From Ruminococcus sp. (lineage in GTDB: Bacteria > Bacillota > Clostridia > Oscillospirales > Ruminococcaceae), in NCBI RefSeq assembly GCF_017464355.1, contig NZ_JAFUAG010000039.1, forward strand, positions 1 to 57,786: DNA of 57,786 bases, read 5' to 3'. Positions within the stretch are counted from its first letter, which is position 1. Each line of letters starts with the position of its first letter. Below are positions 1 through 57,786 of this stretch, piece after piece. Both the position numbers and the translations under genes were made by a program. A model generated the notes under the pieces. That model did no database searches. It had not been told where the DNA came from and worked only from the letters and a program-made list of their open reading frames with translations.

Positions 1-480
1 TCGGAACAACGACCGCCCGCGTCAACCAGCCGACCAGCGAAGCGATTTCGGCGGTCGCAGCGCAGTCCCTACAGACAGAAAGCCTTTTAACGCAGCAGGG
101 TGTACCGCAGAAATGTCCACATTAACGCAAGTTCCTGCGCAAACGCCCCACCCCAACCCCTCCCAAGGGAGGGGCAGTTGCCCCTGTCGGGGCGCAATTT
201 TCGTCGCTGCGCCGAAAATTGCACGCGGGCGGTCGTTATCCGCATCGGGTTTTGTTATAGGGTACAACAACGCTCACGCTCGGAAGTTGGCGACCGCCCG
301 CTTTTTTGGTCGGAAGCTTGCTTTGCTCTTAATGTTTGTTATGGTCGTTGCTTTGCACCTTGGTGATTGAGGGGCTCTGCCCCTCAAACTCCCCGCAAGC
401 CTTTCGCGAAAGGCTTGAGCCAAAGCTCCCTTCCTTGGCATTCTCCACAAGCTTGCTTTGCTTTTTTCTACGCTTATTAT
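1..480. repeat. GC-rich palindromic intergenic patch, no gene
   Basis: I see no credible gene before about 580. The stretch is dense in inverted repeats. AACGACCGCCCGCGT at 8-22 returns as its exact reverse complement at 223-237. Other pairs are 157-164 with 167-174 (CCCCTCCC) and 194-203 with 213-222 (GCAATTTTCG). GCGGGCGGTCG at 225-235 pairs with 291-301 and is followed by six T, so it is terminator-shaped with a loop of about 55 bases. Two more hairpins follow: 367-375 with 379-387 (TTGAGGGGC), and a perfect 20-base palindrome at 397-416. It is probably a decayed cluster of intergenic repeat elements. The short open frames here are mutually overlapping and repeat-derived. Confidence 0.55.
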
Positions 481-523
481 ACCACCTCCCCCGCTGCTAT
501 GTCAAGCTGTTCATATAAATAGC

Positions 524-552
524 TTGAATTATACCCCCATTTATGTTATAAT
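524..552 (+). promoter_or_regulatory. Sigma-A type promoter of the cysteine desulfurase gene
   Basis: TTGAAT at 524-529 and a perfect TATAAT at 547-552 are separated by 17 bases. Transcription would begin near 559, giving a leader of about 30 bases before the TTG start at 589. Confidence 0.75.
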
Positions 553-588
553 AAAGGTTATGTTATACCGCAGAAAGGATTGAGCGCT

Positions 589-1719
589 TTGATATATCTT
601 GATAATGCTGCCACTACCAGACCCTCCGATGCCGCTAAAGCCGGGGTCATGAAAGGCCTTGATGTCTTCGGCAACCCCTCCAGCCTTCATCGCTGCGGTG
701 TCGATGCTGAACTTCTCGTGAGCGATGCCCGCAATGCTATCGCTGAAAGCCTCGGCTGTTCGCCCGATGAGATATTCTTTACCTCGGGGGCTACCGAAAG
801 CAGCAACACCGCAATTTTTGGTGCCTTTAAGTCCCAGGGAAAACGCAAGCACCGCGTCGTCACCACCACCGTGGAACACCCCGCCACCGCCCGCCCTATG
901 GACGAACTCGAAAGGCTGGGCTGCGAGGTCGTTCGCATTTCCCCCGATGAGAACGGCATGATCTCTGCCGAGGGTATAGCTAATGCCGTAAACGAGGATA
1001 CTTTCCTGGTGAGCGCCATGCTGGTCAACAACGAGACAGGTGCAGTACTCCCCGTAGCCAAGGCTTTTGCAGCCATACACAGGCGCTTTCCCAAGGTCAT
1101 CACCCACTGCGACTGCGTGCAGGGTTACATGAAGCTTCCCGTGAAAGTGAAGACCCTCGGGGCTGACCTTATCTCCCTGAGCGCTCACAAGATCTGCGGC
1201 CCCAAGGGCATAGGCGCTCTCTATATCCGCAAGGGACTTCATCTGCCTGCCCTGCTGCTTGGCGGCGGTCAGGAAAAAGCCATGCGCTCGGGCACTGAGT
1301 CCGTTCCGCTGATATGCGGCTTCGGTGAAGCGGTAAAGCAGCTTTCGGCGGATATTCCCGCAAGGCTCGAAAAGGCGAAAAAGCTGGAAGCTCTCCTTTT
1401 GGAGAAATGTGCGGAAAACGGCGGTATATCCGTTAATTATCAAGGTGCGGAAAAGTCCCCCTATGTCACAAGCATAGCGGTGGAGGGGCTTAAATCGGAG
1501 GTGCTGCTGCATTATCTGGAAAAGCGTGATATCTTCGTTTCCAGCGGTTCTGCCTGCTCAAAGGGCAAGAAAAGCGGGGTGCTGGCAGAATTTAAAATAC
1601 CTGTGCGGAACATGGACAGCACCCTGCGCATAAGCTTTTCCCCCGAGACCACCGAGGAAGATATCATCGGGCTTATGGAGGGCATTGCTGCGGCACAGCA
1701 GGAGCTTGCCCATATATGA
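589..1719 (+). CDS. Cysteine desulfurase (class V aminotransferase, NifS/IscS type)
   Basis: PLP-dependent enzyme that removes sulfur from L-cysteine and passes it on as a persulfide. The N-terminus IYLDNAATT is diagnostic. The SAHKICGPKG motif carries the PLP lysine (K201) and SSGSACSKG carries the persulfide cysteine (C323). At 376 residues it is full length. The start is probably TTG at 589: the AAAGGA ribosome site at 574-579 is 9 bases upstream of it but abuts the alternative TTG at 580. thiI follows 111 bases downstream on the same strand. This matches the NifZ-ThiI pairing known in Bacillus, so tRNA thiolation is its likely main client (inference). A role in general Fe-S assembly cannot be excluded. 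Confidence 0.92.
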   Translation: MIYLDNAATTRPSDAAKAGVMKGLDVFGNPSSLHRCGVDAELLVSDARNAIAESLGCSPDEIFFTSGATESSNTAIFGAFKSQGKRKHRVVTTTVEHPATARPMDELERLGCEVVRISPDENGMISAEGIANAVNEDTFLVSAMLVNNETGAVLPVAKAFAAIHRRFPKVITHCDCVQGYMKLPVKVKTLGADLISLSAHKICGPKGIGALYIRKGLHLPALLLGGGQEKAMRSGTESVPLICGFGEAVKQLSADIPARLEKAKKLEALLLEKCAENGGISVNYQGAEKSPYVTSIAVEGLKSEVLLHYLEKRDIFVSSGSACSKGKKSGVLAEFKIPVRNMDSTLRISFSPETTEEDIIGLMEGIAAAQQELAHI

Positions 1720-1830
1720 ACGAATGTTTCATACTATATTAATATATAAAGGGAAATTGCTGCGGGAGGACGAAAAAATTTTCCGCCCGCTGACTTACAT
1801 CGACAAATATTTTACGGAGGAGCAGTTATA

Positions 1831-3009
1831 ATGAAGGAAATAATTCTTTGCAAGTACGGCGAGATCGCTCTGAAAGGCCTTAACAAAAGCACTTTCGAGA
1901 GCATGATGATAAAGACCATAAAGCGCAGGCTGCAGAGCGCAGGCGAGTTCAAGGTGACAAAGTCACAGTCCACCCTTTACGTTGAGCCCCTGGGTGAAGA
2001 CCCCGATGTTGACGAGTTTGAGGACAGGCTCTCAAAGATATTCGGCATTGTAAAGCTTTGCCGCAGCGGTGCGGTGGAAAAGGATATCAATGCCATCAGC
2101 AAGGAAGCCCCCGAATATCTGGCTGAGGTGCTGGAGGGTGCAAGGACCTTCAAGGTGAACGCAAGGCGCTCGGACAAGAAGTTCCCCATGAAGTCCCCCG
2201 AGATATGCACCGAGCTGGGCGGTGCCATACTGGACAGGTTCCCTCATCTTAAGGTCGATGTTCACGACCCTCAGGTGACGGTGACGGTGGAGGTCCGCGA
2301 GGACTACGCTTATATCCATTCAGACCCTGTAGACGGTGCAGGCGGCATACCTGTAGGTTCCAGCGGACGTGCCATGCTGCTGCTTTCGGGCGGTATAGAT
2401 TCACCTGTGGCAGGCTACATGATGGCAAGGCGCGGCGCCGTGGTCGAGGCCATACACTTCGAGGCGCCGCCCTATACCTCTGACAGAGCGAGAATGAAAG
2501 TTGAAAAGCTGGCAAACCTGATGACCGCTTACTGCGGTGATATCAAGTTCTTCTGCGTGCCTTTCACCGAGATACAGCTGAAGCTGAAAGCCAACTGCCC
2601 CGAGGAGCTGTTCACCATACTCATGCGCCGCCTGATGATGGAGATAGCCCAGCGCATATGCGAAAAGGACGGGGATATCCAGGCGCTGATAACAGGCGAG
2701 AGCCTGGGGCAGGTGGCCAGCCAGACCATGTACGCTATGTGCTGCACCGATGCTGCCTGCCGTATGCCCGTTTTCAGGCCCTGCGTTGGCATGGATAAAT
2801 CGGATATAGTGGAGATAGCCCGTAAAATAGGCACTTTTGAGACTTCAATACTCCCCTATGAGGACTGCTGCACGGTATTCACACCCAAGCACCCCAAGAC
2901 CCGCCCCAGCCTTGCCGAGGTGGAAAAGGCTCAGGCAAGCTTCGACTTTGAGCCCTACATACAGAAGGCTGTGGAGGAAACTACAGTCACACTTATCAGG
3001 AACAGGTAA
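1831..3009 (+). CDS. thiI: tRNA 4-thiouridine synthase ThiI
   Basis: ATP-dependent sulfurtransferase that makes 4-thiouridine in tRNA and can feed thiazole synthesis. The order is an N-terminal ferredoxin-like region (CKYGEIALKG), a THUMP region at about residues 60-165, then a PP-loop ATPase domain with SGGIDSPVAG near residues 184-193. The 392-residue protein ends after the ATPase domain and lacks the C-terminal rhodanese domain of E. coli ThiI, as is normal in Firmicutes; sulfur is then thought to arrive directly from a partner desulfurase. The CEDCC-like stretch YEDCCTVF holds paired cysteines. The ribosome site ACGGAGGAG precedes ATG at 1831. It forms a pair with the cysteine desulfurase just upstream. 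Confidence 0.95.
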   Translation: MKEIILCKYGEIALKGLNKSTFESMMIKTIKRRLQSAGEFKVTKSQSTLYVEPLGEDPDVDEFEDRLSKIFGIVKLCRSGAVEKDINAISKEAPEYLAEVLEGARTFKVNARRSDKKFPMKSPEICTELGGAILDRFPHLKVDVHDPQVTVTVEVREDYAYIHSDPVDGAGGIPVGSSGRAMLLLSGGIDSPVAGYMMARRGAVVEAIHFEAPPYTSDRARMKVEKLANLMTAYCGDIKFFCVPFTEIQLKLKANCPEELFTILMRRLMMEIAQRICEKDGDIQALITGESLGQVASQTMYAMCCTDAACRMPVFRPCVGMDKSDIVEIARKIGTFETSILPYEDCCTVFTPKHPKTRPSLAEVEKAQASFDFEPYIQKAVEETTVTLIRNR

Positions 3010-3410
3010 GTCGGTTTAAGGGTCAGATATTGTTTCATATTTTTATATAATCAGACATATCGCAAACTGTACAAAAATCCTCTCAATTTGTACAAAGTGA
3101 CAATGGCAGATCTTGGTTACACACAGGTTACATTGTTTTCAATTTTTAAGATTTGTGTACGCTTTATTGTACCGATAATTTGTGAAAATATGGTGATGAA
3201 GCAGGTGGTTTCCCCGAAATTGCGCATTTCGGCAAAAAGCAAATGTCCGAAAAATCAAACAGATGTTGCTGATATATGTAACTAAATCGTAACCAAAATT
3301 GGAAGATATTACCTGTGTCATTAGTTTGAATTGATACCCGCGTTTATAATATGTTCAAAAACAGGGCGTTTTTTTTGTGTGATATGCCAGTAAAAAGTGG
3401 GGTTTCTCTG
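3010..3410. other. Intergenic region between thiI and the CinA-type gene
   Basis: About 400 AT-rich bases without a convincing gene. A 7-bp hairpin (CCGAAAT at 3214-3220 with ATTTCGG at 3226-3232) has no T-run. A perfect TATAAT at 3345-3350 is the only clear signal; the -35 candidates (TTAGTT at 3321, spacer 18) are weak. The short frame at 3088-3285 has no ribosome site and no recognisable content. Confidence 0.5.
3321..3350 (+). promoter_or_regulatory. Probable promoter with strong -10 for the CinA-type gene
   Basis: TATAAT at 3345-3350 lies immediately before an in-frame ATG at 3351. Transcription would start after that ATG, which argues for the downstream ATG at 3411 as the true start. 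The -35 element is poor (TTAGTT at 3321-3326). Confidence 0.5.
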
Positions 3411-3959
3411 ATGAATTTTGCGGAAGATAACAAAGTGGTAACAGAAAGTATTGACATTATTACAGAGGGTGTAGTAAAATATATGTTAGACAATTCCGTC
3501 ACTATGTCCACAGCCGAGAGCTGTACGGGCGGTATGGTGGCTGAAGCTGTCACTTCGGTAAGCGGAGCATCGGGTATGTTTTACGGCGGTGTCTGCACCT
3601 ATACCGAGGAAGTAAAGATGAAGCTGCTCGGCGTCAGCGCGAAGACCCTCAGGGAATACACGGTGTATTCAAAGGAGGTCGCAGGCGAGATGAGCCTGGG
3701 TGCCGCAAAAATGTTCGGCACTGACTGCGCGGTGGGCATCACAGGTCTTGCAGGCCCCGGCGGGGGAACTGAGCAGAAGCCTGTGGGCACGGTGTATATC
3801 TCGGCAAGGTACAAGGATAAAGAGATATGCAGAGAGCTGAGGCTTTATGAAGAATATGAGAAACTTGACAGAGAACTTATCAGAAGACTTGCAACACTTA
3901 AAGCCTTGCAGATGATATGCGAGGTCTGCGGGATACCCGTTAAGTCAAGGAGATCATAA
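3411..3959 (+). CDS. CinA C-terminal family nicotinamide-nucleotide amidase (PncC-like)
   Basis: A single-domain CinA-C protein of 182 residues. Family members deamidate nicotinamide mononucleotide to nicotinate mononucleotide in NAD salvage. The conserved STAESCTGG (catalytic serine region, about residues 32-40), GGVCTYTEEVK, and the glycine-rich GITGLAGPGGGT stretch are all present. The N-terminal molybdopterin-like domain of full CinA is absent. ATG 3411 is chosen because GTGGGG at 3397-3402 lies 8 bases upstream and because the -10 box abuts the earlier ATG at 3351. The stop is 2 bases before the sortase gene, so the genes may be co-transcribed. In other Firmicutes cinA is near recA; no recA is seen here. 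Confidence 0.85.
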   Translation: MNFAEDNKVVTESIDIITEGVVKYMLDNSVTMSTAESCTGGMVAEAVTSVSGASGMFYGGVCTYTEEVKMKLLGVSAKTLREYTVYSKEVAGEMSLGAAKMFGTDCAVGITGLAGPGGGTEQKPVGTVYISARYKDKEICRELRLYEEYEKLDRELIRRLATLKALQMICEVCGIPVKSRRS

Positions 3960-3961
3960 AT

Positions 3962-5038
3962 ATGGCAATGTCAAACGAGACCGCTAATCTCACCGAGAGG
4001 GATACATCAAATTTCTTTGTGAGATTTGCAAAATACTTTGTCCCCTGGAAAGGTGACAAAAGCGGCGAAGTCCTCCGCAAGTTGATCTTCTGCACTTCCA
4101 TAGTGCTTTTTTCCATGTCACTGGATCAGCTGAGCGATTACCTCGGTGCTTCCAAGGAGGAGCAGAAGTCTTACATACAGCAGGTAGTTGACGAGTATGA
4201 ACCGAAGTTCGACAGCAATGTCAGCTACGATGTCAACAACGGCAGCGACGATTATGATGCTGCGAACCCCGAAGCTTCACAGACCAAGAAGACTATTCAG
4301 GACTGGGCAAAGCCCCTGCTGAAGCGCAACCCCGATGTGGTGGGCTGGATAAAGATACCCGGCTTTACCGATTACGAGGGCAAGGAGTATGTGAATTTCC
4401 CTGTGCTGCAGGGTGAGGATAACGATGATTACCTCTACAAGAACCTGGACAGAGAATATTACGAATCAGGCAGCATATTCATAGACAGCGCAAGCCACAT
4501 GGACGACACGGGACAGACGGACAACATCACTGTCTTCGGGCACCATATGGGCTATGTGGGCACCAGCTTCACACATCTTTCGGAGTACGAAAAGGGTGTG
4601 GATTTCCTGAAGGATTACCCCATTATCGAATTCAACTCGATATATGAGAACGGGTGCAAGTATGCCATAGTCAGCTGCTTCATAATAAATACCGAAGCAA
4701 AGGACGACGGCGGCGACCTGTGGCCTTATGTGGGCTGCAGAGATTTCAATGACGATTACAACAAGTTTGAGGACTGGTACGACCAGATAACCAAGAGGTC
4801 CTGGTACTCAAATGATATCAAGTGTACAGCAGAGGATAAGTACATAACCCTTTCGACCTGCTCGAAACTGCTGAGCGACCTGAGATGGGTGATAGTCGCC
4901 AAGAAGCTGACGCCTGATGACAATATAGACCTTATCGTAAAATCCTATAAGGACAGACCTGATAAGGAGATATATTTCCCTAAGTACTGGCGTGACCTTT
5001 ACGGCAACAACAAGGTCTACAAGGGCTGGGAATACTGA
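3962..5038 (+). CDS. Class B sortase, first of a tandem pair
   Basis: Membrane-anchored cysteine transpeptidase that joins secreted proteins to cell-wall peptide or to pilins. It has a cytoplasmic N-terminus, one membrane helix at about residues 40-58 and an extracellular catalytic domain. Catalytic residues are visible: His194/His195 in FGHHMG, Cys300 in TLSTCSK and Arg308 in LRWVIVAKK. WIKIPGF and NFPVLQG are class B signatures. Length is 358 residues. AAGGAGA at 3947-3953 lies 8 bases before ATG 3962. The next gene is a same-length paralogue. No protein with a sorting signal is encoded in this window, so the substrate is unknown. Confidence 0.9.
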   Translation: MAMSNETANLTERDTSNFFVRFAKYFVPWKGDKSGEVLRKLIFCTSIVLFSMSLDQLSDYLGASKEEQKSYIQQVVDEYEPKFDSNVSYDVNNGSDDYDAANPEASQTKKTIQDWAKPLLKRNPDVVGWIKIPGFTDYEGKEYVNFPVLQGEDNDDYLYKNLDREYYESGSIFIDSASHMDDTGQTDNITVFGHHMGYVGTSFTHLSEYEKGVDFLKDYPIIEFNSIYENGCKYAIVSCFIINTEAKDDGGDLWPYVGCRDFNDDYNKFEDWYDQITKRSWYSNDIKCTAEDKYITLSTCSKLLSDLRWVIVAKKLTPDDNIDLIVKSYKDRPDKEIYFPKYWRDLYGNNKVYKGWEY

Positions 5039-5087
5039 CAGTTGCTTGACAGAGAGAAAGATGAGAAGGTCAAGGAGAAGGATATAT

Positions 5088-6164
5088 ATGGCAATGTCAA
5101 AAGAAACTTCCGACTTCAGCGAGAGAGAAACTTCAAATCCCGTTGTTAGTTTTATAAAATACTTCATTCCCTGGAAGGGCGACAAGAGCAGCGAGGTAGT
5201 CCGAAAGGCCGTGTTCATGGCTTCGGTGGTACTGTTCGTGATGTCTGTCGGCCAGCTGAGAGATTATCTCGGTACCTCGGGTGAGGGTGAAAGGTCCTAC
5301 ATACAGGGCGTTGTGGAGCAGTATGAGCCCCAGTTCGATGACAGCGTTGAGTACGAGGTCAACACGGGCAATAAGGATATAGACATATCCACCCCCGAGG
5401 ACACCCACAAGAAGCGTGAGGTGCAGAAGTGGGCCAAGGAACTGCTCGACCGCAATAAAGACGTGGTGGGCTGGATAAAGATACCCGGCTTCACCGATTA
5501 CTATGACGATGAGTTCATAAACTTCCCCGTTCTCCAGGGCAAGGACAATGATGAGTACCTTTACAAGGACCTGGACAGGAACTACTATGAGTCAGGCAGT
5601 ATCTTCGCCGATGCATGGAGCACCATGAACGAGGACGGACAGACCGATAATATCACCATATTCGGACACCATATGGGCTGGGTAGGCACAAGCTTCACTC
5701 ACCTCTCCGAGTATGAGCAGGGCGTGGATTTCCTGAAGGAACACCCCATTATCGAGTTCAATACCGTGTACGAAAGCGGCTGTAAGTACGCTATCGTGAG
5801 CTGCTTTATGATAAACACCAATGCAAGCGACGATAACGGCAGCCTCTGGGAATACATAGGCTACAGAGATTTCAATGAAGATTACAAGTTCGATGACTGG
5901 TACAACGAGATCACAAGAAGATCCTGGTACGCAAATGACAGTATCAGATGTACCGAGGACGACAAGTATATCACACTGTCCACCTGCTCAAAGCTGCTGG
6001 ACGACATGAGATGGGTCATCGTGGCGAAGAAGCTTACTTCTGACGACGATGTGAAGCTCATCACCGAGTCATATAAGGCCAAGGCCGATGATGACATATA
6101 CCTCCCCCAGGCCTGGGTAGACACCTACGGCAACACCACTGTCTACAACGGCTGGGAATACTAG
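5088..6164 (+). CDS. Class B sortase, second of a tandem pair
   Basis: Paralogue of the preceding gene with the same length (358 residues) and the catalytic residues at the same positions: His194 in FGHHMG, Cys300 in TLSTCSK, and the following arginine in MRWVIVAKK. Both proteins begin MAMS and share the WKGDKS stretch before the membrane helix, so they arose by a recent tandem duplication. Divergence is greatest just after the helix (residues 60-115) and lowest around the active site. ATG 5088 is chosen over earlier in-frame starts because AAGGAGAAGGA at 5072-5082 sits just upstream and the MAMS start matches the paralogue. The two enzymes may have distinct substrates, or dosage may be the benefit. 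Confidence 0.9.
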   Translation: MAMSKETSDFSERETSNPVVSFIKYFIPWKGDKSSEVVRKAVFMASVVLFVMSVGQLRDYLGTSGEGERSYIQGVVEQYEPQFDDSVEYEVNTGNKDIDISTPEDTHKKREVQKWAKELLDRNKDVVGWIKIPGFTDYYDDEFINFPVLQGKDNDEYLYKDLDRNYYESGSIFADAWSTMNEDGQTDNITIFGHHMGWVGTSFTHLSEYEQGVDFLKEHPIIEFNTVYESGCKYAIVSCFMINTNASDDNGSLWEYIGYRDFNEDYKFDDWYNEITRRSWYANDSIRCTEDDKYITLSTCSKLLDDMRWVIVAKKLTSDDDVKLITESYKAKADDDIYLPQAWVDTYGNTTVYNGWEY

Positions 6165-6191
6165 CCTTCGGGCAAAAAATCTACCTTCGGG

Positions 6192-6315
6192 TATAATTGA
6201 CTTTATGCTATTAAACCGATATCCGTCGGTTTAAAATATAAAGTTCCGCAGCAGCTCTCACGGCTGCGGACAGGAAGTCTCGCAAGGGGCTTTCGGAAAG
6301 GTAATGTGATAAAAA
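6192..6315 (+). promoter_or_regulatory. Structured leader of the cell-wall hydrolase gene
   Basis: A TATAAT at 6192-6197 (no clear -35) precedes a strongly structured leader. ACTTTAT (from about 6200) pairs with ATAAAGT near 6237-6243 around an inner perfect stem, TTAAACCGA at 6211-6219 with TCGGTTTAA at 6226-6234. A second hairpin pairs TCCGCAGC (about 6244-6251) with GCTGCGGA (about 6262-6269). No T-run follows, so it is not a terminator. It could be an RNA regulator; I could not match it to a known riboswitch class. Confidence 0.4.
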
Positions 6316-7443
6316 ATGAAGCAGAAAAGATCAAGGGCAGCCAAGCGGATATCCGCAAAGCCGTCCGTGAGAAAGGTCGGCACGATGCTGGGAAGCGGCG
6401 CTCTGTGCGTACTTACGGTGGGCACTATAAGCGTTTGCGGACTTCTGGGTCAGAAGACTCAGACAGAGGTAAAGGCTGACAGGGAAACAAAGGCTGCGAA
6501 TGTAAACACCACCGACACAGCGAGAGATGAAGGTGCGTATACCGCACTTGATACTGTCACATGGAGAAAGGCAAGTATCAACGAGTATGAATTTGCGGAA
6601 GTTTCAGCCCCCGAAGCAACTAAGGTGACTGAGTCAGCTCCCGTAAAAGAGGCAACCACTTCAGCCGCGGAGAAAAAATCAGAAAAGGTCCAGGCTGAGA
6701 CCGAAGACAAAAACGCAGACAAGATCAAGCAGATAGCCAAAACTTTCCTCTACACGAAAGATACCGTGAGCCTGAGGAAGGATCCCGATAAGGGTGCTGA
6801 GGTCATCGAAGTGCTTGATCCCGACACAAGGGTCGTTGTTGACGGCTGTACCGATGACGGTGTGTGGTATTCTGTAAGACATGGCGAGATCAAGGGCTAT
6901 GCTGCCGCAGAGGGCTTCACCGGTAAGAACCCCGAAAACAACACCAAAGAAGAAAAGTCCGAAGAGAAAAAGGACGAAGAGAAAAAGTCTGAAGAGAAGA
7001 AGGACGAAAAGTCCGAGGATAAGACTGACCTCACTGTAAAGAAAGAGAGCAAGAAGGGCGTCATCGAATACACTGATGAAGAGTTCGAGATGCTGTGCTA
7101 CGTTCTCCAGGGTGAGGTAGGCAATTGTTCCGAGGCCAGCAAGATAGCTGTTGCCAACGTTATCATCAACAGGGTAAGATCCAGCCAGTTCCCCGACTCT
7201 ATCTCGGCAGTGCTAACAGCGCCCGCACAGTTTGATGCTATCTACGGCTATTACAACGGCACCACAGTTCCCACGCAGAATACAAGAGATTGTGCTGCAA
7301 GGGCCCTTGCAGGTGAGGACAATACCAACGGCGCAACTTATTACTACGCTCCCAGATACTGCGGCGGTTCTACAGCAGCATGGTTTGAAACACTTCAGCT
7401 GTGCCTTGAGGTAGACGGCCAGAGGTATTTTAAGAACTGGTAA
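6316..7443 (+). CDS. Secreted SH3-domain cell wall hydrolase (SleB / Hydrolase_2 type)
   Basis: A 375-residue exported protein. A basic N-terminus and membrane segment at about residues 20-45 act as signal or anchor. A threonine/alanine-rich spacer leads to a bacterial SH3 domain (about 138-200, SLRKDP and GIKGYA-like stretches), then a charged Lys/Glu repeat linker (about 208-240). The C-terminal domain begins near residue 252 and carries LQGEVGNCSEASKIAVANV, with Glu267 as the likely catalytic acid of SleB-type lytic transglycosylases, and a YYAP motif. It probably cleaves peptidoglycan glycan strands during growth or sporulation. ATG 6316 follows GGAAAGG. It stands between the sortases and spoIID-like gene in an envelope cluster. 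Confidence 0.85.
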   Translation: MKQKRSRAAKRISAKPSVRKVGTMLGSGALCVLTVGTISVCGLLGQKTQTEVKADRETKAANVNTTDTARDEGAYTALDTVTWRKASINEYEFAEVSAPEATKVTESAPVKEATTSAAEKKSEKVQAETEDKNADKIKQIAKTFLYTKDTVSLRKDPDKGAEVIEVLDPDTRVVVDGCTDDGVWYSVRHGEIKGYAAAEGFTGKNPENNTKEEKSEEKKDEEKKSEEKKDEKSEDKTDLTVKKESKKGVIEYTDEEFEMLCYVLQGEVGNCSEASKIAVANVIINRVRSSQFPDSISAVLTAPAQFDAIYGYYNGTTVPTQNTRDCAARALAGEDNTNGATYYYAPRYCGGSTAAWFETLQLCLEVDGQRYFKNW

Positions 7444-7494
7444 AGTGCATAAGTTCGCGGCACGGTTTTTGTGCAACATTTGGTAAGACATACG

Positions 7495-7533
7495 AAAAGT
7501 CAAGACAGACACAGGTTTTGTCTTGACTTTTTC
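7495..7533. terminator. Rho-independent terminator after the hydrolase gene
   Basis: AAAAGTCAAGACA at 7495-7507 pairs perfectly with 7519-7531 over a loop of 11 bases; T-rich sequence follows on both strands, so it could act bidirectionally. It separates the hydrolase gene from the SpoIID-like gene. Confidence 0.85.
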
Positions 7534-7615
7534 TCTTTATTTGGTAAACTATACTTTGTAGGGCGTTTTGCGCCCAAATGTCCAAAAAATCAATCACGTT
7601 TGAGGTAAGTTGTAA

Positions 7616-9190
7616 ATGAACAGGACTACTAACGAAAGACCTTCCAAGGCAAAGCGAATAGCGGCACATCTGCGGCTGCTGGTGACGGGTATCGCTGTCA
7701 CAGGCGGGTGCGGACTTATGATGCTGACCGACAGTGCTTTCAACCCCGCCAAACAGGTGGAGAAGCAGCAGCCTGTCAGGGCGGCCGCTGAGGTGGTCTC
7801 GAAGGAAGTTGAGATAAAGAATGCCAGGATAAACAAAGCCAGTGCTTCTGCCCTTGCCATGGTGCAGCGGGAGTTCAGCAGTGACCTGGTGCTGCCTGAG
7901 CCTACCATGCAGAAAATGGAGTTTCCCAAATTCAAAAAGGCGGCTATAGGCGAATACGATGTGTCAGCGGCTGAGACAAAGTCCAAGGGCGTAAAGGTCA
8001 ACAGCGCCGAGATAACCGACCCCAACGACTTCACTGTTCCCTTCCCCGAACAGGATACACTGATATACTACCCCGAGAAAAATGCCCCCATGAACCTGAC
8101 CGCTACCAGAAGCGTGGCAGGAGAATATTTCAGGGTGCATGACGAGAACTCGGGCTCCACATTGGTGCTGAACGGCCATGAGCTGCTCTGCCTTATGGTG
8201 AACAACGAGATAGGCGACAGCTGGGACGAGAACGCTATCAAGGCGCAGATAGTCGCTGCGTACTCTCACCTGAGATTCAACCAGGAACACGGGCTTACAC
8301 CTACCATCGGCCTGAGGTACGGCTATTCCTCCAAGCTGGAGGGCTGCGTGAATGCAGTTGAAGGTCAGGCCATGCACTACGACGGCCAGGTGATCAATGC
8401 CGTCTACTCCGCTTCCAGCGCAGGCTATACCACCACCGCAGGTGATATCTGGGGAATGGATTACCCCTACCTCAAGTGCGTTGAGAGCATTTACGATGAC
8501 CAGGACGTCAACTGGGGCATAGAGAAAAAGTACAGCCGCGCAGAGGTCAAGAATATGCTGGAGAGCCGCTTCGGCATTGCCCTTTCGGAGGATCAGACCA
8601 AGTGGTTCACCATTGACAGAGCCTACAGCGTGGTATATATAGATACTGTCACCATTGACGGCAGAGAGAACTGCAAGCTCACAGGCAACCAGCTCTGCAA
8701 TATGATGGGGCTCAAATCCAACGCTATCACCATAAAGTATAAGGACGGTGAGTTCACCTTTACCTCCTGCGGCTGGGGACACGGCGTGGGTATGTCCCAG
8801 TGGGGCGCCCACTATTACGCAGAGAACGGCTGGACCTATGACCAGATACTCACCCATTACTATGTTGACGCAAAGCTGGAGCTTTCGCAGCCTGCGGCAA
8901 ATTCCGCAGCAGCCCCCGAGGAGGATACTTCTTCCGACAGCAGCGAGGCAGAGTATACCGAGCCTGTTGTGACAGAGGCTCCCGCCCAGACGGATCACAG
9001 CGACTACGGCGACCAGAGCGCCTACACCGATAATACCCAGCAGTGGACGGAAACTGCACCCCCCGTGCAGGAGTGGACACCTGAGCCCGAGACCCAGTGG
9101 CAGCCCGACGACCAGTGGTCGGCTGATACGGGCTACAGCGATTACAGCAGCGGCTACAGTGACTACAGCAGCGGGTACAGCGAGTGGTAA
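7616..9190 (+). CDS. SpoIID/LytB-domain protein with proline/tyrosine-rich tail
   Basis: A 524-residue exported protein. A membrane or signal segment lies at about residues 20-40. A SpoIID domain follows from about 185 to 430, with LVNGHEL-like start, VNNEIG and the C-terminal WGHGVGMSQWGA motif typical of this family. Characterised members are glycan-strand lytic transglycosylases or amidase enhancers, used in engulfment during sporulation. The last 95 residues are low-complexity, rich in Thr, Glu, Pro, Gln and Trp, and end in SDYSSGY repeats, which is unlike standard SpoIID. This suggests a vegetative wall-associated variant. ATG 7616 follows GAGGTAAG. A sporulation role is possible but is not shown by context. 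Confidence 0.85.
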   Translation: MNRTTNERPSKAKRIAAHLRLLVTGIAVTGGCGLMMLTDSAFNPAKQVEKQQPVRAAAEVVSKEVEIKNARINKASASALAMVQREFSSDLVLPEPTMQKMEFPKFKKAAIGEYDVSAAETKSKGVKVNSAEITDPNDFTVPFPEQDTLIYYPEKNAPMNLTATRSVAGEYFRVHDENSGSTLVLNGHELLCLMVNNEIGDSWDENAIKAQIVAAYSHLRFNQEHGLTPTIGLRYGYSSKLEGCVNAVEGQAMHYDGQVINAVYSASSAGYTTTAGDIWGMDYPYLKCVESIYDDQDVNWGIEKKYSRAEVKNMLESRFGIALSEDQTKWFTIDRAYSVVYIDTVTIDGRENCKLTGNQLCNMMGLKSNAITIKYKDGEFTFTSCGWGHGVGMSQWGAHYYAENGWTYDQILTHYYVDAKLELSQPAANSAAAPEEDTSSDSSEAEYTEPVVTEAPAQTDHSDYGDQSAYTDNTQQWTETAPPVQEWTPEPETQWQPDDQWSADTGYSDYSSGYSDYSSGYSEW

Positions 9191-9210
9191 GGTTTACGGA
9201 GGTAATTTGA

Positions 9211-9798
9211 TTGAACATTAAAAACCTGATGATGGAATATGATGTGATACTTGCTTCGGCTTCACCGAGAAGAAAGGAACTCATGCAGCTGATATGCCCG
9301 AGCTTCAGGGTGATACCTGCTGACTGCGGCGAGGCTGTCCCCGAGGCGATGAATACCCGCGATGTTCCCGGGTACCTTTCTTATCAGAAGTGCGCCTGCA
9401 TATCCCAGGTGTATCAGAAGGCTGTGGTCATCGGCTGCGACACCGTTGTGACCACCGCTGACGGCGAGATACTCGGCAAGCCCAAGGACGAGGCTGATGC
9501 AAAGCGTATGCTGAAGCTGCTCTCGGGCAGGGTGCATACGGTGGATACAGGTGTTTCTGTCAGCCATAACGGACATATCGAGACCTTCACCGAGACCACT
9601 AAGGTGTGGTTCAGGCAGCTGACCGATGAGGAGATAGATGACTATGTGGCCACAGGCGAGCCTATGGATAAGGCAGGCGCCTACGGTATCCAGGGGGAGG
9701 GTACGCTGCTGGTCGATAAGATAGAAGGCGACTTCTTCAACGTGGTGGGTCTGCCCGTTTCAAAGCTGGCAAACAAACTCCACGAAATGCTTGATTGA
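9211..9798 (+). CDS. maf: Maf-family nucleoside triphosphate pyrophosphatase
   Basis: House-cleaning nucleotide pyrophosphatase (dTTP/UTP class in most bacteria), historically called a septum-formation inhibitor. The family signature ILASASPRRKEL lies near residues 13-24. VIGCDTVV, LGKPKDEADA and the GAYGIQG motif are also present; 195 residues is the normal size. The start is TTG at 9211, since GGAGGT at 9197-9202 is 8 bases upstream; ATG 9229 is possible but lies too far from it. It sits 20 bases after the SpoIID-like gene and is probably co-transcribed, in keeping with its usual neighbourhood of cell-shape genes. Confidence 0.93.
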   Translation: MNIKNLMMEYDVILASASPRRKELMQLICPSFRVIPADCGEAVPEAMNTRDVPGYLSYQKCACISQVYQKAVVIGCDTVVTTADGEILGKPKDEADAKRMLKLLSGRVHTVDTGVSVSHNGHIETFTETTKVWFRQLTDEEIDDYVATGEPMDKAGAYGIQGEGTLLVDKIEGDFFNVVGLPVSKLANKLHEMLD

Positions 9799-9808
9799 TA
9801 GTTTTCAC

Positions 9809-9834
9809 AGGCGGGTAACTACACCCGCCTTTTT
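9809..9834 (+). terminator. Rho-independent terminator after maf
   Basis: AGGCGGGT at 9809-9816 pairs with ACCCGCCT at 9823-9830 over a 6-base loop, followed by a T-run to 9834. It ends the spoIID-like/maf transcript. Confidence 0.92.
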
Positions 9835-9870
9835 AATGCCCGCAGGGGCAAAGAAATTTACGGATTGTAC

Positions 9871-9899
9871 TTGAAAAAGCTGTGGAAATATGGTATGAT
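9871..9899 (+). promoter_or_regulatory. Sigma-A type promoter of the acylation module
   Basis: TTGAAA at 9871-9876 and TATGAT at 9894-9899 with a 17-base spacer. It lies downstream of in-frame upstream start codons and therefore fixes the first gene's start at 9937. Confidence 0.75.
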
Positions 9900-9936
9900 A
9901 TACTTATCTAGTTATGTGCAGAGGAAAGGTACTATT

Positions 9937-10818
9937 ATGGAACACAGTAATTCGGCAATAAGAAAGAGGCGTGTTAAAGCCCAACAGAATATGGTAACAA
10001 CCCTGTGCCTTGCCTGCATGGTATTCACGGTAGGGTGGTCGGTGTTCGCGGCGGTGAGGGAAGCTAAGGACCACGCAAAGGCTGCGGTGGCAGAGGGGAA
10101 GGTCAGCGCCTCATCTTCCCGGACGGACAAGAGCAGCTCTGCGGCAGAGGAAAGCTCACGGGAGGACAGCTCTGAGGAGGCTGCGGCTACAGATTCCTTC
10201 GAGCCATACTACAGCGAGGACGAGCACCCCTATGCCACCGCAAAGGATACGGCGGACGACCTGAGCGATGCAGTGTTCATCGGTGACAGCCGTACCGTCG
10301 GTATGATGAACAGCACGGACAAGCCCCAGGCTACTTTCATATGCGCCGTGGGACTTAATATAGATACGGTGCTGACCTCGGGCGATATAGTGCAGGGGGA
10401 CGGCAGCGTGGGCACACTGCAGCAGGCCCTCAGCGGCAAGGATTTCGGGCGAGTTTATATAAGCTTCGGTACAAATGAGATGGGCTGGCCTTATATAGAT
10501 GTATTTGAAGAGCACTACACCGAAATGGTAAAGACCATACAAAGCTATCAGCCCAATGCCGAGATATACCTCATAGGCATACTTCCCCTGGCTGAGTCCC
10601 AGGACTATGACGGCGATGCGGTCAACAACGAGAATGCCCGCACCTTTACAGCTTCTATTGAAAAGGTGGCAGACCAGCTGGGCGTGCATTACCTGGACTG
10701 CTCCGAGGCGGTGGCAGATGAGAACGGATATCTTCCCGAGGAGGCTTCTCCCGACGGTATCCATATGACAGCAGATTACTGCCTGTACTGGCAGAATTAT
10801 ATAATCGACAATACCTGA
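9937..10818 (+). CDS. Membrane-anchored SGNH/GDSL hydrolase
   Basis: A 293-residue protein. An N-terminal membrane helix spans about residues 17-37, then a Ser/Glu-rich linker, then an extracellular SGNH hydrolase domain. Block I is FIGDSR with Ser118 as nucleophile; YISFGTNEMG is the Asn block; the PDGIH motif supplies the Asp273/His276 pair. Such enzymes transfer or remove acetyl groups on carbohydrates. It is followed by a DUF4358-like lipoprotein and an MBOAT acyltransferase in one operon, so it likely handles acyl groups delivered across the membrane by the MBOAT protein onto a wall or capsule glycan (inference). ATG 9937 follows GAGGAAAGG. Lipase or esterase activity on other esters is an alternative. 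Confidence 0.85.
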   Translation: MEHSNSAIRKRRVKAQQNMVTTLCLACMVFTVGWSVFAAVREAKDHAKAAVAEGKVSASSSRTDKSSSAAEESSREDSSEEAAATDSFEPYYSEDEHPYATAKDTADDLSDAVFIGDSRTVGMMNSTDKPQATFICAVGLNIDTVLTSGDIVQGDGSVGTLQQALSGKDFGRVYISFGTNEMGWPYIDVFEEHYTEMVKTIQSYQPNAEIYLIGILPLAESQDYDGDAVNNENARTFTASIEKVADQLGVHYLDCSEAVADENGYLPEEASPDGIHMTADYCLYWQNYIIDNT

Positions 10819-10862
10819 CAGACCAAGGCAAAATTAGTTAAATATCAAGAAGGGTGAGTAAA

Positions 10863-11366
10863 ATGAAATTCAAGAAAACACTGTGCATTATCCTGGCGGC
10901 ACTGGCCGTGACCTGCGCCTGCGCTTCCTGCGGAGATGAGAAGGCTGACGACAAGGGCGGCGATACCTCTGCTGCACAGACCGACACAAAGGCTGCCGAT
11001 GCTGCTGCCACCGCTGACAAGCTCAAGAGCGACATAGCTTTTGAGGACGAGCTGGTAGAGTTCGACAGCGGCAAGATAGAAAAGATACTGGGCGTTGCTC
11101 CCGACGCTTACAAGACCGCTAAGGTATATGTAAGCTCCACAGGCGCTACCCCCGAGGAGATAGCCTGCTTTGAGGCCAACGACAATATGGCTGATACTAT
11201 CAAGGCTTCCCTTGAAACCAGACTTACCAACCAGAAGAACACCTTTACCGACTACAAGCCCGAACAGGCTCCCAAGCTGGAGGACGCTGTGCTGGTAGTC
11301 AAGGACAACTTCGTTTACTTCTGCGTATCAGGCGACAGCGCAAAGGCTAAGGAGATCATAGGTTAA
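10863..11366 (+). CDS. Lipoprotein with DUF4358-like domain
   Basis: A 167-residue secreted lipoprotein. A lysine-rich start and hydrophobic stretch lead to an ASCG lipobox (Cys near residue 24), then an Asp/Ala/Lys spacer and a compact domain from about residue 65 (FDSGKIEKILG, AKVYVSSTGATPEEIA, LVVKDNFVYFC) resembling DUF4358. No enzymatic motif is visible. Its stop codon overlaps the MBOAT start (TAATG), implying translational coupling and a shared role in the acylation module. AAGGG ahead of ATG 10863 supports this start over GTG 10854. Biochemical function is unknown. Confidence 0.8.
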   Translation: MKFKKTLCIILAALAVTCACASCGDEKADDKGGDTSAAQTDTKAADAAATADKLKSDIAFEDELVEFDSGKIEKILGVAPDAYKTAKVYVSSTGATPEEIACFEANDNMADTIKASLETRLTNQKNTFTDYKPEQAPKLEDAVLVVKDNFVYFCVSGDSAKAKEIIG

Positions 11367-12811
11367 TGCTTTTTTCAAGTACGACCTTCCTTTTCGGCTT
11401 TCTGCCGCTGGTGCTGCTGACTTATTTTTCGCTGACGAAGGTCTGCGGGAAATATGCCCGAACTGCCCAGAACGCGGTGCTGTTCGTGTTCAGCCTGGTA
11501 TTCTATGCCTGGGGCGAGCCGCTGTACAGCCTGCTTATGTGCGCCTCTATCATAGTGGCATACTTCACGGGCATACTGGCGGACAAGAGCCGTCTTCCCG
11601 AACACAAGAAAAACAGCAAGCTGCCGCTGACAGCCATGCTGACTGCGGTGGTGTGGAACTTAGGCCTGCTGCTGTTCTTCAAGTATACGGACTTCTTCAT
11701 AAACACCATAAACGGCATTTCGGGGGCGGACATAAAGCCCCTGGGGCTGGCACTGCCCATAGGCATAAGCTTCTACAGCTTCCAGACCCTTTCCTACGTT
11801 ATCGACGTTTACCGAGGCAACGTAAAGTGCCAGAAGAACATACTCCATCTGGGGACATATGTGGCACTTTTCCCCCAGCTGATAGCAGGGCCTATAGTGC
11901 GGTATGTGGACGTGGCCGAGCAGCTGGTCAACAGGCAGGAGAGCCTTGACAAGTTCGCCGCAGGTGTAAAGCGCTTCTGCGTGGGGCTGGGCAAAAAGGT
12001 CATCATAGCCAATGCGGTGGGCGAGCTTTTTGATACCATATCCCACTCTTCCCAGAGCGACCTGAGCGTGACGGCAAGCTGGGTGGGCATAATAGCCTAC
12101 ACCTTCCAGATATATTTTGATTTCTCGGGGTACTCCGATATGGCCATAGGCCTGGGCAAAATGTTCGGCTTTGACTTTCTGGAGAACTTCAATTATCCAT
12201 ACATCTCCGACTCTATCACCGAGTTCTGGAGAAGGTGGCACATATCACTGTCAAGCTGGTTCAGGGACTACGTCTATATCCCCCTGGGCGGCAACCGCAA
12301 GGGCAAGGCAAGGCAGTGCGTCAACATCATGGTGGTGTGGTTCCTGACAGGCTTCTGGCACGGCGCCAACTGGAATTTCATGATGTGGGGCGTTTACTTC
12401 GGCTGCATACTGCTGCTGGAAAAGAATTTCCTGCTGGCTGCGCTGAAAAAGTCCCCGAAGGTGATACAGCATATATATGCGCTGCTGCTGATAGTCATAG
12501 GCTGGGGCATTTTTGCTTATGAAGATACCTCGGCGCTGCTGCAGAACCTGAAGAATATGTTCGGCCTGGGCGGGCTGCCCCTTTGGAACAGGCAGACGAC
12601 CTTCTGGCTGTCACAGAACGGCATACTCTTCCTGCTGGCAGTTATCTGCTCAACACCACTTATCAAAAAGATAGGCGAGCGCTTTTCAAAAAGCAGGCCT
12701 GCTCTCTACTCAAACTTCTGCGAACCCGCCGAATGTGCGGTGCTGCTCATAGTATCGGTGGCATATCTGGCAGGCAACTCGTTCAATCCGTTTTTGTATT
12801 TCAGGTTCTGA
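11366..12811 (+). CDS. MBOAT-family O-acyltransferase (AlgI/DltB-like)
   Basis: Polytopic membrane protein of 481 residues with about ten membrane helices. MBOAT proteins move an acyl group from a cytoplasmic donor across the membrane to an extracellular acceptor. The active-site region is WFLTGFWHGANW with the invariant His332. Upstream, the DFSGYSDMAIG and FWRRWHISLS stretches are hallmarks of AlgI/PatA relatives. The start overlaps the lipoprotein stop by one base. Together with the upstream SGNH hydrolase this makes a two-part acetylation system for a surface polysaccharide, peptidoglycan or teichoic acid. Which polymer cannot be told from the sequence. Confidence 0.92.
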   Translation: MLFSSTTFLFGFLPLVLLTYFSLTKVCGKYARTAQNAVLFVFSLVFYAWGEPLYSLLMCASIIVAYFTGILADKSRLPEHKKNSKLPLTAMLTAVVWNLGLLLFFKYTDFFINTINGISGADIKPLGLALPIGISFYSFQTLSYVIDVYRGNVKCQKNILHLGTYVALFPQLIAGPIVRYVDVAEQLVNRQESLDKFAAGVKRFCVGLGKKVIIANAVGELFDTISHSSQSDLSVTASWVGIIAYTFQIYFDFSGYSDMAIGLGKMFGFDFLENFNYPYISDSITEFWRRWHISLSSWFRDYVYIPLGGNRKGKARQCVNIMVVWFLTGFWHGANWNFMMWGVYFGCILLLEKNFLLAALKKSPKVIQHIYALLLIVIGWGIFAYEDTSALLQNLKNMFGLGGLPLWNRQTTFWLSQNGILFLLAVICSTPLIKKIGERFSKSRPALYSNFCEPAECAVLLIVSVAYLAGNSFNPFLYFRF

Positions 12812-12814
12812 TCT

Positions 12815-13342
12815 ATGGAGATATTTACCGAAAGACTGCACCTGCGTGAAATGCGTGCTGACGACTTTGACGCACTGTATGCCGTGCTTGGCGACAGCGA
12901 TAATATGCGGCATTACCCACACGCTTTCGATGAAGAAACGGTGCAGGGCTGGATAGAGAAAAATCTTGAAAGATACCGCATTTTCGGCTTCGGGCTGTGG
13001 GCGGTATGTCTTAAAGAAAATGGCAGGCTGATAGGCGACTGCGGTCTGACCATGCAGAATATAAACGGCAGTATTCGCCCTGAGATAGGCTATCATATCC
13101 GCCGTGACATGCAGAGGCAGGGCTATGCAAAGGAAGCCGCCTGCGCAGTGCGTGATATGGCTTTTGAGAACACTCCCTTTCGGGTGCTGTATTCTTACAT
13201 GAAGCATGATAATGTGCCCTCCGCCAAGACAGCTGTGTCTTATGGCGCACACTTTTTTAAAAGCTATGAAGATGACGAGTGCCTGACAGATGTTTATGCC
13301 ATCACCCGTGAGGAATGGCAGAATATGAAAAACGAGGAATAA
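12815..13342 (+). CDS. GNAT N-acetyltransferase (RimJ/RimL-like)
   Basis: A 175-residue GNAT protein. The TERLHLREMRADDFDAL start is typical of the RimJ/RimL subfamily. The acetyl-CoA loop is the region around IRRDMQRQGYAKEA (about residues 97-110), and PSAKTAVSYGA follows. Substrate is unknown; relatives acetylate ribosomal protein N-termini, aminoglycosides or small molecules. It begins 3 bases after the MBOAT stop, so it is translated from the same message, although a mechanistic link with surface acylation is not evident. Confidence 0.88.
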   Translation: MEIFTERLHLREMRADDFDALYAVLGDSDNMRHYPHAFDEETVQGWIEKNLERYRIFGFGLWAVCLKENGRLIGDCGLTMQNINGSIRPEIGYHIRRDMQRQGYAKEAACAVRDMAFENTPFRVLYSYMKHDNVPSAKTAVSYGAHFFKSYEDDECLTDVYAITREEWQNMKNEE

Positions 13343-13344
13343 CC

Positions 13345-13707
13345 ATGAACACCGAATTACTAAGCAGGCTTGGCGGGCTGGCCGTCAGCTGTATAATAAT
13401 AATGGGGCTGATAGTTATAGCTTGCCTGGTGACACCGAAGCTTGCAAAGCTCATTGAAAAGAAGAACCCCGCCCTTGCTGACAAGATAGAAAAACGGGGT
13501 CTTGCAAACGATGATACCGAGGGAGATCCTTCCCGTGAATACGAGGTACACAGCGCTTTTGAAGCTTCCTCGGAAGAAGAGTTCGACCCGAATTACAAGA
13601 TATACCATGAGGATATATATGCGCTGAATTTCGGGAAAAAGAAAAAGAATAAACAGGCTGAAAAAAGCCTTGATATAACAGGAGTTGAAGAAAATGGCAA
13701 AGAATAA
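13345..13707 (+). CDS. Small single-span membrane protein, unknown function
   Basis: A 120-residue protein not recognised. The first 10 residues are followed by one membrane helix (about 9-32, rich in Ile/Val). A Lys-rich and then acidic cytoplasmic region ends in a basic [10 protein letters not shown] tract. ATG 13345 follows GAGGAA and lies 2 bases after the GNAT stop. The 3' end overlaps proS by 14 bases, so expression with proS is expected. No catalytic motif is seen. Confidence 0.7.
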
Positions 13708-15136
13708 GAAAATGGTCGATGCGATAACCTCCATGGACGAGGATTTCGCAAAGTGGTACACCGACATCTGCACAAAGGCTGAGCTGATAGCTTACACAAG
13801 CGTTAAGGGCTGCATGGTAATAAGACCTTACGGCTATGCTATCTGGGAGCATATACAGCGTCTTCTGGACACCAGATTTAAAGAGCTGGGTCACGAGAAT
13901 GTTTGTATGCCTATGTTCATTCCCGAGAGCCTGCTGCAGAAGGAGAAGGATCACGTTGAGGGCTTTGCGCCCGAGGTAGCATGGGTGACACACGGCGGCA
14001 GCGAAAAGCTGGAGGACAGGCTGTGCGTAAGACCTACCTCCGAGACACTGTTCTGCGAGCATTATGCAAACATAGTTCACAGCTACCGCGACCTGCCCAA
14101 GCTGTACAACCAGTGGGTAAGCGTTGTAAGATGGGAAAAGACCACCAGACCTTTCCTGAGATCCCGTGAGTTCCTGTGGCAGGAGGGTCACACCATACAC
14201 GAAACAGCTGAGGAGGCTATCGAGGAGACAGAGCGTATGCTCAACTGCTATGCAGACTTCTGCGAGAAGGAGCTGGCTATGCCTGTAGTAAAGGGCAGAA
14301 AGACCGACAGCGACAAGTTCGCAGGTGCTGAGGCTACCTACGCTATCGAGGCACTTATGCACGACGGCAAGGCGCTGCAGGCAGGTACTTCACACTACTT
14401 CGGCGACGGCTTTGCAAAGGCTTTCAACATTCAGTTCACAGGCCGTGACAACAAGCTGGCATTCCCCCACCAGACTTCCTGGGGCGTTACCACCAGACTT
14501 ATCGGTGCTATCATAATGACCCACGGAGATGACAACGGCCTTGTGCTGCCCCCTGCTGTTGCACCTGTACAGGCAGTTATCGTGCCTGTTCAGCAGTTCA
14601 AGGAGGGTGTGCTGGAAAAGGCCAATGAGGTATACGAGCAGCTGAAGGCAGCAGGTATCCGTGTTAAGCTTGATGACAGCGACCAGTCCCCCGGATGGAA
14701 GTTTGCTGAGTATGAGATGAAGGGTGTGCCTGTCCGCATAGAGTTAGGCCCCAAGGACATCGAGAACGGCCAGTGCGTTATCGTAACAAGGCACGACCGT
14801 GAGAAGACCTTCACACCTCTGACAGAGCTGGTAGAAACAGTAAATGCCAAGCTTGAAGCAGTACGCGAGGGCATTTTCCAAAAGGCTCTTGAGAACCGTG
14901 AAAGACGCACCTACGCCTGCAAGACCACCGATGAGATCGTAAAGGCTCTTGAAGAAAAGGGCGACGGCTTTGTCAAGGCTATGTGGTGCGGCGACGAGGA
15001 ATGCGAAGACAAGGTCAAGGAGCTGACAGGTGTCGGCTCACGCTGCATACCTTTTGAGCAGGAGAACCTGAGCGATGTCTGCGTATGCTGCGGCAAGCCC
15101 GCCAAGCAGATGGTACTCTGGGGAAAAGCTTATTGA
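13694..15136 (+). CDS. proS: Prolyl-tRNA synthetase, archaeal/eukaryotic-like type
   Basis: Charges tRNA-Pro with proline. At 480 residues, without the YbaK-like editing insertion of bacterial-type ProRS, it belongs to the short archaeal-type class found in many Clostridia. Class II signatures are seen: motif 2 region with [19 protein letters not shown] and motif 3 [15 protein letters not shown]. The C-terminal extension has a probable zinc site (WCGDEEC and CVCCGK) and ends in the characteristic Tyr. ATG 13694 follows AGGAG by 9 bases. It overlaps the preceding gene, so it is part of the same long transcript, closed by a terminator at 15193. Confidence 0.96.
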
Positions 15137-15192
15137 TCCATAATTATTGACAGGGGCGGATATTTTCTGTTCTGCCGCAAATATGTTTGCAG

Positions 15193-15219
15193 GGCGGGGC
15201 GCATAGCCCCGCCGTTTTT
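15193..15219 (+). terminator. Rho-independent terminator after proS
   Basis: GGCGGGGC at 15193-15200 pairs perfectly with GCCCCGCC at 15206-15213 over a 5-base loop, followed by GTTTTT. Confidence 0.9.
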
Positions 15220-15240
15220 ATTGCATATGTATATAAAAGA

Positions 15241-15341
15241 CTCCCAATTTTGAATTGTATTGCTGATGATACAGAATGGCTTTTTTTCGTATTGTTTCCC
15301 CCGCCTTCGGCGGGGGAAACAATACACAACCAAATTGGGAT
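15241..15341 (+). repeat. About 100-base palindromic repeat, copy A
   Basis: One of three copies in the window (others at 50731 and 54425, which are in the opposite orientation). Ends are CTCCCAATTTTG and CAAATTGGGAT. An inner 19-bp hairpin reads GTATTGTTTCCCCCGCC with its complement, and a conserved non-palindromic arm contains TGATGATACAGAATGGC. No coding capacity. It looks like a small non-autonomous mobile element or intergenic repeat. It lies between two terminators. Confidence 0.85.
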
Positions 15342-15348
15342 ATAAAAG

Positions 15349-15386
15349 AAAATGCGTCCGTGGAATATACCACGAACGCATTTTTT
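15349..15386. terminator. Bidirectional terminator between proS and the phosphoribosyltransferase gene
   Basis: AAAATGCGT at 15349-15357 and CGTGG at 15359-15363 pair with 15370-15384 across one mismatch, followed by T-run on the plus strand and a T-rich stretch on the minus strand. The flanking genes are convergent. The rest of 15387-15452 holds nothing I can name. Confidence 0.8.
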
Positions 15387-15452
15387 CACATTATTTTATT
15401 CGGCTTACCCACGGCAGAACAGAAAACTGTCGTCCCTGCCAATAATTATGAA

Positions 15453-16082
15453 TTATAACTTCGAGTAGCCGAAAGAGTTTATCAGCGCATCTATCTTCCT
15501 GCCGTTTTTGCACATGGGGCATTCGGCTGCGGGGAAAGTTTCATAGTTGGGCAGATCCTTGTCGGTGAACAGGGAGTGTACCTCCATATCCTCGTACTTG
15601 TCTATAGCCGAGAAAATAGCGCCGATAGCTGCCAGCTTGCCGCTGTAGTATTGCAGGCAGTCAACAGCCCTGCCTATGCTCTTGCCAGTGGAAGCGCTGG
15701 ATATCAGCAGCAGCACCTGCTTGCCCCAGATCTTCTTCTGTGTATTGTCACGGAAGATCATCTGGTTAACTGCATTCAGCTCGGGGGTTATCAGGTTGAT
15801 ATCCTCACCGTTGTTGATACCTGCCTGGGACAGATATTCTGCCAGGAACGCACCCAGTATCTCAGTACCCTCAAGGCAGATTATAGTGTCGATGTGGGTG
15901 TTGACATAGGTGCTGCCCAGCTCCTGTGCAGCCTCTCTGGCCATTTTAGTGCTGGTCTTTATAGATGTCATATCCACATAGTAATTAACGTGGGAGTGGT
16001 TGGTAGCATAGTGACCGGGTATAACACCGATCTGCACCTTTTTGTTTTTGCCCGACTGTATGGTCTGCATACGATCTTCCAT
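15453..16082 (-). CDS. Orotate phosphoribosyltransferase-like PRTase
   Basis: A 209-residue type I phosphoribosyltransferase-fold protein. The CxxC ending (CPMCKNGRKIDALINSFG) resembles the tail of clostridial PyrE proteins, and the PRPP-loop region is VLLLISSASTGKSI at about residues 123-136. Canonical PRTases have two acidic residues before the T-T-G of this loop; here they are replaced by Ser-Ser-Ala, so catalysis may be altered or the protein may be regulatory. It is a single gene with its own promoter (16177-16205) and an AGGAGG ribosome site. No other pyrimidine gene is nearby. A non-PyrE role, such as a PurR/XprT-like regulator, is possible. Confidence 0.7.
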   Translation of the reverse strand: MEDRMQTIQSGKNKKVQIGVIPGHYATNHSHVNYYVDMTSIKTSTKMAREAAQELGSTYVNTHIDTIICLEGTEILGAFLAEYLSQAGINNGEDINLITPELNAVNQMIFRDNTQKKIWGKQVLLLISSASTGKSIGRAVDCLQYYSGKLAAIGAIFSAIDKYEDMEVHSLFTDKDLPNYETFPAAECPMCKNGRKIDALINSFGYSKL

Positions 16083-16176
16083 TCTATATTCCTCCTCTAT
16101 GGCGGCGCCCGCCAGAAAAAATGTGCGTTACACGGTCAAATCATTGACACTTTGATAAATGTTCTGTAACAAAGAT

Positions 16177-16205
16177 ATTATATCACATTTTCACGAATTT
16201 GTAAA
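16177..16205 (-). promoter_or_regulatory. Sigma-A type promoter of the phosphoribosyltransferase gene
   Basis: On the minus strand TTTACA (16205-16200) and TATAAT (16182-16177) are 17 bases apart. The leader is about 90 bases. Confidence 0.75.
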
Positions 16206-16407
16206 CATCTTGTTAAGTCATTTTTCTCGACATTTTTCACAATAATTAAGCTGATTTTTTGTTTACGCCATGATACAAACTATATTGCTGTTCGGGCTGT
16301 AATATGGATATTTCGGGCTTTTTGGCAGAAAATATGACATTTGCAAACACTTGTTCCCAAACTTTGTTACAAACGGTTAAAAAACGGTAACAAGTATTTT
16401 TTTGGAC

Positions 16408-16529
16408 AGTTGAAAACACATCTTTTAAACAACAAAAATGTTGAAAACTCTGTTGAAACAGTTGAAAACATGGTGTATAAACTTGATAAGCGGGTTTTGA
16501 ATGTTGAAAACTTTTCCGAACTTTCAACA
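16408..16529. promoter_or_regulatory. Cluster of DnaA-box-like repeats outside the origin
   Basis: Six 9-base sites in 122 bases: AGTTGAAAA 16408, TGTTGAAAA 16439, TGTTGAAAC 16451, AGTTGAAAA 16460, TGTTGAAAA 16502, and inverted CTTTCAACA 16521-16529. The same box, including two sites joined end to end, fills the dnaA-dnaN intergenic region. It may be a DnaA-binding cluster (titration or regulation) 32 kb from oriC. The 16083-16839 gap contains only this, the promoters and the operator-like repeats. Confidence 0.55.
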
Positions 16530-16553
16530 GCGTCCCATTTTTCTCCCAATAAT

Positions 16554-16657
16554 GTAACCGCAGTGTAATCTTTCGGTTACACGGCCGTCCTAAAAAATGT
16601 ACTTCAAAAGACTTCCGTCACTTTTACTTCACGGGGGTGCTGTAATCATTCGGTAAC
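16554..16657. promoter_or_regulatory. Operator-like repeats upstream of the alpha-galactosidase gene
   Basis: TGTAATCTTTCGGTTAC at 16564-16580 recurs as TGTAATCATTCGGTAAC at 16641-16657 (15 of 17 identical). GTAACCG at 16554-16560 and CGGTTAC at 16574-16580 form an inverted repeat. Placement 100-200 bases ahead of the promoter suggests binding sites for an activator or repressor. Confidence 0.4.
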
Positions 16658-16761
16658 AACGGTGACAGTTCGGAAAAGCCCTGCAAAGCTCTTTTTGGAA
16701 GACAGCGGGTCACTTTACAAAAAGTTCACAATTTTATTTATTGCGTTAATCGTTTTCAAAC

Positions 16762-16790
16762 TTGAAAAAATCGGGGTTTTCTGGTACAAT
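16762..16790 (+). promoter_or_regulatory. Sigma-A type promoter of the alpha-galactosidase gene
   Basis: TTGAAA at 16762-16767 and TACAAT at 16785-16790, spacer 17. The leader is about 45 bases and carries the CGGAGGAA ribosome site. Confidence 0.8.
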
Positions 16791-16839
16791 AGTGGAAAGA
16801 ATTTTCCCATACACACATAATAATTCGGAGGAAATATCT

Positions 16840-19050
16840 ATGAGTATTTTTTACAATGAGAAGGAGCGCTCTTTCAAGCTGCGCGCCAAAAACACTGATT
16901 ATATGCTCAAGGTCATCGAGGGCGAATATTTAGGCCATGTTTACTACGGCAAGGCTGTTCCCGATGAGGATCTTGGCTACCTTATGAGGTTCGATGAGAG
17001 CCCCTTTACCCCCGCCGAGAACGACCGTGACCGTGCGGTCTACCTTGATGCGACACCTTTTGAATACCCCTGCTTCGGCCTAGGCGATTACCGTGAGTGC
17101 GCCATGAAGATATCCGACAGCGAGGGTATGTCCACCTGTGACCTGCGCTATGTCAGCCACAGGATATTCGACGGCAAGCCCGCACTGGAGGGTATGCCTG
17201 CCACCTTCTCCACGGAGAAAAGCCCTGCGCAGACCCTGGAGATAACCATGAAGGACTCCCATGCGCAGATAGAGGCTGTGCTGGTATACTCGGTGTTCGA
17301 GGAGCTTGATGTCATCACCCGTTCGGTAAGGTTTACCAATGTGGGCGACAAGCCCGTTAAGCTGACCAGGGCACTTTCTGCCTGCGTTGACTTTGACACC
17401 GACAAAATGGATATGATAACGCTCAACGGTTCCTGGGCCAGGGAAAGGCACATCGAAAGGGCACCCCTGCACCACGGCAAGCAGAGCATAGATTCATGCA
17501 GGGGCGAGTCCTCTCACCAGAACAACCCCTTTGTGGCTCTCTGCGCACCCAACGCTGATGAGGACATGGGTGAGGTCTTCGGCTTCAACTTTGTTTACTC
17601 GGGCAATTTCTTCGCCCAGGCAGAAGTCACCCAGCACAAGAAGACCCGCTTTGTTATGGGTATCAACCCCCTGGACTTTGAGTGGCTGCTGGAGCAGGGC
17701 GAAACTTTCACTGCACCTGAGGTGGTAATGGTGCATTCAGATGAGGGTATCGGCAAGATGTCCCGCACCTTCCACGACCTCTACCGCGAGAACCTTATCA
17801 GAGGTGAATACAAGGACAAGCGCCGTCCCATACTTATCAACAACTGGGAGGCTACCTATTTCAATTTCAGCACCGAAAAGCTCATCGACATTGCCAGGGA
17901 AGCTTCAAAGCTGGGCATTGAGATGCTGGTAATGGACGACGGCTGGTTCGGCCACCGTGACAGCGACAATTCTTCCCTGGGCGACTGGTTCGTTTACGAG
18001 AAAAAGCTTGAGGGCGGCCTTAAGCATCTGGTGGAGGAAGTCAACAAGCTGGGCATGAAGTTCGGTATCTGGTTCGAGCCTGAAATGGTATCTCCCGATT
18101 CAGAGCTTTTCCGCGCCCACCCCGAATGGGCTATCCAGGTCAAGGGCAGACCCATGACCCTCTGCCGTGAGCAGTATGTGCTGGACTATTCCCAGAAAGA
18201 GGTAAGGGACTACGTTTACGGCATGATGCGCAGGATACTTGACAATGCCAACATCGAATACATCAAGTGGGATATGAACCGCCAGCTGACGGAGGTAGGC
18301 TCAAACTTCCTGCCAAAGGAAAGGCAGAGAGAGCTGTGGCACAGATATGTGCTGGGCGTATACGACCTGATGAACAGGCTGACCACCGATTATCCCCACA
18401 TACTTCTTGAGAACTGCTCGGGCGGCGGCGCCAGGTTCGATGCGGGTATGCTTTACTACTCACCTCAGATCTGGTGCTCTGATGACACTGACGCTATCGA
18501 AAGGCTGAAGATACAGCACGGCACCTCCATGTGCTATCCCTGTTCCGCCATGGGCGCCCATGTCTCTGACTGCCCCAACCACACCGTGGGCAGGAACACA
18601 CCTTTCAAGACCAGGGGCCATGTGGCAATGGTCGGCACCTTCGGCTATGAGCTTGATGTCACCCGCATACCTCAGCAGGACAGGGACATGATACCCGCCC
18701 AGATAGAGGAATTCAAGAAGTTCAATCCTCTGGTGCGCACAGGCGATCACTACCGCATAGGCAATATGTTCGAGGACAACACCTGGGACGCCTGGATGTT
18801 CGTTGCCAAGGACAAGAGCGAGGCTCTGTTTGAATTCGTGCAGGTCCTCGGCAGACCCAATATGCGTTCCCGCAGGATAATGCTCAAGGGTCTTGACCCC
18901 GAGGCTTACTACTATGAAGAAAGCGAGCCCGATAAGCTCATCTCGGGTGCAGCCCTGATGAACGCAGGCATAAACGTGGCCAAGATATGGGGCGTTGACG
19001 GTATCAGCGGTGACTTCTCATCGAAGATACTCCACTTTGTAAGGAAGTGA
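16840..19050 (+). CDS. Alpha-galactosidase, GH36 family
   Basis: Hydrolyses alpha-1,6-linked galactose from melibiose, raffinose-family sugars or galactomannan fragments. It has 736 residues with an N-terminal beta-sandwich region, a catalytic barrel from about 330 and a small C-terminal domain. The nucleophile is Asp478 in YIKWDMNR and the acid/base is Asp548 in WCSDDTDAIER. LVMDDGWFG, GIWFEPEM and NCSGGGARFD are further GH36 signatures. There is no signal peptide, so it acts on imported oligosaccharides. ATG 16840 follows CGGAGGAA. A Nudix gene follows 3 bases after the stop. No sugar transporter is adjacent, so regulation probably works through the repeats at 16554-16657. Confidence 0.95.
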   Translation: MSIFYNEKERSFKLRAKNTDYMLKVIEGEYLGHVYYGKAVPDEDLGYLMRFDESPFTPAENDRDRAVYLDATPFEYPCFGLGDYRECAMKISDSEGMSTCDLRYVSHRIFDGKPALEGMPATFSTEKSPAQTLEITMKDSHAQIEAVLVYSVFEELDVITRSVRFTNVGDKPVKLTRALSACVDFDTDKMDMITLNGSWARERHIERAPLHHGKQSIDSCRGESSHQNNPFVALCAPNADEDMGEVFGFNFVYSGNFFAQAEVTQHKKTRFVMGINPLDFEWLLEQGETFTAPEVVMVHSDEGIGKMSRTFHDLYRENLIRGEYKDKRRPILINNWEATYFNFSTEKLIDIAREASKLGIEMLVMDDGWFGHRDSDNSSLGDWFVYEKKLEGGLKHLVEEVNKLGMKFGIWFEPEMVSPDSELFRAHPEWAIQVKGRPMTLCREQYVLDYSQKEVRDYVYGMMRRILDNANIEYIKWDMNRQLTEVGSNFLPKERQRELWHRYVLGVYDLMNRLTTDYPHILLENCSGGGARFDAGMLYYSPQIWCSDDTDAIERLKIQHGTSMCYPCSAMGAHVSDCPNHTVGRNTPFKTRGHVAMVGTFGYELDVTRIPQQDRDMIPAQIEEFKKFNPLVRTGDHYRIGNMFEDNTWDAWMFVAKDKSEALFEFVQVLGRPNMRSRRIMLKGLDPEAYYYEESEPDKLISGAALMNAGINVAKIWGVDGISGDFSSKILHFVRK

Positions 19051-19053
19051 GCC

Positions 19054-19491
19054 ATGTCCGCTGAAAAAAAGGTGCAGGGCTACAACTGCATGATAGTGCT
19101 TTCACCCAAGGGCGATGAATGGCTGATGTGCAAGCGCCGCAAGGACCCCTACAAGGGGCTGTACAACCTTGTAGGCGGAAAGATAGAGGAGGGCGAGGAC
19201 GGCTGCCATGCTGCCTACCGCGAGCTTTTTGAAGAGACCTCCATTACCGCCGAACAGATATCTCTCGTGCGGCTGATGACCTTTGACTACCCCCTTGACG
19301 GCTGCTACGTCGAGGTGTGGTCGGGACAGCTTGCCGCCCCTACGGAAGTCAGCGGCGATGAGAATGACCTGGAATGGCTGCCCCTGACCGAAGACTTCTT
19401 CGATATGAAGAAGTACGCAGGCGAAGGCAACATAGGCCATATGCTGGAGATACTGAAACTCCACCCCGAACTGTATACCATAAACGCATAA
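19054..19491 (+). CDS. Nudix hydrolase
   Basis: A 145-residue Nudix-fold pyrophosphohydrolase. The Nudix box runs from Gly42 (GKIEEGE, then AYRELFEET), matching the GX5EX7REUXEE pattern; the usual following Gly is Ser. MutT-like members act on oxidised or surplus nucleotides. It starts 3 bases after the alpha-galactosidase stop, so the two are co-transcribed, although no metabolic tie is obvious. The stop lies 4 bases before the outer arm of a bidirectional terminator. Confidence 0.9.
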   Translation: MSAEKKVQGYNCMIVLSPKGDEWLMCKRRKDPYKGLYNLVGGKIEEGEDGCHAAYRELFEETSITAEQISLVRLMTFDYPLDGCYVEVWSGQLAAPTEVSGDENDLEWLPLTEDFFDMKKYAGEGNIGHMLEILKLHPELYTINA

Positions 19492-19494
19492 AAA

Positions 19495-19804
19495 ACAGCT
19501 GCCTCCTCAGGGCGGTGCGCAAAAAAATAGTCGTGCATTTTATTGGGGGAAACCTTTCTGAAGAAAGGTTATCCCCCAAGCCCCTTTCCAAAGACTTTTT
19601 ATATTGGGTGGGCGAAAAGTCACTGCACTTGCGAAGTATAGCAAGTGTCAAACATTCGTTGTTCTATCATAGAACAGTGACCTTTCGCCCACCCAAAATA
19701 GAAGTTTTAGGAAGGGGGTCTGGGGGATAACCCTTTTTCAAAAGGGTTTCCCCCAGTAGAACACATGACTATCTTTATGCGCACCGCCCTGAGGGGGCAG
19801 CTGT
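19495..19804. terminator. Bidirectional terminator hairpin split by a cloverleaf repeat (locus 1)
   Basis: ACAGCTGCCTCCTCAGG and following bases (19495-19521) pair with 19778-19804, 27 bp with a single mismatch. A-rich sequence precedes and T-rich sequence follows, and the genes on either side converge. Instead of a short loop, the hairpin holds the 225-base repeat at 19539-19762. Confidence 0.8.
19539..19762 (+). repeat. Cloverleaf-shaped repeat element, copy 1
   Basis: Layout: side hairpin GGGGGAAACCTTTC...GGTTATCCCCC, long central stem (CCCCTTTCCAAAGAC with its complement, tip near 19650), then the same side hairpin inverted, GGGGGATAACCC...GGGTTTCCCCC. Same orientation as copy 3, opposite to copies 2 and 4. 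The central tip differs from the other copies. No reading frame worth calling. Confidence 0.85.
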
Positions 19805-22164
19805 TATTTTACTACTTTTATTTCCGTATCTCCTGTTATTGTTACTGTCAGTGAGTTTCCTGTTATGCTTTCTGTTTTGCCGTTTGAGGTCATCTCCCAT
19901 TCGGTATCATCGTTTTCGGCGGTCAGGGTCAGCTCGCTGTCTCTGAAATACTTGCCTTCAAACTTTTTACCTATCTCCAGCCCGTTGAGGCTGATGCCCT
20001 CCCCCGATATTTCCACGGTATAGGGGGAATGGAGAAAATATCTTACCTGAATATCATCTGAGAGCCTCTGCATTCTGCCGTTAAAGAAAGAATGCATTCT
20101 GTTCTGCATGGGAACGGAAGAAGACTTTACGTTGCGCAGGGTGGGAAAACGCAGGTAATAGGCGGGCATTTCCGCCAGGTAGACCTCATACTTCTCCTCA
20201 AACTCAGCAAGCCTTTCCTTTGTGTAGACAATGTTGCCCATATCCGCCAGCCGTGTTATCAGCCTTTGCCTGAACTCCTTGTTCTTCATCAGCTGGAGTA
20301 TCATTTTGGTCAGGGGCTTGTCGCTTTTGCTGTTTAAGTATTCAAAGTAGTATATATCGGCCTTTTCCATATGGTAGTGGCAGGCACAGGACTCCGTATC
20401 GAACAGGAAGAACCTCCACTTGCCGTCACCGTAGGTGCTGCCGTCATTGCTGCGCCAGCAGCCGTAGTTGTTCTGGGGCCAGTCATCGTTGAAGATGTAC
20501 ATCTCCATGGCGCAGTAGTCGATGAAGTTGTCTATATCCAGCAGATCACATACATGGCTGTAGTTTTCATCATCGCTCATATCTCTGCCGATGATGAATT
20601 CCCGCAAGTTATCAAAGCTCAGCTCGTCCACCGCCAGGCCTTTGTCCAGCTCTCCGTTTTTGTAAATGGCCACGCTGTCCTCGCTGACACCGTAGTGTCT
20701 GGCAAAATACTCCTGCGAAAGATCCTCCTGCAGGGTGTAAAGCCCCCAGTATTCGCCGTCAATGAACAGCACACAGGGTCTGCCCGTCTGGGTAGGGGGC
20801 GCAAGGCAGCCTGCCATGTCCTGCATGAGTATATCCTTGTATTTCAGGAAGTTTGAGTCGTTGCCGCCGTTGCGCAGCACAAGGGTGGAAAAGCTGTCAT
20901 TTTCCTGACCCTCAGCAGTTTCCAGCCCCTCCCAGAAGCAATAGTCGAAGCTGTCCTTGCCGTAGTCGCTCCTGGCATAAAACCTGAAGGATTTCTGGTA
21001 ATCCGCCCGCGACCAGCCGCCCTGTATCCTCATGCCTGCGTCCTGGCTAAGCTTAAGGCTGCCGTCGCTCTCAAAGAACTGCAGGGTGCATTCTCTCTCC
21101 CATTCCCTCCCCCGCTGATTGTAGTTTGCGGGGATAGAACCGTTGTACAGGTGGTCGGGGTGATCGGCGTAATATTCCTCATAGACCTTGCCCCGTGTAT
21201 AAATGCCTGTTTCGCTGTCATACAAAGCATCGGGGTCTGTCACCAGCGAGATGACAGGCAGGCCGTTATGGTCAGCGGGGGCAAGTCCAACAAAGTAGGT
21301 GGCAGTGCTTACACTGCCCCAGTCCCCCTCACTGTTTTTTGCGCAGGCACGCACAACGGTGCCTTTATCCACGTTATTGTCCTCTGGGGCGAAGACCTTG
21401 CCCTCATGATATTCCAGCTGTATCTCCATGGGGTCTTTGGCGGAAAGCACATTGGGCTGACCCGCCCTGTCCTCCACCTTAACGGGAGAAACATATTTTC
21501 TTGCTGTAAGGGAAGTTCTGGGGTCGGTGCCGTCAAGGGTGTACATTATCATCTCGGAGTTGAGGGCTGTCATCTCCAGCTCAAAGCCCTTTTCACGGAA
21601 GCCGCTTTCCTCCGAAAATACCACCTGCGAAGCATAGAAAGCCTCCGCATTGGCAGCACAGGGGGTCGGGGTGGTTATGTAGGCGCCTTCCTCGCCTGCA
21701 CAGACAGTGCTGCCCTTTGAGGTAGGCTCGGTGGTAATGCTGTCAATGACCTTGCTGCCGCATTTCAGGGTAAGGGTGCAGCTTTCGCCCTTGGGTATCT
21801 TGAGATCCACCTGAGGTATGCTTTTGTCCTCAAAGCCGTCCTTGGTGCAGTAGACCAGTGCGTAGCCCCCCGCAGGTATCTCTCCCCCGCTGACAGCGCA
21901 TTCCGCCTTTTCCTCACGGCAGAGGGTATACCTGTTAAGCTTAACAGGCTTGCTGTTGGGGTTGTATAGCTCCACCCAGTCACAGAGGTCCCCGCTGCTG
22001 TCCCGCAGGGCAGCCTGTTCATCGCTGCCATCGTTTACAGCACATACCTCGCTTATAACAAGAACGGGGGGCTTCAACAGGACGATACAGCCTGCGGCCG
22101 CCAGCAGCAGAACTATCACTGCCGCAGCCAGCAGCCTTGCGCGAAGCCGCAGTTTATCCCCCAT
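19804..22164 (-). CDS. CotH-kinase family surface protein with lamin-tail domain
   Basis: A 786-residue exported protein. A signal or anchor helix spans residues 10-33. A lamin-tail-like domain follows (about 35-165, VISEVCAVN and WVELYNPN), then a chitobiase-C-like segment with MYTLDGTDPRTS (about 205-290). The CotH kinase-like domain covers about 300-650 (GGWSRADYQKSFRFYAR, LRNGGNDSN, GLYTLQEDLSQEYFARHYG, FFLFDTESC). A short beta-rich domain closes the protein. CotH domains are known in spore coats and in cellulosomal proteins of Ruminococcus; no dockerin repeat is visible here. It has its own promoter at 22200-22228. Catalytic activity is not proven by sequence alone. Confidence 0.9.
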   Translation of the reverse strand: MGDKLRLRARLLAAAVIVLLLAAAGCIVLLKPPVLVISEVCAVNDGSDEQAALRDSSGDLCDWVELYNPNSKPVKLNRYTLCREEKAECAVSGGEIPAGGYALVYCTKDGFEDKSIPQVDLKIPKGESCTLTLKCGSKVIDSITTEPTSKGSTVCAGEEGAYITTPTPCAANAEAFYASQVVFSEESGFREKGFELEMTALNSEMIMYTLDGTDPRTSLTARKYVSPVKVEDRAGQPNVLSAKDPMEIQLEYHEGKVFAPEDNNVDKGTVVRACAKNSEGDWGSVSTATYFVGLAPADHNGLPVISLVTDPDALYDSETGIYTRGKVYEEYYADHPDHLYNGSIPANYNQRGREWERECTLQFFESDGSLKLSQDAGMRIQGGWSRADYQKSFRFYARSDYGKDSFDYCFWEGLETAEGQENDSFSTLVLRNGGNDSNFLKYKDILMQDMAGCLAPPTQTGRPCVLFIDGEYWGLYTLQEDLSQEYFARHYGVSEDSVAIYKNGELDKGLAVDELSFDNLREFIIGRDMSDDENYSHVCDLLDIDNFIDYCAMEMYIFNDDWPQNNYGCWRSNDGSTYGDGKWRFFLFDTESCACHYHMEKADIYYFEYLNSKSDKPLTKMILQLMKNKEFRQRLITRLADMGNIVYTKERLAEFEEKYEVYLAEMPAYYLRFPTLRNVKSSSVPMQNRMHSFFNGRMQRLSDDIQVRYFLHSPYTVEISGEGISLNGLEIGKKFEGKYFRDSELTLTAENDDTEWEMTSNGKTESITGNSLTVTITGDTEIKVVK

Positions 22165-22199
22165 TAAAGCACCCCCCTGTTTTTTGCAGATACAAGCTT

Positions 22200-22228
22200 A
22201 TTATACTATTTTCCCCATAAAATGTCAA
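22200..22228 (-). promoter_or_regulatory. Sigma-A type promoter of the CotH-kinase gene
   Basis: Minus strand TTGACA (22228-22223) and TATAAT (22205-22200), spacer 17: consensus in both boxes. Confidence 0.88.
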
Positions 22229-22256
22229 TCAGGAATATTCCCGTATTTATCGTATG

Positions 22257-23018
22257 CTAAGCCCACTCCACCACATCGCCCGAAGCCTTAGCTATGCGCA
22301 CCTCAGCCCCGGGGAACTTTTCTTTCAGCGCATTTTCCATGTATTTACAGAAAATATTCTCGGTATAATAATGCCCCGCATCAAAGACCGTCAGGCCTGC
22401 GTTGTAGGCATCTATGAAGATATCATGCTTCACATCGCCCGTGATGAATCCGTCGCAGCCCTTGGCAAGCACCTCCCCCAGAAAGCTGCCGCCGCTGCCT
22501 GAGCATACTGCTATCCTCTTGAGGGGCTTGTCCTTTGAGGCCTTGTCGTATCTCACCACGGGGCAGCCCAGCTTATCCTTGCAGAGCTTTGCAAGCTCCG
22601 CCGCTGTTATGCCCCCATGCCCGCAGATACAGCCCATTTCCGCCCCATGCTCAACGGCTATGGGCTCCCGGGGAATAAGTCCCAGGGTATCGCACAGCAC
22701 CTTGTTCATCACGGTGCTGTCTAAATTTGTATGGGCAGAAAGCACCCCCACTCCCCCGCGTACCAGTGTACCTGCAACGCTTTCGGGGTCAAGCTGCTTT
22801 ATCCCCCTGAAAATAACAGGGTGGTGGGTAACTACCAGCTGAAAGCCCTCTGCTGCGGCCTCCCTTGCCACATCGATGGTGCAGTCCAGCGAGAGCAGTA
22901 TCCTGTCTGCGGGCATGGACATATTGCCCACGCAAAGCCCGCTGTTGTCGTAGCCCTCCTGCAGGCAGAAAGGCGCCAGCTCTTCCACAAAGTCATAGAT
23001 ATCCTTTACTGTATACAT
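22257..23018 (-). CDS. Nif3-like dinuclear metal-centre protein
   Basis: A 253-residue member of the Nif3/YbgI/YqfO family, annotated in databases as GTP cyclohydrolase 1 type 2 homologue; the true substrate is unsettled. Metal-ligand motifs are visible: THHPVIF, SAHTNLDS and, near the C-terminus, DAGHYYTE. It is the short form without the PII-like insertion. ATG 23018 follows GAGGTG. The upstream coiled-coil gene has its own terminator (23031-23064), so co-transcription is uncertain. The usual partner genes (trmK, rpoD) are not next to it. Confidence 0.9.
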   Translation of the reverse strand: MYTVKDIYDFVEELAPFCLQEGYDNSGLCVGNMSMPADRILLSLDCTIDVAREAAAEGFQLVVTHHPVIFRGIKQLDPESVAGTLVRGGVGVLSAHTNLDSTVMNKVLCDTLGLIPREPIAVEHGAEMGCICGHGGITAAELAKLCKDKLGCPVVRYDKASKDKPLKRIAVCSGSGGSFLGEVLAKGCDGFITGDVKHDIFIDAYNAGLTVFDAGHYYTENIFCKYMENALKEKFPGAEVRIAKASGDVVEWA

Positions 23019-23030
23019 AAAAACACCTCA

Positions 23031-23064
23031 CAAAAAAACGGGCGAAACGCTCACCGTCCCGCCC
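23031..23064 (-). terminator. Rho-independent terminator after the coiled-coil membrane gene
   Basis: On the minus strand GGGCG (23064-23060) pairs with CGCCC (23044-23040) around a partly paired interior, followed by GTTTTTTT. Confidence 0.65.
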
Positions 23065-23080
23065 ATATGATATACTGTTA

Positions 23081-23806
23081 TTATTTACTTTTTCTGCCGA
23101 ACAGACTCTTCTTGGCCTGGGGCTTTTTGCCTATCTGCTCGGTAGGGTCGCCGAAACGCTCCTTGTTCTTCTCGATGTCCATGGGTCCGCCTGTGTGTAC
23201 GCTGGCTGTCATGATACCCGTCATCTGCTGCATAAGCAGGCTCTGCTCGAATATCTCCACCGCTTCCTCACAGGTCTCGGCTTCGCCGCTTACCAGGAAC
23301 TCCTTTATCTTGCCGATATTGTTCATGTAGTCCATATCCAGCTCCATGAAGTCTATCTTCTTCCTCAGCGCCGAAAGATAATCGTCACGCTGCTTTTCCA
23401 GCTGCTTTATCCTGCCGTCAAGAAGCTCTATCTGCTCGGTTATGCCCTCGTTGACTTCCTTCTGGTGGTCCTTTACCTCGGTAAGCTTCTGGTTGTAATA
23501 CTTGTTCGCCATGGAAAAGCCGCCTATCATGACCAGCACAAAGCCCACCCCGGGTACTATGAACTGCAGCCCCGAATGGAATGCCGCCAGCAGCAGCAGC
23601 GCGAATATCAGCGCACCTGCAAGCACATATACCATGGTCTTGTTGCGCTTGCCCTTGAAATTGAATTCCTTCTCCGCCTCAGAAACATCTCTTATGTAAA
23701 TTTTCAGATACTCCTTGTTCTCCTTGCTGACTTCAACGCCGTCAGCAAACTCGAAGTATCTGTTTATATAACATTCAGCCAGATCCATCTTTTCAAGTTC
23801 TGTCAT
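23081..23806 (-). CDS. Membrane protein with central coiled coil, unknown function
   Basis: A 241-residue protein not assigned to a family. The acidic N-terminal 50 residues are followed by two adjacent membrane helices (about 57-78 and 81-100). A coiled coil (about 105-150, EQIELLDGRIKQLEKQ) leads to a helical region and a basic tail ending in KKSLFGRKSK. ATG 23806 follows AGAGGGTG. It has its own promoter and terminator, so it is a single-gene unit. It may scaffold or sense at the membrane; no enzymatic motif is seen. Confidence 0.7.
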   Translation of the reverse strand: MTELEKMDLAECYINRYFEFADGVEVSKENKEYLKIYIRDVSEAEKEFNFKGKRNKTMVYVLAGALIFALLLLAAFHSGLQFIVPGVGFVLVMIGGFSMANKYYNQKLTEVKDHQKEVNEGITEQIELLDGRIKQLEKQRDDYLSALRKKIDFMELDMDYMNNIGKIKEFLVSGEAETCEEAVEIFEQSLLMQQMTGIMTASVHTGGPMDIEKNKERFGDPTEQIGKKPQAKKSLFGRKSK

Positions 23807-23925
23807 AAATAATTCACCCTCTGCTGTTTTACCTGTATCTTACAGCAACCGATGTCATAGGCTCATCATCGTCAGCTGTAGCATATACTTTTATAAATTA
23901 ATAAAGCTAAAGTGTACATAGGTAA

Positions 23926-23954
23926 AGTATATCATACGTTCACGAATTTGTCAA
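23926..23954 (-). promoter_or_regulatory. Sigma-A type promoter of the coiled-coil membrane gene
   Basis: Minus strand TTGACA (23954-23949) and TATACT (23931-23926), spacer 17. The rest of 23807-24321 is AT-rich and holds the divergent exporter promoter and leader. Confidence 0.75.
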
Positions 23955-24119
23955 TATTTTTATTAATATTTTATTCAAGAAAATTTGTAAATATAATTAT
24001 TTTATTGTGTAGTTGATATATTTTTCCATTTTTATACTATTATTTTCCAAATACCTTGTTAAGTTCTTAATTAATCCTGTGGTATAGAGTAATTTTTTCT
24101 TAATTTCACACGACTTCCA

Positions 24120-24148
24120 TTGACAGATACTTTTTTTTGTACTATAAT
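24120..24148 (+). promoter_or_regulatory. Consensus promoter of the exporter operon
   Basis: TTGACA at 24120-24125 and TATAAT at 24143-24148, spacer 17: perfect consensus, so strong basal transcription is likely unless repressed. Confidence 0.88.
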
Positions 24149-24154
24149 ATAAGT

Positions 24155-24321
24155 ACAGATATATATTTTGTGTAGACAAAAAGTTCGGACAGCAGACATA
24201 TAAATACAAAGAGATCGTCTGTAAAATACATATATTTTTGGGGTGTGTCATGCGCCCTGTTTTTATGTATCCGTGCAGACTTTTTGTTTATTGGTGAATT
24301 TTTTTAGGAGGAACATTTTTT
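24155..24321 (+). promoter_or_regulatory. Long structured leader of the exporter operon
   Basis: About 165 bases between the promoter and ATG 24322. ACAAAAAGT at 24176-24184 pairs with ACTTTTTGT at 24279-24287, enclosing a smaller CAGAC (24193-24197) / GTCTG (24217-24221) hairpin and a second near 24225-24270. It could be an attenuator or ligand-sensing leader; no known class recognised. Confidence 0.4.
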
Positions 24322-26007
24322 ATGTCAAAAGCAAGCTCAATAGGCAAAGCGGTCGCCACCCTTGTGGTGCTGGGCGGCGTAGGCTTCGGCGGCTGGTATC
24401 TTTATAAGAACTACGGCAGCGACGAAGCAACGGGTTCAGACAAGGTCTATATCCAGAAGGTGGCAAACATCAACACCGTCACCAGTGCCGATCTTTTCTC
24501 CAACAGCTTTTCGGGCGTTATTGTTGCCCAGAAGTCTGTTGATGTCAAGTACGACTCCACCAAGACAGTTGACGAGATACTTGTGGCAGACGGCGACAAT
24601 GTCAAGAAAGGCGACAAGCTGCTGACCTACGATACCGAGGCCATACAGATCGAGATAGATACTGCCAAGCTGGAGGTCGAAAGGCTGGAAAACGACATTG
24701 CCACCAACGAGACCCAGATAAAGCAGTATGAGGAAGAAAAGAAAAAGGCCAGCGCCGATGCGGCCGTATCCTACACCAACCAGATACTCCAGCTGCAGAG
24801 CGACAATGCCAGGAGCCAGTATGATATCAAAGCTAAGAACGTTGAGATAAACAAGCTGGAAACTTCCCTGAACAACGCTTATGTGGTAGCGCCCATAGAC
24901 GGCACTGTCAAGGACGTAAAGGACCCCTCGTCCTCCGTTTCCATGTCGGATATGTTCGGTGCAAATGAAGACCCCGATGTCATCATGAAGCTGACAGCTG
25001 AGGGCGATATGCGCGTAAAGGGCGTATTCAATGAGCAGAACAGCGGCTCTATAATGCAGGGGGCTGAGGTCACTCTCAGGAGCAGGGTAAATGATACTGA
25101 GGTAAAGGGCACAGTTTCCGAGATAGACACCTCACCTCAGCAGGAAAACAACAATATCTACGGAATGTACAGCGACAGCGACGAGATGTCCACATCTTCA
25201 AAGTACGCTTTCTATGTGGAGCCCGAGAGCCTGGACGGCTTCATGCTGGGTCAGCACATACTCATCGATACCGACAGCGGCAGCGATATAGAAAAGACAG
25301 GCATATGGCTGTACACCGACTTTATCCTTAAGGAAGGCGACAAGTCCTATGTATGGGCAAAGGATGAAGACAAGGATCTCATCGAGAAGCGCTATGTAAA
25401 GATAGGCCGGAAGGACGATGATTACGGCGACTGCGAGATAATCGACGGGCTTTCCACCGATGACTACATAGCTTACCCCGCTGATTATATCAAGGAGGGT
25501 CTTGCGACCACCACAAACTTCTCCGACAAGGATATCCCCGAGAATGAGCTTGGTGATGAAATGGGCGGCGAGATGTACGGAGAAGAGATGGGCGGCGGCG
25601 AAGCTGAAATGGGCGGCATGGACGACGGCGACTTTGTCATGAACGATGACGGAAGCTTCTCCTTTACCGACCCTGACGGCAACTATATTGAGTCCGACGC
25701 TGAGGGCAACTCTACTATAACCTCCCCTGACGGCGGCATTATTGAAATGGACGCTGAGGGCAACTTTATCCGCGGCAGCATAGATGAAAACACAGGCGAA
25801 TACATATTCGACTACGAGGGCGGCGAAGCACCTGCTGAGGGTGAGGCTCCAGCCGAGGGCGAAGAACCCGCTGAGGGTGAAGCACCTGCCGCAGACGATA
25901 CCCCCGACCTGACCTATGAGGATCTCTACGGTATATCCGAGGAAGAATTCAATGCCATGAGCCCCCAGGAGCTTGACAGCTTCCTGAAGGAACACTACAA
26001 GAACTAA
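24322..26007 (+). CDS. HlyD/MacA-like membrane fusion protein with acidic tail
   Basis: A 561-residue extracytoplasmic adaptor. An N-terminal membrane helix spans about 7-27, then a first lipoyl half (about 55-105, KSVDVKYDSTKTVDEILVADGDNVKKGDKLLTYD), a coiled-coil hairpin (about 108-190), second lipoyl half and beta-barrel (about 190-400). The rest, about 160 residues, is unlike MacA: Met/Gly/Glu-rich, then repeated D-x-E-G-N / D-P-D-G turns, then EAPAEGE repeats. AGGAGGAAC precedes ATG 24322. It is first in a four-gene operon with an ATPase, a second adaptor and a permease. The tail may bind cations or wall polymers. Confidence 0.85.
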   Translation: MSKASSIGKAVATLVVLGGVGFGGWYLYKNYGSDEATGSDKVYIQKVANINTVTSADLFSNSFSGVIVAQKSVDVKYDSTKTVDEILVADGDNVKKGDKLLTYDTEAIQIEIDTAKLEVERLENDIATNETQIKQYEEEKKKASADAAVSYTNQILQLQSDNARSQYDIKAKNVEINKLETSLNNAYVVAPIDGTVKDVKDPSSSVSMSDMFGANEDPDVIMKLTAEGDMRVKGVFNEQNSGSIMQGAEVTLRSRVNDTEVKGTVSEIDTSPQQENNNIYGMYSDSDEMSTSSKYAFYVEPESLDGFMLGQHILIDTDSGSDIEKTGIWLYTDFILKEGDKSYVWAKDEDKDLIEKRYVKIGRKDDDYGDCEIIDGLSTDDYIAYPADYIKEGLATTTNFSDKDIPENELGDEMGGEMYGEEMGGGEAEMGGMDDGDFVMNDDGSFSFTDPDGNYIESDAEGNSTITSPDGGIIEMDAEGNFIRGSIDENTGEYIFDYEGGEAPAEGEAPAEGEEPAEGEAPAADDTPDLTYEDLYGISEEEFNAMSPQELDSFLKEHYKN

Positions 26008-26021
26008 GAGGTGCTGGCGGT

Positions 26022-26729
26022 ATGGTATTTGAACTTAACAATATTTTCAAGGACTACCTCCAGGGCAAGGAACCTGTGCCTGTACTCAAGGATATCACCC
26101 TGAGCGTTGATGACGGTGAGTATGTGGCCATAATGGGTCCTTCGGGCTCGGGCAAGTCCACACTGATGAATATTATCGGCTGTCTTGATAAGCAGACCAA
26201 GGGAAGCTTCATCTTTGACGGTGCCGATATTATGAAATGCAACGACAAGCAGCTTTCCGATATAAGGAACTCAAAAATAGGCTTCGTTTTCCAGAACTTC
26301 AACCTGCTGCCCAGGCAGTCGGCGCTGGAAAATGTTGAGCTGCCCCTGCTGTACGCAGGCTACTCAAAGCGCAAGCGCCGTGAGATGGCCAAGGAGGCGC
26401 TGAAAAGGGTCGGTCTTGAGGAGAGGATGAACTTCAACCCCACCCAGCTTTCAGGCGGACAGAAGCAGAGGGTCGCCATAGCAAGGGCCATAGTAAACAA
26501 GCCAAAGCTCCTGCTGGCCGATGAGCCTACGGGTGCGCTGGATACAAAGTCGGGCGACGATGTAATGGAGCTTTTTGAAGAGCTGAACAAGGACGGCGTT
26601 ACCATAGTTATGATAACCCATGAACCCGAGATAGCCGAACACGCCAAGCGGGTAATGTATATCCGTGACGGCGAACTGCACAGCGGCGCTTTCAACAGCC
26701 GTGTTAAAAAGGAGGAGAATGAAGAATGA
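26022..26729 (+). CDS. ABC transporter ATPase, MacB/LolD type
   Basis: A 235-residue ATPase that powers the neighbouring FtsX-type permease. Walker A is GPSGSGKST (about residues 40-48), the Q-loop is in GFVFQNFNLLP, the signature is LSGGQKQRVAIAR, Walker B is LLLADEPTG and the H-loop is MITHE. This places it in the MacB/LolD/FtsE group that performs mechanotransmission rather than classical substrate passage. It starts 14 bases after the first adaptor and overlaps the second adaptor by 4 bases (ATGA). Confidence 0.95.
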   Translation: MVFELNNIFKDYLQGKEPVPVLKDITLSVDDGEYVAIMGPSGSGKSTLMNIIGCLDKQTKGSFIFDGADIMKCNDKQLSDIRNSKIGFVFQNFNLLPRQSALENVELPLLYAGYSKRKRREMAKEALKRVGLEERMNFNPTQLSGGQKQRVAIARAIVNKPKLLLADEPTGALDTKSGDDVMELFEELNKDGVTIVMITHEPEIAEHAKRVMYIRDGELHSGAFNSRVKKEENEE

Positions 26730-28564
26730 AAAAACTGATAGTATTCCTTCTCTGCGTGGCTGTAGTAGGCGGAGGATATTTTGGCTACAGGAAATATATG
26801 GATAATAAGAAAAAGTCCACTGTAGTTGATGTAGTACCCGTTAACATGATGATGGTGCCTTCGGATTGGTTCGATTACTCCATGAACTTCAACGAGGGTC
26901 AGATAGTGGCTTCAAATTCCCAGAGAGTTTTTATAGACACTGAAAAACTGGTAAAAACTGTATTTGTTGAAGAGGGACAGGAGGTCAAGAAAGGCGACCC
27001 TATCCTTGAATACGACATGACAGTTGTTGAACTGGAGCTGGCACAGAAAGAGAACCGTGTGAAGATAGCCGAGCAGGATATCAAAATGGCCAAAAAGGAG
27101 CTGGAGAATATCCGCAGATACAAGCCTTCCGAAGATGCGCCGACCATGCCCGAATATGATTTTCCCGATTACGACTTTGAAGAGCCTGAGATGCCCGAAA
27201 TGCCCGATATGTCAGAGTTTCCCGACATGGAAGACCCTGCGGCTCTCATACCGCCTCCCACAGGGGTGGTAAGCGATGTGGTGGGGGCAGACTTTGCACC
27301 CACCGAGGGCAGCGGCACCCCCGAAGCACCCTACATAGTCAACTGCACTCAGGAGGCTGAGATATCCAAGGAATTCATGGTAAGGGTAGTCGGCGAGAAG
27401 AAGTGCGTGGAGGTCTGCGTTTTTGATGAGGAACTGCAATATCTGTACAAGTGGATAATAGTTCCCACCGAGACCAACTATATCCTGAATGAGCTGGAAA
27501 GCTGGAAGGTATCTGACGGTATCACCATTGACGAAATGGGTCAGGCTTCCATAGATACCTCGGTGAAGCTTTACGGAAAGCTCAGCTTTACTAACCCCAC
27601 CAGCGAAAGGTACAAGGCAGCTGTTCCCGATGAATTTAATATCACAGACCTGCAGCCCACCCCCGAGGAGGACGAGCTGGATATCCCCGATTATCCCGAA
27701 TACGACCCCGATGATTATTACATAGACCCCAACAGCAACGACTATGTATATTCCCGCGAAGCTATCAAGAACCTGATAACCGAGCAGGAGTCTGAGATAA
27801 AGCAGCTGGAGATCGCCCTGAAAACTGCAAACTTCGAGCTGGAAACAGCCAAGAAGCGCAAGCGCGACGGCAAGCTTTATGCGGAGATAGACGGCTATGT
27901 CAAGAAGATAGGCAAAGCCTCGGGTGAGGAAGACACCGAGGAAGAGCTGAGCGAGGAAGACCTCTACAGCGAACCCTCACCTGATGACAAGGCTTTTGCT
28001 GTCATCGAGGGCGAGGGCGGCACTGAGGTGCTTTGCACCGTCAGTGAGATGAACCTTGAAAGCGTGGCTATAGGTTCTCACATAGATGTTCATTCCTGGA
28101 ACAGCAATGCCTACGGCACCGCCGAGGTGACAAAGCTTGAAGACGAGCCCCTGGCATACCAGGGCATGGGCTGGGGCGAGAATCCCAATTCTTCCACCTA
28201 CCTTATCCATGCCAAGATGATAGACGGCGCAGATCAGTTCTCCATTTACGACTGGGTAGAGGTAACTATGGATTCTTCCCAGAAGGCTGACAAGAAGGAG
28301 TCCAATTCGGTATATATCCCACTGCACTACGTTCATCAGGAGGGCGGCGACTATTACATAATGAAAGCCGATGAAAACGGCCTGCTGAAAAAGCAGTATA
28401 TCAAGGTCGGCCAGGTCATGGAGGACAGGTATATCGAGGTCAAGGGCGGCCTTAACTCTGATGACAAGATATGCTTCCCCTTTGGCAAAGATGTAAAAGA
28501 GGGCGTGAAGACCCGTGAGACTTCCACGGCGCTAATGCCCGAAAATGTAGATTTCTATTATTGA
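26726..28564 (+). CDS. Second membrane fusion protein, with an inserted domain in its hairpin
   Basis: A 612-residue adaptor. An N-terminal membrane helix (about 3-22) is followed by a lipoyl half with VEEGQEVKKGDPILEYD (about 72-95) and the first arm of the helical hairpin (to about 132). Then come Pro/Glu/Asp/Met-rich linkers around a globular beta-rich insertion (about 170-320), a second acidic linker, the return helix arm (about 350-385), second lipoyl half and barrel. Normal MacA hairpins have no such insertion. It overlaps the ATPase gene by 4 bases and precedes the permease. It likely pairs with the first adaptor, or replaces it, on the same permease. Confidence 0.8.
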   Translation: MKKLIVFLLCVAVVGGGYFGYRKYMDNKKKSTVVDVVPVNMMMVPSDWFDYSMNFNEGQIVASNSQRVFIDTEKLVKTVFVEEGQEVKKGDPILEYDMTVVELELAQKENRVKIAEQDIKMAKKELENIRRYKPSEDAPTMPEYDFPDYDFEEPEMPEMPDMSEFPDMEDPAALIPPPTGVVSDVVGADFAPTEGSGTPEAPYIVNCTQEAEISKEFMVRVVGEKKCVEVCVFDEELQYLYKWIIVPTETNYILNELESWKVSDGITIDEMGQASIDTSVKLYGKLSFTNPTSERYKAAVPDEFNITDLQPTPEEDELDIPDYPEYDPDDYYIDPNSNDYVYSREAIKNLITEQESEIKQLEIALKTANFELETAKKRKRDGKLYAEIDGYVKKIGKASGEEDTEEELSEEDLYSEPSPDDKAFAVIEGEGGTEVLCTVSEMNLESVAIGSHIDVHSWNSNAYGTAEVTKLEDEPLAYQGMGWGENPNSSTYLIHAKMIDGADQFSIYDWVEVTMDSSQKADKKESNSVYIPLHYVHQEGGDYYIMKADENGLLKKQYIKVGQVMEDRYIEVKGGLNSDDKICFPFGKDVKEGVKTRETSTALMPENVDFYY

Positions 28565-28575
28565 GGAGGGTCGGT

Positions 28576-29862
28576 ATGATCGAAAACATAAGGCTCTCAC
28601 TTCAAGGTATTCTGAGCCATAAGATACGTTCGTTTCTGACAATGCTGGGTATCATCATAGGTATAGCGGCGATAATCGCCATAGTTTCCACCATTGAGGG
28701 TACCAACGAGCAGATAAAAAACAACCTGATAGGCTCGGGCAACAACACGGTAAACATCTCGCTGTATACAGGCGACACTGAACCTGATTTCAGCTGGACA
28801 GATGTACCCGACAACATCAGGGTAATTTCCGAGGAAAGCAAAAAGAGGATAACAGACCTCAAGGAGGTAGAAAGCTGCACCCTCTACCGCACAAGGCGTT
28901 CTCCCGAAAACCTGTATTACCTCAACAAGATGATAAACTCGGCTATAATCTACGGTATAGACGAGGACTATTTCACCACACTGGGCTACGAGATAGCCCA
29001 GGGCATAAACTTCACCCGGAAGCATTTTGATAATTTCTCGAAGGTGGCTATCATAGATACCAATATGCAGCGCGGTATCTTTGAGGACGTTGATCCCATC
29101 GGCAAGACCATTGAGATAGGCGGCGAGCCTTTCACCATTATCGGTGTGGCAAGCAAGCGCTCGGGTTTTGAACCTATTATCAACTCTGTAGATGATTACT
29201 ACACCTACAACCAGACCTCCAGCGGACTGCTCTTTATCCCCACCAACGACTGGGGCATATGCTTCCGCTACGACGAACCCCAGAACTGTGTTGTCCGTGC
29301 CAAGGACACCGACAGCATGACAGGTGCAGGCAAAAAGACCGCAGATATACTCAACGAGAATATCCTCAAGCAGAATGCAGGTGCTGAACAGAATGCAGAG
29401 GGTGCAAACAATACCCTTGAATACAAGAGCGAAAGTCTGCTGGAGCAGGCTAAACAGCTCCAGGACCTTTCCAAGTCCACCAACAATATGCTCATCTGGA
29501 TAGCAGGTATATCCCTGCTGGTCGGCGGTATCGGCGTTATGAACATAATGCTCGTTTCCGTTACCGAGCGTACTCGTGAGATCGGCCTTAAAAAGGCTCT
29601 CGGCGCAAGGAAAAAGCGTATCCTCGCCCAGTTCCTCACCGAAGCCTCCGTGCTTACCACTATCGGCGGTATCCTCGGTGTGCTTATCGGCATAGGCTTC
29701 TCAAAGGTCATCGCTAAAATAGCGGAAGTCCCCGTTTCTATCTCAACTCCCGCTATCATCGTTTCAGTGGCTTTCTCCATGGTCGTTGGTATAGTCTTCG
29801 GACTTATCCCCTCCATCAAAGCCGCAAACCTCAACCCCATAGACGCCCTGCGCTATGAATAA
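28576..29862 (+). CDS. MacB-type ABC permease (FtsX domain)
   Basis: A 428-residue permease with the MacB layout: one N-terminal membrane helix (about 18-40, FLTMLGIIIGIAAIIAIVS), a large extracytoplasmic MacB_PCD domain (about 45-300), and an FtsX domain with three helices at the C-terminus. VSVTERTREIGLKKALGA and the ending ANLNPIDALRYE are typical. ATG 28576 is chosen because GAGGAGGG at 28563-28570 lies just upstream; the earlier in-frame TTG at 28561 precedes this site. It is the last gene in the exporter operon. Substrate (peptide, lipid or antibiotic) is unknown. Confidence 0.92.
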   Translation: MIENIRLSLQGILSHKIRSFLTMLGIIIGIAAIIAIVSTIEGTNEQIKNNLIGSGNNTVNISLYTGDTEPDFSWTDVPDNIRVISEESKKRITDLKEVESCTLYRTRRSPENLYYLNKMINSAIIYGIDEDYFTTLGYEIAQGINFTRKHFDNFSKVAIIDTNMQRGIFEDVDPIGKTIEIGGEPFTIIGVASKRSGFEPIINSVDDYYTYNQTSSGLLFIPTNDWGICFRYDEPQNCVVRAKDTDSMTGAGKKTADILNENILKQNAGAEQNAEGANNTLEYKSESLLEQAKQLQDLSKSTNNMLIWIAGISLLVGGIGVMNIMLVSVTERTREIGLKKALGARKKRILAQFLTEASVLTTIGGILGVLIGIGFSKVIAKIAEVPVSISTPAIIVSVAFSMVVGIVFGLIPSIKAANLNPIDALRYE

Positions 29863-29870
29863 ATTCAATT

Positions 29871-30182
29871 CCCCCGTACATACGGCGGGATAAAAAAACA
29901 AGCTTGTATGTTCTACTGGGGGAAACCCTTTTGAAAAAGGGTTATCCCCCAGACCCCCTTCCTAAAACTTTTTACGTTTTGGGGCGAAAGGGTGCCATTC
30001 TACAGTAGACCATGATTTACGGACATAAGCCGCACTACTATAGAACAGCACCCTTTCGCCCCAAAATATAAAAGTCTTTGGAAAGGGGTTCGGGGGATAA
30101 CCTTTCTTCAGAAAGGTTTCCCCCGATAAAATATATAAGCTTGTTTTTGTGTCCCCGCCGTATGTACGGGGGCTTTTTTTTA
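29871..30182. terminator. Bidirectional terminator hairpin split by a cloverleaf repeat (locus 2)
   Basis: CCCCCGTACATACGGCGGG at 29871-29889 pairs perfectly with 30154-30172, followed by C and eight T. The genes on either side converge. Between the arms, AACAAGCTTG-type bases continue the pairing before the repeat at 29911-30133 fills the loop. Confidence 0.82.
29911..30133 (-). repeat. Cloverleaf-shaped repeat element, copy 2
   Basis: Inverted relative to copies 1 and 3: side hairpin GGGGGAAACCCTTTTGAAAAAGGGTTATCCCCC-like first, central stem (CCCCCTTCCTAAAAC... GGGGCGAAAGGGTGC), then side hairpin of the GGTTTCCCCCGATAAAAT end. The core is nearly identical to copy 3. Confidence 0.88.
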
Positions 30183-31469
30183 TTCAGCTGCGGGAACGTA
30201 TGAGTCGTTGAACATCAGCAGTTCCCAATAATTATCGGTACCGTCGGAGAAGTTTGCGAGTGAGAGGTACTTCATATCGGGGTCGAGGATAACTGCGCGG
30301 TGATCCTTGGAGCTTATCCAGGTATCGAAGACGTCCTTAGCGGACTCGCCGCCCTTAGCGATATTCTCGCCGCAGTGCCACCAGCTCAGGCCTGCCTTGC
30401 CCAGTGCGGAGGTATAGGGGCTCTCCTTTTCATCGGGGCGGGTGTGGCTGAAATTCTGAGCCAGCTCCTCAGCCCTTACAGCGCTTGCCTTATCCAGCTC
30501 ATCGAGGCCGTAAACAGGCTCCATATCGTACTGCACTCTCAGTTCGTTGACATAACCAAGCATCTCGGCAGTAAGGTCGCTTATGCCGTCATTCTGTGTG
30601 GAAACAGCGCCGTAATCCACAGGGGGGCGCATAGGTTCAAGGCTTGCCTTGTCAGCATCGACAGCTTCCATATCGGGGTATTTCTCGCTGTAGCCGTAGG
30701 GCACCAGCTCCTGTCCGTTGATGTAAAGCACATTGCTCCAGGAAGTTATCAGCAGGTCGCCGTTGAGTTTATAAACGTTGTAGAAAAATCCGTCGTTAAC
30801 GCCCTCTGAATAGAAGCCGTTGTCATCGGCGGTTATCTTTAATTGAGAGCCCGAGTTTTCTTTCAGCTCGCACTCATTCACATATTCACCCTTGGAATTT
30901 TTCAGTCTGTACTTGCCCTTTGCAGTGCATTCAAGCACATACTCATCATTCAGCCTGTAGGCTGAGAAATTAGCAGCTGTGTACTCAACGGGGCTGTTGT
31001 CGATGAACAGCTTGCCGTCCTTAAGGGTTATCATGTGTTTGTTGTAAACAAAGCCTGCGGCGGGCTGCTTATCTCTCAGTATGGAAAGCTTGCCGTCCTC
31101 CTCCATGAAGACTATCTCAGCACCGCTGTCGTCCTGCAGGCTAATGCCGCTGGCGCTGGAGCCGTTCTCCATAAAAGAGTAGCTGCCCGAGGGTTCAGCG
31201 AACACCACATTTCCGTCAAAATCAATGGCACCGCAGCTGAGTTCGGGTATCTCTGCCGCAAGAATGATTTTTTCGCGGTCAGACTTTTCTTCCTTATCCT
31301 CGCTGCTTTCAGCCACAGAACTTGCAGCGGCCTTGCTGGAAGAACTATCCTTCTTCACATCGACATTCTTGCCGTCCTTATTCCGCGAAACTGCCACGCC
31401 GACACCAAGTGCCAGCACCACAGCCAGACAAACTATATTTTTTGCATTTGCTATCTTTTTTAAATTCAT
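30180..31469 (-). CDS. Exported CAP (SCP/PR1) domain protein
   Basis: A 429-residue protein. It has a signal/anchor helix at about 8-28, a Ser/Glu/Lys linker, a beta-rich central region of unknown type (about 75-285) and a C-terminal CAP domain (about 300-425). CAP features seen: MLGYVNELRVQY, HTRPDE, WWHCGENIAKG, WISSKDHRAVILDPDMKYLSLA. CAP proteins are extracellular; in bacteria they are linked to spore germination or wall binding, but their activity is unclear. A consensus promoter lies at 31517-31545. It is a single-gene unit ending in the nested terminator. Confidence 0.87.
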   Translation of the reverse strand: MNLKKIANAKNIVCLAVVLALGVGVAVSRNKDGKNVDVKKDSSSSKAAASSVAESSEDKEEKSDREKIILAAEIPELSCGAIDFDGNVVFAEPSGSYSFMENGSSASGISLQDDSGAEIVFMEEDGKLSILRDKQPAAGFVYNKHMITLKDGKLFIDNSPVEYTAANFSAYRLNDEYVLECTAKGKYRLKNSKGEYVNECELKENSGSQLKITADDNGFYSEGVNDGFFYNVYKLNGDLLITSWSNVLYINGQELVPYGYSEKYPDMEAVDADKASLEPMRPPVDYGAVSTQNDGISDLTAEMLGYVNELRVQYDMEPVYGLDELDKASAVRAEELAQNFSHTRPDEKESPYTSALGKAGLSWWHCGENIAKGGESAKDVFDTWISSKDHRAVILDPDMKYLSLANFSDGTDNYWELLMFNDSYVPAAE

Positions 31470-31516
31470 AACCTGTCCTTCTATCCTTATTTTTACACAA
31501 TATCCGACAACAATAT

Positions 31517-31545
31517 ATTATACTCCACTGTTGCCTTTTTGTCAA
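31517..31545 (-). promoter_or_regulatory. Consensus promoter of the CAP-domain gene
   Basis: Minus strand TTGACA (31545-31540) and TATAAT (31522-31517), spacer 17, wedged directly after the parB stop codon. Confidence 0.88.
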
Positions 31546-31550
31546 TACCG

Positions 31551-32462
31551 CTATTTAGCCAAAATTTCGGCCAGCTTTTTCAGAAGTTCTTCCGCATCTG
31601 TTTCTTTTGGAACTTTCAGTTCTACCCTTACTCCCCCGCTGCTGTCGGACTTTGCCTTTACCTTGACATCTGAGTTGGCATTCACCGCCATTTCAAACTC
31701 TTTCAGGAAAGGTCTTTCCTTTTTCACCGAGCGCTTGCGGATAGCCTGCCTGTCGGTCTCAAGCTGTTTTTCTGCCAGACGTTCCGCATCTTTCAGGGCA
31801 TCTTCAAGCTGCCTTACCGAAAGCCCCTCCTGCTGAACTTTTTTTGCAAATTCCGCCTGCCTGTTTTTTTCAAGACCCGAAAGCACCTTGGCATGGCCGA
31901 AGCTTATCTCGCCCTTGTCCACCATGTCACGCACGTTCTCATCAAGCTCCAGCAGACGCAGCGAGTTTGCCACCGCCGAACGTGACTTTCCTACCGCCTG
32001 AGCCAGCTGCTGCTGGGTCATGTCGTAGCTGTCCATGAGATTTTTGTAAGCCAGGGCTTCCTCCACAGGCGACAGATCCTGCCGCTGGATATTCTCGATA
32101 AGAGCCATCTGCATGGTCTGCCTGTCATCAAGCTCCTTTATGTACACGGGAACTTCGCTCAAACCCGCCAGCCTTGAAGCCCGCCACCTGCGCTCACCTG
32201 CCACTATCTGGTAGCCGCCGTTATCCAGCGGACGGGCAAGTATGGGCTGCAGCACGCCGTTTTCCTTTATACTGTCAGCCAGTTCAGCAAGCTTTTCGTC
32301 ATCGAACTTGCCTCTCGGCTGCTCCTTGTTGGGCTCCAGCAGCGTTATCTTGACCATGGTCACGCTGTCCGCACTTTCCTGCTGAGGTGCAGTTTCTGCC
32401 GGTCTGGTGTTTTCTGCAAACAGCATATCAAGTCCCGAACCCATTCTGTTTTTCTTTGCCAT
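31551..32462 (-). CDS. parB: Chromosome partitioning protein ParB (Spo0J)
   Basis: CTP-dependent DNA clamp that loads at parS and organises the origin for segregation. It has 303 residues. The N-terminal CTPase domain is present with QPRGKFD, ENGVLQPILAR and the GERRWRAS box (about 90-97), then ALIENIQRQDLSPVEEA. The central HTH region is SRSAVANSLRLLEL. A Lys/Glu-rich linker leads to the C-terminal dimer domain. It lies 43 bases downstream of parA with a parS between them. The AAGGAG ribosome site supports ATG 32462. Confidence 0.95.
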   Translation of the reverse strand: MAKKNRMGSGLDMLFAENTRPAETAPQQESADSVTMVKITLLEPNKEQPRGKFDDEKLAELADSIKENGVLQPILARPLDNGGYQIVAGERRWRASRLAGLSEVPVYIKELDDRQTMQMALIENIQRQDLSPVEEALAYKNLMDSYDMTQQQLAQAVGKSRSAVANSLRLLELDENVRDMVDKGEISFGHAKVLSGLEKNRQAEFAKKVQQEGLSVRQLEDALKDAERLAEKQLETDRQAIRKRSVKKERPFLKEFEMAVNANSDVKVKAKSDSSGGVRVELKVPKETDAEELLKKLAEILAK

Positions 32463-32489
32463 TTATCATTCTCCTTGTTGACTTTACAG

Positions 32490-32505
32490 TGTTCCACGTG
32501 GAACA
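32490..32505. promoter_or_regulatory. parS: parS site 1
   Basis: TGTTCCACGTGGAACA, a perfect 16-base palindrome and a known clostridial form of the parS consensus. It abuts the parA stop codon and precedes parB. Confidence 0.93.
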
Positions 32506-33285
32506 TTACTTGTTTTTACGCTTTTTATCACGCTTTATCATTTCCTTGGCAAGCTCCTCGTAGGCCTTTGAGCCCTTTGCCTTTTTATCATAGTAAATGG
32601 CAGGCTGGCCAAAGCTGGGCGCCTCGGAAAGTGCCACATTTCTCGGTATTGTGGTGTTGAAAACTTCTTTCGGAAAGTGCTTCTTCACCTCGTTCATTAT
32701 CTGTCCTGTTATCTTGTACCTGTCAACGCACATGGTAAACAGTATGCCCTCGATGATGAGCCCCTTGTTCCAGGTCTGCTTTACACGGTCAATGGTGTTA
32801 TGCAGTTCCACCAGGCCCTCCAGCGAAAGAAATTCACACTGCAGCGGTATCAGCACCGAGTCCGCTGCCACCAACGCATTAATGGTCAGCATATCAAGGG
32901 TCGGGGGACAATCTATAAAAATATGATCGTAGAATTGTTTCGCCTCACTGAGTTTGTCTTTCAGCTGGTCGGCTCTGTTGTCCATGGTCATCAGCTGTAC
33001 TGCCGCACCTGCCAGGTCCTGGGTAGTGGGCACCACCGAAACTCCCCTGAAAGCCGTAGCACACACGGCTTCAAACAACGCGCAGTCCCCCATAAGCACA
33101 TCATACACTGTATTGCGTATGCTGCGTTTCTGTATACCATAGCTTGTGGTCGTATTGCCCTGAGGGTCAAAATCTATAATAAGTACCTTTTCGCCCCTGG
33201 CACCAAAAACCGCTGCCAGATTGCATACCGTAGTTGATTTTCCCACGCCGCCTTTCTGATTTGAAACGGCAATTATCTTACCCAT
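32506..33285 (-). CDS. parA: Chromosome partitioning ATPase ParA (Soj)
   Basis: MinD/ParA-type ATPase that with ParB separates sister origins and, in Bacillus relatives, controls DnaA. It has 259 residues. The deviant Walker A SNQKGGVGKSTT is at about residues 7-18, including the signature lysine of KGG; DFDPQGNTTT (Walker A' region) and the Walker B-like FIDCPPTLDMLT are present. ATG 33285 follows GGAGATA. It runs divergently from the Noc-like gene across a spacer holding two parS sites, and 20 kb from dnaA. Confidence 0.95.
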   Translation of the reverse strand: MGKIIAVSNQKGGVGKSTTVCNLAAVFGARGEKVLIIDFDPQGNTTTSYGIQKRSIRNTVYDVLMGDCALFEAVCATAFRGVSVVPTTQDLAGAAVQLMTMDNRADQLKDKLSEAKQFYDHIFIDCPPTLDMLTINALVAADSVLIPLQCEFLSLEGLVELHNTIDRVKQTWNKGLIIEGILFTMCVDRYKITGQIMNEVKKHFPKEVFNTTIPRNVALSEAPSFGQPAIYYDKKAKGSKAYEELAKEMIKRDKKRKNK

Positions 33286-33376
33286 ATTATCTCCTCATTT
33301 CGTTTCAGTTGATGAACTCTTCCTTTCTATTATACTACATTTTTTCTCATTTGAAAAGGGGTTTTGAAAATTTCTT

Positions 33377-33392
33377 TGTTCCACGTGGAACA
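33377..33392. promoter_or_regulatory. parS: parS site 2
   Basis: Exact TGTTCCACGTGGAACA in the divergent parA / noc-like spacer, 38 bases from site 3. Confidence 0.93.
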
Positions 33393-33414
33393 TTTTTCTG
33401 TAGAGCATTTTCTG

Positions 33415-33430
33415 TGTTCCACGTGGAACA
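33415..33430. promoter_or_regulatory. parS: parS site 3
   Basis: Exact TGTTCCACGTGGAACA. The spacing of 38 bases start to start from site 2 is close to whole helical turns, so both face a similar side of the DNA. Confidence 0.93.
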
Positions 33431-33586
33431 TTATATTGCGACAAAAACTCTGCGTTATAAAAAGAATTCTGTCAGCTTAAAAAATATACCCCCGAAGCGT
33501 GATGTAATTTCACGATGATCTCAAAGCATATCCCCATGGATTTTTCCGCAGGATTGTGCTATGCTTGAATAAAAAGGAGGTCCAAT

Positions 33587-34444
33587 ATGAACAAGCTGAC
33601 AGATTTTATCTCAAAAACTTTTATAGACATTCAGCCCGCGGCAGAGGAAGAACTCCGTGAACTGGGCAGAGTAGTTGACATCGGGGTAGGGGACTTAGCC
33701 CCGAACCCCGACCAGCCCCGCAGGCATTTTGCAGCAGACGAGCTTACTGCTTTAGCAAAAAGCATTTCCGCCAACGGGGTAATCCAGCCCCTGACTATCC
33801 GTCGTGCAGAAAACGGTTTTGAACTTGTTTCGGGAGAACGGCGCCTGCGAGCCGCAAAGCTGGCAGGCCTGAAAACCGTGCCCTGCATTATCATTAAAGC
33901 GGACAGAGGGCGCTCGGCGGTACTGGCACTTCTGGAAAATATCCAGCGCAGCGACCTGAACTGCTTTGAAGAAGCCGCCGCTATCAGTGCACTGCTGGAC
34001 AGCGGGAAAGTCACCCGCGAGGAGGCCGCCATGAGGCTGGGCATGGCGCAGTCTACCATAGCCAACAAGCTGCGGCTCTTAAAACTCACCCGTGATGAAC
34101 AGAAGCTTATCTGCGAACACGACCTCACCGAGCGCCACGCCCGCACCCTCCTGCGGATAGCCGACGAAGACCTCCGACGGGAAGTCCTCGCGAAAGCCAT
34201 TGAAGGCGGCTGGACGGTGGACGCTCTTGAAAAGTACATAACCAAACTCGAAAGGGAAGCCGCCAGAAGATCCAGCTACGAAAAACGCTCCGTTATGCTC
34301 AAAGACGTGCGGCTGTTCTTCAACTCGGTCAATAAAGCCCTGGAAGTCATGAAAATGGCAGGCGTCGATGCCACAGCAAAACGTGTTGACAAAGAAGACG
34401 TCATCGAATACACCATAACCATCAAAAACAACAATGCCACATAA
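33587..34444 (+). CDS. noc: Noc-like ParB-family nucleoid occlusion protein
   Basis: A 285-residue ParB paralogue. It keeps the CTPase motifs (QPRRHFA, NGVIQPLTIRR, GERRLRAAK, ALLENIQRSDL). Its HTH region reads AQSTIANKLRLLKL followed by LTERHARTLL, which matches Bacillus Noc more closely than Spo0J; Noc blocks division over the nucleoid. The N-terminal 12 residues could be the membrane-targeting amphipathic helix of Noc (MNKLTDFISKTF). AAGGAGG precedes ATG 33587. In many relatives noc lies near rsmG; here it is divergent from parA. A second Spo0J or a distinct ParB is the alternative. Confidence 0.8.
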   Translation: MNKLTDFISKTFIDIQPAAEEELRELGRVVDIGVGDLAPNPDQPRRHFAADELTALAKSISANGVIQPLTIRRAENGFELVSGERRLRAAKLAGLKTVPCIIIKADRGRSAVLALLENIQRSDLNCFEEAAAISALLDSGKVTREEAAMRLGMAQSTIANKLRLLKLTRDEQKLICEHDLTERHARTLLRIADEDLRREVLAKAIEGGWTVDALEKYITKLEREAARRSSYEKRSVMLKDVRLFFNSVNKALEVMKMAGVDATAKRVDKEDVIEYTITIKNNNAT

Positions 34445-34761
34445 GAAAAGCGGTCTTTCTGTAAGGGTGGTTCTCATAAAGAAGCATATATATTTTATCG
34501 GGGGAAACCTTTCTGAAGAAAGGTTATCCCCCGAACCCCTTTCCAAAGACTTTTATATTTTGGGGCGAAAGGGTGCTGTTCTATAGTAGTGCGGCTTATG
34601 TCCGCAAATCATGGTCTACTGTAGAATGGCACCCTTTCGCCCCAAAACGTAAAAAGTTTTAGGAAGGGGGTCTGGGGGATAACCCTTTTTCAAAAGGGTT
34701 TCCCCCAGTAGAATACATACGTTTTTTATGAGAATCGCCTTATAGGAAGACCGCTTTTCTT
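34443..34761. terminator. Terminator hairpin split by a cloverleaf repeat (locus 3)
   Basis: AAGAAAAGCGGTCTTTCTG at 34443 and following bases to about 34481 pair imperfectly with 34727-34761. The arm begins at the noc-like stop and ends at the stop of the convergent AraC-type gene. The repeat at 34491-34716 sits in the loop. Confidence 0.75.
34491..34716 (+). repeat. Cloverleaf-shaped repeat element, copy 3
   Basis: Best example for drawing the fold: side hairpin 34499-34533 (CGGGGG with CCCCCG, AACCTTTC with GAAAGGTT), central stem from about 34535 to 34671 with a small TGCGG/CCGCA tip, side hairpin 34672-34708 (CTGGGGG with CCCCCAG). TATTTTAT and its partner GTAGAATAC close the base. Confidence 0.88.
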
Positions 34762-35530
34762 ATACGATAGTGTTGTTCTTGCGCCACTCGCTGGGGGAGA
34801 CCCCTGCGGCTTGTTTGAACTGTCTTGAGAAATGCACTGCGTTCTTGTAGCCGCAGGTGAAGGCTACTTCTTCCACCGTTCGGTCGGTGTAGGCTAGATA
34901 ATGCTTAGCCGACTCTATGCGGCTGTTTATGACGTCCGCGTTGCAGGTGACACCGAAGGCCTTCTTGTAAAGCAAATGCAGGTAGGGTTCGCTGACACTT
35001 ATCTGCTGGGCCATTTTTTCAACGCTCCAGTCCTCCGAGGGCTGGGCATAGATCTTCCTGCGCAGATCAAGCAGCTCACGGTAATGGGCTATGCCCGATT
35101 CCTCCTGCTTGCCGTTTTCAGAAAACACCTCTGACAGCAGCGCTTTGATGAGAAACCCTGCGGTCTGCAGGTTGTTGCGCCTGTAGTAGCAATCGGCGAT
35201 GAGCTGGAAATATCTTGCCACATCTATGGACTCTCCGATATATATCGGCCTGTCGAACTTTATATCTATCCCCGAGGTTATGTCCTCGCTGCACTCAAAC
35301 TGAATCCAGTCGTTTATATACTCGCTCTCGCAGGCTCTGTAAAGCTGGGGAGAATTTTTGTTGTATATCAGAAAAGTATTCGGCTCGATGTTGTAAGTCT
35401 CACCCTCGATTTCAAAGACCGCTTTGGTCTTGACAAACAGCATGAGATAGCCCTCATACCCCCTGGGGCGGTTCAGCACGAAGCTTCCGTCATGCTTGCA
35501 GCTGCAGCCCATTCTGTCAATATAGAACAA
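34760..35530 (-). CDS. AraC-family transcriptional regulator
   Basis: A 256-residue regulator. The N-terminal cupin-like sensing region (about 1-140, YLMLFVKTKAVFEIEGE) is followed by a C-terminal double HTH of the AraC type (about 155-252, QISVSEPYLHLLYKKAFG and the ending VEEVAFTCGYKNAVHFSRQFKQAAGVSPSEWR). AraC proteins with this build sense sugars or oligosaccharides. The start is TTG 35530, 6 bases after GGAGGT. No target operon adjoins it; the alpha-galactosidase gene is a possible distant target (speculative). Its stop overlaps the outer terminator arm. Confidence 0.92.
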   Translation of the reverse strand: MFYIDRMGCSCKHDGSFVLNRPRGYEGYLMLFVKTKAVFEIEGETYNIEPNTFLIYNKNSPQLYRACESEYINDWIQFECSEDITSGIDIKFDRPIYIGESIDVARYFQLIADCYYRRNNLQTAGFLIKALLSEVFSENGKQEESGIAHYRELLDLRRKIYAQPSEDWSVEKMAQQISVSEPYLHLLYKKAFGVTCNADVINSRIESAKHYLAYTDRTVEEVAFTCGYKNAVHFSRQFKQAAGVSPSEWRKNNTIV

Positions 35531-35551
35531 TGTCTTACCTCCATTCTATAT

Positions 35552-35579
35552 GAAAATCGGAGCATTTTCATGCTCCGAT
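35552..35579 (-). terminator. Rho-independent terminator after the zinc-ribbon gene
   Basis: ATCGGAGCA at 35556-35564 pairs with TGCTCCGAT at 35571-35579, loop of 6. On the minus strand TTTT follows the stem. Only 22 bases separate it from the AraC-type start. Confidence 0.8.
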
Positions 35580-35584
35580 AAATA

Positions 35585-36514
35585 TCAGTCTTCTGTAAAA
35601 TCATCAGCAACTGTAATAACAGCTGCGCTCTTCTTTGTATCCTTGTCTCCGAAGATGTTCTTCCTGAACACCACAAAAACGTCAACCAGTATAACAATTA
35701 TGATAGCGACGATAAGTATTATCGGCAGGATATTGCCGGGTTTCTTCCCGGGGGTGACACCATTCTGGGGCTGATTGCCCTGGGGCATATTCTGCTGACC
35801 CATGTTGTTCATGGGCATATTGTTCTGGGGATAGGGGTTGTTCTGAGGCATATTAGGCTGCTGATAGCCGCCGTTGCCCTGGGGTATAACAGCCTGGGGC
35901 TGGGCAAAATTGTTCTGCGGTGCCTGAGGCTGGGGGTTCTGCGCAAACTGGTTCTGCTGAGGTGCGAACTGGTTGTTCACAGGCTGTGCAGGCTGTGCAG
36001 GCTGCTGATACTGATTTTGCTGCCGGAAATTATTCTGCATCTGCGGTGCCTGGGGCTGTCCGTTCATCTGGGGACGGCCATTCATCTGGTCGATAACAGG
36101 CTGCTGAGGTGCAGGCTGAGGTTTAGCTATCTGCACAGGCTTAGGCTGAGGCTTGGGCTGTGCGGGCTGCTGACCGGGCATGAAAATGCTGTCCATAGTG
36201 GGCATATCAGCCTTGTTGGGCTGCTCTTCCGTCAGACCCAGCATCTCATCAGTTATAACAGGTATCTCTACCTCGTCCATGGTGGGGTTTTTCAGAAGCT
36301 CCTGCTGTCTTGCCAGCTCCTCTGCCGCAGTGGTATCCTCGGGTGCGCTCACGGGTGTTCCGCAGATGTTGCACACCTTTGTATTTTCGAGCAGGGTGTT
36401 TCCGCATACGGGACATATCTTCTGCTTTATTATAACGGGCAGCTTGCAGCCGCAGGTGTTGCAGAACTTCTGACCCTCCTCATAGGGAAAATTACATTCG
36501 GGACAATTAGGCAT
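35585..36514 (-). CDS. Double zinc-ribbon membrane protein with Gln/Asn/Pro-rich linker
   Basis: A 309-residue protein of unknown function. Two N-terminal zinc ribbons (CPEC and CNTC, about 4-21; CPVC and CNIC, about 34-53) face the cytoplasm. An acidic segment follows, then about 130 residues almost wholly of Gln, Asn, Pro, Ala and Met (about 115-252), one membrane helix (about 258-280) and a short charged outer tail. The low-complexity part looks prion-like. Zinc-ribbon plus one helix is a common clostridial design, possibly a sensor or membrane assembly factor. The start and its hairpin-spaced ribosome site are described at 36515-36555. Confidence 0.8.
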   Translation of the reverse strand: MPNCPECNFPYEEGQKFCNTCGCKLPVIIKQKICPVCGNTLLENTKVCNICGTPVSAPEDTTAAEELARQQELLKNPTMDEVEIPVITDEMLGLTEEQPNKADMPTMDSIFMPGQQPAQPKPQPKPVQIAKPQPAPQQPVIDQMNGRPQMNGQPQAPQMQNNFRQQNQYQQPAQPAQPVNNQFAPQQNQFAQNPQPQAPQNNFAQPQAVIPQGNGGYQQPNMPQNNPYPQNNMPMNNMGQQNMPQGNQPQNGVTPGKKPGNILPIILIVAIIIVILVDVFVVFRKNIFGDKDTKKSAAVITVADDFTED

Positions 36515-36555
36515 ATAGTCTTTCGCCGTTCTACAGCGGCGAAATTCCCTCCTTT
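36515..36555 (-). promoter_or_regulatory. Shine-Dalgarno separated from start codon by a hairpin
   Basis: The strong AAAGGAGG (36555-36548) is 33 bases before ATG 36514 and there is no closer start in any frame I could accept. Between them CGGCGAAA/TTTCGCCG (36544-36537 with 36528-36521) forms an 8-bp hairpin with an 8-base loop. Excising its 24 bases leaves 9 bases, the ideal spacing. Confidence 0.6.
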
Positions 36556-36617
36556 CGGTCTACTTTATTATATATAAACATATGTTTTTATACTTTCAAC
36601 CATTTATATACAATAAT

Positions 36618-36646
36618 ATAATACCGCATTTTTCCTGCTTTGTCAA
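36618..36646 (-). promoter_or_regulatory. Sigma-A type promoter of the zinc-ribbon gene
   Basis: Minus strand TTGACA (36646-36641) and TATTAT (36623-36618), spacer 17. The leader is about 95 bases. Confidence 0.8.
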
Positions 36647-36696
36647 GCACATTTTTAACATTTTCTATAAAAGAAGATACAAAATTATTAACTGCC

Positions 36697-37287
36697 TCAG
36701 CTGAATATTTTCCACATCATCAGCACTATCATAACTATAGCTGCTGCCAGCACCACACCGGCCGTTACAATGCCTACCCTCAGCAGACGTTTTTCATTGC
36801 CCTTGTTTATTTTGCCTTTCAATTGAAGAATGTTGATAACTCCCCCGCACATCACCGCAAAGTCCGTTATGGCGATAAGCTCTGCGGTGCCGTCCTTTAT
36901 CCTGCCCACAAATGCAGGGCTGTCCCGCAGCGCCGTTATCACAAACAGCACCAGAAATCCCGCCGCCGCTATAACTATGTCCACCAGCAGGGAAGTCGTT
37001 ATCCTATTTTTTTCCTCTTCCGTGTACTCCGCTACCTTTACCAGCGTTTCCTTTAACTCTGTGTCCATGCTCTCACTTTTCCTTTCTCCGTCTATCAGCT
37101 GACGTATGTCTACATCGTAATGATCTGCAAGCTCTATCAGCAGACTTATGTCAGGCATATTGTTCCCGTTCTCCCAGCGGCTCACCGTCCTCGCCGTTAC
37201 CCCGAACTTCTCTGCCAGCTGCTCCTGGGTCATGCCCCTCTCTTTCCTCAGCTCTCTCAGAAATCTCCCTGTCTTTACCTGATCCAT
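36697..37287 (-). CDS. XRE-family regulator with membrane helices
   Basis: A 196-residue protein. An N-terminal Cro/C1-type HTH (about 5-60, LRKERGMTQEQLAEKFGVTARTVSRWENG) is followed by a linker and three hydrophobic segments (about 100-120, 135-152, 170-192). This is a membrane-tethered repressor or activator type common in Firmicutes, often responding to envelope stress. ATG 37287 is chosen because AAAGGAGG lies 7 bases upstream; the in-frame ATG 37305 itself overlaps that site. It lies downstream of gyrA but the terminator at 37397-37700 separates them. Confidence 0.85.
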   Translation of the reverse strand: MDQVKTGRFLRELRKERGMTQEQLAEKFGVTARTVSRWENGNNMPDISLLIELADHYDVDIRQLIDGERKSESMDTELKETLVKVAEYTEEEKNRITTSLLVDIVIAAAGFLVLFVITALRDSPAFVGRIKDGTAELIAITDFAVMCGGVINILQLKGKINKGNEKRLLRVGIVTAGVVLAAAIVMIVLMMWKIFS

Positions 37288-37396
37288 CCCGTGACCTCCT
37301 TTCATATGTTATCATACTATTCCCCGTCAGAAAAATCCACGACATAAAGTGAGAAAATGCCCGATCTCCCTGACCCGACACCAAATGTCCGCTAAA

Positions 37397-37700
37397 CAAA
37401 CCACCGACAAGGGCGGAGTTCTCCAAAAGTTCGTGTATTTTACTGGGGGAGACCCTTTTGAAAAAGGGTCTTCCCCCAGACCCCCTCCCTAAAACTTTTT
37501 ACGTTTTGGGGCGAAAGGGTGCTGTACTATAGTAGTACGGTGAATATCCGCCACATACTGTTCTATCATAGAATAGCACCCTTTCGCCCCAAAATATAAA
37601 AGTCTTTGGAAAGGGGTTCGGGGGATAACCTTTCTTCAGAAAGGTTTCCCCCGATAAAATACATAAGCTTTCGGTGAACTCCACCCCTGTCGGTGGGGTT
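37397..37700 (-). terminator. gyrA terminator hairpin split by a cloverleaf repeat (locus 4)
   Basis: AAACCACCGACAAGGGCGG and on to about 37427 pair imperfectly with 37673-37700. On the minus strand the arm is followed by GGTTTGTTT, so it terminates gyrA transcription. Both flanking genes are on the minus strand, unlike the other loci. The rest of 37288-37396 shows nothing further. Confidence 0.72.
37435..37662 (-). repeat. Cloverleaf-shaped repeat element, copy 4
   Basis: Same orientation as copy 2. The left side hairpin reads GGGGGAGACCC with GGGTCTTCCCCC: bases changed on both arms relative to the other copies (AAACCC/GGGTTAT), so pairing is kept. The central tip also differs. This compensatory change supports the fold. 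Confidence 0.86.
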
Positions 37701-37705
37701 GTTTA

Positions 37706-40216
37706 TCAGTCTTCGGCTTCGGTATCGGCTTCGAGGACTTCGGCTTTTTCTTCTTCCTGTGCTTTGAGGATATCCTCTTCGCTGGCCTTTTCGACCTCAG
37801 CTATCTCGGCTTCGTCGTCATGCTCGGTACGGGTAAAGGTGACTACCTTATTATCGCCTGTTACCTTCATGAGTCTTACGCCTCTGGAATATCTTCCCAT
37901 AATGCTGATATCGCAGGCTCTGAGTCTGATCACTATACCGTCGGAGGATATCATGATGATATCGTCCTCATCGTCAACTACCTTGATACCGCAGACTCTG
38001 CCGTTCTTATAGTTCAGCACGCCGCTGCCGCCTCTGTGGCGGACGGGGTAGTTATCCAGGGCAACTCTTCTGCCCAGGCCGTTTTCGCTGACTGTCAGCA
38101 CAGTAGCGCCCTCACGGATACGAGCCATGGAAACGACATAGTCATTTTCCTTGAGCTTGATAGCTCTTACACCGTGGGCAGTTCTGGACATAACTCTTAC
38201 GTCATTTTCACTTATGCGTATAGCCATGCCGTTGTGGGTAGCTATGAGCAGTTCGTTATTGCCACCTGTCAGCCTTACGCCTGCTATCTCGTCGCCCTCA
38301 TCAAGGCCGATAGCAATGAGCCCGTGTTTGCGGACATTCTTGTAAGCCGAAAGGGGAGTCCTCTTGATCTTGCCGCGCTTTGTCACCATAACGATGAACT
38401 TGTCCTCATCGAAATCCTCCACCTTTATCATGGCGGCCACGAGGTTGTCATCGCTGAGTTCCAGCAGATTTTTGATATTCACGCCGCGGGAAGCCTTTGA
38501 GCCCTCGGGAAGTTCGTAGCACTTCATCTTATAGGCCTGACCCTTGGTAGTGATAAAGAGTATATTATCATGCGAAGAGCAAACGCTCATCTCGGTGACG
38601 CAGTCGTCCTCACGCTGCTTCATGCCCGTTACGCCCTTGCCGCCGCGGTTCTGCGCCTTGTATACGCTTATGGGCATACGCTTTATGTAGCCCACGTTGG
38701 TATAAGTTACCACGCTTTCCTCCACAGGGATAAGGTCTTCTATGTCAACTTCGCCGCTGACATTTTCTATCTGAGTTCTTCTCTCGTCACCAAACTTCTC
38801 CTGGATAGCCTCTACCTCTTCGATGATTATATCCAGCACTCTCTGGTGATTTGCGAGGATATCTTCAAAGTCAGCCACCTTAGCGGTTATCTCAGCCAAC
38901 TCGTCCATTATCTTCTGTCTTTCCATACCTGTCAGACGGCCCAGGGTCATCTGTGCGATATGTTCAGCCTGGATATCAGAAAGTCCGAACCTTGTACACA
39001 GCTTCTGCTTAGCCTCGGGAACATTCTTCGAGGTCTTCATTATCTCGATGACCTCGTCGATATTATCCAGGGCTATAACAAGACCCTGTAAGATATGCTC
39101 TCTTTCCTTGGCCTTTTTAAGGTCAAACTCGGTCCTTCTGCGGATAACGCTTACCTGGAAATCGATGTATTCCTGGAGTATCTGCTTAAGGGTAAGCACC
39201 TTGGGCACGCCGTTTACCAGCGCCAGCAGGATAACGCCCACGCTGTCCTGCAGCTGGGTGTAGGTGAACAGCTTGTTCAGCACCACCTGAGGATTAGCGT
39301 CCTTTTTCAGTTCTATGACAATACGCATACCATCTCTGCCTGTTTCATCACGCAGGTCATGTATGCCGTCAACTCTCTTCTCCTTTACCAGACCCGCAAT
39401 GGACTCCACAAGTCTGGCCTTGTTTACCATGTAGGGTATCTCGGTAACGATAATGCAGTTTCTGCCCTTTATCTCCTCGATAGAGGTCTTTGAGCGCAGT
39501 ATTATCTTGCCGCGGCCTGTGCCGTAGGCAGCCCTTATGCCGCTTCTGCCCATGATTATACCGCCTGTAGGGAAGTCGGGTCCCTTTATAGCCTGCATAA
39601 GCTCGTCAAGGGTACAGTCGGGGTTCTGCATAACTATCTTCATGCCCTCGATGACCTCATGGAGGTTATGGGGCGGTATATTCGTAGCCATACCAACGGC
39701 AATACCCACAGCGCCGTTGCACAGTATGTTCGGGAAACGTGAGGGCAGCACCACAGGTTCCTGCAGTCTGTCATCGTAGTTGGGCTGGAAGTCTACCGTA
39801 TCCTTTTTGATATCCGTGAGCATATTAACAGCCATCTTGGCCATTTTAGCCTCGGTATAACGGTAAGCAGCAGGCGGGTCGCCGTCAACGGAACCGAAGT
39901 TGCCGTGGCCGTCTACCAGCGGGTATCTCAGCGAGAAACTCTGGGCAAGTCTTACCAGTGCATCATAAACCGAAGCATCGCCGTGGGGGTGATATCTACC
40001 CAGCACCGAACCTACGGTATCGGCGCACTTACGGTATGCCTGGTCGGGGGTAAGACCGTTCTCATGCATAGTATATAAAATTCTTCTGTGAACAGGCTTA
40101 AGGCCATCTCTTACATCAGGCAATGCTCTCGAAACGATAACTGCCATCGAATACTGCAAGAAAGACTCTTTCATTATGTGTTCGACGTCCTGATCGATAA
40201 GATTATATTCGTCCAC
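37706..40216 (-). CDS. gyrA: DNA gyrase subunit A
   Basis: Breakage-reunion subunit of DNA gyrase, 836 residues. Catalytic Tyr120 is in AYRYTEAK. The quinolone region reads [20 protein letters not shown]: the position equal to E. coli Ser83 is Ala81 and the Asp87 equivalent is Asp85. The C-terminal pinwheel includes the gyrase box QNRGGKGV near residue 530. An acidic Glu/Asp/Ala tail ends the protein. GTG 40216 follows AAAGGAGT. It lies apart from gyrB by two small membrane genes, all on one strand. Confidence 0.97.
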
Positions 40217-40280
40217 TTGATCAACTCCTTTTATTCAAAGGTAATGTTATACCTCATCGTTTATTTATTATGTGCTGAAC

Positions 40281-40889
40281 TTATATTCGGCGCAGCCTTA
40301 TAACTCTTGAAATGAATATTATGAGACTTGCTATTCCCATAACTATACCGAAGCAGTAAAGAAATGCTGTATGGCCTCTTGTTGCTGTGGTATCTATAAC
40401 ATACTGAGTAAGCTCAAGGCCTTCATTCTGTGCAAAAGTGCTGTAATTATCTTTGAGAAAATGGGTCATATTGCTACCATTCTTTGAAAGTCTGCCTGTT
40501 ACGGTCATGGTATCATTTTTATCACCGCTCAGACTTTCGAGCTGCTCCATTATCTTCTTATCCTTGACCTTTACCGAAAGTATCATACCGCTTTCATCAA
40601 CGACAGCGTAGTTATAAGTCTTACTGCCGATAATTGGGATATATGTCTCATATCCGTAGGCATCAAGGGGCATATACAGCGTATATGTCACATAGGTCGA
40701 GGAAAGAGAATCTCTATCATACGGCATATCCTCGCCGTTTTCGATCACTGAGTTAAGATCGGTGATCTCGCCGTGAAATATATAATCCGCATCGGCTATC
40801 ATCATAAGGACTGCGATAACAACGAACATAAGCCCGCCGATAAGCCATATCACGCCGCTTTTCCTTAACTTGTTCTTTATCTCATTCAT
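40281..40889 (-). CDS. Two-helix membrane protein, unknown function
   Basis: A 202-residue protein. Membrane helices lie at about 12-33 and 175-195, with an outer domain of about 140 residues between them (YVTYTLYMPLDAYGYETYIPIIG). No family recognised. ATG 40889 follows AAGGAG and is 1 base past the upstream gene's stop, so the two are coupled. Placed between gyrB and gyrA, it is an insertion relative to the usual gyrBA order. Confidence 0.7.
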   Translation of the reverse strand: MNEIKNKLRKSGVIWLIGGLMFVVIAVLMMIADADYIFHGEITDLNSVIENGEDMPYDRDSLSSTYVTYTLYMPLDAYGYETYIPIIGSKTYNYAVVDESGMILSVKVKDKKIMEQLESLSGDKNDTMTVTGRLSKNGSNMTHFLKDNYSTFAQNEGLELTQYVIDTTATRGHTAFLYCFGIVMGIASLIIFISRVIRLRRI

Positions 40890-40890
40890 A

Positions 40891-41583
40891 TTACAACTCC
40901 TTAGTCTCGTAGTCCTCACCCAGAACTTCTTTCAGCTTATCTCTCAGCAGTGTCTGATCCTTTTCCTCTATCACACGCTTTGACAGCACATAGATAGTTT
41001 CCTTTCTGAGGATTATGATGAACAGCCTTGAATTCTCGATGATGTTCAGGGAGATATCTTCAAACCTGACTATACGGGGCTTAACGGGAACAAAGTCCTC
41101 TGCCGCCATTTCCTCCTCGGTGAAGACAGTTTCTATCTTGAAGCAGTCATCATACAGTGTAAAGCGGTACTTGTCGTCTTCAAGGGAAGCAAGCGCTTTC
41201 ATCAGGTATTTCTTCACCCTGAAGGTATTGAACCAGGTAGTGAATATCATCACAAGGCTGATAAAGCAAAGCACCCAGTTAAGGTAGCCCGAGGGGTCCT
41301 TGATAATGGACACAGCGAACATCAGTGCCACCACCGCGAACAATCCCGTAACTATCCAGTTGCGCTTATAGACATATTTTTTCTGAAAAACGGTGAAGGC
41401 TTCTTCCTCCTCATCATTTTTCACATTGTATTCAAAGCTGGTCAGCGGTTCGCCTGCGGGCACGAATTCCTTTTCTTCATCTGCCGCAGTTTCCTCCTTG
41501 CCGAAAAGCTCTCTGCTGCTTACATTTCCTGTCTTTTCAGCCTCATCAAGGCTTCCGCTGTTCTGGGATATATCAATTTCCAT
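40891..41583 (-). CDS. YcxB-like membrane protein
   Basis: A 230-residue protein. The acidic, probably disordered first 60 residues lead to two membrane helices (about 75-93 and 98-118). A cytoplasmic beta-rich domain follows (about 120-225, RFTLYDDCFKIET and IYVLSKRVIEE), resembling the PH-like fold of YcxB-family proteins. Function unknown. It is 20 bases downstream of gyrB and immediately before the two-helix gene, so it likely shares the gyrB transcript. Confidence 0.65.
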   Translation of the reverse strand: MEIDISQNSGSLDEAEKTGNVSSRELFGKEETAADEEKEFVPAGEPLTSFEYNVKNDEEEEAFTVFQKKYVYKRNWIVTGLFAVVALMFAVSIIKDPSGYLNWVLCFISLVMIFTTWFNTFRVKKYLMKALASLEDDKYRFTLYDDCFKIETVFTEEEMAAEDFVPVKPRIVRFEDISLNIIENSRLFIIILRKETIYVLSKRVIEEKDQTLLRDKLKEVLGEDYETKEL

Positions 41584-41603
41584 AGGATCTGCTCCTTACT
41601 AGC

Positions 41604-43604
<2,001 letters not shown>

Positions 43605-43684
43605 TTACAACCTCCTGCTGACTAGGGTATCATATATCAAATACCGTTTATTGGGTATCCCGATAGTCATAATAATTATTTTGT

Positions 43685-44560
43685 TTAATTTATTTCAGCA
43701 TCAGTGCTTTCCTCATCTGCTGAGGGTCTTTTCTTCCTGAACTTCCCGAAAAGCCACCGCAGGGGCTTTATGGAAAGCATCTGGCATTTTTCCAGAAGCT
43801 TACAGAAAGCCATATTGAATGCCAGCAGCAGCAGTAAAGCTATCACCGCGGTCATTATCTCACCTGCCATATTCGGCAGAAGCTTATCCATGAGAGAATC
43901 TGCACCTTTCAGCAGCCACCCTAAGGGACGGCAGCCCAGCCAGTAGACCACGCATGAAAACAGGTTCACCACCGACGGCAGGAAAAACACAAATATCAGC
44001 ACTGCTATTATCACAAGAAAACAGATAATGAACACAAAGTTCATAGCTGTGCTGTGACTGCCGTTCGTCATCTCACCGAACCTGTCCACCGACTTCATCA
44101 GTATATCGTCCATATACCTTACGCCAAATGCCAGGGGATAGAATATGACATTCTCAAAGAGATAGCTTATCACCAGCATCTCGAACCTGCCGTTATCCTC
44201 TGTTTTGAATTTTTCAAGCAGCTTATCTACCAGCAGCACACCGTAGGTTATCAGGCATACCGAGAAGAACACACCGAAATGTATAGGTGCCATGATATCT
44301 GCTATACCGTAAAACAGAAATTCAAGGGGTATGAACTTAAGTATCCTGTTACCCGGCATGATATTCGGCATATACAGCCTCATCAGGTCAGATGTATCAT
44401 TGTCATTTACTTTTTCTACCATTTTGCCGTATAAGGCTTTGTAGTAATAATGCTTCTCCCTCCACACAGGGAATTTCAAGCTGATAAAGTACACCGCCAC
44501 ATAGAGTATTATCCCTATTATGAGCAGCTTATGCTTTTTTGCCCAGTTTACTATCTTCAT
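43685..44560 (-). CDS. Multi-span membrane protein, unknown function
   Basis: A 291-residue protein with about six membrane helices (near 12-30, 80-110, 128-150, 170-205 and 232-252) and a basic then acidic cytoplasmic tail. I could not place it in a family. Its start overlaps the remB stop by 4 bases, so it is translationally coupled to remB and sits where gyrB normally follows remB directly. Confidence 0.7.
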   Translation of the reverse strand: MKIVNWAKKHKLLIIGIILYVAVYFISLKFPVWREKHYYYKALYGKMVEKVNDNDTSDLMRLYMPNIMPGNRILKFIPLEFLFYGIADIMAPIHFGVFFSVCLITYGVLLVDKLLEKFKTEDNGRFEMLVISYLFENVIFYPLAFGVRYMDDILMKSVDRFGEMTNGSHSTAMNFVFIICFLVIIAVLIFVFFLPSVVNLFSCVVYWLGCRPLGWLLKGADSLMDKLLPNMAGEIMTAVIALLLLLAFNMAFCKLLEKCQMLSIKPLRWLFGKFRKKRPSADEESTDAEIN

Positions 44561-44835
44561 AGAGAAAACTCCTTAAAAGCAGCCTTTTTAGACCTTTTTA
44601 GCAGAGTGGCACAGCTCAGCTGGCTTATGTACACCCTTTCCTCCAGAGTATTTTCATCAAAGCACACCACAAAGCTTTTTGGCAGCTCGTAGGTGCAGTA
44701 GATCACGCGCCTGTTCTTTTCAGCCGCCGCCAGATAATCTCTGGTAATGGCCGAGGTGGAGCTGTTCTCGATATCGAATATCCCCACCACATTCCTGCTG
44801 TTGACTATGAAGTCGTTCCCTATGTGCAGATACAT
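44557..44835 (-). CDS. remB: RemB-like extracellular matrix regulator (DUF370)
   Basis: A 92-residue DUF370 protein. MYLHIGNDFIVNSRNVVGIFD matches the start of Bacillus YaaB/RemB, and the gene stands, as there, between recF and gyrB. RemA-family proteins bind DNA as rings and control matrix and osmolyte genes; RemB function is less clear. The C-terminal part (SQLSCATLLKRSKKAAFKE) keeps the usual basic ending. ATG 44835 follows GAGGTG. Confidence 0.9.
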   Translation of the reverse strand: MYLHIGNDFIVNSRNVVGIFDIENSSTSAITRDYLAAAEKNRRVIYCTYELPKSFVVCFDENTLEERVYISQLSCATLLKRSKKAAFKEFSL

Positions 44836-44944
44836 CAATACACCTCATTTTACAGATATTGCCCTTATAAAGCCTTTACCGCATGGATCATTTTCATCTA
44901 TTTTTTTATGTAATATGATGACATATTTTCCTTATCCCAGCAGC

Positions 44945-45247
44945 CTATCTGTAAAGATCCCAGTATTTTTTTTGTCTTTCAGTCCTGGTAGGTGCTGACT
45001 GGAACTTATCCTTCAGCCACGCAAAAACATATACGAGGCCTGAGCAGTTCTTATCCAGCCACAGGCTGAGATTTTCCCGTCTTGTATTTATATGCAGCTC
45101 CCGCTTCTGCCCCTGCACTAAGGAGTTATGCTGTATCCTCAGTTTTTCCGAGGTATCCTCATACCTCCTGCAATACGGGCAGCACCTGTGCAGGTGCGCA
45201 GGATAAAGATGTCCGTTGGGACACCTGACTATATCTGTATTATCCAT
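44945..45247 (-). CDS. Small zinc-ribbon protein
   Basis: A 100-residue protein not recognised beyond a probable metal site: CPNGHLYPAHLHRCCPYC at about residues 9-26, with five possible Cys/His ligands in the first 26 residues. The rest is basic and amphipathic, ending in RTERQKKYWDLYR. ATG follows GGAGATA. It is 144 bases downstream of recF and 110 bases upstream of remB, in a core replication block. Nucleic-acid binding is possible. Confidence 0.65.
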   Translation of the reverse strand: MDNTDIVRCPNGHLYPAHLHRCCPYCRRYEDTSEKLRIQHNSLVQGQKRELHINTRRENLSLWLDKNCSGLVYVFAWLKDKFQSAPTRTERQKKYWDLYR

Positions 45248-45391
45248 TATTATCTCCTCACTTTAACAGTACCGGACAGCCAAAGGTAAACATCAGTATC
45301 AGCACAAGGGCTGTCAGTTGAAATATCTCTGCACCTTGCTACAGGCATATATTTACCTTACGCTGTTCTCTTTTGTTCCTTACGGGGTCTG

Positions 45392-46522
45392 TCATTTTTT
45401 CTTTATCTGACCCGCTTCTATGTTGAATATCTTCCCGTGCTGTTTTTCATCAAAGGGTATATTCATATCACAGCAGGTGATGAACACCTGCATATCATGT
45501 ATCTTTGATATGACGAACTTCTGCCTCGAAGGGTCAAGCTCGCTGAGGACATCGTCCAGCAGTATCACGGGATGATCGTCAATTTCTTCATTCAGTATAT
45601 AGGCCTGGGAAAGCTTCATTATCAGCGCCACAGAACGGTGCTGCCCCTGAGAAGCGTCTTCTCTCACGGGATTTCCGTTTATCCTGCAGATAACGTCATC
45701 ACGGTGGACGCCTTTCTGGGTAAAGCCTGCCCGCAGGTCATCTTCGATATTGTTTTTAAGCACCTCAAAGTATCTATCTTTGAGAAGCCCTGTGTAATCC
45801 TTGGCGATATCCAGCATATCACTGCTGTACACCGTGGAATAATAACTTATATCAAGCTTCTCCCTGCCCCCCGATATCTCCTCGTACAGCATTTTTGCGT
45901 AAGCCGAGAGCTTCTTGATATAATTATACCTGTGCAGCGAGATGAATGCACCCATCTGCGCCAGCTGTATATCCCACATCTCCATCTCACTGCGCTTTGA
46001 CCTGCCGTAGTTTATGCTTTTCAGCAGCAGGTTCCTGCGTTCAATGAGGGCGTCGTACTTATAGGTAACGGCGCTGTAGGTATTTTTTATCTGGGATACC
46101 GAAAGGTCGGTAAACTGCCGCCTGTTTTCGGGGGAGCCCTTTGAAAGCTCCAGATCCTCAGGGGTGAATACGACACAGTTGAGCTCACCGAACAGCTTTG
46201 AGGGCGCTTTAAGCTTAACACCGTTCAGGGTGACAGTTTTTTCCTTGATATTCGGTTTTGCCATTTTAAAACGGATCTCCTGCTCACGGAAACTGTTTTG
46301 AAATTTCAGCCCGATATCCATGACCTGCTCATCATCGCCTATCATGCGTCTGTCCTTGGTGCCCCGAAAGCTTCTGGCACCGCTGCACAGCCATATGGCT
46401 TCTATGAGATTTGTCTTGCCCTGGGCATTTTTCCCGCAGAAGATATTTATTTTCTCATGGGGCCTGATATCTATGCCTTTGAGGTTTTTAAATCCGTTTA
46501 CGGTAAGCTCTGTAATGAACAT
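45392..46522 (-). CDS. recF: DNA replication and repair protein RecF
   Basis: SMC-like ATPase that loads RecA at gaps with RecO and RecR; 376 residues. Walker A is CGKNAQGKTNLIEAI (about 29-43), the signature is in GASQGQHRSVALIMKLSQA-like DASQGQHRS (about 300-310), and Walker B/D-loop is VILLDDVLSELD. The start overlaps the yaaA stop by one base (TAATG), as in many Firmicutes. Confidence 0.96.
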   Translation of the reverse strand: MFITELTVNGFKNLKGIDIRPHEKINIFCGKNAQGKTNLIEAIWLCSGARSFRGTKDRRMIGDDEQVMDIGLKFQNSFREQEIRFKMAKPNIKEKTVTLNGVKLKAPSKLFGELNCVVFTPEDLELSKGSPENRRQFTDLSVSQIKNTYSAVTYKYDALIERRNLLLKSINYGRSKRSEMEMWDIQLAQMGAFISLHRYNYIKKLSAYAKMLYEEISGGREKLDISYYSTVYSSDMLDIAKDYTGLLKDRYFEVLKNNIEDDLRAGFTQKGVHRDDVICRINGNPVREDASQGQHRSVALIMKLSQAYILNEEIDDHPVILLDDVLSELDPSRQKFVISKIHDMQVFITCCDMNIPFDEKQHGKIFNIEAGQIKKK

Positions 46523-46746
46523 TATTTTATAACCAGTTCGGTCTTTATCTCATCTATCTGCACCTTATCCCCGGGACGTATCTTCTTGCCACGCATGGTG
46601 CAGACTTCGCCGTTTACCTTTATCCTCTCTTCAAGGATTATCTCCTTGCCTATGCCGCCTGTTTCCACGATGCCCGCGAATTTCAGCAGCTGGTCCAGCT
46701 TTATGAATTCGGAGGTTATCTTTACCTCCTGCTGTTTGTATGTCAT
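46522..46746 (-). CDS. yaaA: S4-domain RNA-binding protein YaaA
   Basis: A 74-residue stand-alone S4 domain ([29 protein letters not shown]-like IKVNGEV) of the YaaA/RlbA type that always accompanies recF in Firmicutes. Thought to bind ribosomal RNA; its role is unproven. AGGTGAAG precedes ATG. It is coupled to recF by a one-base overlap. Confidence 0.92.
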
Positions 46747-46773
46747 GGTATCTTCACCTGCTTTATAGCATTA

Positions 46774-47304
46774 TCATTCCTTGTCAGCTTCTTCTTCGTT
46801 GTAATACCCCAGGTCGGAGGCTATCTTCACGGCCTCATTTTTGCAGACCTTTGGTGCTGTTATATCCAGCAGGGTATTATCTGCCCTGACCGATAGCCTG
46901 TACAGATCACCCGAGTCGTTTTCAATAAACGCATATACATCAGCCAGCATTTTCTGCTTCAGCTCATCATCGTCATAAAGCATACCCACATCCCGTTCAA
47001 GCGCGTCGGTGTCATCTTTATCATCGATGAACATTATGCCCACCTTGTTATCGGTAACGCACATGACCGAAGCTGTATTATCAAGTTCATCGGAATATAT
47101 CCCGCTTTCATCGCAGTATCCGTTGCCGATGATATATTTTTTCACATCTTCGGCGGTCTGTGTTGCTATGCCGCTTTTATTTTCCTCTGTAACAGATGTC
47201 TGATCTGCATCAGGCTTTTCCTCGGCCTTGCTGCCGCAGCTGCACAGCATGACTGCTGCTGCCGCCGCTGCTGCCATCAACGCAGCTGTCTTCCTTATGA
47301 CCAT
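46774..47304 (-). CDS. Lipoprotein of unknown function inside the dnaN-yaaA interval
   Basis: A 176-residue secreted lipoprotein. A short basic start and alanine-rich hydrophobic segment end in MLCSCG (lipid-attachment Cys near 23). An acidic spacer leads to a small domain from about 50 (AEDVKKYIIGNGYCDE, VGIMFIDDKDD, LYRLSVRADNTLLDI). No family recognised. Its ATG is only 2 bases after the dnaN stop, so it is translated from the dnaN message. A lipoprotein here is unusual for the conserved dnaN-yaaA-recF order. Confidence 0.75.
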   Translation of the reverse strand: MVIRKTAALMAAAAAAAVMLCSCGSKAEEKPDADQTSVTEENKSGIATQTAEDVKKYIIGNGYCDESGIYSDELDNTASVMCVTDNKVGIMFIDDKDDTDALERDVGMLYDDDELKQKMLADVYAFIENDSGDLYRLSVRADNTLLDITAPKVCKNEAVKIASDLGYYNEEEADKE

Positions 47305-47306
47305 GC

Positions 47307-48419
47307 TTATTCTCTCGGCAGACGGACAGGCAGTACCAGATAGGTATACTTTTCGCCGTCACAGGGAACTATCTTCATGGCCAGCAGGCTGCCGCCCATT
47401 TTCAGCTTGACCTTTTCGTCCTCGATGACCTTGAGGGGGTCCAGCAGGTATTTGCACTTGAAGCCTATCTCGATAACGGGGCCTGAAACATCAGCGCTTA
47501 TCTCATCGGATATCTTGCCCAGTGCAGCCACGCAGTTTATCTTTACATGGTCGTTCTCAAAATAGCACCTTACAGGTGAGGGAGAACGATCATTTATAAG
47601 CAGCATCGCTCTTTCAAGGGTGGATATCAGTTCTTTCCTGTCAACTACCACATCGGTATTTGAGGTCTTTGGTATAGCGGACTGATAGGGGTGGAAGTCA
47701 CCCTCCAGCAGCCTTGAATACACCACATATCCGCCTATATCGAAGATTATGTGCTTTCTCGACGGGTGGATATACACGGTGTCATCTTCATTGTCGCTGA
47801 GCAGGCTCTGTATCTCCGAAAGGGACTTTGAGGGCACCACAAACTTTATGGGCTCGTCATACTTCACAGGCTCATATCTCACAGCCATTCTGTAGCCGTC
47901 GATAGCTACCAGGGTAAGGGTATTGTTCTCTATATCGAAAAGCTCGCCCTTGAGTATGGGCTTGTCATCTGTCATGGCCACAGCGAACTTTGTCTGTGCT
48001 ATCATATTTTTCAGCACAGGCTGGGCAATGGGTATCTGGGTCTCACTGTCCTTTTCGGGCAGGTCGGGATAATCCTCTGCGGAAGCCGCGAACATATTGA
48101 AGGTCGTCTTTGTGGCGCTGCCCGAGATAGTCACCTGATAGCTTTCGGAAACATCTATCATTATCTCATCGGTATCCATTTTCTTTATCATCTCTGAGAA
48201 CAGTCTTGCATTCATTATGCAGCTGCCCTTATCTTCACTTCTTACAGAGATGACTGTTCTTATACCCATTTCCAGATTATAGCCTGTCATCTCCAGCAGA
48301 GAATCTGCCAGGCTGAATTTTATACCCTCCAGCGAGGGCAGGGTAGATCTTTCAGACACTGCCTTTGACACGTTCACTATAGCATCATACAGTGATGATT
48401 TTGAACAGATAAATTTCAT
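47307..48419 (-). CDS. dnaN: DNA polymerase III beta sliding clamp
   Basis: Ring-shaped processivity clamp of the replicase. 370 residues in three similar domains. The start MKFICSKSSLYDAIVNVSKAV, KGELFDIENNTLTLVAIDGYRMAVR and the C-terminal TYLVLPVRLP are typical. ATG 48419 follows AAAGGATGA. It lies downstream of oriC and dnaA on the same strand. Confidence 0.97.
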   Translation of the reverse strand: MKFICSKSSLYDAIVNVSKAVSERSTLPSLEGIKFSLADSLLEMTGYNLEMGIRTVISVRSEDKGSCIMNARLFSEMIKKMDTDEIMIDVSESYQVTISGSATKTTFNMFAASAEDYPDLPEKDSETQIPIAQPVLKNMIAQTKFAVAMTDDKPILKGELFDIENNTLTLVAIDGYRMAVRYEPVKYDEPIKFVVPSKSLSEIQSLLSDNEDDTVYIHPSRKHIIFDIGGYVVYSRLLEGDFHPYQSAIPKTSNTDVVVDRKELISTLERAMLLINDRSPSPVRCYFENDHVKINCVAALGKISDEISADVSGPVIEIGFKCKYLLDPLKVIEDEKVKLKMGGSLLAMKIVPCDGEKYTYLVLPVRLPRE

Positions 48420-48912
48420 ATTATCATCCTTTCAATTAACGTCCTGAGTTTTCAACTGTCAGAAATAACGTCGAAGCATTTTTCTGTGCAAAAAGAAAAC
48501 ATAACATAACACTTATATTCAGTATTAGTATTAGGGTCTGTTGATTTTGTTTAAACTTCTCCTGACAGACATATAAGTCGGTTTGGGACAGCTTTTTTTT
48601 CAACTTGCCTCTGTGGAAAAATTCTTGAAAAAATTTGGCTTGTTGAAATGTTTAAAACTTGTGTGTTGAAAACGAAAAAACTTGTGCAAAACTTGTTGAA
48701 AAATGCGCCTTGAAATTATTTTCAACTTTCTGCCTTTGAAAACAAATTCCGACAGACCTCAACTTCTTTGAAAACCCGCCGACATTTTACCTCATTCCCC
48801 CGAAGTTTCAGCCTATGCCAAAACAGCCTTAATGTTGAAAAGTCTGTTGAAAATGTTGATAACTCCGAGAAAAATTAATATGTTAAGCGCAGCTATATTA
48901 AACTGCATAACA
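48420..48912. other. oriC: oriC: dnaA-dnaN intergenic region with variant DnaA boxes
   Basis: Non-coding region of 493 bases with many 9-base sites. TGTTGAAAA occurs at 48664, 48694, 48833 and 48845, joined directly to TGTTGATAA at 48854. Near matches are TGTTGAAAT 48641, TGTGGAAAA 48612, TGTGCAAAA 48683, and inverted TTTTCAACT at 48449, 48597 and 48719. Read on the minus strand, three sites (TTATCAACA, TTTTCAACA, TTTTCAACA) lie just after dnaA. AT-rich runs near 48500-48560 and 48870-48900 could unwind. The location between dnaA and dnaN is the standard Firmicutes origin site. Confidence 0.85.
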
Positions 48913-50304
48913 TCATTTCTCTTTGAGATTTTTTATGATGTCGTCCACGGTCTCTTTCATTTCCTTGTTGTTTTTGAGCAGCTTTGCCACATCACGGTAA
49001 TGAATGGTCATGGTGGAATGGTTCTTGTTCAGCGCATCGCCTATCTGCACATAGGTCATGCCCTTTACCTCTTTAAGTACATATATGGTTATCTTTCTTG
49101 CGATAGATATATTTGAATGCCTGTGGTTCGATTTGATATCCTCGGGTGTCACATCAAAGGCATTGGCCACCTCAGCAATTATCCTGTCCACGGTTATCTC
49201 GGAGGGCTGATTGGATATGATGACTTCCTTTATAACTCTCTGTGCCATGGAAACAGAGGGTGACTCGTTGGTGTACACCGTCAGTGCCTTTATCTGCTTT
49301 ACGGTACCTTCCAGCTGACGGATATTTGTCTTCAGCTTCTCGGCGATGAGCCTTACCACGTTCTCTGAAAGCTTCAGCCCCAGCAGTTCGGCCTTGCGGT
49401 TTATGATAGCCATTCTGGTCTCAAAGTCAGGCACCTGGACGTCTGCCTGCACACCAAGGCTCAGCCTTGTAGAGATCCTGTCCTGCAGCTTTGTTATCTT
49501 TGAGGGCAGCACATCAGATGTGAGAACTATCTGCTTGCCCGCATTGTAAAGGTCATTGAAAGTATGGAAGAACTCGTCCTGCATTCTTTCCTTGCCTGCT
49601 ATTATCTGGATATCGTCAACCAGCAGCAGGTCTGCATTGCGGTACTTCTCATGGAAATCCACGGTCTCCTTGAATTCCAGCGCCCTTACCAGTTCATTGA
49701 TGAAGGCTTCGCCCGTGGTGTATATTATTTTCAGCTCGGGGTGCTTTTTGCTTACCTCGCTCTCGATAGCCTTCATAAGGTGGGTCTTGCCCAGACCTGA
49801 GTCACCGTAGATTATCAGCGGGTTGAAGACCTTGTTGGGGTCGATGTCATCAGCGCTGTGATTTTCCTTATCATACTTTTCGGCCACAGCCTTGCAGAAA
49901 GCGTATGCCAGCTCGTTGGAGCTGCCCCTGATGAAGTTCTCAAAGGTGAAGCTCTCCTTAGCCTCCCCCGAGAAAGCCGCAGGCTGCTCATTGAGCCCCA
50001 GCTCCTCCCGCTTATCTTCCTCGCTGTCGCCTGATATCATTATCTCAACCTTAACGGGAAAACCGATGACTTCCTCAAAAGCCCTGGTTATAGTCTCGCC
50101 GTAGGTATTCATGGTGGTATTCTTTATGAAGTCGTTCTTTGCCAGCAGATAGGCTACGTTGTTTTCCAGCTTGTAGGGCTTCAATACCTCTATCCACATT
50201 CTGTAGCCGCTTTCGCTTATACGCACATCGGCACTTACATCACTGCCCGTCAGACGATGACAGTATCTCAGCACCTCACCAAATATCTCATCAAACGAGT
50301 CCAT
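48913..50304 (-). CDS. dnaA: Chromosomal replication initiator DnaA
   Basis: AAA+ initiator that binds DnaA boxes and opens oriC. 463 residues. Domain I is followed by an acidic linker. The AAA+ domain has Walker A GDSGLGKTHL, Walker B LLVDDIQ and the sensor region SDVLPSKI. Domain IV (about 370-463) is the DNA-binding part. Its signature is divergent: NKNHSTMTIHYRD, where E. coli and Bacillus have GRDHTT. The arginine equal to E. coli R399 is kept (IARKI). AAGGAGGAAG lies about 10 bases before ATG 50304; the TTG at 50307 is closer to the site but less likely. Confidence 0.97.
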   Translation of the reverse strand: MDSFDEIFGEVLRYCHRLTGSDVSADVRISESGYRMWIEVLKPYKLENNVAYLLAKNDFIKNTTMNTYGETITRAFEEVIGFPVKVEIMISGDSEEDKREELGLNEQPAAFSGEAKESFTFENFIRGSSNELAYAFCKAVAEKYDKENHSADDIDPNKVFNPLIIYGDSGLGKTHLMKAIESEVSKKHPELKIIYTTGEAFINELVRALEFKETVDFHEKYRNADLLLVDDIQIIAGKERMQDEFFHTFNDLYNAGKQIVLTSDVLPSKITKLQDRISTRLSLGVQADVQVPDFETRMAIINRKAELLGLKLSENVVRLIAEKLKTNIRQLEGTVKQIKALTVYTNESPSVSMAQRVIKEVIISNQPSEITVDRIIAEVANAFDVTPEDIKSNHRHSNISIARKITIYVLKEVKGMTYVQIGDALNKNHSTMTIHYRDVAKLLKNNKEMKETVDDIIKNLKEK

Positions 50305-50486
50305 CAATTTTTTCTTCCTCCTTAAAATATAGAACGCCTATGCCCCGTACCCTATACAGGGCGCACTCGTCCGCCCCTTTGCCCCGCCAAAGCAGGCCAA
50401 AAAGACCGACATATCTTTTTTCTCATATATAAATGCAAAACTTACATATATTACCAATTATACAAATGGGCACAAATATATAAATT

Positions 50487-50515
50487 ATTATATCACATTA
50501 CAAAAAAAATTTCAA
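50487..50515 (-). promoter_or_regulatory. Sigma-A type promoter of dnaA
   Basis: Minus strand TTGAAA (50515-50510) and TATAAT (50492-50487), spacer 17. The leader is about 175 bases. No DnaA-box cluster is seen at this promoter. The region 50516-50730 holds only a small TCCGCA/TGCGGA hairpin (50643-50664). Confidence 0.8.
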
Positions 50516-50730
50516 GACCCCCTATATATATAATAGTATTATATAAGGCCGCCCTGCAAGGGGAATATTTCGGGGCAGGCAGGCCATAGCGGAGGTCTCG
50601 GGCATAGCAGTTAATAAAAATTTTACTTTGTTGCACTTTTCGTCCGCAGAGGGACTTGTGCGGACAGCAGAGGCAATTTCTGTAAAATAGATATTATATC
50701 ATTACTCCCCGCAGTGCTGTAAATTATTTT

Positions 50731-50831
50731 ATCCCAATTTGGTTGCGTATTGTTTCCCCCGCCGCAGGCGGGGGAAACAATACGAAAAAAAGCCATTCTG
50801 TATCATCAGCAATGCACTTCAAAATTGGGAG
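50731..50831 (-). repeat. About 100-base palindromic repeat, copy B
   Basis: Inverted relative to copy A: ATCCCAATTTGG at the left end, inner hairpin GTATTGTTTCCCCCGCC with GGCGGGGGAAACAATAC, then AGCCATTCTGTATCATCAGC and an AAAATTGGGAG end. It lies between the divergent dnaA and rpmH promoters. Confidence 0.85.
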
Positions 50832-50895
50832 ATTATTTTCAGGGTGATAAATTATAAGAAAAAACTAAAATTATATAAAAAAAATATGAACAGTC

Positions 50896-50925
50896 TTGAC
50901 AAACTATATGTAGATAAGGTATAAT
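50896..50925 (+). promoter_or_regulatory. Promoter of the rpmH-rnpA-yidC operon
   Basis: TTGACA at 50896-50901 and TATAAT at 50920-50925, spacer 18; both boxes are consensus. The leader is about 125 bases. Confidence 0.88.
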
Positions 50926-50978
50926 GTTAAATTACAAGGGCTATGTCTAAAAGACAAGTTTTAGGAAATTTTTCCGAG

Positions 50979-51020
50979 GGTATTCAACGGTCAGTCCTTT
51001 AAAGGGTACAGTTGAATACC
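50979..51020 (+). promoter_or_regulatory. Hairpin in the rpmH leader
   Basis: GGTATTCAAC at 50979-50988 pairs with GTTGAATACC at 51011-51020; TCCTTT and AAAGGG inside extend the stem. No T-run follows. It lies about 20 bases ahead of the ribosome site and may regulate L34 translation. Confidence 0.5.
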
Positions 51021-51056
51021 GCGGTTCGGGAAGTGTAAAAGGAGAGTGAAACAGAG

Positions 51057-51191
51057 ATGAAGAGAACATATCAGCCTAAGAAGCTCCAGAGGAAGAAAGT
51101 CCACGGCTTCAGAAAGAGAATGGCTACTGCTAACGGCAGAAAGGTACTTGCCCGCAGAAGAGCAAGGGGCAGAGCAAGACTTACCCACTAA
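51057..51191 (+). CDS. rpmH: 50S ribosomal protein L34
   Basis: A 44-residue, strongly basic ribosomal protein: [19 protein letters not shown] at the start and an Arg-rich end ([17 protein letters not shown]), which match L34 throughout. AAAGGAG at 51038-51044 is 12 bases before ATG, slightly long. First gene of the conserved rpmH-rnpA-yidD-yidC-jag operon facing away from oriC. Confidence 0.98.
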
Positions 51192-51202
51192 GAGAAAGTG
51201 AT

Positions 51203-51262
51203 GACCGTATACCGGCAAAAAGTCTTACCGCTTTTTGCTTGGTATAAGGTCTTTATCTTTTT
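51203..51262 (+). terminator. Terminator or attenuator between rpmH and rnpA
   Basis: An 18-bp interrupted stem: GACC, TATACC and GCAAAAAG (51203-51222) pair with CTTTTTGC, GGTATA and GGTC (51231-51251), followed by TTTATCTTTTT. Partial termination here would give much more L34 than RNase P protein, as is known for this operon elsewhere. Confidence 0.8.
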
Positions 51263-51378
51263 ATGGGCAAATTAAAATTTTTTAAAAATTAATATTATAT
51301 TTATATACAAAGGTATAGTAAACGGCATACAGCTTGTGATATCAGGGTGTCGTTTGGTATAAGTCAGAGGAGATAGGT

Positions 51379-51759
51379 ATGCTGTTCACACAGGTCATAA
51401 AAGATAACAAGGCCTTCCAGAGGTGCTACCGAAGCGGAAGGTATGCTGTTTGCGGATATGTGTGTGCATATTTTTATCCCAATGGCACGCCTTATAACAG
51501 GCTCGGTATCACAGCGGGAAAAAAGCTGGGAAACGCAGTCTGCCGCAACAGGGTAAAGCGTATAGTAAGGGCGGCCTACAGGCTGAACGAAACGCAGTTC
51601 CCAATGGGATATGATATAGTATTCGTGGGCAGGCATGACGCCGCTGAGAGGACCTCGGCGGAGATAGAGAGCTTCATCAGCAAAAAGCTGATACCTGAGA
51701 TGGAAAAAGCGGCGCAGAACGGCGCTTTTGAAAAGGGAAAGAAAAAAGGTAAGGGATAG
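51379..51759 (+). CDS. rnpA: Ribonuclease P protein component
   Basis: Protein subunit of RNase P, which trims tRNA 5' ends. 126 residues, basic. The RNP motif AGKKLGNAVCRNRVKRIVRAAYR at about 54-76 is diagnostic; the LGITA and GYDIVFVGR strands are also present. AGAGGAGAT precedes ATG 51379. It sits between rpmH and yidD as usual, and ends in a Lys/Gly-rich tail. Confidence 0.96.
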   Translation: MLFTQVIKDNKAFQRCYRSGRYAVCGYVCAYFYPNGTPYNRLGITAGKKLGNAVCRNRVKRIVRAAYRLNETQFPMGYDIVFVGRHDAAERTSAEIESFISKKLIPEMEKAAQNGAFEKGKKKGKG

Positions 51760-51762
51760 ATT

Positions 51763-52026
51763 ATGTCACCACTGGCATGGCTGGCAAGGCTGCCGATAAA
51801 GTTCTACCGAAAGTTTATCAGCCCCATGCTGCCCGCACAGTGCAAGTATTACCCCACCTGCTCCTGCTACGCGCTGAACTCGCTGGAAAAGCACGGGTTT
51901 TTCCTGGGCATAGTGCTGACGGCCTGGCGGCTGTTAAGGTGCAATCCCTGGTCACTGGGCGGGATAGACCCCGTACCCGATAAGGTGACGATAGATTATT
52001 TCCGTATAAAGAGAAATAATAAGTAA
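51763..52026 (+). CDS. yidD: Membrane protein insertion efficiency factor YidD
   Basis: An 87-residue YidD-family protein (DUF37). [21 protein letters not shown] and [18 protein letters not shown] are diagnostic. It associates with the inner membrane through an amphipathic start and helps YidC insert proteins. The ATG is 3 bases after the rnpA stop. Codon 1 to the conserved RLPIKFYRK is 9 residues. Confidence 0.96.
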
Positions 52027-52097
52027 GGTAATTTGAGTAAAATGAATTCGGGGCGGCGGAAAGATACGCTGTCGGAACGAGGAAAAGAGGAATAAAA

Positions 52098-53495
52098 TTG
52101 TTCAATATTATTGCTATCCCTCTGGGGTGGATAATGAAGGGCTGCTACTACGTATTCAAGAATTACGGCGTAGCCCTGCTGGTATTTACGTTCATTACAA
52201 GGCTGCTGGTGTTCCCTATGAACATCAAACAGCAGAAGAGCACGGCGAGGATGTCCATGCTCAAGCCAAAGCTCGAACAGCTGGAAAAGAAGTACGGCAA
52301 GAACAAGCAGAAGCTCCAGGAAGAACAGATGGCACTGTACAGCGAGGCGGGCGTTAACCCCATGGCAAGCTGTCTGCCTATGCTGGTGATGATGATAATA
52401 CTCTTCGCCATGATACCTGTTATCTACGGCCCCCTTACCTACGTTTCAAATCTGGATAAGGACGACGTTAAGGCTTCCAACCAGATGATAAAGCAGGTGC
52501 ATATCGTAAGCGCTGAGGTCAAGGATAACAAGACCACCCTTGCAGAGCTGATAGAAGGCTATGAGGCTGACGGCAAGGACCCCTATGAGGAGCTGGAAAA
52601 GCTCTTTGAAGATGAAGATAAGTATCCCAAGTCCGCCAAGAGCTTTGATAAGGAGGGCGGCATGGATAACATTATGGAGGTCATAAAGCTCCATAATGAT
52701 ATAGATACTTTTATTACAAACGACAAGTATTTCGCACAGAACCTTATCGAGGGCAGACCCGAGCTGATGACCTTCGTGTTCGCACAGGATAAGTCAGCAG
52801 GTGACTATTCCGATGTTCTGGAGGTCATCTCCAAGGACGTGAAGACTTTCTCGGAAGACTTCAACTACAGTATGTTCGGCATCTATCTGGGAACTACCCC
52901 TTCCTGGAAGGATAACAAGATAAGCTGTCTTGTACCTGTACTCAGCTTCCTGCTGCAGCTGCTGGTCACTATAGTTTCCCAGCACTACCAGAAGAAGAAC
53001 AACCCCGATATGGCCAAGATGACAGGCTCGACCACGGCTATGCTCTACTTCATGCCCGTGTTCTCCCTGTGGATCACCTTCAAATATCCTATAGGTCTGG
53101 GTATGTACTGGTGCTTCTCCTCACTGTTCAGCCTGTTCCAGACTATCGTGCTGAACAAGATATATACTCCCGAGCACGTTGCTGAACTTGTTCAGCAGGA
53201 TATCGCCAAGCAGAAAGCCAGCGGCAAGCAGACCCTCATGCAGAAAATGGCTGAGGCTCAGCTGGTGGCAGCAGGCAAGGATCCCGCTGAGATAAGAAAG
53301 CAGGCGGGCGGCGATGATTATGAGGAGCCCAAGAAGAAGAGCAAGAACGAGATAAAACAGGAACAGCGCCAGAAGATCAACGAAGCAAGAAAACGTGCCG
53401 CTGAGGAAATGGACGAGGACGAAAAGGAACTCACCGATGAACAGCGGGAAAAGCTTCGCAGGGCGCGGGAAAAAATGGCAAAGAAATATAACTGA
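52098..53495 (+). CDS. yidC: Membrane protein insertase YidC/OxaA
   Basis: Inserts and folds membrane proteins with or without SecYEG. 465 residues. The Oxa1 core includes FTFITRLLVFPMNIKQQKS (first helix, with the conserved Arg), a cytoplasmic helical loop and three further helices (PVFSLWITFKYPIGLGMYW). An insertion of about 130 residues between helices (about 125-265), rich in charged residues, makes it longer than Bacillus SpoIIIJ. A basic tail ends in REKMAKKYN. It lacks the lipobox of Bacillus YidC. TTG 52098 follows GAGGAA. Confidence 0.94.
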   Translation: MFNIIAIPLGWIMKGCYYVFKNYGVALLVFTFITRLLVFPMNIKQQKSTARMSMLKPKLEQLEKKYGKNKQKLQEEQMALYSEAGVNPMASCLPMLVMMIILFAMIPVIYGPLTYVSNLDKDDVKASNQMIKQVHIVSAEVKDNKTTLAELIEGYEADGKDPYEELEKLFEDEDKYPKSAKSFDKEGGMDNIMEVIKLHNDIDTFITNDKYFAQNLIEGRPELMTFVFAQDKSAGDYSDVLEVISKDVKTFSEDFNYSMFGIYLGTTPSWKDNKISCLVPVLSFLLQLLVTIVSQHYQKKNNPDMAKMTGSTTAMLYFMPVFSLWITFKYPIGLGMYWCFSSLFSLFQTIVLNKIYTPEHVAELVQQDIAKQKASGKQTLMQKMAEAQLVAAGKDPAEIRKQAGGDDYEEPKKKSKNEIKQEQRQKINEARKRAAEEMDEDEKELTDEQREKLRRAREKMAKKYN

Positions 53496-53554
53496 TGAAT
53501 TTCACAGGATAAGGCCTGATGAGATAGATTTTATACGAGAGGAGAGCTTGACTT

Positions 53555-54370
53555 ATGAAACAGGAATTTACTGCCCCCACGGTGGAGGAGGCAAAGGCTC
53601 TGGCAGTGCAGGAGTTTGGTGTGAGCGAGGATAAGATCACATTTACAGTGATCGAAGAGCCTAAGAAGTCCCTTTTCGGTAAAGTAAAGGGCGATGCAAG
53701 AGTCGAGGCGGAGTACACTGAGACAAAAACTGATATTACCGTAAAGTACATCAAGAGAGTTCTGACAGGTATGGGCGTCGAGAATATCACTATCGAGGTT
53801 ACTGAGATAGAAAACGGCATTTCGCTGGAGATAAACGGCGACGGCTTTGCAGATATGATCGGTGCCAAGGGTGAACTGCTGGATTCTTTACAGTATCTGG
53901 CATCACTGGTATGCAACAAGGTGGACAGAGAGTATTTCAGGATCACTACCGATTCCAACGGTTTCCGTGAGAGAAGAAAGAAGCAGCTTGAAGAGCTGGC
54001 TGCCAAGATAGCCAACAATGTCAAGAAAAGCGGCAGGTCTTCCGCACTGGAGCCTATGAACCCTTATGAGAGAAGGATAATCCACGCAGCAGTTTCCGAG
54101 ATAGAGGGCGTTACCTCACAATCCAAGGGCGAAGAGCCTTACAGAAAGGTAATAATCAGCTCCACTAATCCCAGACGCGGCGGCGACAGGAGAGATTTCA
54201 GAAGAGGCGGCAAGGGCGGCAACAGAAGAAACGGCGGCGGAAGAAAGGGCGGCAGACGTCCTCAGAGCACAGGCTTTGATTTCACCACCAGCTTCGAGAA
54301 GGAGTACAAGAAGCCAAAGCCCGAGGATTCAATGCTGGGTTCGGGACTTTATTCCAAGATAGATATCTGA
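53555..54370 (+). CDS. jag: RNA-binding protein Jag (KhpB/EloR)
   Basis: A 271-residue KH-R3H protein that with KhpA tunes cell elongation and division in Firmicutes. It has a Jag-N domain (about 1-55, FTAPTVEEAKALAVQEFG and KKSLFGKVKGDARVE), a KH-like domain (about 75-150, MIGAKGELLDSLQYLASLVCNK) and an R3H domain (about 155-215, PYERRIIHAAVSEIEG). A Gly/Arg-rich tail of about 35 residues follows (RRGGDRRDFRRGGKGG), absent from Bacillus Jag. GAGGAGAG precedes ATG 53555. Last gene of the operon; a terminator follows. Confidence 0.94.
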   Translation: MKQEFTAPTVEEAKALAVQEFGVSEDKITFTVIEEPKKSLFGKVKGDARVEAEYTETKTDITVKYIKRVLTGMGVENITIEVTEIENGISLEINGDGFADMIGAKGELLDSLQYLASLVCNKVDREYFRITTDSNGFRERRKKQLEELAAKIANNVKKSGRSSALEPMNPYERRIIHAAVSEIEGVTSQSKGEEPYRKVIISSTNPRRGGDRRDFRRGGKGGNRRNGGGRKGGRRPQSTGFDFTTSFEKEYKKPKPEDSMLGSGLYSKIDI

Positions 54371-54380
54371 CATTAATAAT

Positions 54381-54418
54381 AAATGCCTTTCCGATAAGAT
54401 ACGGAAAGGCATTTTTTT
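54381..54418 (+). terminator. Rho-independent terminator after jag
   Basis: AAATGCCTTTCCG at 54381-54393 pairs perfectly with 54402-54414, loop of 8, then a run of T. It ends the rpmH operon. Confidence 0.93.
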
Positions 54419-54424
54419 ATTTTT

Positions 54425-54523
54425 ATCCCGATTTGGTTGTGTATTGTTTCCCCCGCCGAAGGCGGGGGAAACAATACGAAAAAGCCATTCTGTATCATCA
54501 GCAATACACTTCAAAATTGGGAG
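54425..54523 (-). repeat. About 100-base palindromic repeat, copy C
   Basis: Same orientation as copy B: ATCCCGATTTGG end, GTATTGTTTCCCCCGCC hairpin, AGCCATTCTGTATCATCAGC and AAAATTGGGAG end. It begins 7 bases after the jag terminator, just as copy A begins soon after the proS terminator. Confidence 0.85.
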
Positions 54524-54549
54524 TTATTTTTTACCGAAACGCTCCTCGG

Positions 54550-55389
54550 TCAGTTTTCTTTTTGGATATTCAACACATTTATCTCGGGATAGTTGAAAAT
54601 TCGCACAGGTATCACGCTGTTGCCAAGTCCTCGGCTGACGTACATGGTGGTATCACCGCTTTTGTATTCGCCTGCGGTGTATTCGGGGAAGAAGCCTTGG
54701 TCGGGGGCGACTATGCCGCCGATAAATGGCAGCCGCACCTGCCCGCCGTGGGCATGACCCGTGATTATCAGGTCAGGGGAGGAAAGCACATATTCTTCCT
54801 CTAAATACTGGGGCTCGTGGGCCAGGACGATGTGCAGGTCATTCGGGTCAACATTTTCAGAGAGCTTTGCAAGGGTGCCGTTGTAAAGGGCATTGTCTGC
54901 AAGACCCGTCATGGAAATGCCTTTTACGGGGAAAACAGTTTCGTTTTCGAGGATAGTGACCCCTGCGGCTTCCATGCCGTCATATAAATATTTCAGATCG
55001 CTGTCGCTGAGCCACATCTCGTGGTTTCCCGAGATGTAAAAGCAGGGCGATATCTTTGCCGCCTCCTGACAAAGCTTCACTGCCACATCAAGGTCGGTGT
55101 GGTTGCTGTCAACGATATCTCCCGTAAATACGATGATATCAGGCTCCTGCTCAGCGATCTTTTCAACCAGGCGCTTGTTGTCCCTGCCGAACTCTGCGTT
55201 GTGCAGGTCGGATATCTGCACTATCCTGAAGCCGTCAGCCTCACCGCTGACCTTGCTGTTTTTATAGGTATATTCATCTACAGTAAGGTGCTTGTTCTGA
55301 AAAATGCAGAACACCGTCAGCAGCAGTATAACTGCCAGCAAGATGATGATCTTCTTTTTTGAAAATTCAGGTTTTCTGTACAGCTGCAT
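54550..55389 (-). CDS. Membrane-anchored metallophosphoesterase (YkuE-like)
   Basis: A 279-residue calcineurin-fold phosphoesterase. A basic N-terminus and membrane helix (about 12-30) place the catalytic domain outside. Metal-site motifs are all present: QISDLHNAEFG (about 56), FTGDIVDSNH (about 86), SGNHEMW (about 121), LAHEP and TGHAHGGQV. Substrate unknown; YkuE-type members act on lipid or wall-linked phosphates. It starts 11 bases after the cardiolipin synthase stop, suggesting one operon for envelope lipid work. Confidence 0.9.
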   Translation of the reverse strand: MQLYRKPEFSKKKIIILLAVILLLTVFCIFQNKHLTVDEYTYKNSKVSGEADGFRIVQISDLHNAEFGRDNKRLVEKIAEQEPDIIVFTGDIVDSNHTDLDVAVKLCQEAAKISPCFYISGNHEMWLSDSDLKYLYDGMEAAGVTILENETVFPVKGISMTGLADNALYNGTLAKLSENVDPNDLHIVLAHEPQYLEEEYVLSSPDLIITGHAHGGQVRLPFIGGIVAPDQGFFPEYTAGEYKSGDTTMYVSRGLGNSVIPVRIFNYPEINVLNIQKEN

Positions 55390-55400
55390 GATGTCCCCCC

Positions 55401-57020
55401 TTAAAGCATAGGCGCGAAAATACGCAGTATTATGGAACAGAAACGGCTGGCAAAGCTCAGGTTCCTGATATCCTCATAGGTTATGCGGTGGCACCTGTTA
55501 AGGAACAGATCGTCAAAATCCTCCTTTATATCGGGGATACATGAGGTGTCCTGCATAAACACAGCGTCTTCAAAATGCAGGTAAAGGCTGCGGTAATCGA
55601 AATTTATGGTGCCCACCACAGCCCGCTTGTCATCGGAAAGGGTATTCTTCGCGTGAATGAACCCCGGCACATACTCATAAACCTTTACACCCATGTTAAG
55701 AAGTTCCAGATAATAGGAACGGGTAATGCACTGAATGTACCATTTATCGGGGATATGGGGAGTTATTATGCGCACATCGACCCCTGATTTCGCCGCCAGG
55801 TCAAGGGCGGAAAGTATCTCGTTATCGGGAATAAAATAGGGGGTGGTGATATAAACATATTTCTTCGCATTGTTTATCATGGAAAGATATACCATTCTGC
55901 CTATTTTTTCCGAATCAAGGGGAGTATCGCTGTAGGGAACCACAATGCCCTGTGTTTCGGGCTTTTCGGTGGGTTCAGATGGTCTGTACCTGTTGTAGAC
56001 TATGCTTTCCTGTGAGATGACCTCCCACATCTGTATGAACATCATTGTCAGGTTCCATACAGACTGCCCCCTCAGCATAACAGCAGTGTCCTTCCAGTGG
56101 CCGAAGCGGATAAGGCGGTTGATGTATTCGTCCGCAATATTTACACCGCCCGTAAAGCCCACATTTCCGTCAACTACCAGTATCTTGCGGTGGTCGCGGT
56201 TGTTCTGTATGGTGGACATCATGGGGCGGAAGCGGTTGAAGATAAGCACACGTCCGCCTGCTTTTTCAATGGCCTTGATGTCACGGGCAGGCATAGTGAA
56301 CTGTGAGCCCATGCCGTCAACTATAAGCTTTACCTCGACCCCTGCAAAGGCCTTTTCAATGAGGATATCGAGTATCTCGCCCCACATCTCGCCGTCGTCA
56401 ACTATAAAGTATTCCATAAAGATAAATTTCTCTGCACTTTTAAGTTCACGGACCATAGCTTCAAACTTATCTTCACCAAGAGGAAAGTAGGTTATGTCCT
56501 CGCAGCAGTAGGCAGGAAAGCCCGCACTGTCATCAAGGTAACGTATAAGCCTGTAAAGCTCGGGATCATCTTGTTTTATCTTATCGGTAAGCTCGGTGTC
56601 CTCGGGAAGAAAGTCCCGAGTATCAAGGTTTTTCTCAACATAAGCATTAGATACCTTGCGCTTGTAGGGCTGATTGCTCAGTATGATATATAGTATAGTA
56701 GTGAACACGGGGAATATCAGCAGAGGTACCAGCCATGCCAGCTTGTAGGCAGGGTTGCGGTCGGTGTTGACTATATATATAGCCACGCCTATGCCGATAG
56801 TCGAGAAAAATACCGATAGGTAGGTGTAGTTTGAACTCAGATAAGTAAAGGCCAGGAATATCTGAAGAAACTGCATAAGGAGCAGCAGGATAATGGTGGT
56901 CTTCTGTGAAAAGATGATATTGATGAGTTTCTTGGGCTTTTTGCGGCGCTTGGTGTATTTTGATCTCGGTTTTTTCTGGTTTATGGCGAAGCCGTCCTCA
57001 GATACATAGCGGGGTCTCAT
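55401..57020 (-). CDS. cls: Cardiolipin synthase, phospholipase-D type
   Basis: Joins two phosphatidylglycerol molecules into cardiolipin at the membrane. 539 residues. A basic N-terminal 35 residues is followed by two membrane helices and a third near 85-105 (the PLDc_N region, ending in NQPYKRK). Then come two catalytic HKD motifs: DHRKILVVDG (first) and FIHAKNTLSDDKRAVVGTINFD (second). ATG 57020 follows AAAGGAGG; the longer in-frame start at 57089 falls inside the promoter. It is transcribed toward oriC, against the fork direction of its neighbours. Confidence 0.93.
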   Translation of the reverse strand: MRPRYVSEDGFAINQKKPRSKYTKRRKKPKKLINIIFSQKTTIILLLLMQFLQIFLAFTYLSSNYTYLSVFFSTIGIGVAIYIVNTDRNPAYKLAWLVPLLIFPVFTTILYIILSNQPYKRKVSNAYVEKNLDTRDFLPEDTELTDKIKQDDPELYRLIRYLDDSAGFPAYCCEDITYFPLGEDKFEAMVRELKSAEKFIFMEYFIVDDGEMWGEILDILIEKAFAGVEVKLIVDGMGSQFTMPARDIKAIEKAGGRVLIFNRFRPMMSTIQNNRDHRKILVVDGNVGFTGGVNIADEYINRLIRFGHWKDTAVMLRGQSVWNLTMMFIQMWEVISQESIVYNRYRPSEPTEKPETQGIVVPYSDTPLDSEKIGRMVYLSMINNAKKYVYITTPYFIPDNEILSALDLAAKSGVDVRIITPHIPDKWYIQCITRSYYLELLNMGVKVYEYVPGFIHAKNTLSDDKRAVVGTINFDYRSLYLHFEDAVFMQDTSCIPDIKEDFDDLFLNRCHRITYEDIRNLSFASRFCSIILRIFAPML

Positions 57021-57060
57021 TTTGTCCTGCCTCCTTTTCTTTAAAAATGTATACAAAACC

Positions 57061-57089
57061 ATTATAACATCAATATTTTCCAATTGCAA
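57061..57089 (-). promoter_or_regulatory. Sigma-A type promoter of the cardiolipin synthase gene
   Basis: Minus strand TTGCAA (57089-57084) and TATAAT (57066-57061), spacer 17. It excludes the longer reading of cls. Confidence 0.78.
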
Positions 57090-57249
57090 TAGCTTTATGC
57101 ATAAAATAATATAATATCAGCGAGCATCAATTATTAGTTTTGTCTAATCAAAATAATAATTCAGATAAGCTGAACTTAATACAGAATAATGCAAAGAAAA
57201 ATTTCTTGGAATATTAACCATTTGTTTAAAATAAAAGTCGAAAAAGGGG

Positions 57250-57278
57250 TTGACTTTTGGGGCTAAACGAGGTATAAT
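57250..57278 (+). promoter_or_regulatory. rRNA operon promoter P1
   Basis: TTGACT at 57250-57255 and TATAAT at 57273-57278, spacer 17. It is preceded by AAAAAGGGG, a block repeated at P2. Confidence 0.88.
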
Positions 57279-57358
57279 AATTAAGCTGTCTGACAGAGAT
57301 GAAAAACTGAACGACAGATACCACGAAAAACTTTTTTCAAAAACCTTCCAAAAAGGGG

Positions 57359-57387
57359 TTGACAAACAGAAGAAAGTGTGGTATAAT
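57359..57387 (+). promoter_or_regulatory. rRNA operon promoter P2
   Basis: TTGACA at 57359-57364 and TATAAT at 57382-57387, spacer 17, perfect consensus. It is 109 bases after P1, with the same AAAAAGGGGTTGAC block and GTCTGACA shortly after each start site. Confidence 0.92.
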
Positions 57388-57576
57388 AAAGGAGTTGTCT
57401 GACAAAAGACAGGCAACGAAAAGGCATCTTGAAAATTGAACAACCGAGAATACGAAAACCCTTGAAAATACTTTGAGTAATTAAAGTATTCAAGTCAAGC
57501 AAAGACTAAAAAATGCAAAACGTTCAGTGAAACGAAACTGAGATTCTAAACAGCAGAAATGCTGATGGGATACAAC
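57388..57576 (+). promoter_or_regulatory. rRNA leader
   Basis: About 190 bases between P2 and the 16S start. TTGTCT followed by AGACAGGCAA (near 57394-57417) can pair; GGCATCTTGAAAATTGAACA near 57422 resembles the leader/antitermination segment common in Firmicutes rrn operons. It also carries the left half of the 16S processing stem, whose partner is outside the window. Confidence 0.6.
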
Positions 57577-57786
57577 TTTATTAAGAGTTTGATCCTGGCT
57601 CAGGACGAACGCTGGCGGCACGCTTAACACATGCAAGTCGAACGTGCGAAAGAGTGCTTGCACTCTCGAGCTAGTGGCGGACGGGTGAGTAACACGTGAG
57701 CAATCTGCCTTTCGGTGGGGGATACCAATTGGAAACGATTGTTAATACCCCATAACATAGATTTACCGCATGATAAATCTATCAAA
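57577..57786 (+). rRNA. rrs: 16S ribosomal RNA, 5' part (runs off the window)
   Basis: AGAGTTTGATCCTGGCTCAG at 57584-57603 equals E. coli positions 8-27, so the gene starts at about 57577. GACGAACGCTGGCGGC, ACATGCAAGTCGAACG and GGCGGACGGGTGAGTAACAC follow in order. Variable region V1 (GCGAAAGAGTGCTTGCACTC) is of Ruminococcus type. Only about the first 210 bases are included. Confidence 0.97.

Follow-up and report, generated by a model that had tools for sequence, protein, structure and literature searches.

Palindromic elements at TA dinucleotides in Ruminococcus terminator loops, and related single-gene cassettes at similar sites

Four copies of a palindromic element

The window (the whole 57,786-nucleotide stretch of Ruminococcus sp. 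DNA that was analysed) contains four copies of one palindromic element of 277-282 bp (Table 1). According to the list of open reading frames, three of the four loci lie between convergent gene ends and the fourth is downstream of one gene; the copies themselves hold no fitting open reading frame beyond chance frames. Compared with the copy at 34500, those at 29906 (99% identity) and 37434 (88%) are on the other strand and that at 19545 is 79% identical, and the four related cores in both orientations noted in a preliminary description of these loci are thus confirmed. The core was there given as about 225 bases, bracketed by locus-specific arms of 19-40 bases. The shared core stands, but the element is longer because its conserved ends run farther outward: the inner part of the supposed arms, GGGYGGTNCTCATAAAGAAG, is the element's own inverted-repeat end, and the truly locus-specific portion is the outermost 10-15 bp on each side, which forms the terminator stem. 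The end consensus from 55 copies is an inverted repeat of ~20 bp, roughly WGGGYRGTNCTYATANAGAAG. TA is present on both sides of the element at sites 29871 and 34443 and is absent at the other two window sites. Folded as DNA, the segment 29870-30182 reaches -110 kcal/mol, whereas 100 shuffles of it give -37.7 (sd 4.1), so that z is -17.8. At gathering thresholds Rfam reports only 16S rRNA in the window; neither a group II intron nor any further RNA of known structure is matched.

Across the genome, 77 matches merge into 40 places for the element, whether long, short or partial. Seven of these 40 end at a contig end, and the copies break short-read assemblies.

Table 1. Element copies and flanking terminator half-stems in the window.
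Feature	Position	Strand	Details	Basis
Element copy 1, 282 bp	19509..19790		Inverted-repeat ends AGGGCGGTGCGC.. / ..GCGCACCGCCCT; junctions without TA	Sequence, end pairing
Copy 1 left half-stem, locus-specific terminator	19494..19508	+	AACAGCTGCCTCCTC; pairs with 19791-19805	Sequence; flank test
Copy 1 right half-stem	19791..19805	+	GAGGGGGCAGCTGTT, then ATTTT	Sequence; flank test
Element copy 2, 278 bp	29883..30160		TA at 29881-29882 and 30161-30162	Sequence, fold
Copy 2 left half-stem	29871..29880	+	CCCCCGTACA	Sequence; flank test, 1/58 mismatched partners as good
Copy 2 right half-stem	30163..30172	+	TGTACGGGGG, then C and eight T	Sequence
Element copy 3, 277 bp	34464..34740		TA at 34462-34463 and 34741-34742	Sequence; inner-part match to copy 2 (99% identity, opposite orientation)
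Copy 3 left half-stem	34450..34461	+	GCGGTCTTTCTG	Sequence; flank test
Copy 3 right half-stem	34743..34754	+	TAGGAAGACCGC, then TTTT	Sequence; flank test
Element copy 4, 279 bp	37410..37688		Junctions without TA	Sequence, match to other copies
Copy 4 left half-stem	37399..37409	+	AACCACCGACA	Sequence; flank test
Copy 4 right half-stem	37689..37700	+	GTCGGTGGGGTT	Sequence; flank test

Placement in terminator loops

Setting aside ten places that are partial or cut by a contig end, 30 copies were used to test pairing of the flanks outside the conserved part. A copy's own left and right flanks score a mean of 32.8, against 16.7 for 870 mismatched pairings, and 2000 random re-pairings never rise above 21.0. 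Own pairing beats all 58 mismatched partners in 22 copies; in seven, 1 to 10 of the 58 equal or beat it, and one copy (C3:6648) has no arm pairing, with 37 of the 58 as good. We note that the arms differ among copies in paired fashion, and that C3:5466 has AA/TT in place of TA/TA.

A set of 55 copies from five Ruminococcus genomes was picked blind to the flanks using a strict end search, which replaced a looser first search (8868 ends, 4213 pairs) that returned mostly chance matches. When the flanks are joined with one TA, that TA is apical in 53 of the 55, and a tandem copy accounts for one of the two exceptions; a run of at least four T is present on one side or more of 51 copies. The flanking arms noted at four loci recur in further copies. 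TA is found on both sides of 35 copies, these being 30 of the 36 outside G000 and five of the 19 within it (nine if one base is tolerated). The base adjoining the element is A at 93 of 110 ends, with T before that A at 89. Joined flanks have a mean MFE of -19.5 versus -8.5 for 2970 mismatched pairs, and four copies are weaker than -8. Taken copy by copy, the control separates real from mismatched flanks less cleanly than do the means: 39% of mismatched pairs likewise reach -8 or better with an apical TA, and 34 of 55 copies beat all mismatched partners, with 40 of 55 having at most one as good.

One terminator holds two elements in tandem with TA between them. Related elements in the G004/G027 lineage have long fixed arms and stand beside terminators, outside them, and comparison of this close pair yielded no suitable empty site.

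Gene-bearing cassettes

Some relatives of the element within the family have ends similar to its own, and between these ends lies a single gene with its promoter and a terminator-like hairpin. From a pool of 30 right-end loci, 30 left-end loci, L342, L370 and L299, 15 cassettes (14 distinct) were delimited by hand where both ends are clear; loci that are truncated at contig ends, decayed, duplicates seen from the other end or lacking a clear partner end were left uncounted. All 15 give a joined-flank hairpin with an apical TA, TA is present at the left of 15 and the right of 14, and 14 contain an ORF. The single passenger genes are many and different, and one conserved promoter end is common to the cassettes. 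Inverted repeats around a passenger gene, a target duplication and no transposase are the features of mobile insertion cassettes, a description that applies to these cassettes and not to the window copies. As to the autonomous relative sought in the preliminary description, gene-bearing relatives with similar ends are present, and none of the 15 delimited cassettes has a transposase gene.

Cassettes are present in two plasmid records, both Ruminococcus albus 7, and look decayed. A single phage match is weak and partial, and viral contigs have zero exact matches to two cassette-end patterns.

Candidate mobilising enzymes

The DDE_3 domain of IS630/Tc1-mariner-type transposases is above cut-off in none of 29 genomes of the genus, a search that lost, unassembled or diverged copies would escape, and sub-threshold matches to the IS630-type domain occur in three. 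The sub-threshold match in the element's own genome was rejected, its neighbours being read by eye as anti-sigma-factor regulators. DUF4096, the domain chosen to represent IS5/IS427-type transposases, is not found in any of the 29 at E <= 0.001. Among the matches listed for G000 and G022 there are no matching ends 1-3 kb apart that would mark an autonomous form, and no insertion sequence partner for the cassettes was found. A 19 kb stretch of G000, C22:232677-251765, is bounded by cassette-type ends whose flanks are complementary.

A large serine recombinase (Resolvase, Recombinase and DUF4368 domains) ends just inside a cassette right end in both G000:C1 and G295:C43. Were this the mobiliser, TA would be the two-base crossover core, the joined ends a palindromic attP, and the terminators attB-like palindromes; a two-base core flanking both ends is indistinguishable from a TA duplication. 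However, the gene is absent from every other delimited cassette. In G295 its neighbour looks HTH-like by eye, and upstream there is a second recombinase with 39% identity to it, as would fit a larger integrative element. The recombinase-hairpin junction is constant whereas the outer ends vary, as would fit the landing of such an element in the hairpin of the cassette. We consider it unlikely that this recombinase moves the cassettes.

The placement could also arise without any targeting, if insertion occurs at random TA sites and copies harmful to the host are lost, leaving those in terminator loops, where insertion is harmless and a palindromic element could keep the terminator functional. 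Yet 46 of the 55 insertions have their TA at the apex of a hairpin at least as strong as -14, compared to 2.6% of 6000 intergenic TA sites sampled in G007; the other 97.4% lie outside such hairpins, many of them downstream of genes. Gene-bearing cassettes, which are unable to refold a terminator, are placed alike (15 of 15), and selection acting on random insertions seems a distinctly poor prospect.

Empty sites and a proposed mechanism

Twenty filled sites of G012 were sought in 1.19 Mb of G007, and nine were located, none of which is filled in the stretches seen. Five have an intact homologous short-loop terminator; of the other four, two retain just one side of the stem and two lack homology. 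Although these sites belong to a sister subfamily distinct from the four window loci, they uphold the earlier proposal that the core entered the apical loop of pre-existing terminators. The converse, that the arms arose after insertion, such as by copying of one flank as an inverted repeat, could explain paired variation like that at C3:5466 but is contradicted by the five empty sites that already possess a stem and short loop, and is highly improbable. The empty site at C22:274410 has a single TA, and together with the loop geometry this supports target duplication over TA belonging to the element tips. Several of 18 stretches from relatives at window sites 2 and 3 also carry short-loop terminators, of unrelated sequence; because the sequences have turned over, these are not the same site in an empty state. 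The relatives' stretches for window sites 1 and 4 served identity estimates only.

The most probable explanation, in which we have good confidence, is that these are elements similar to MITEs and mobile insertion cassettes that duplicate TA and are moved in trans by an enzyme aiming at TA-centred palindromes. The four window units would be non-autonomous and MITE-like, having terminal inverted repeats and no transposase coding capacity, with a short target duplication seen across the 55-copy set. Insertion would occur at a TA lying centrally in a palindrome, for which intrinsic terminators in practice supply the apical loop, and the candidate enzyme would cut there; the TA would become duplicated and the halves of the terminator stem would be left on opposite sides of the element. 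Being a near-perfect palindrome, the element can refold and so would reunite the stem halves, such that insertion is probably cheap for the host, and termination is predicted from this folding to be preserved. Relatives with one gene, their own promoter and a terminator-like hairpin would correspond to mobile insertion cassettes. Hairpin structure may be recognised over sequence, as was suggested, but TA is present at most junctions, and a TA-centred palindrome in duplex DNA is just as good a candidate for the target. The elements do not form a new class apart, since their inverted-repeat ends and TA flanks are MITE-like and similar ends are found on gene-bearing relatives.

More speculatively, there might be a family-wide system of portable promoter-gene-terminator cassettes together with their empty forms. 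A novel recombinase would select the TA in a folded hairpin, dock at gene terminators and be able to stack elements in one terminator, giving a role like that of integron cassettes on a different principle.

Intrinsic terminators are common, alike in shape and not in sequence, and tolerant of insertion. Judging from the sequences, small mobile DNAs of Ruminococcus appear to have inserted repeatedly at TA in terminator loops, and their relatives to have brought single genes to like spots. A terminator-aiming enzyme, if real, would provide safe and abundant docking for mobile genes in gut and rumen bacteria and possibly a tool, and whether a transposase views a palindrome as a duplex dyad or an extruded hairpin becomes a testable question.

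Comparison with known systems

Among the titles listed from the open-access literature, preprints apart, none describes TA elements in terminator loops. The RUP, Correia and Nezha families of MITEs duplicate TA, and IS630/Tc1-mariner-type transposases mobilise such elements. The Ruminococcus copies resemble them in being short and protein-free, with inverted-repeat ends, TA at the junctions and a strong fold, and the ends of pneumococcal RUP are reported to be similar to those of IS630-Spn1 (PMC3049150). The Ruminococcus elements differ in sitting in terminator loops, in having gene-bearing relatives, and in that DDE_3 is not above cut-off in the 29 genus genomes.

Mobile insertion cassettes such as mic-qnrD are described as having inverted repeats, passenger genes, a short target duplication and their own promoter, and no transposase (PMC3913671). 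The Ruminococcus cassettes are of the same build as these and MIC231 of Bacillus cereus, but place many genes on one conserved promoter end and lie at terminator-loop TA. Insertion at a symmetry axis is reported for ISPsy8, ISRm22 and others, which enter REP palindromes (PMC1525189). REPs are one repeated sequence, however, whereas the Ruminococcus targets are different terminators with a common shape and a central TA.

Terminator-associated insertion is also a property of group IIC introns, and integrons carry single-gene cassettes that can be arranged in tandem. Both are features of the Ruminococcus elements, but these have two inverted ends and TA flanks rather than one recombination site. 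The pneumococcal SPRITE elements are described as small repeats near gene 3' ends and are linked to terminators (PMC3049150). SPRITE is itself terminator-like, whereas the Ruminococcus element splits a resident terminator.

Structure and distribution of the element

All four window copies (19509..19790, 29883..30160, 34464..34740 and 37410..37688) are near-perfect palindromes of 277-282 bp with a long stem and two side hairpins of the GGGGGAAACCTTTC..CCCCC type, and the second, folded as DNA, is 17.8 standard deviations more stable than its shuffled versions. The same assembly (genome G000; 3.48 Mb, 49 contigs) contains 77 element matches that merge into 40 places, seven of them cut by contig ends. 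The short forms read (e.g. C17:10265 and C28:30563) carry one GGGGG..CCCCC hairpin between the same ends as the long form. Alignment of the ends from the 40 places shows that conservation extends outward to GGGYGGTNCTCATAAAGAAGCTTATG, so that the element has inverted-repeat ends of its own and the arms specific to each locus occupy the 10-15 bp beyond them. The preliminary description, which proposed a core of about 225 bases within locus-specific terminator arms, was right that the flanks pair within each locus, but it set the boundaries of the element too far inward. We note that the window contig itself terminates within a 16S rRNA gene (57577-57786).

With 10 truncated or partial places left out, real flank pairs at the other 30 have a mean pairing score of 32.8, versus 16.7 for mismatched pairs, and the maximum from 2000 re-pairings is 21.0. 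Locus-specific arms were expected at other genomic copies and are present at most of them: the true partner outscores every mismatched one in 22 of the 30 places, and at C3:6648 the flanks do not pair.

A full-length query matches 22 of 61 genomes, comprising its own, 20 of the 28 others of the genus and, weakly, one outside it. The related elements seen in G004 (C90, C27) and G027 (C18:42270, 78350 and 96200) have longer fixed arms and adjoin complete terminators. Placement in loops thus does not hold throughout the wider family, and targeting may differ between lineages.

Insertion at TA in terminator loops

Fifty-five elements (19 in G000, 13 in G012, 9 in G009, 8 in G022 and 6 in G003) were picked out of the sequence stretches covered, solely on the basis of their end pattern and arm pairing. 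The element-adjacent base is A at 93 of the 110 ends and is preceded by T at 89, with no comparable consensus further out. TA flanks both sides in 35 of the 55 elements (30/36 outside G000, 5/19 within it); one base of tolerance raises these figures to 31/36 and 9/19, and with the same tolerance TA occurs at a control position in 4 of 110 single ends. We infer that the lower figure in G000 reflects older, decayed copies.

When the flanks are joined with one TA, that TA lies in the apical loop in 53 of the 55 elements, from five genomes; the loop is 3-8 nt in 52 and 12 nt in one. The mean MFE of the joined flanks is -19.5, compared with -8.5 (sd 3.9) for 2970 mismatched pairs. An MFE of -8 with an apical TA is reached by 51/55 real pairs, but also by 39% of mismatched pairs, and the per-copy control is blunter than the mean: 34/55 beat all mismatched partners and 40/55 have at most one as good. 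A T-run of at least four is present on at least one side in 51/55. Among 6000 sites sampled from the 6496 intergenic TAs in 0.8 Mb of G007 (crude ORF mask), 2.6% place the TA apically within a hairpin at least as stable as -14, versus 46/55 insertions. The repeats form a transposable-element family that has inverted ends and a junction TA and strongly favours the TA of terminator loops.

A tandem pair is seen in one terminator of G009 (C43:13188-13530; L312), arranged GCGGAGCA-TA-el1-TA-el2-TA-TGCTCCGC with a single TA shared between the elements.

Empty sites

G012 carries a subfamily of the element whose full-length form is absent among the G007 matches listed, all of which are confined to the hairpin portion of the query. 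Over 4.4 kb compared, G012 and G007 share about 86% identity. Twenty G012 sites were sought in roughly half of the G007 genome (1.19 Mb), and nine were located, with one more partial hit of 257 bp left uncounted. Within the stretches examined none of the nine is filled, and five have an intact homologous terminator whose loop is short, the arrangement predicted for orthologous regions lacking the element.

G012 insertion sites and their counterparts in G007
G012 site	Filled (G012)	Empty (G007)	State in G007
C40:48612	AAGACCTGCACG-TA-element-TA-CGTGCAGGTCTT	AAGACCCACAC-TCAG-GTGTGGGTCTT	Intact, short loop
C48:3320	GAGAGCAGCA-TA-element-TA-GGCTGCTCTC	GAGAACAGC-AATGC-GCTGCTCTC	Intact, short loop
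C22:274410			Intact, short loop; one TA within loop
C22:39943			Intact, short loop; ~0.5 kb extra beside terminator
C11:67243	Right half missing from contig		Intact, short loop
C22:161175			Half a stem retained
C45:23526			Half a stem retained
C29:41314			Not homologous
C11:47738			Not homologous

At the second and third window sites the gene-end terminators of relatives are unrelated in sequence, making same-site comparison impossible at those two. The equivalents of both in G024 (C32; L112, L123) hold another repeat, TTCTTTCGTATT.TTCCCCCGCC..GGAACAATACACAACCAAATTGGGAT.

Gene-bearing cassettes

Through a pattern scan, one 1.2-kb cassette with similar ends was recognised in two genomes, in both cases within a terminator loop. 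Each of the two copies carries a single gene, coding for an S66 LD-carboxypeptidase, and no transposase. The family occurs in empty palindromic and gene-bearing forms. Among genomes of the bacterial family, 21 of 247 contain matches to the cassette right end and 17 of 297 to the left end, the two genome sets overlapping.

Fifteen cassettes of 0.46-1.28 kb, 14 of them distinct, were delimited by hand. TA is present at 15/15 left and 14/15 right junctions, and the joined flanks form a hairpin with an apical TA in all 15. The left end always has a strong hairpin (-20 to -30 kcal/mol), and 12/15 have, 73-74 nt from the right end, a TTGACA-N17-TATAAT promoter with no more than one mismatch in either hexamer. 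A single ORF of at least 45 aa is directed away from the right end in 14/15; starts were assigned mechanically and some overlap the promoter. G022:C5:2635533-2636076 has a 137-aa frame. Nine cargo proteins scanned against Pfam include two GNAT acetyltransferases, a dCTP deaminase, an S66 peptidase and a PRK/uridine-kinase-like protein; another has a PNPOx domain just under cut-off, one a carboxypeptidase-regulatory-like domain well under it, and two have no Pfam hit.

In G228 (C327:6286 region; L400) a cassette seems to lie in the loop of the palindromic family's own GGGGAGACCCTTTT..AAAAGGGTTATTCCCC hairpin, a nested insertion. Part of the cassette right end is weakly matched in an unannotated faecal phage contig (MT837163.1:1689-1739).

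Candidate enzymes

The enzyme that moves the family may recognise either a folded hairpin or a palindrome in duplex DNA. DDE_3 and DUF4096 transposases are usual sources of TA duplication. Across 29 genomes of the genus, searches for DDE_3 gave nothing above cut-off and searches for DUF4096 nothing at E 0.001 or better, and the family is accordingly not filed under IS630 or IS5. A large serine recombinase gene terminates just within the cassette right end in G000 (C1:1-487; L399) and G295 (C43; L404, L421), genomes of different genera with identical recombinase/cassette junctions. The neighbourhood of this gene in G295 points to an integrative element having inserted into the hairpin of the cassette, and the gene is probably the edge of such an element using that hairpin as its site.

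At G000:C22:232677-251765, left and right cassette ends stand 19 kb apart and their outer flanks are complementary for 12 bp, an arrangement resembling a single large element within one terminator loop.

Relationship to known systems

The literature searched, including PMC10969869, PMC3049150, PMC1525189 and PMC3913671, yielded nothing describing an element and cassette system at the TA of terminator loops. The family is MITE- and MIC-like. Its target rule is like that of the REP-targeting insertion sequences in that a palindrome is the target (PMC1525189), but the targets of the present family have no sequence in common.
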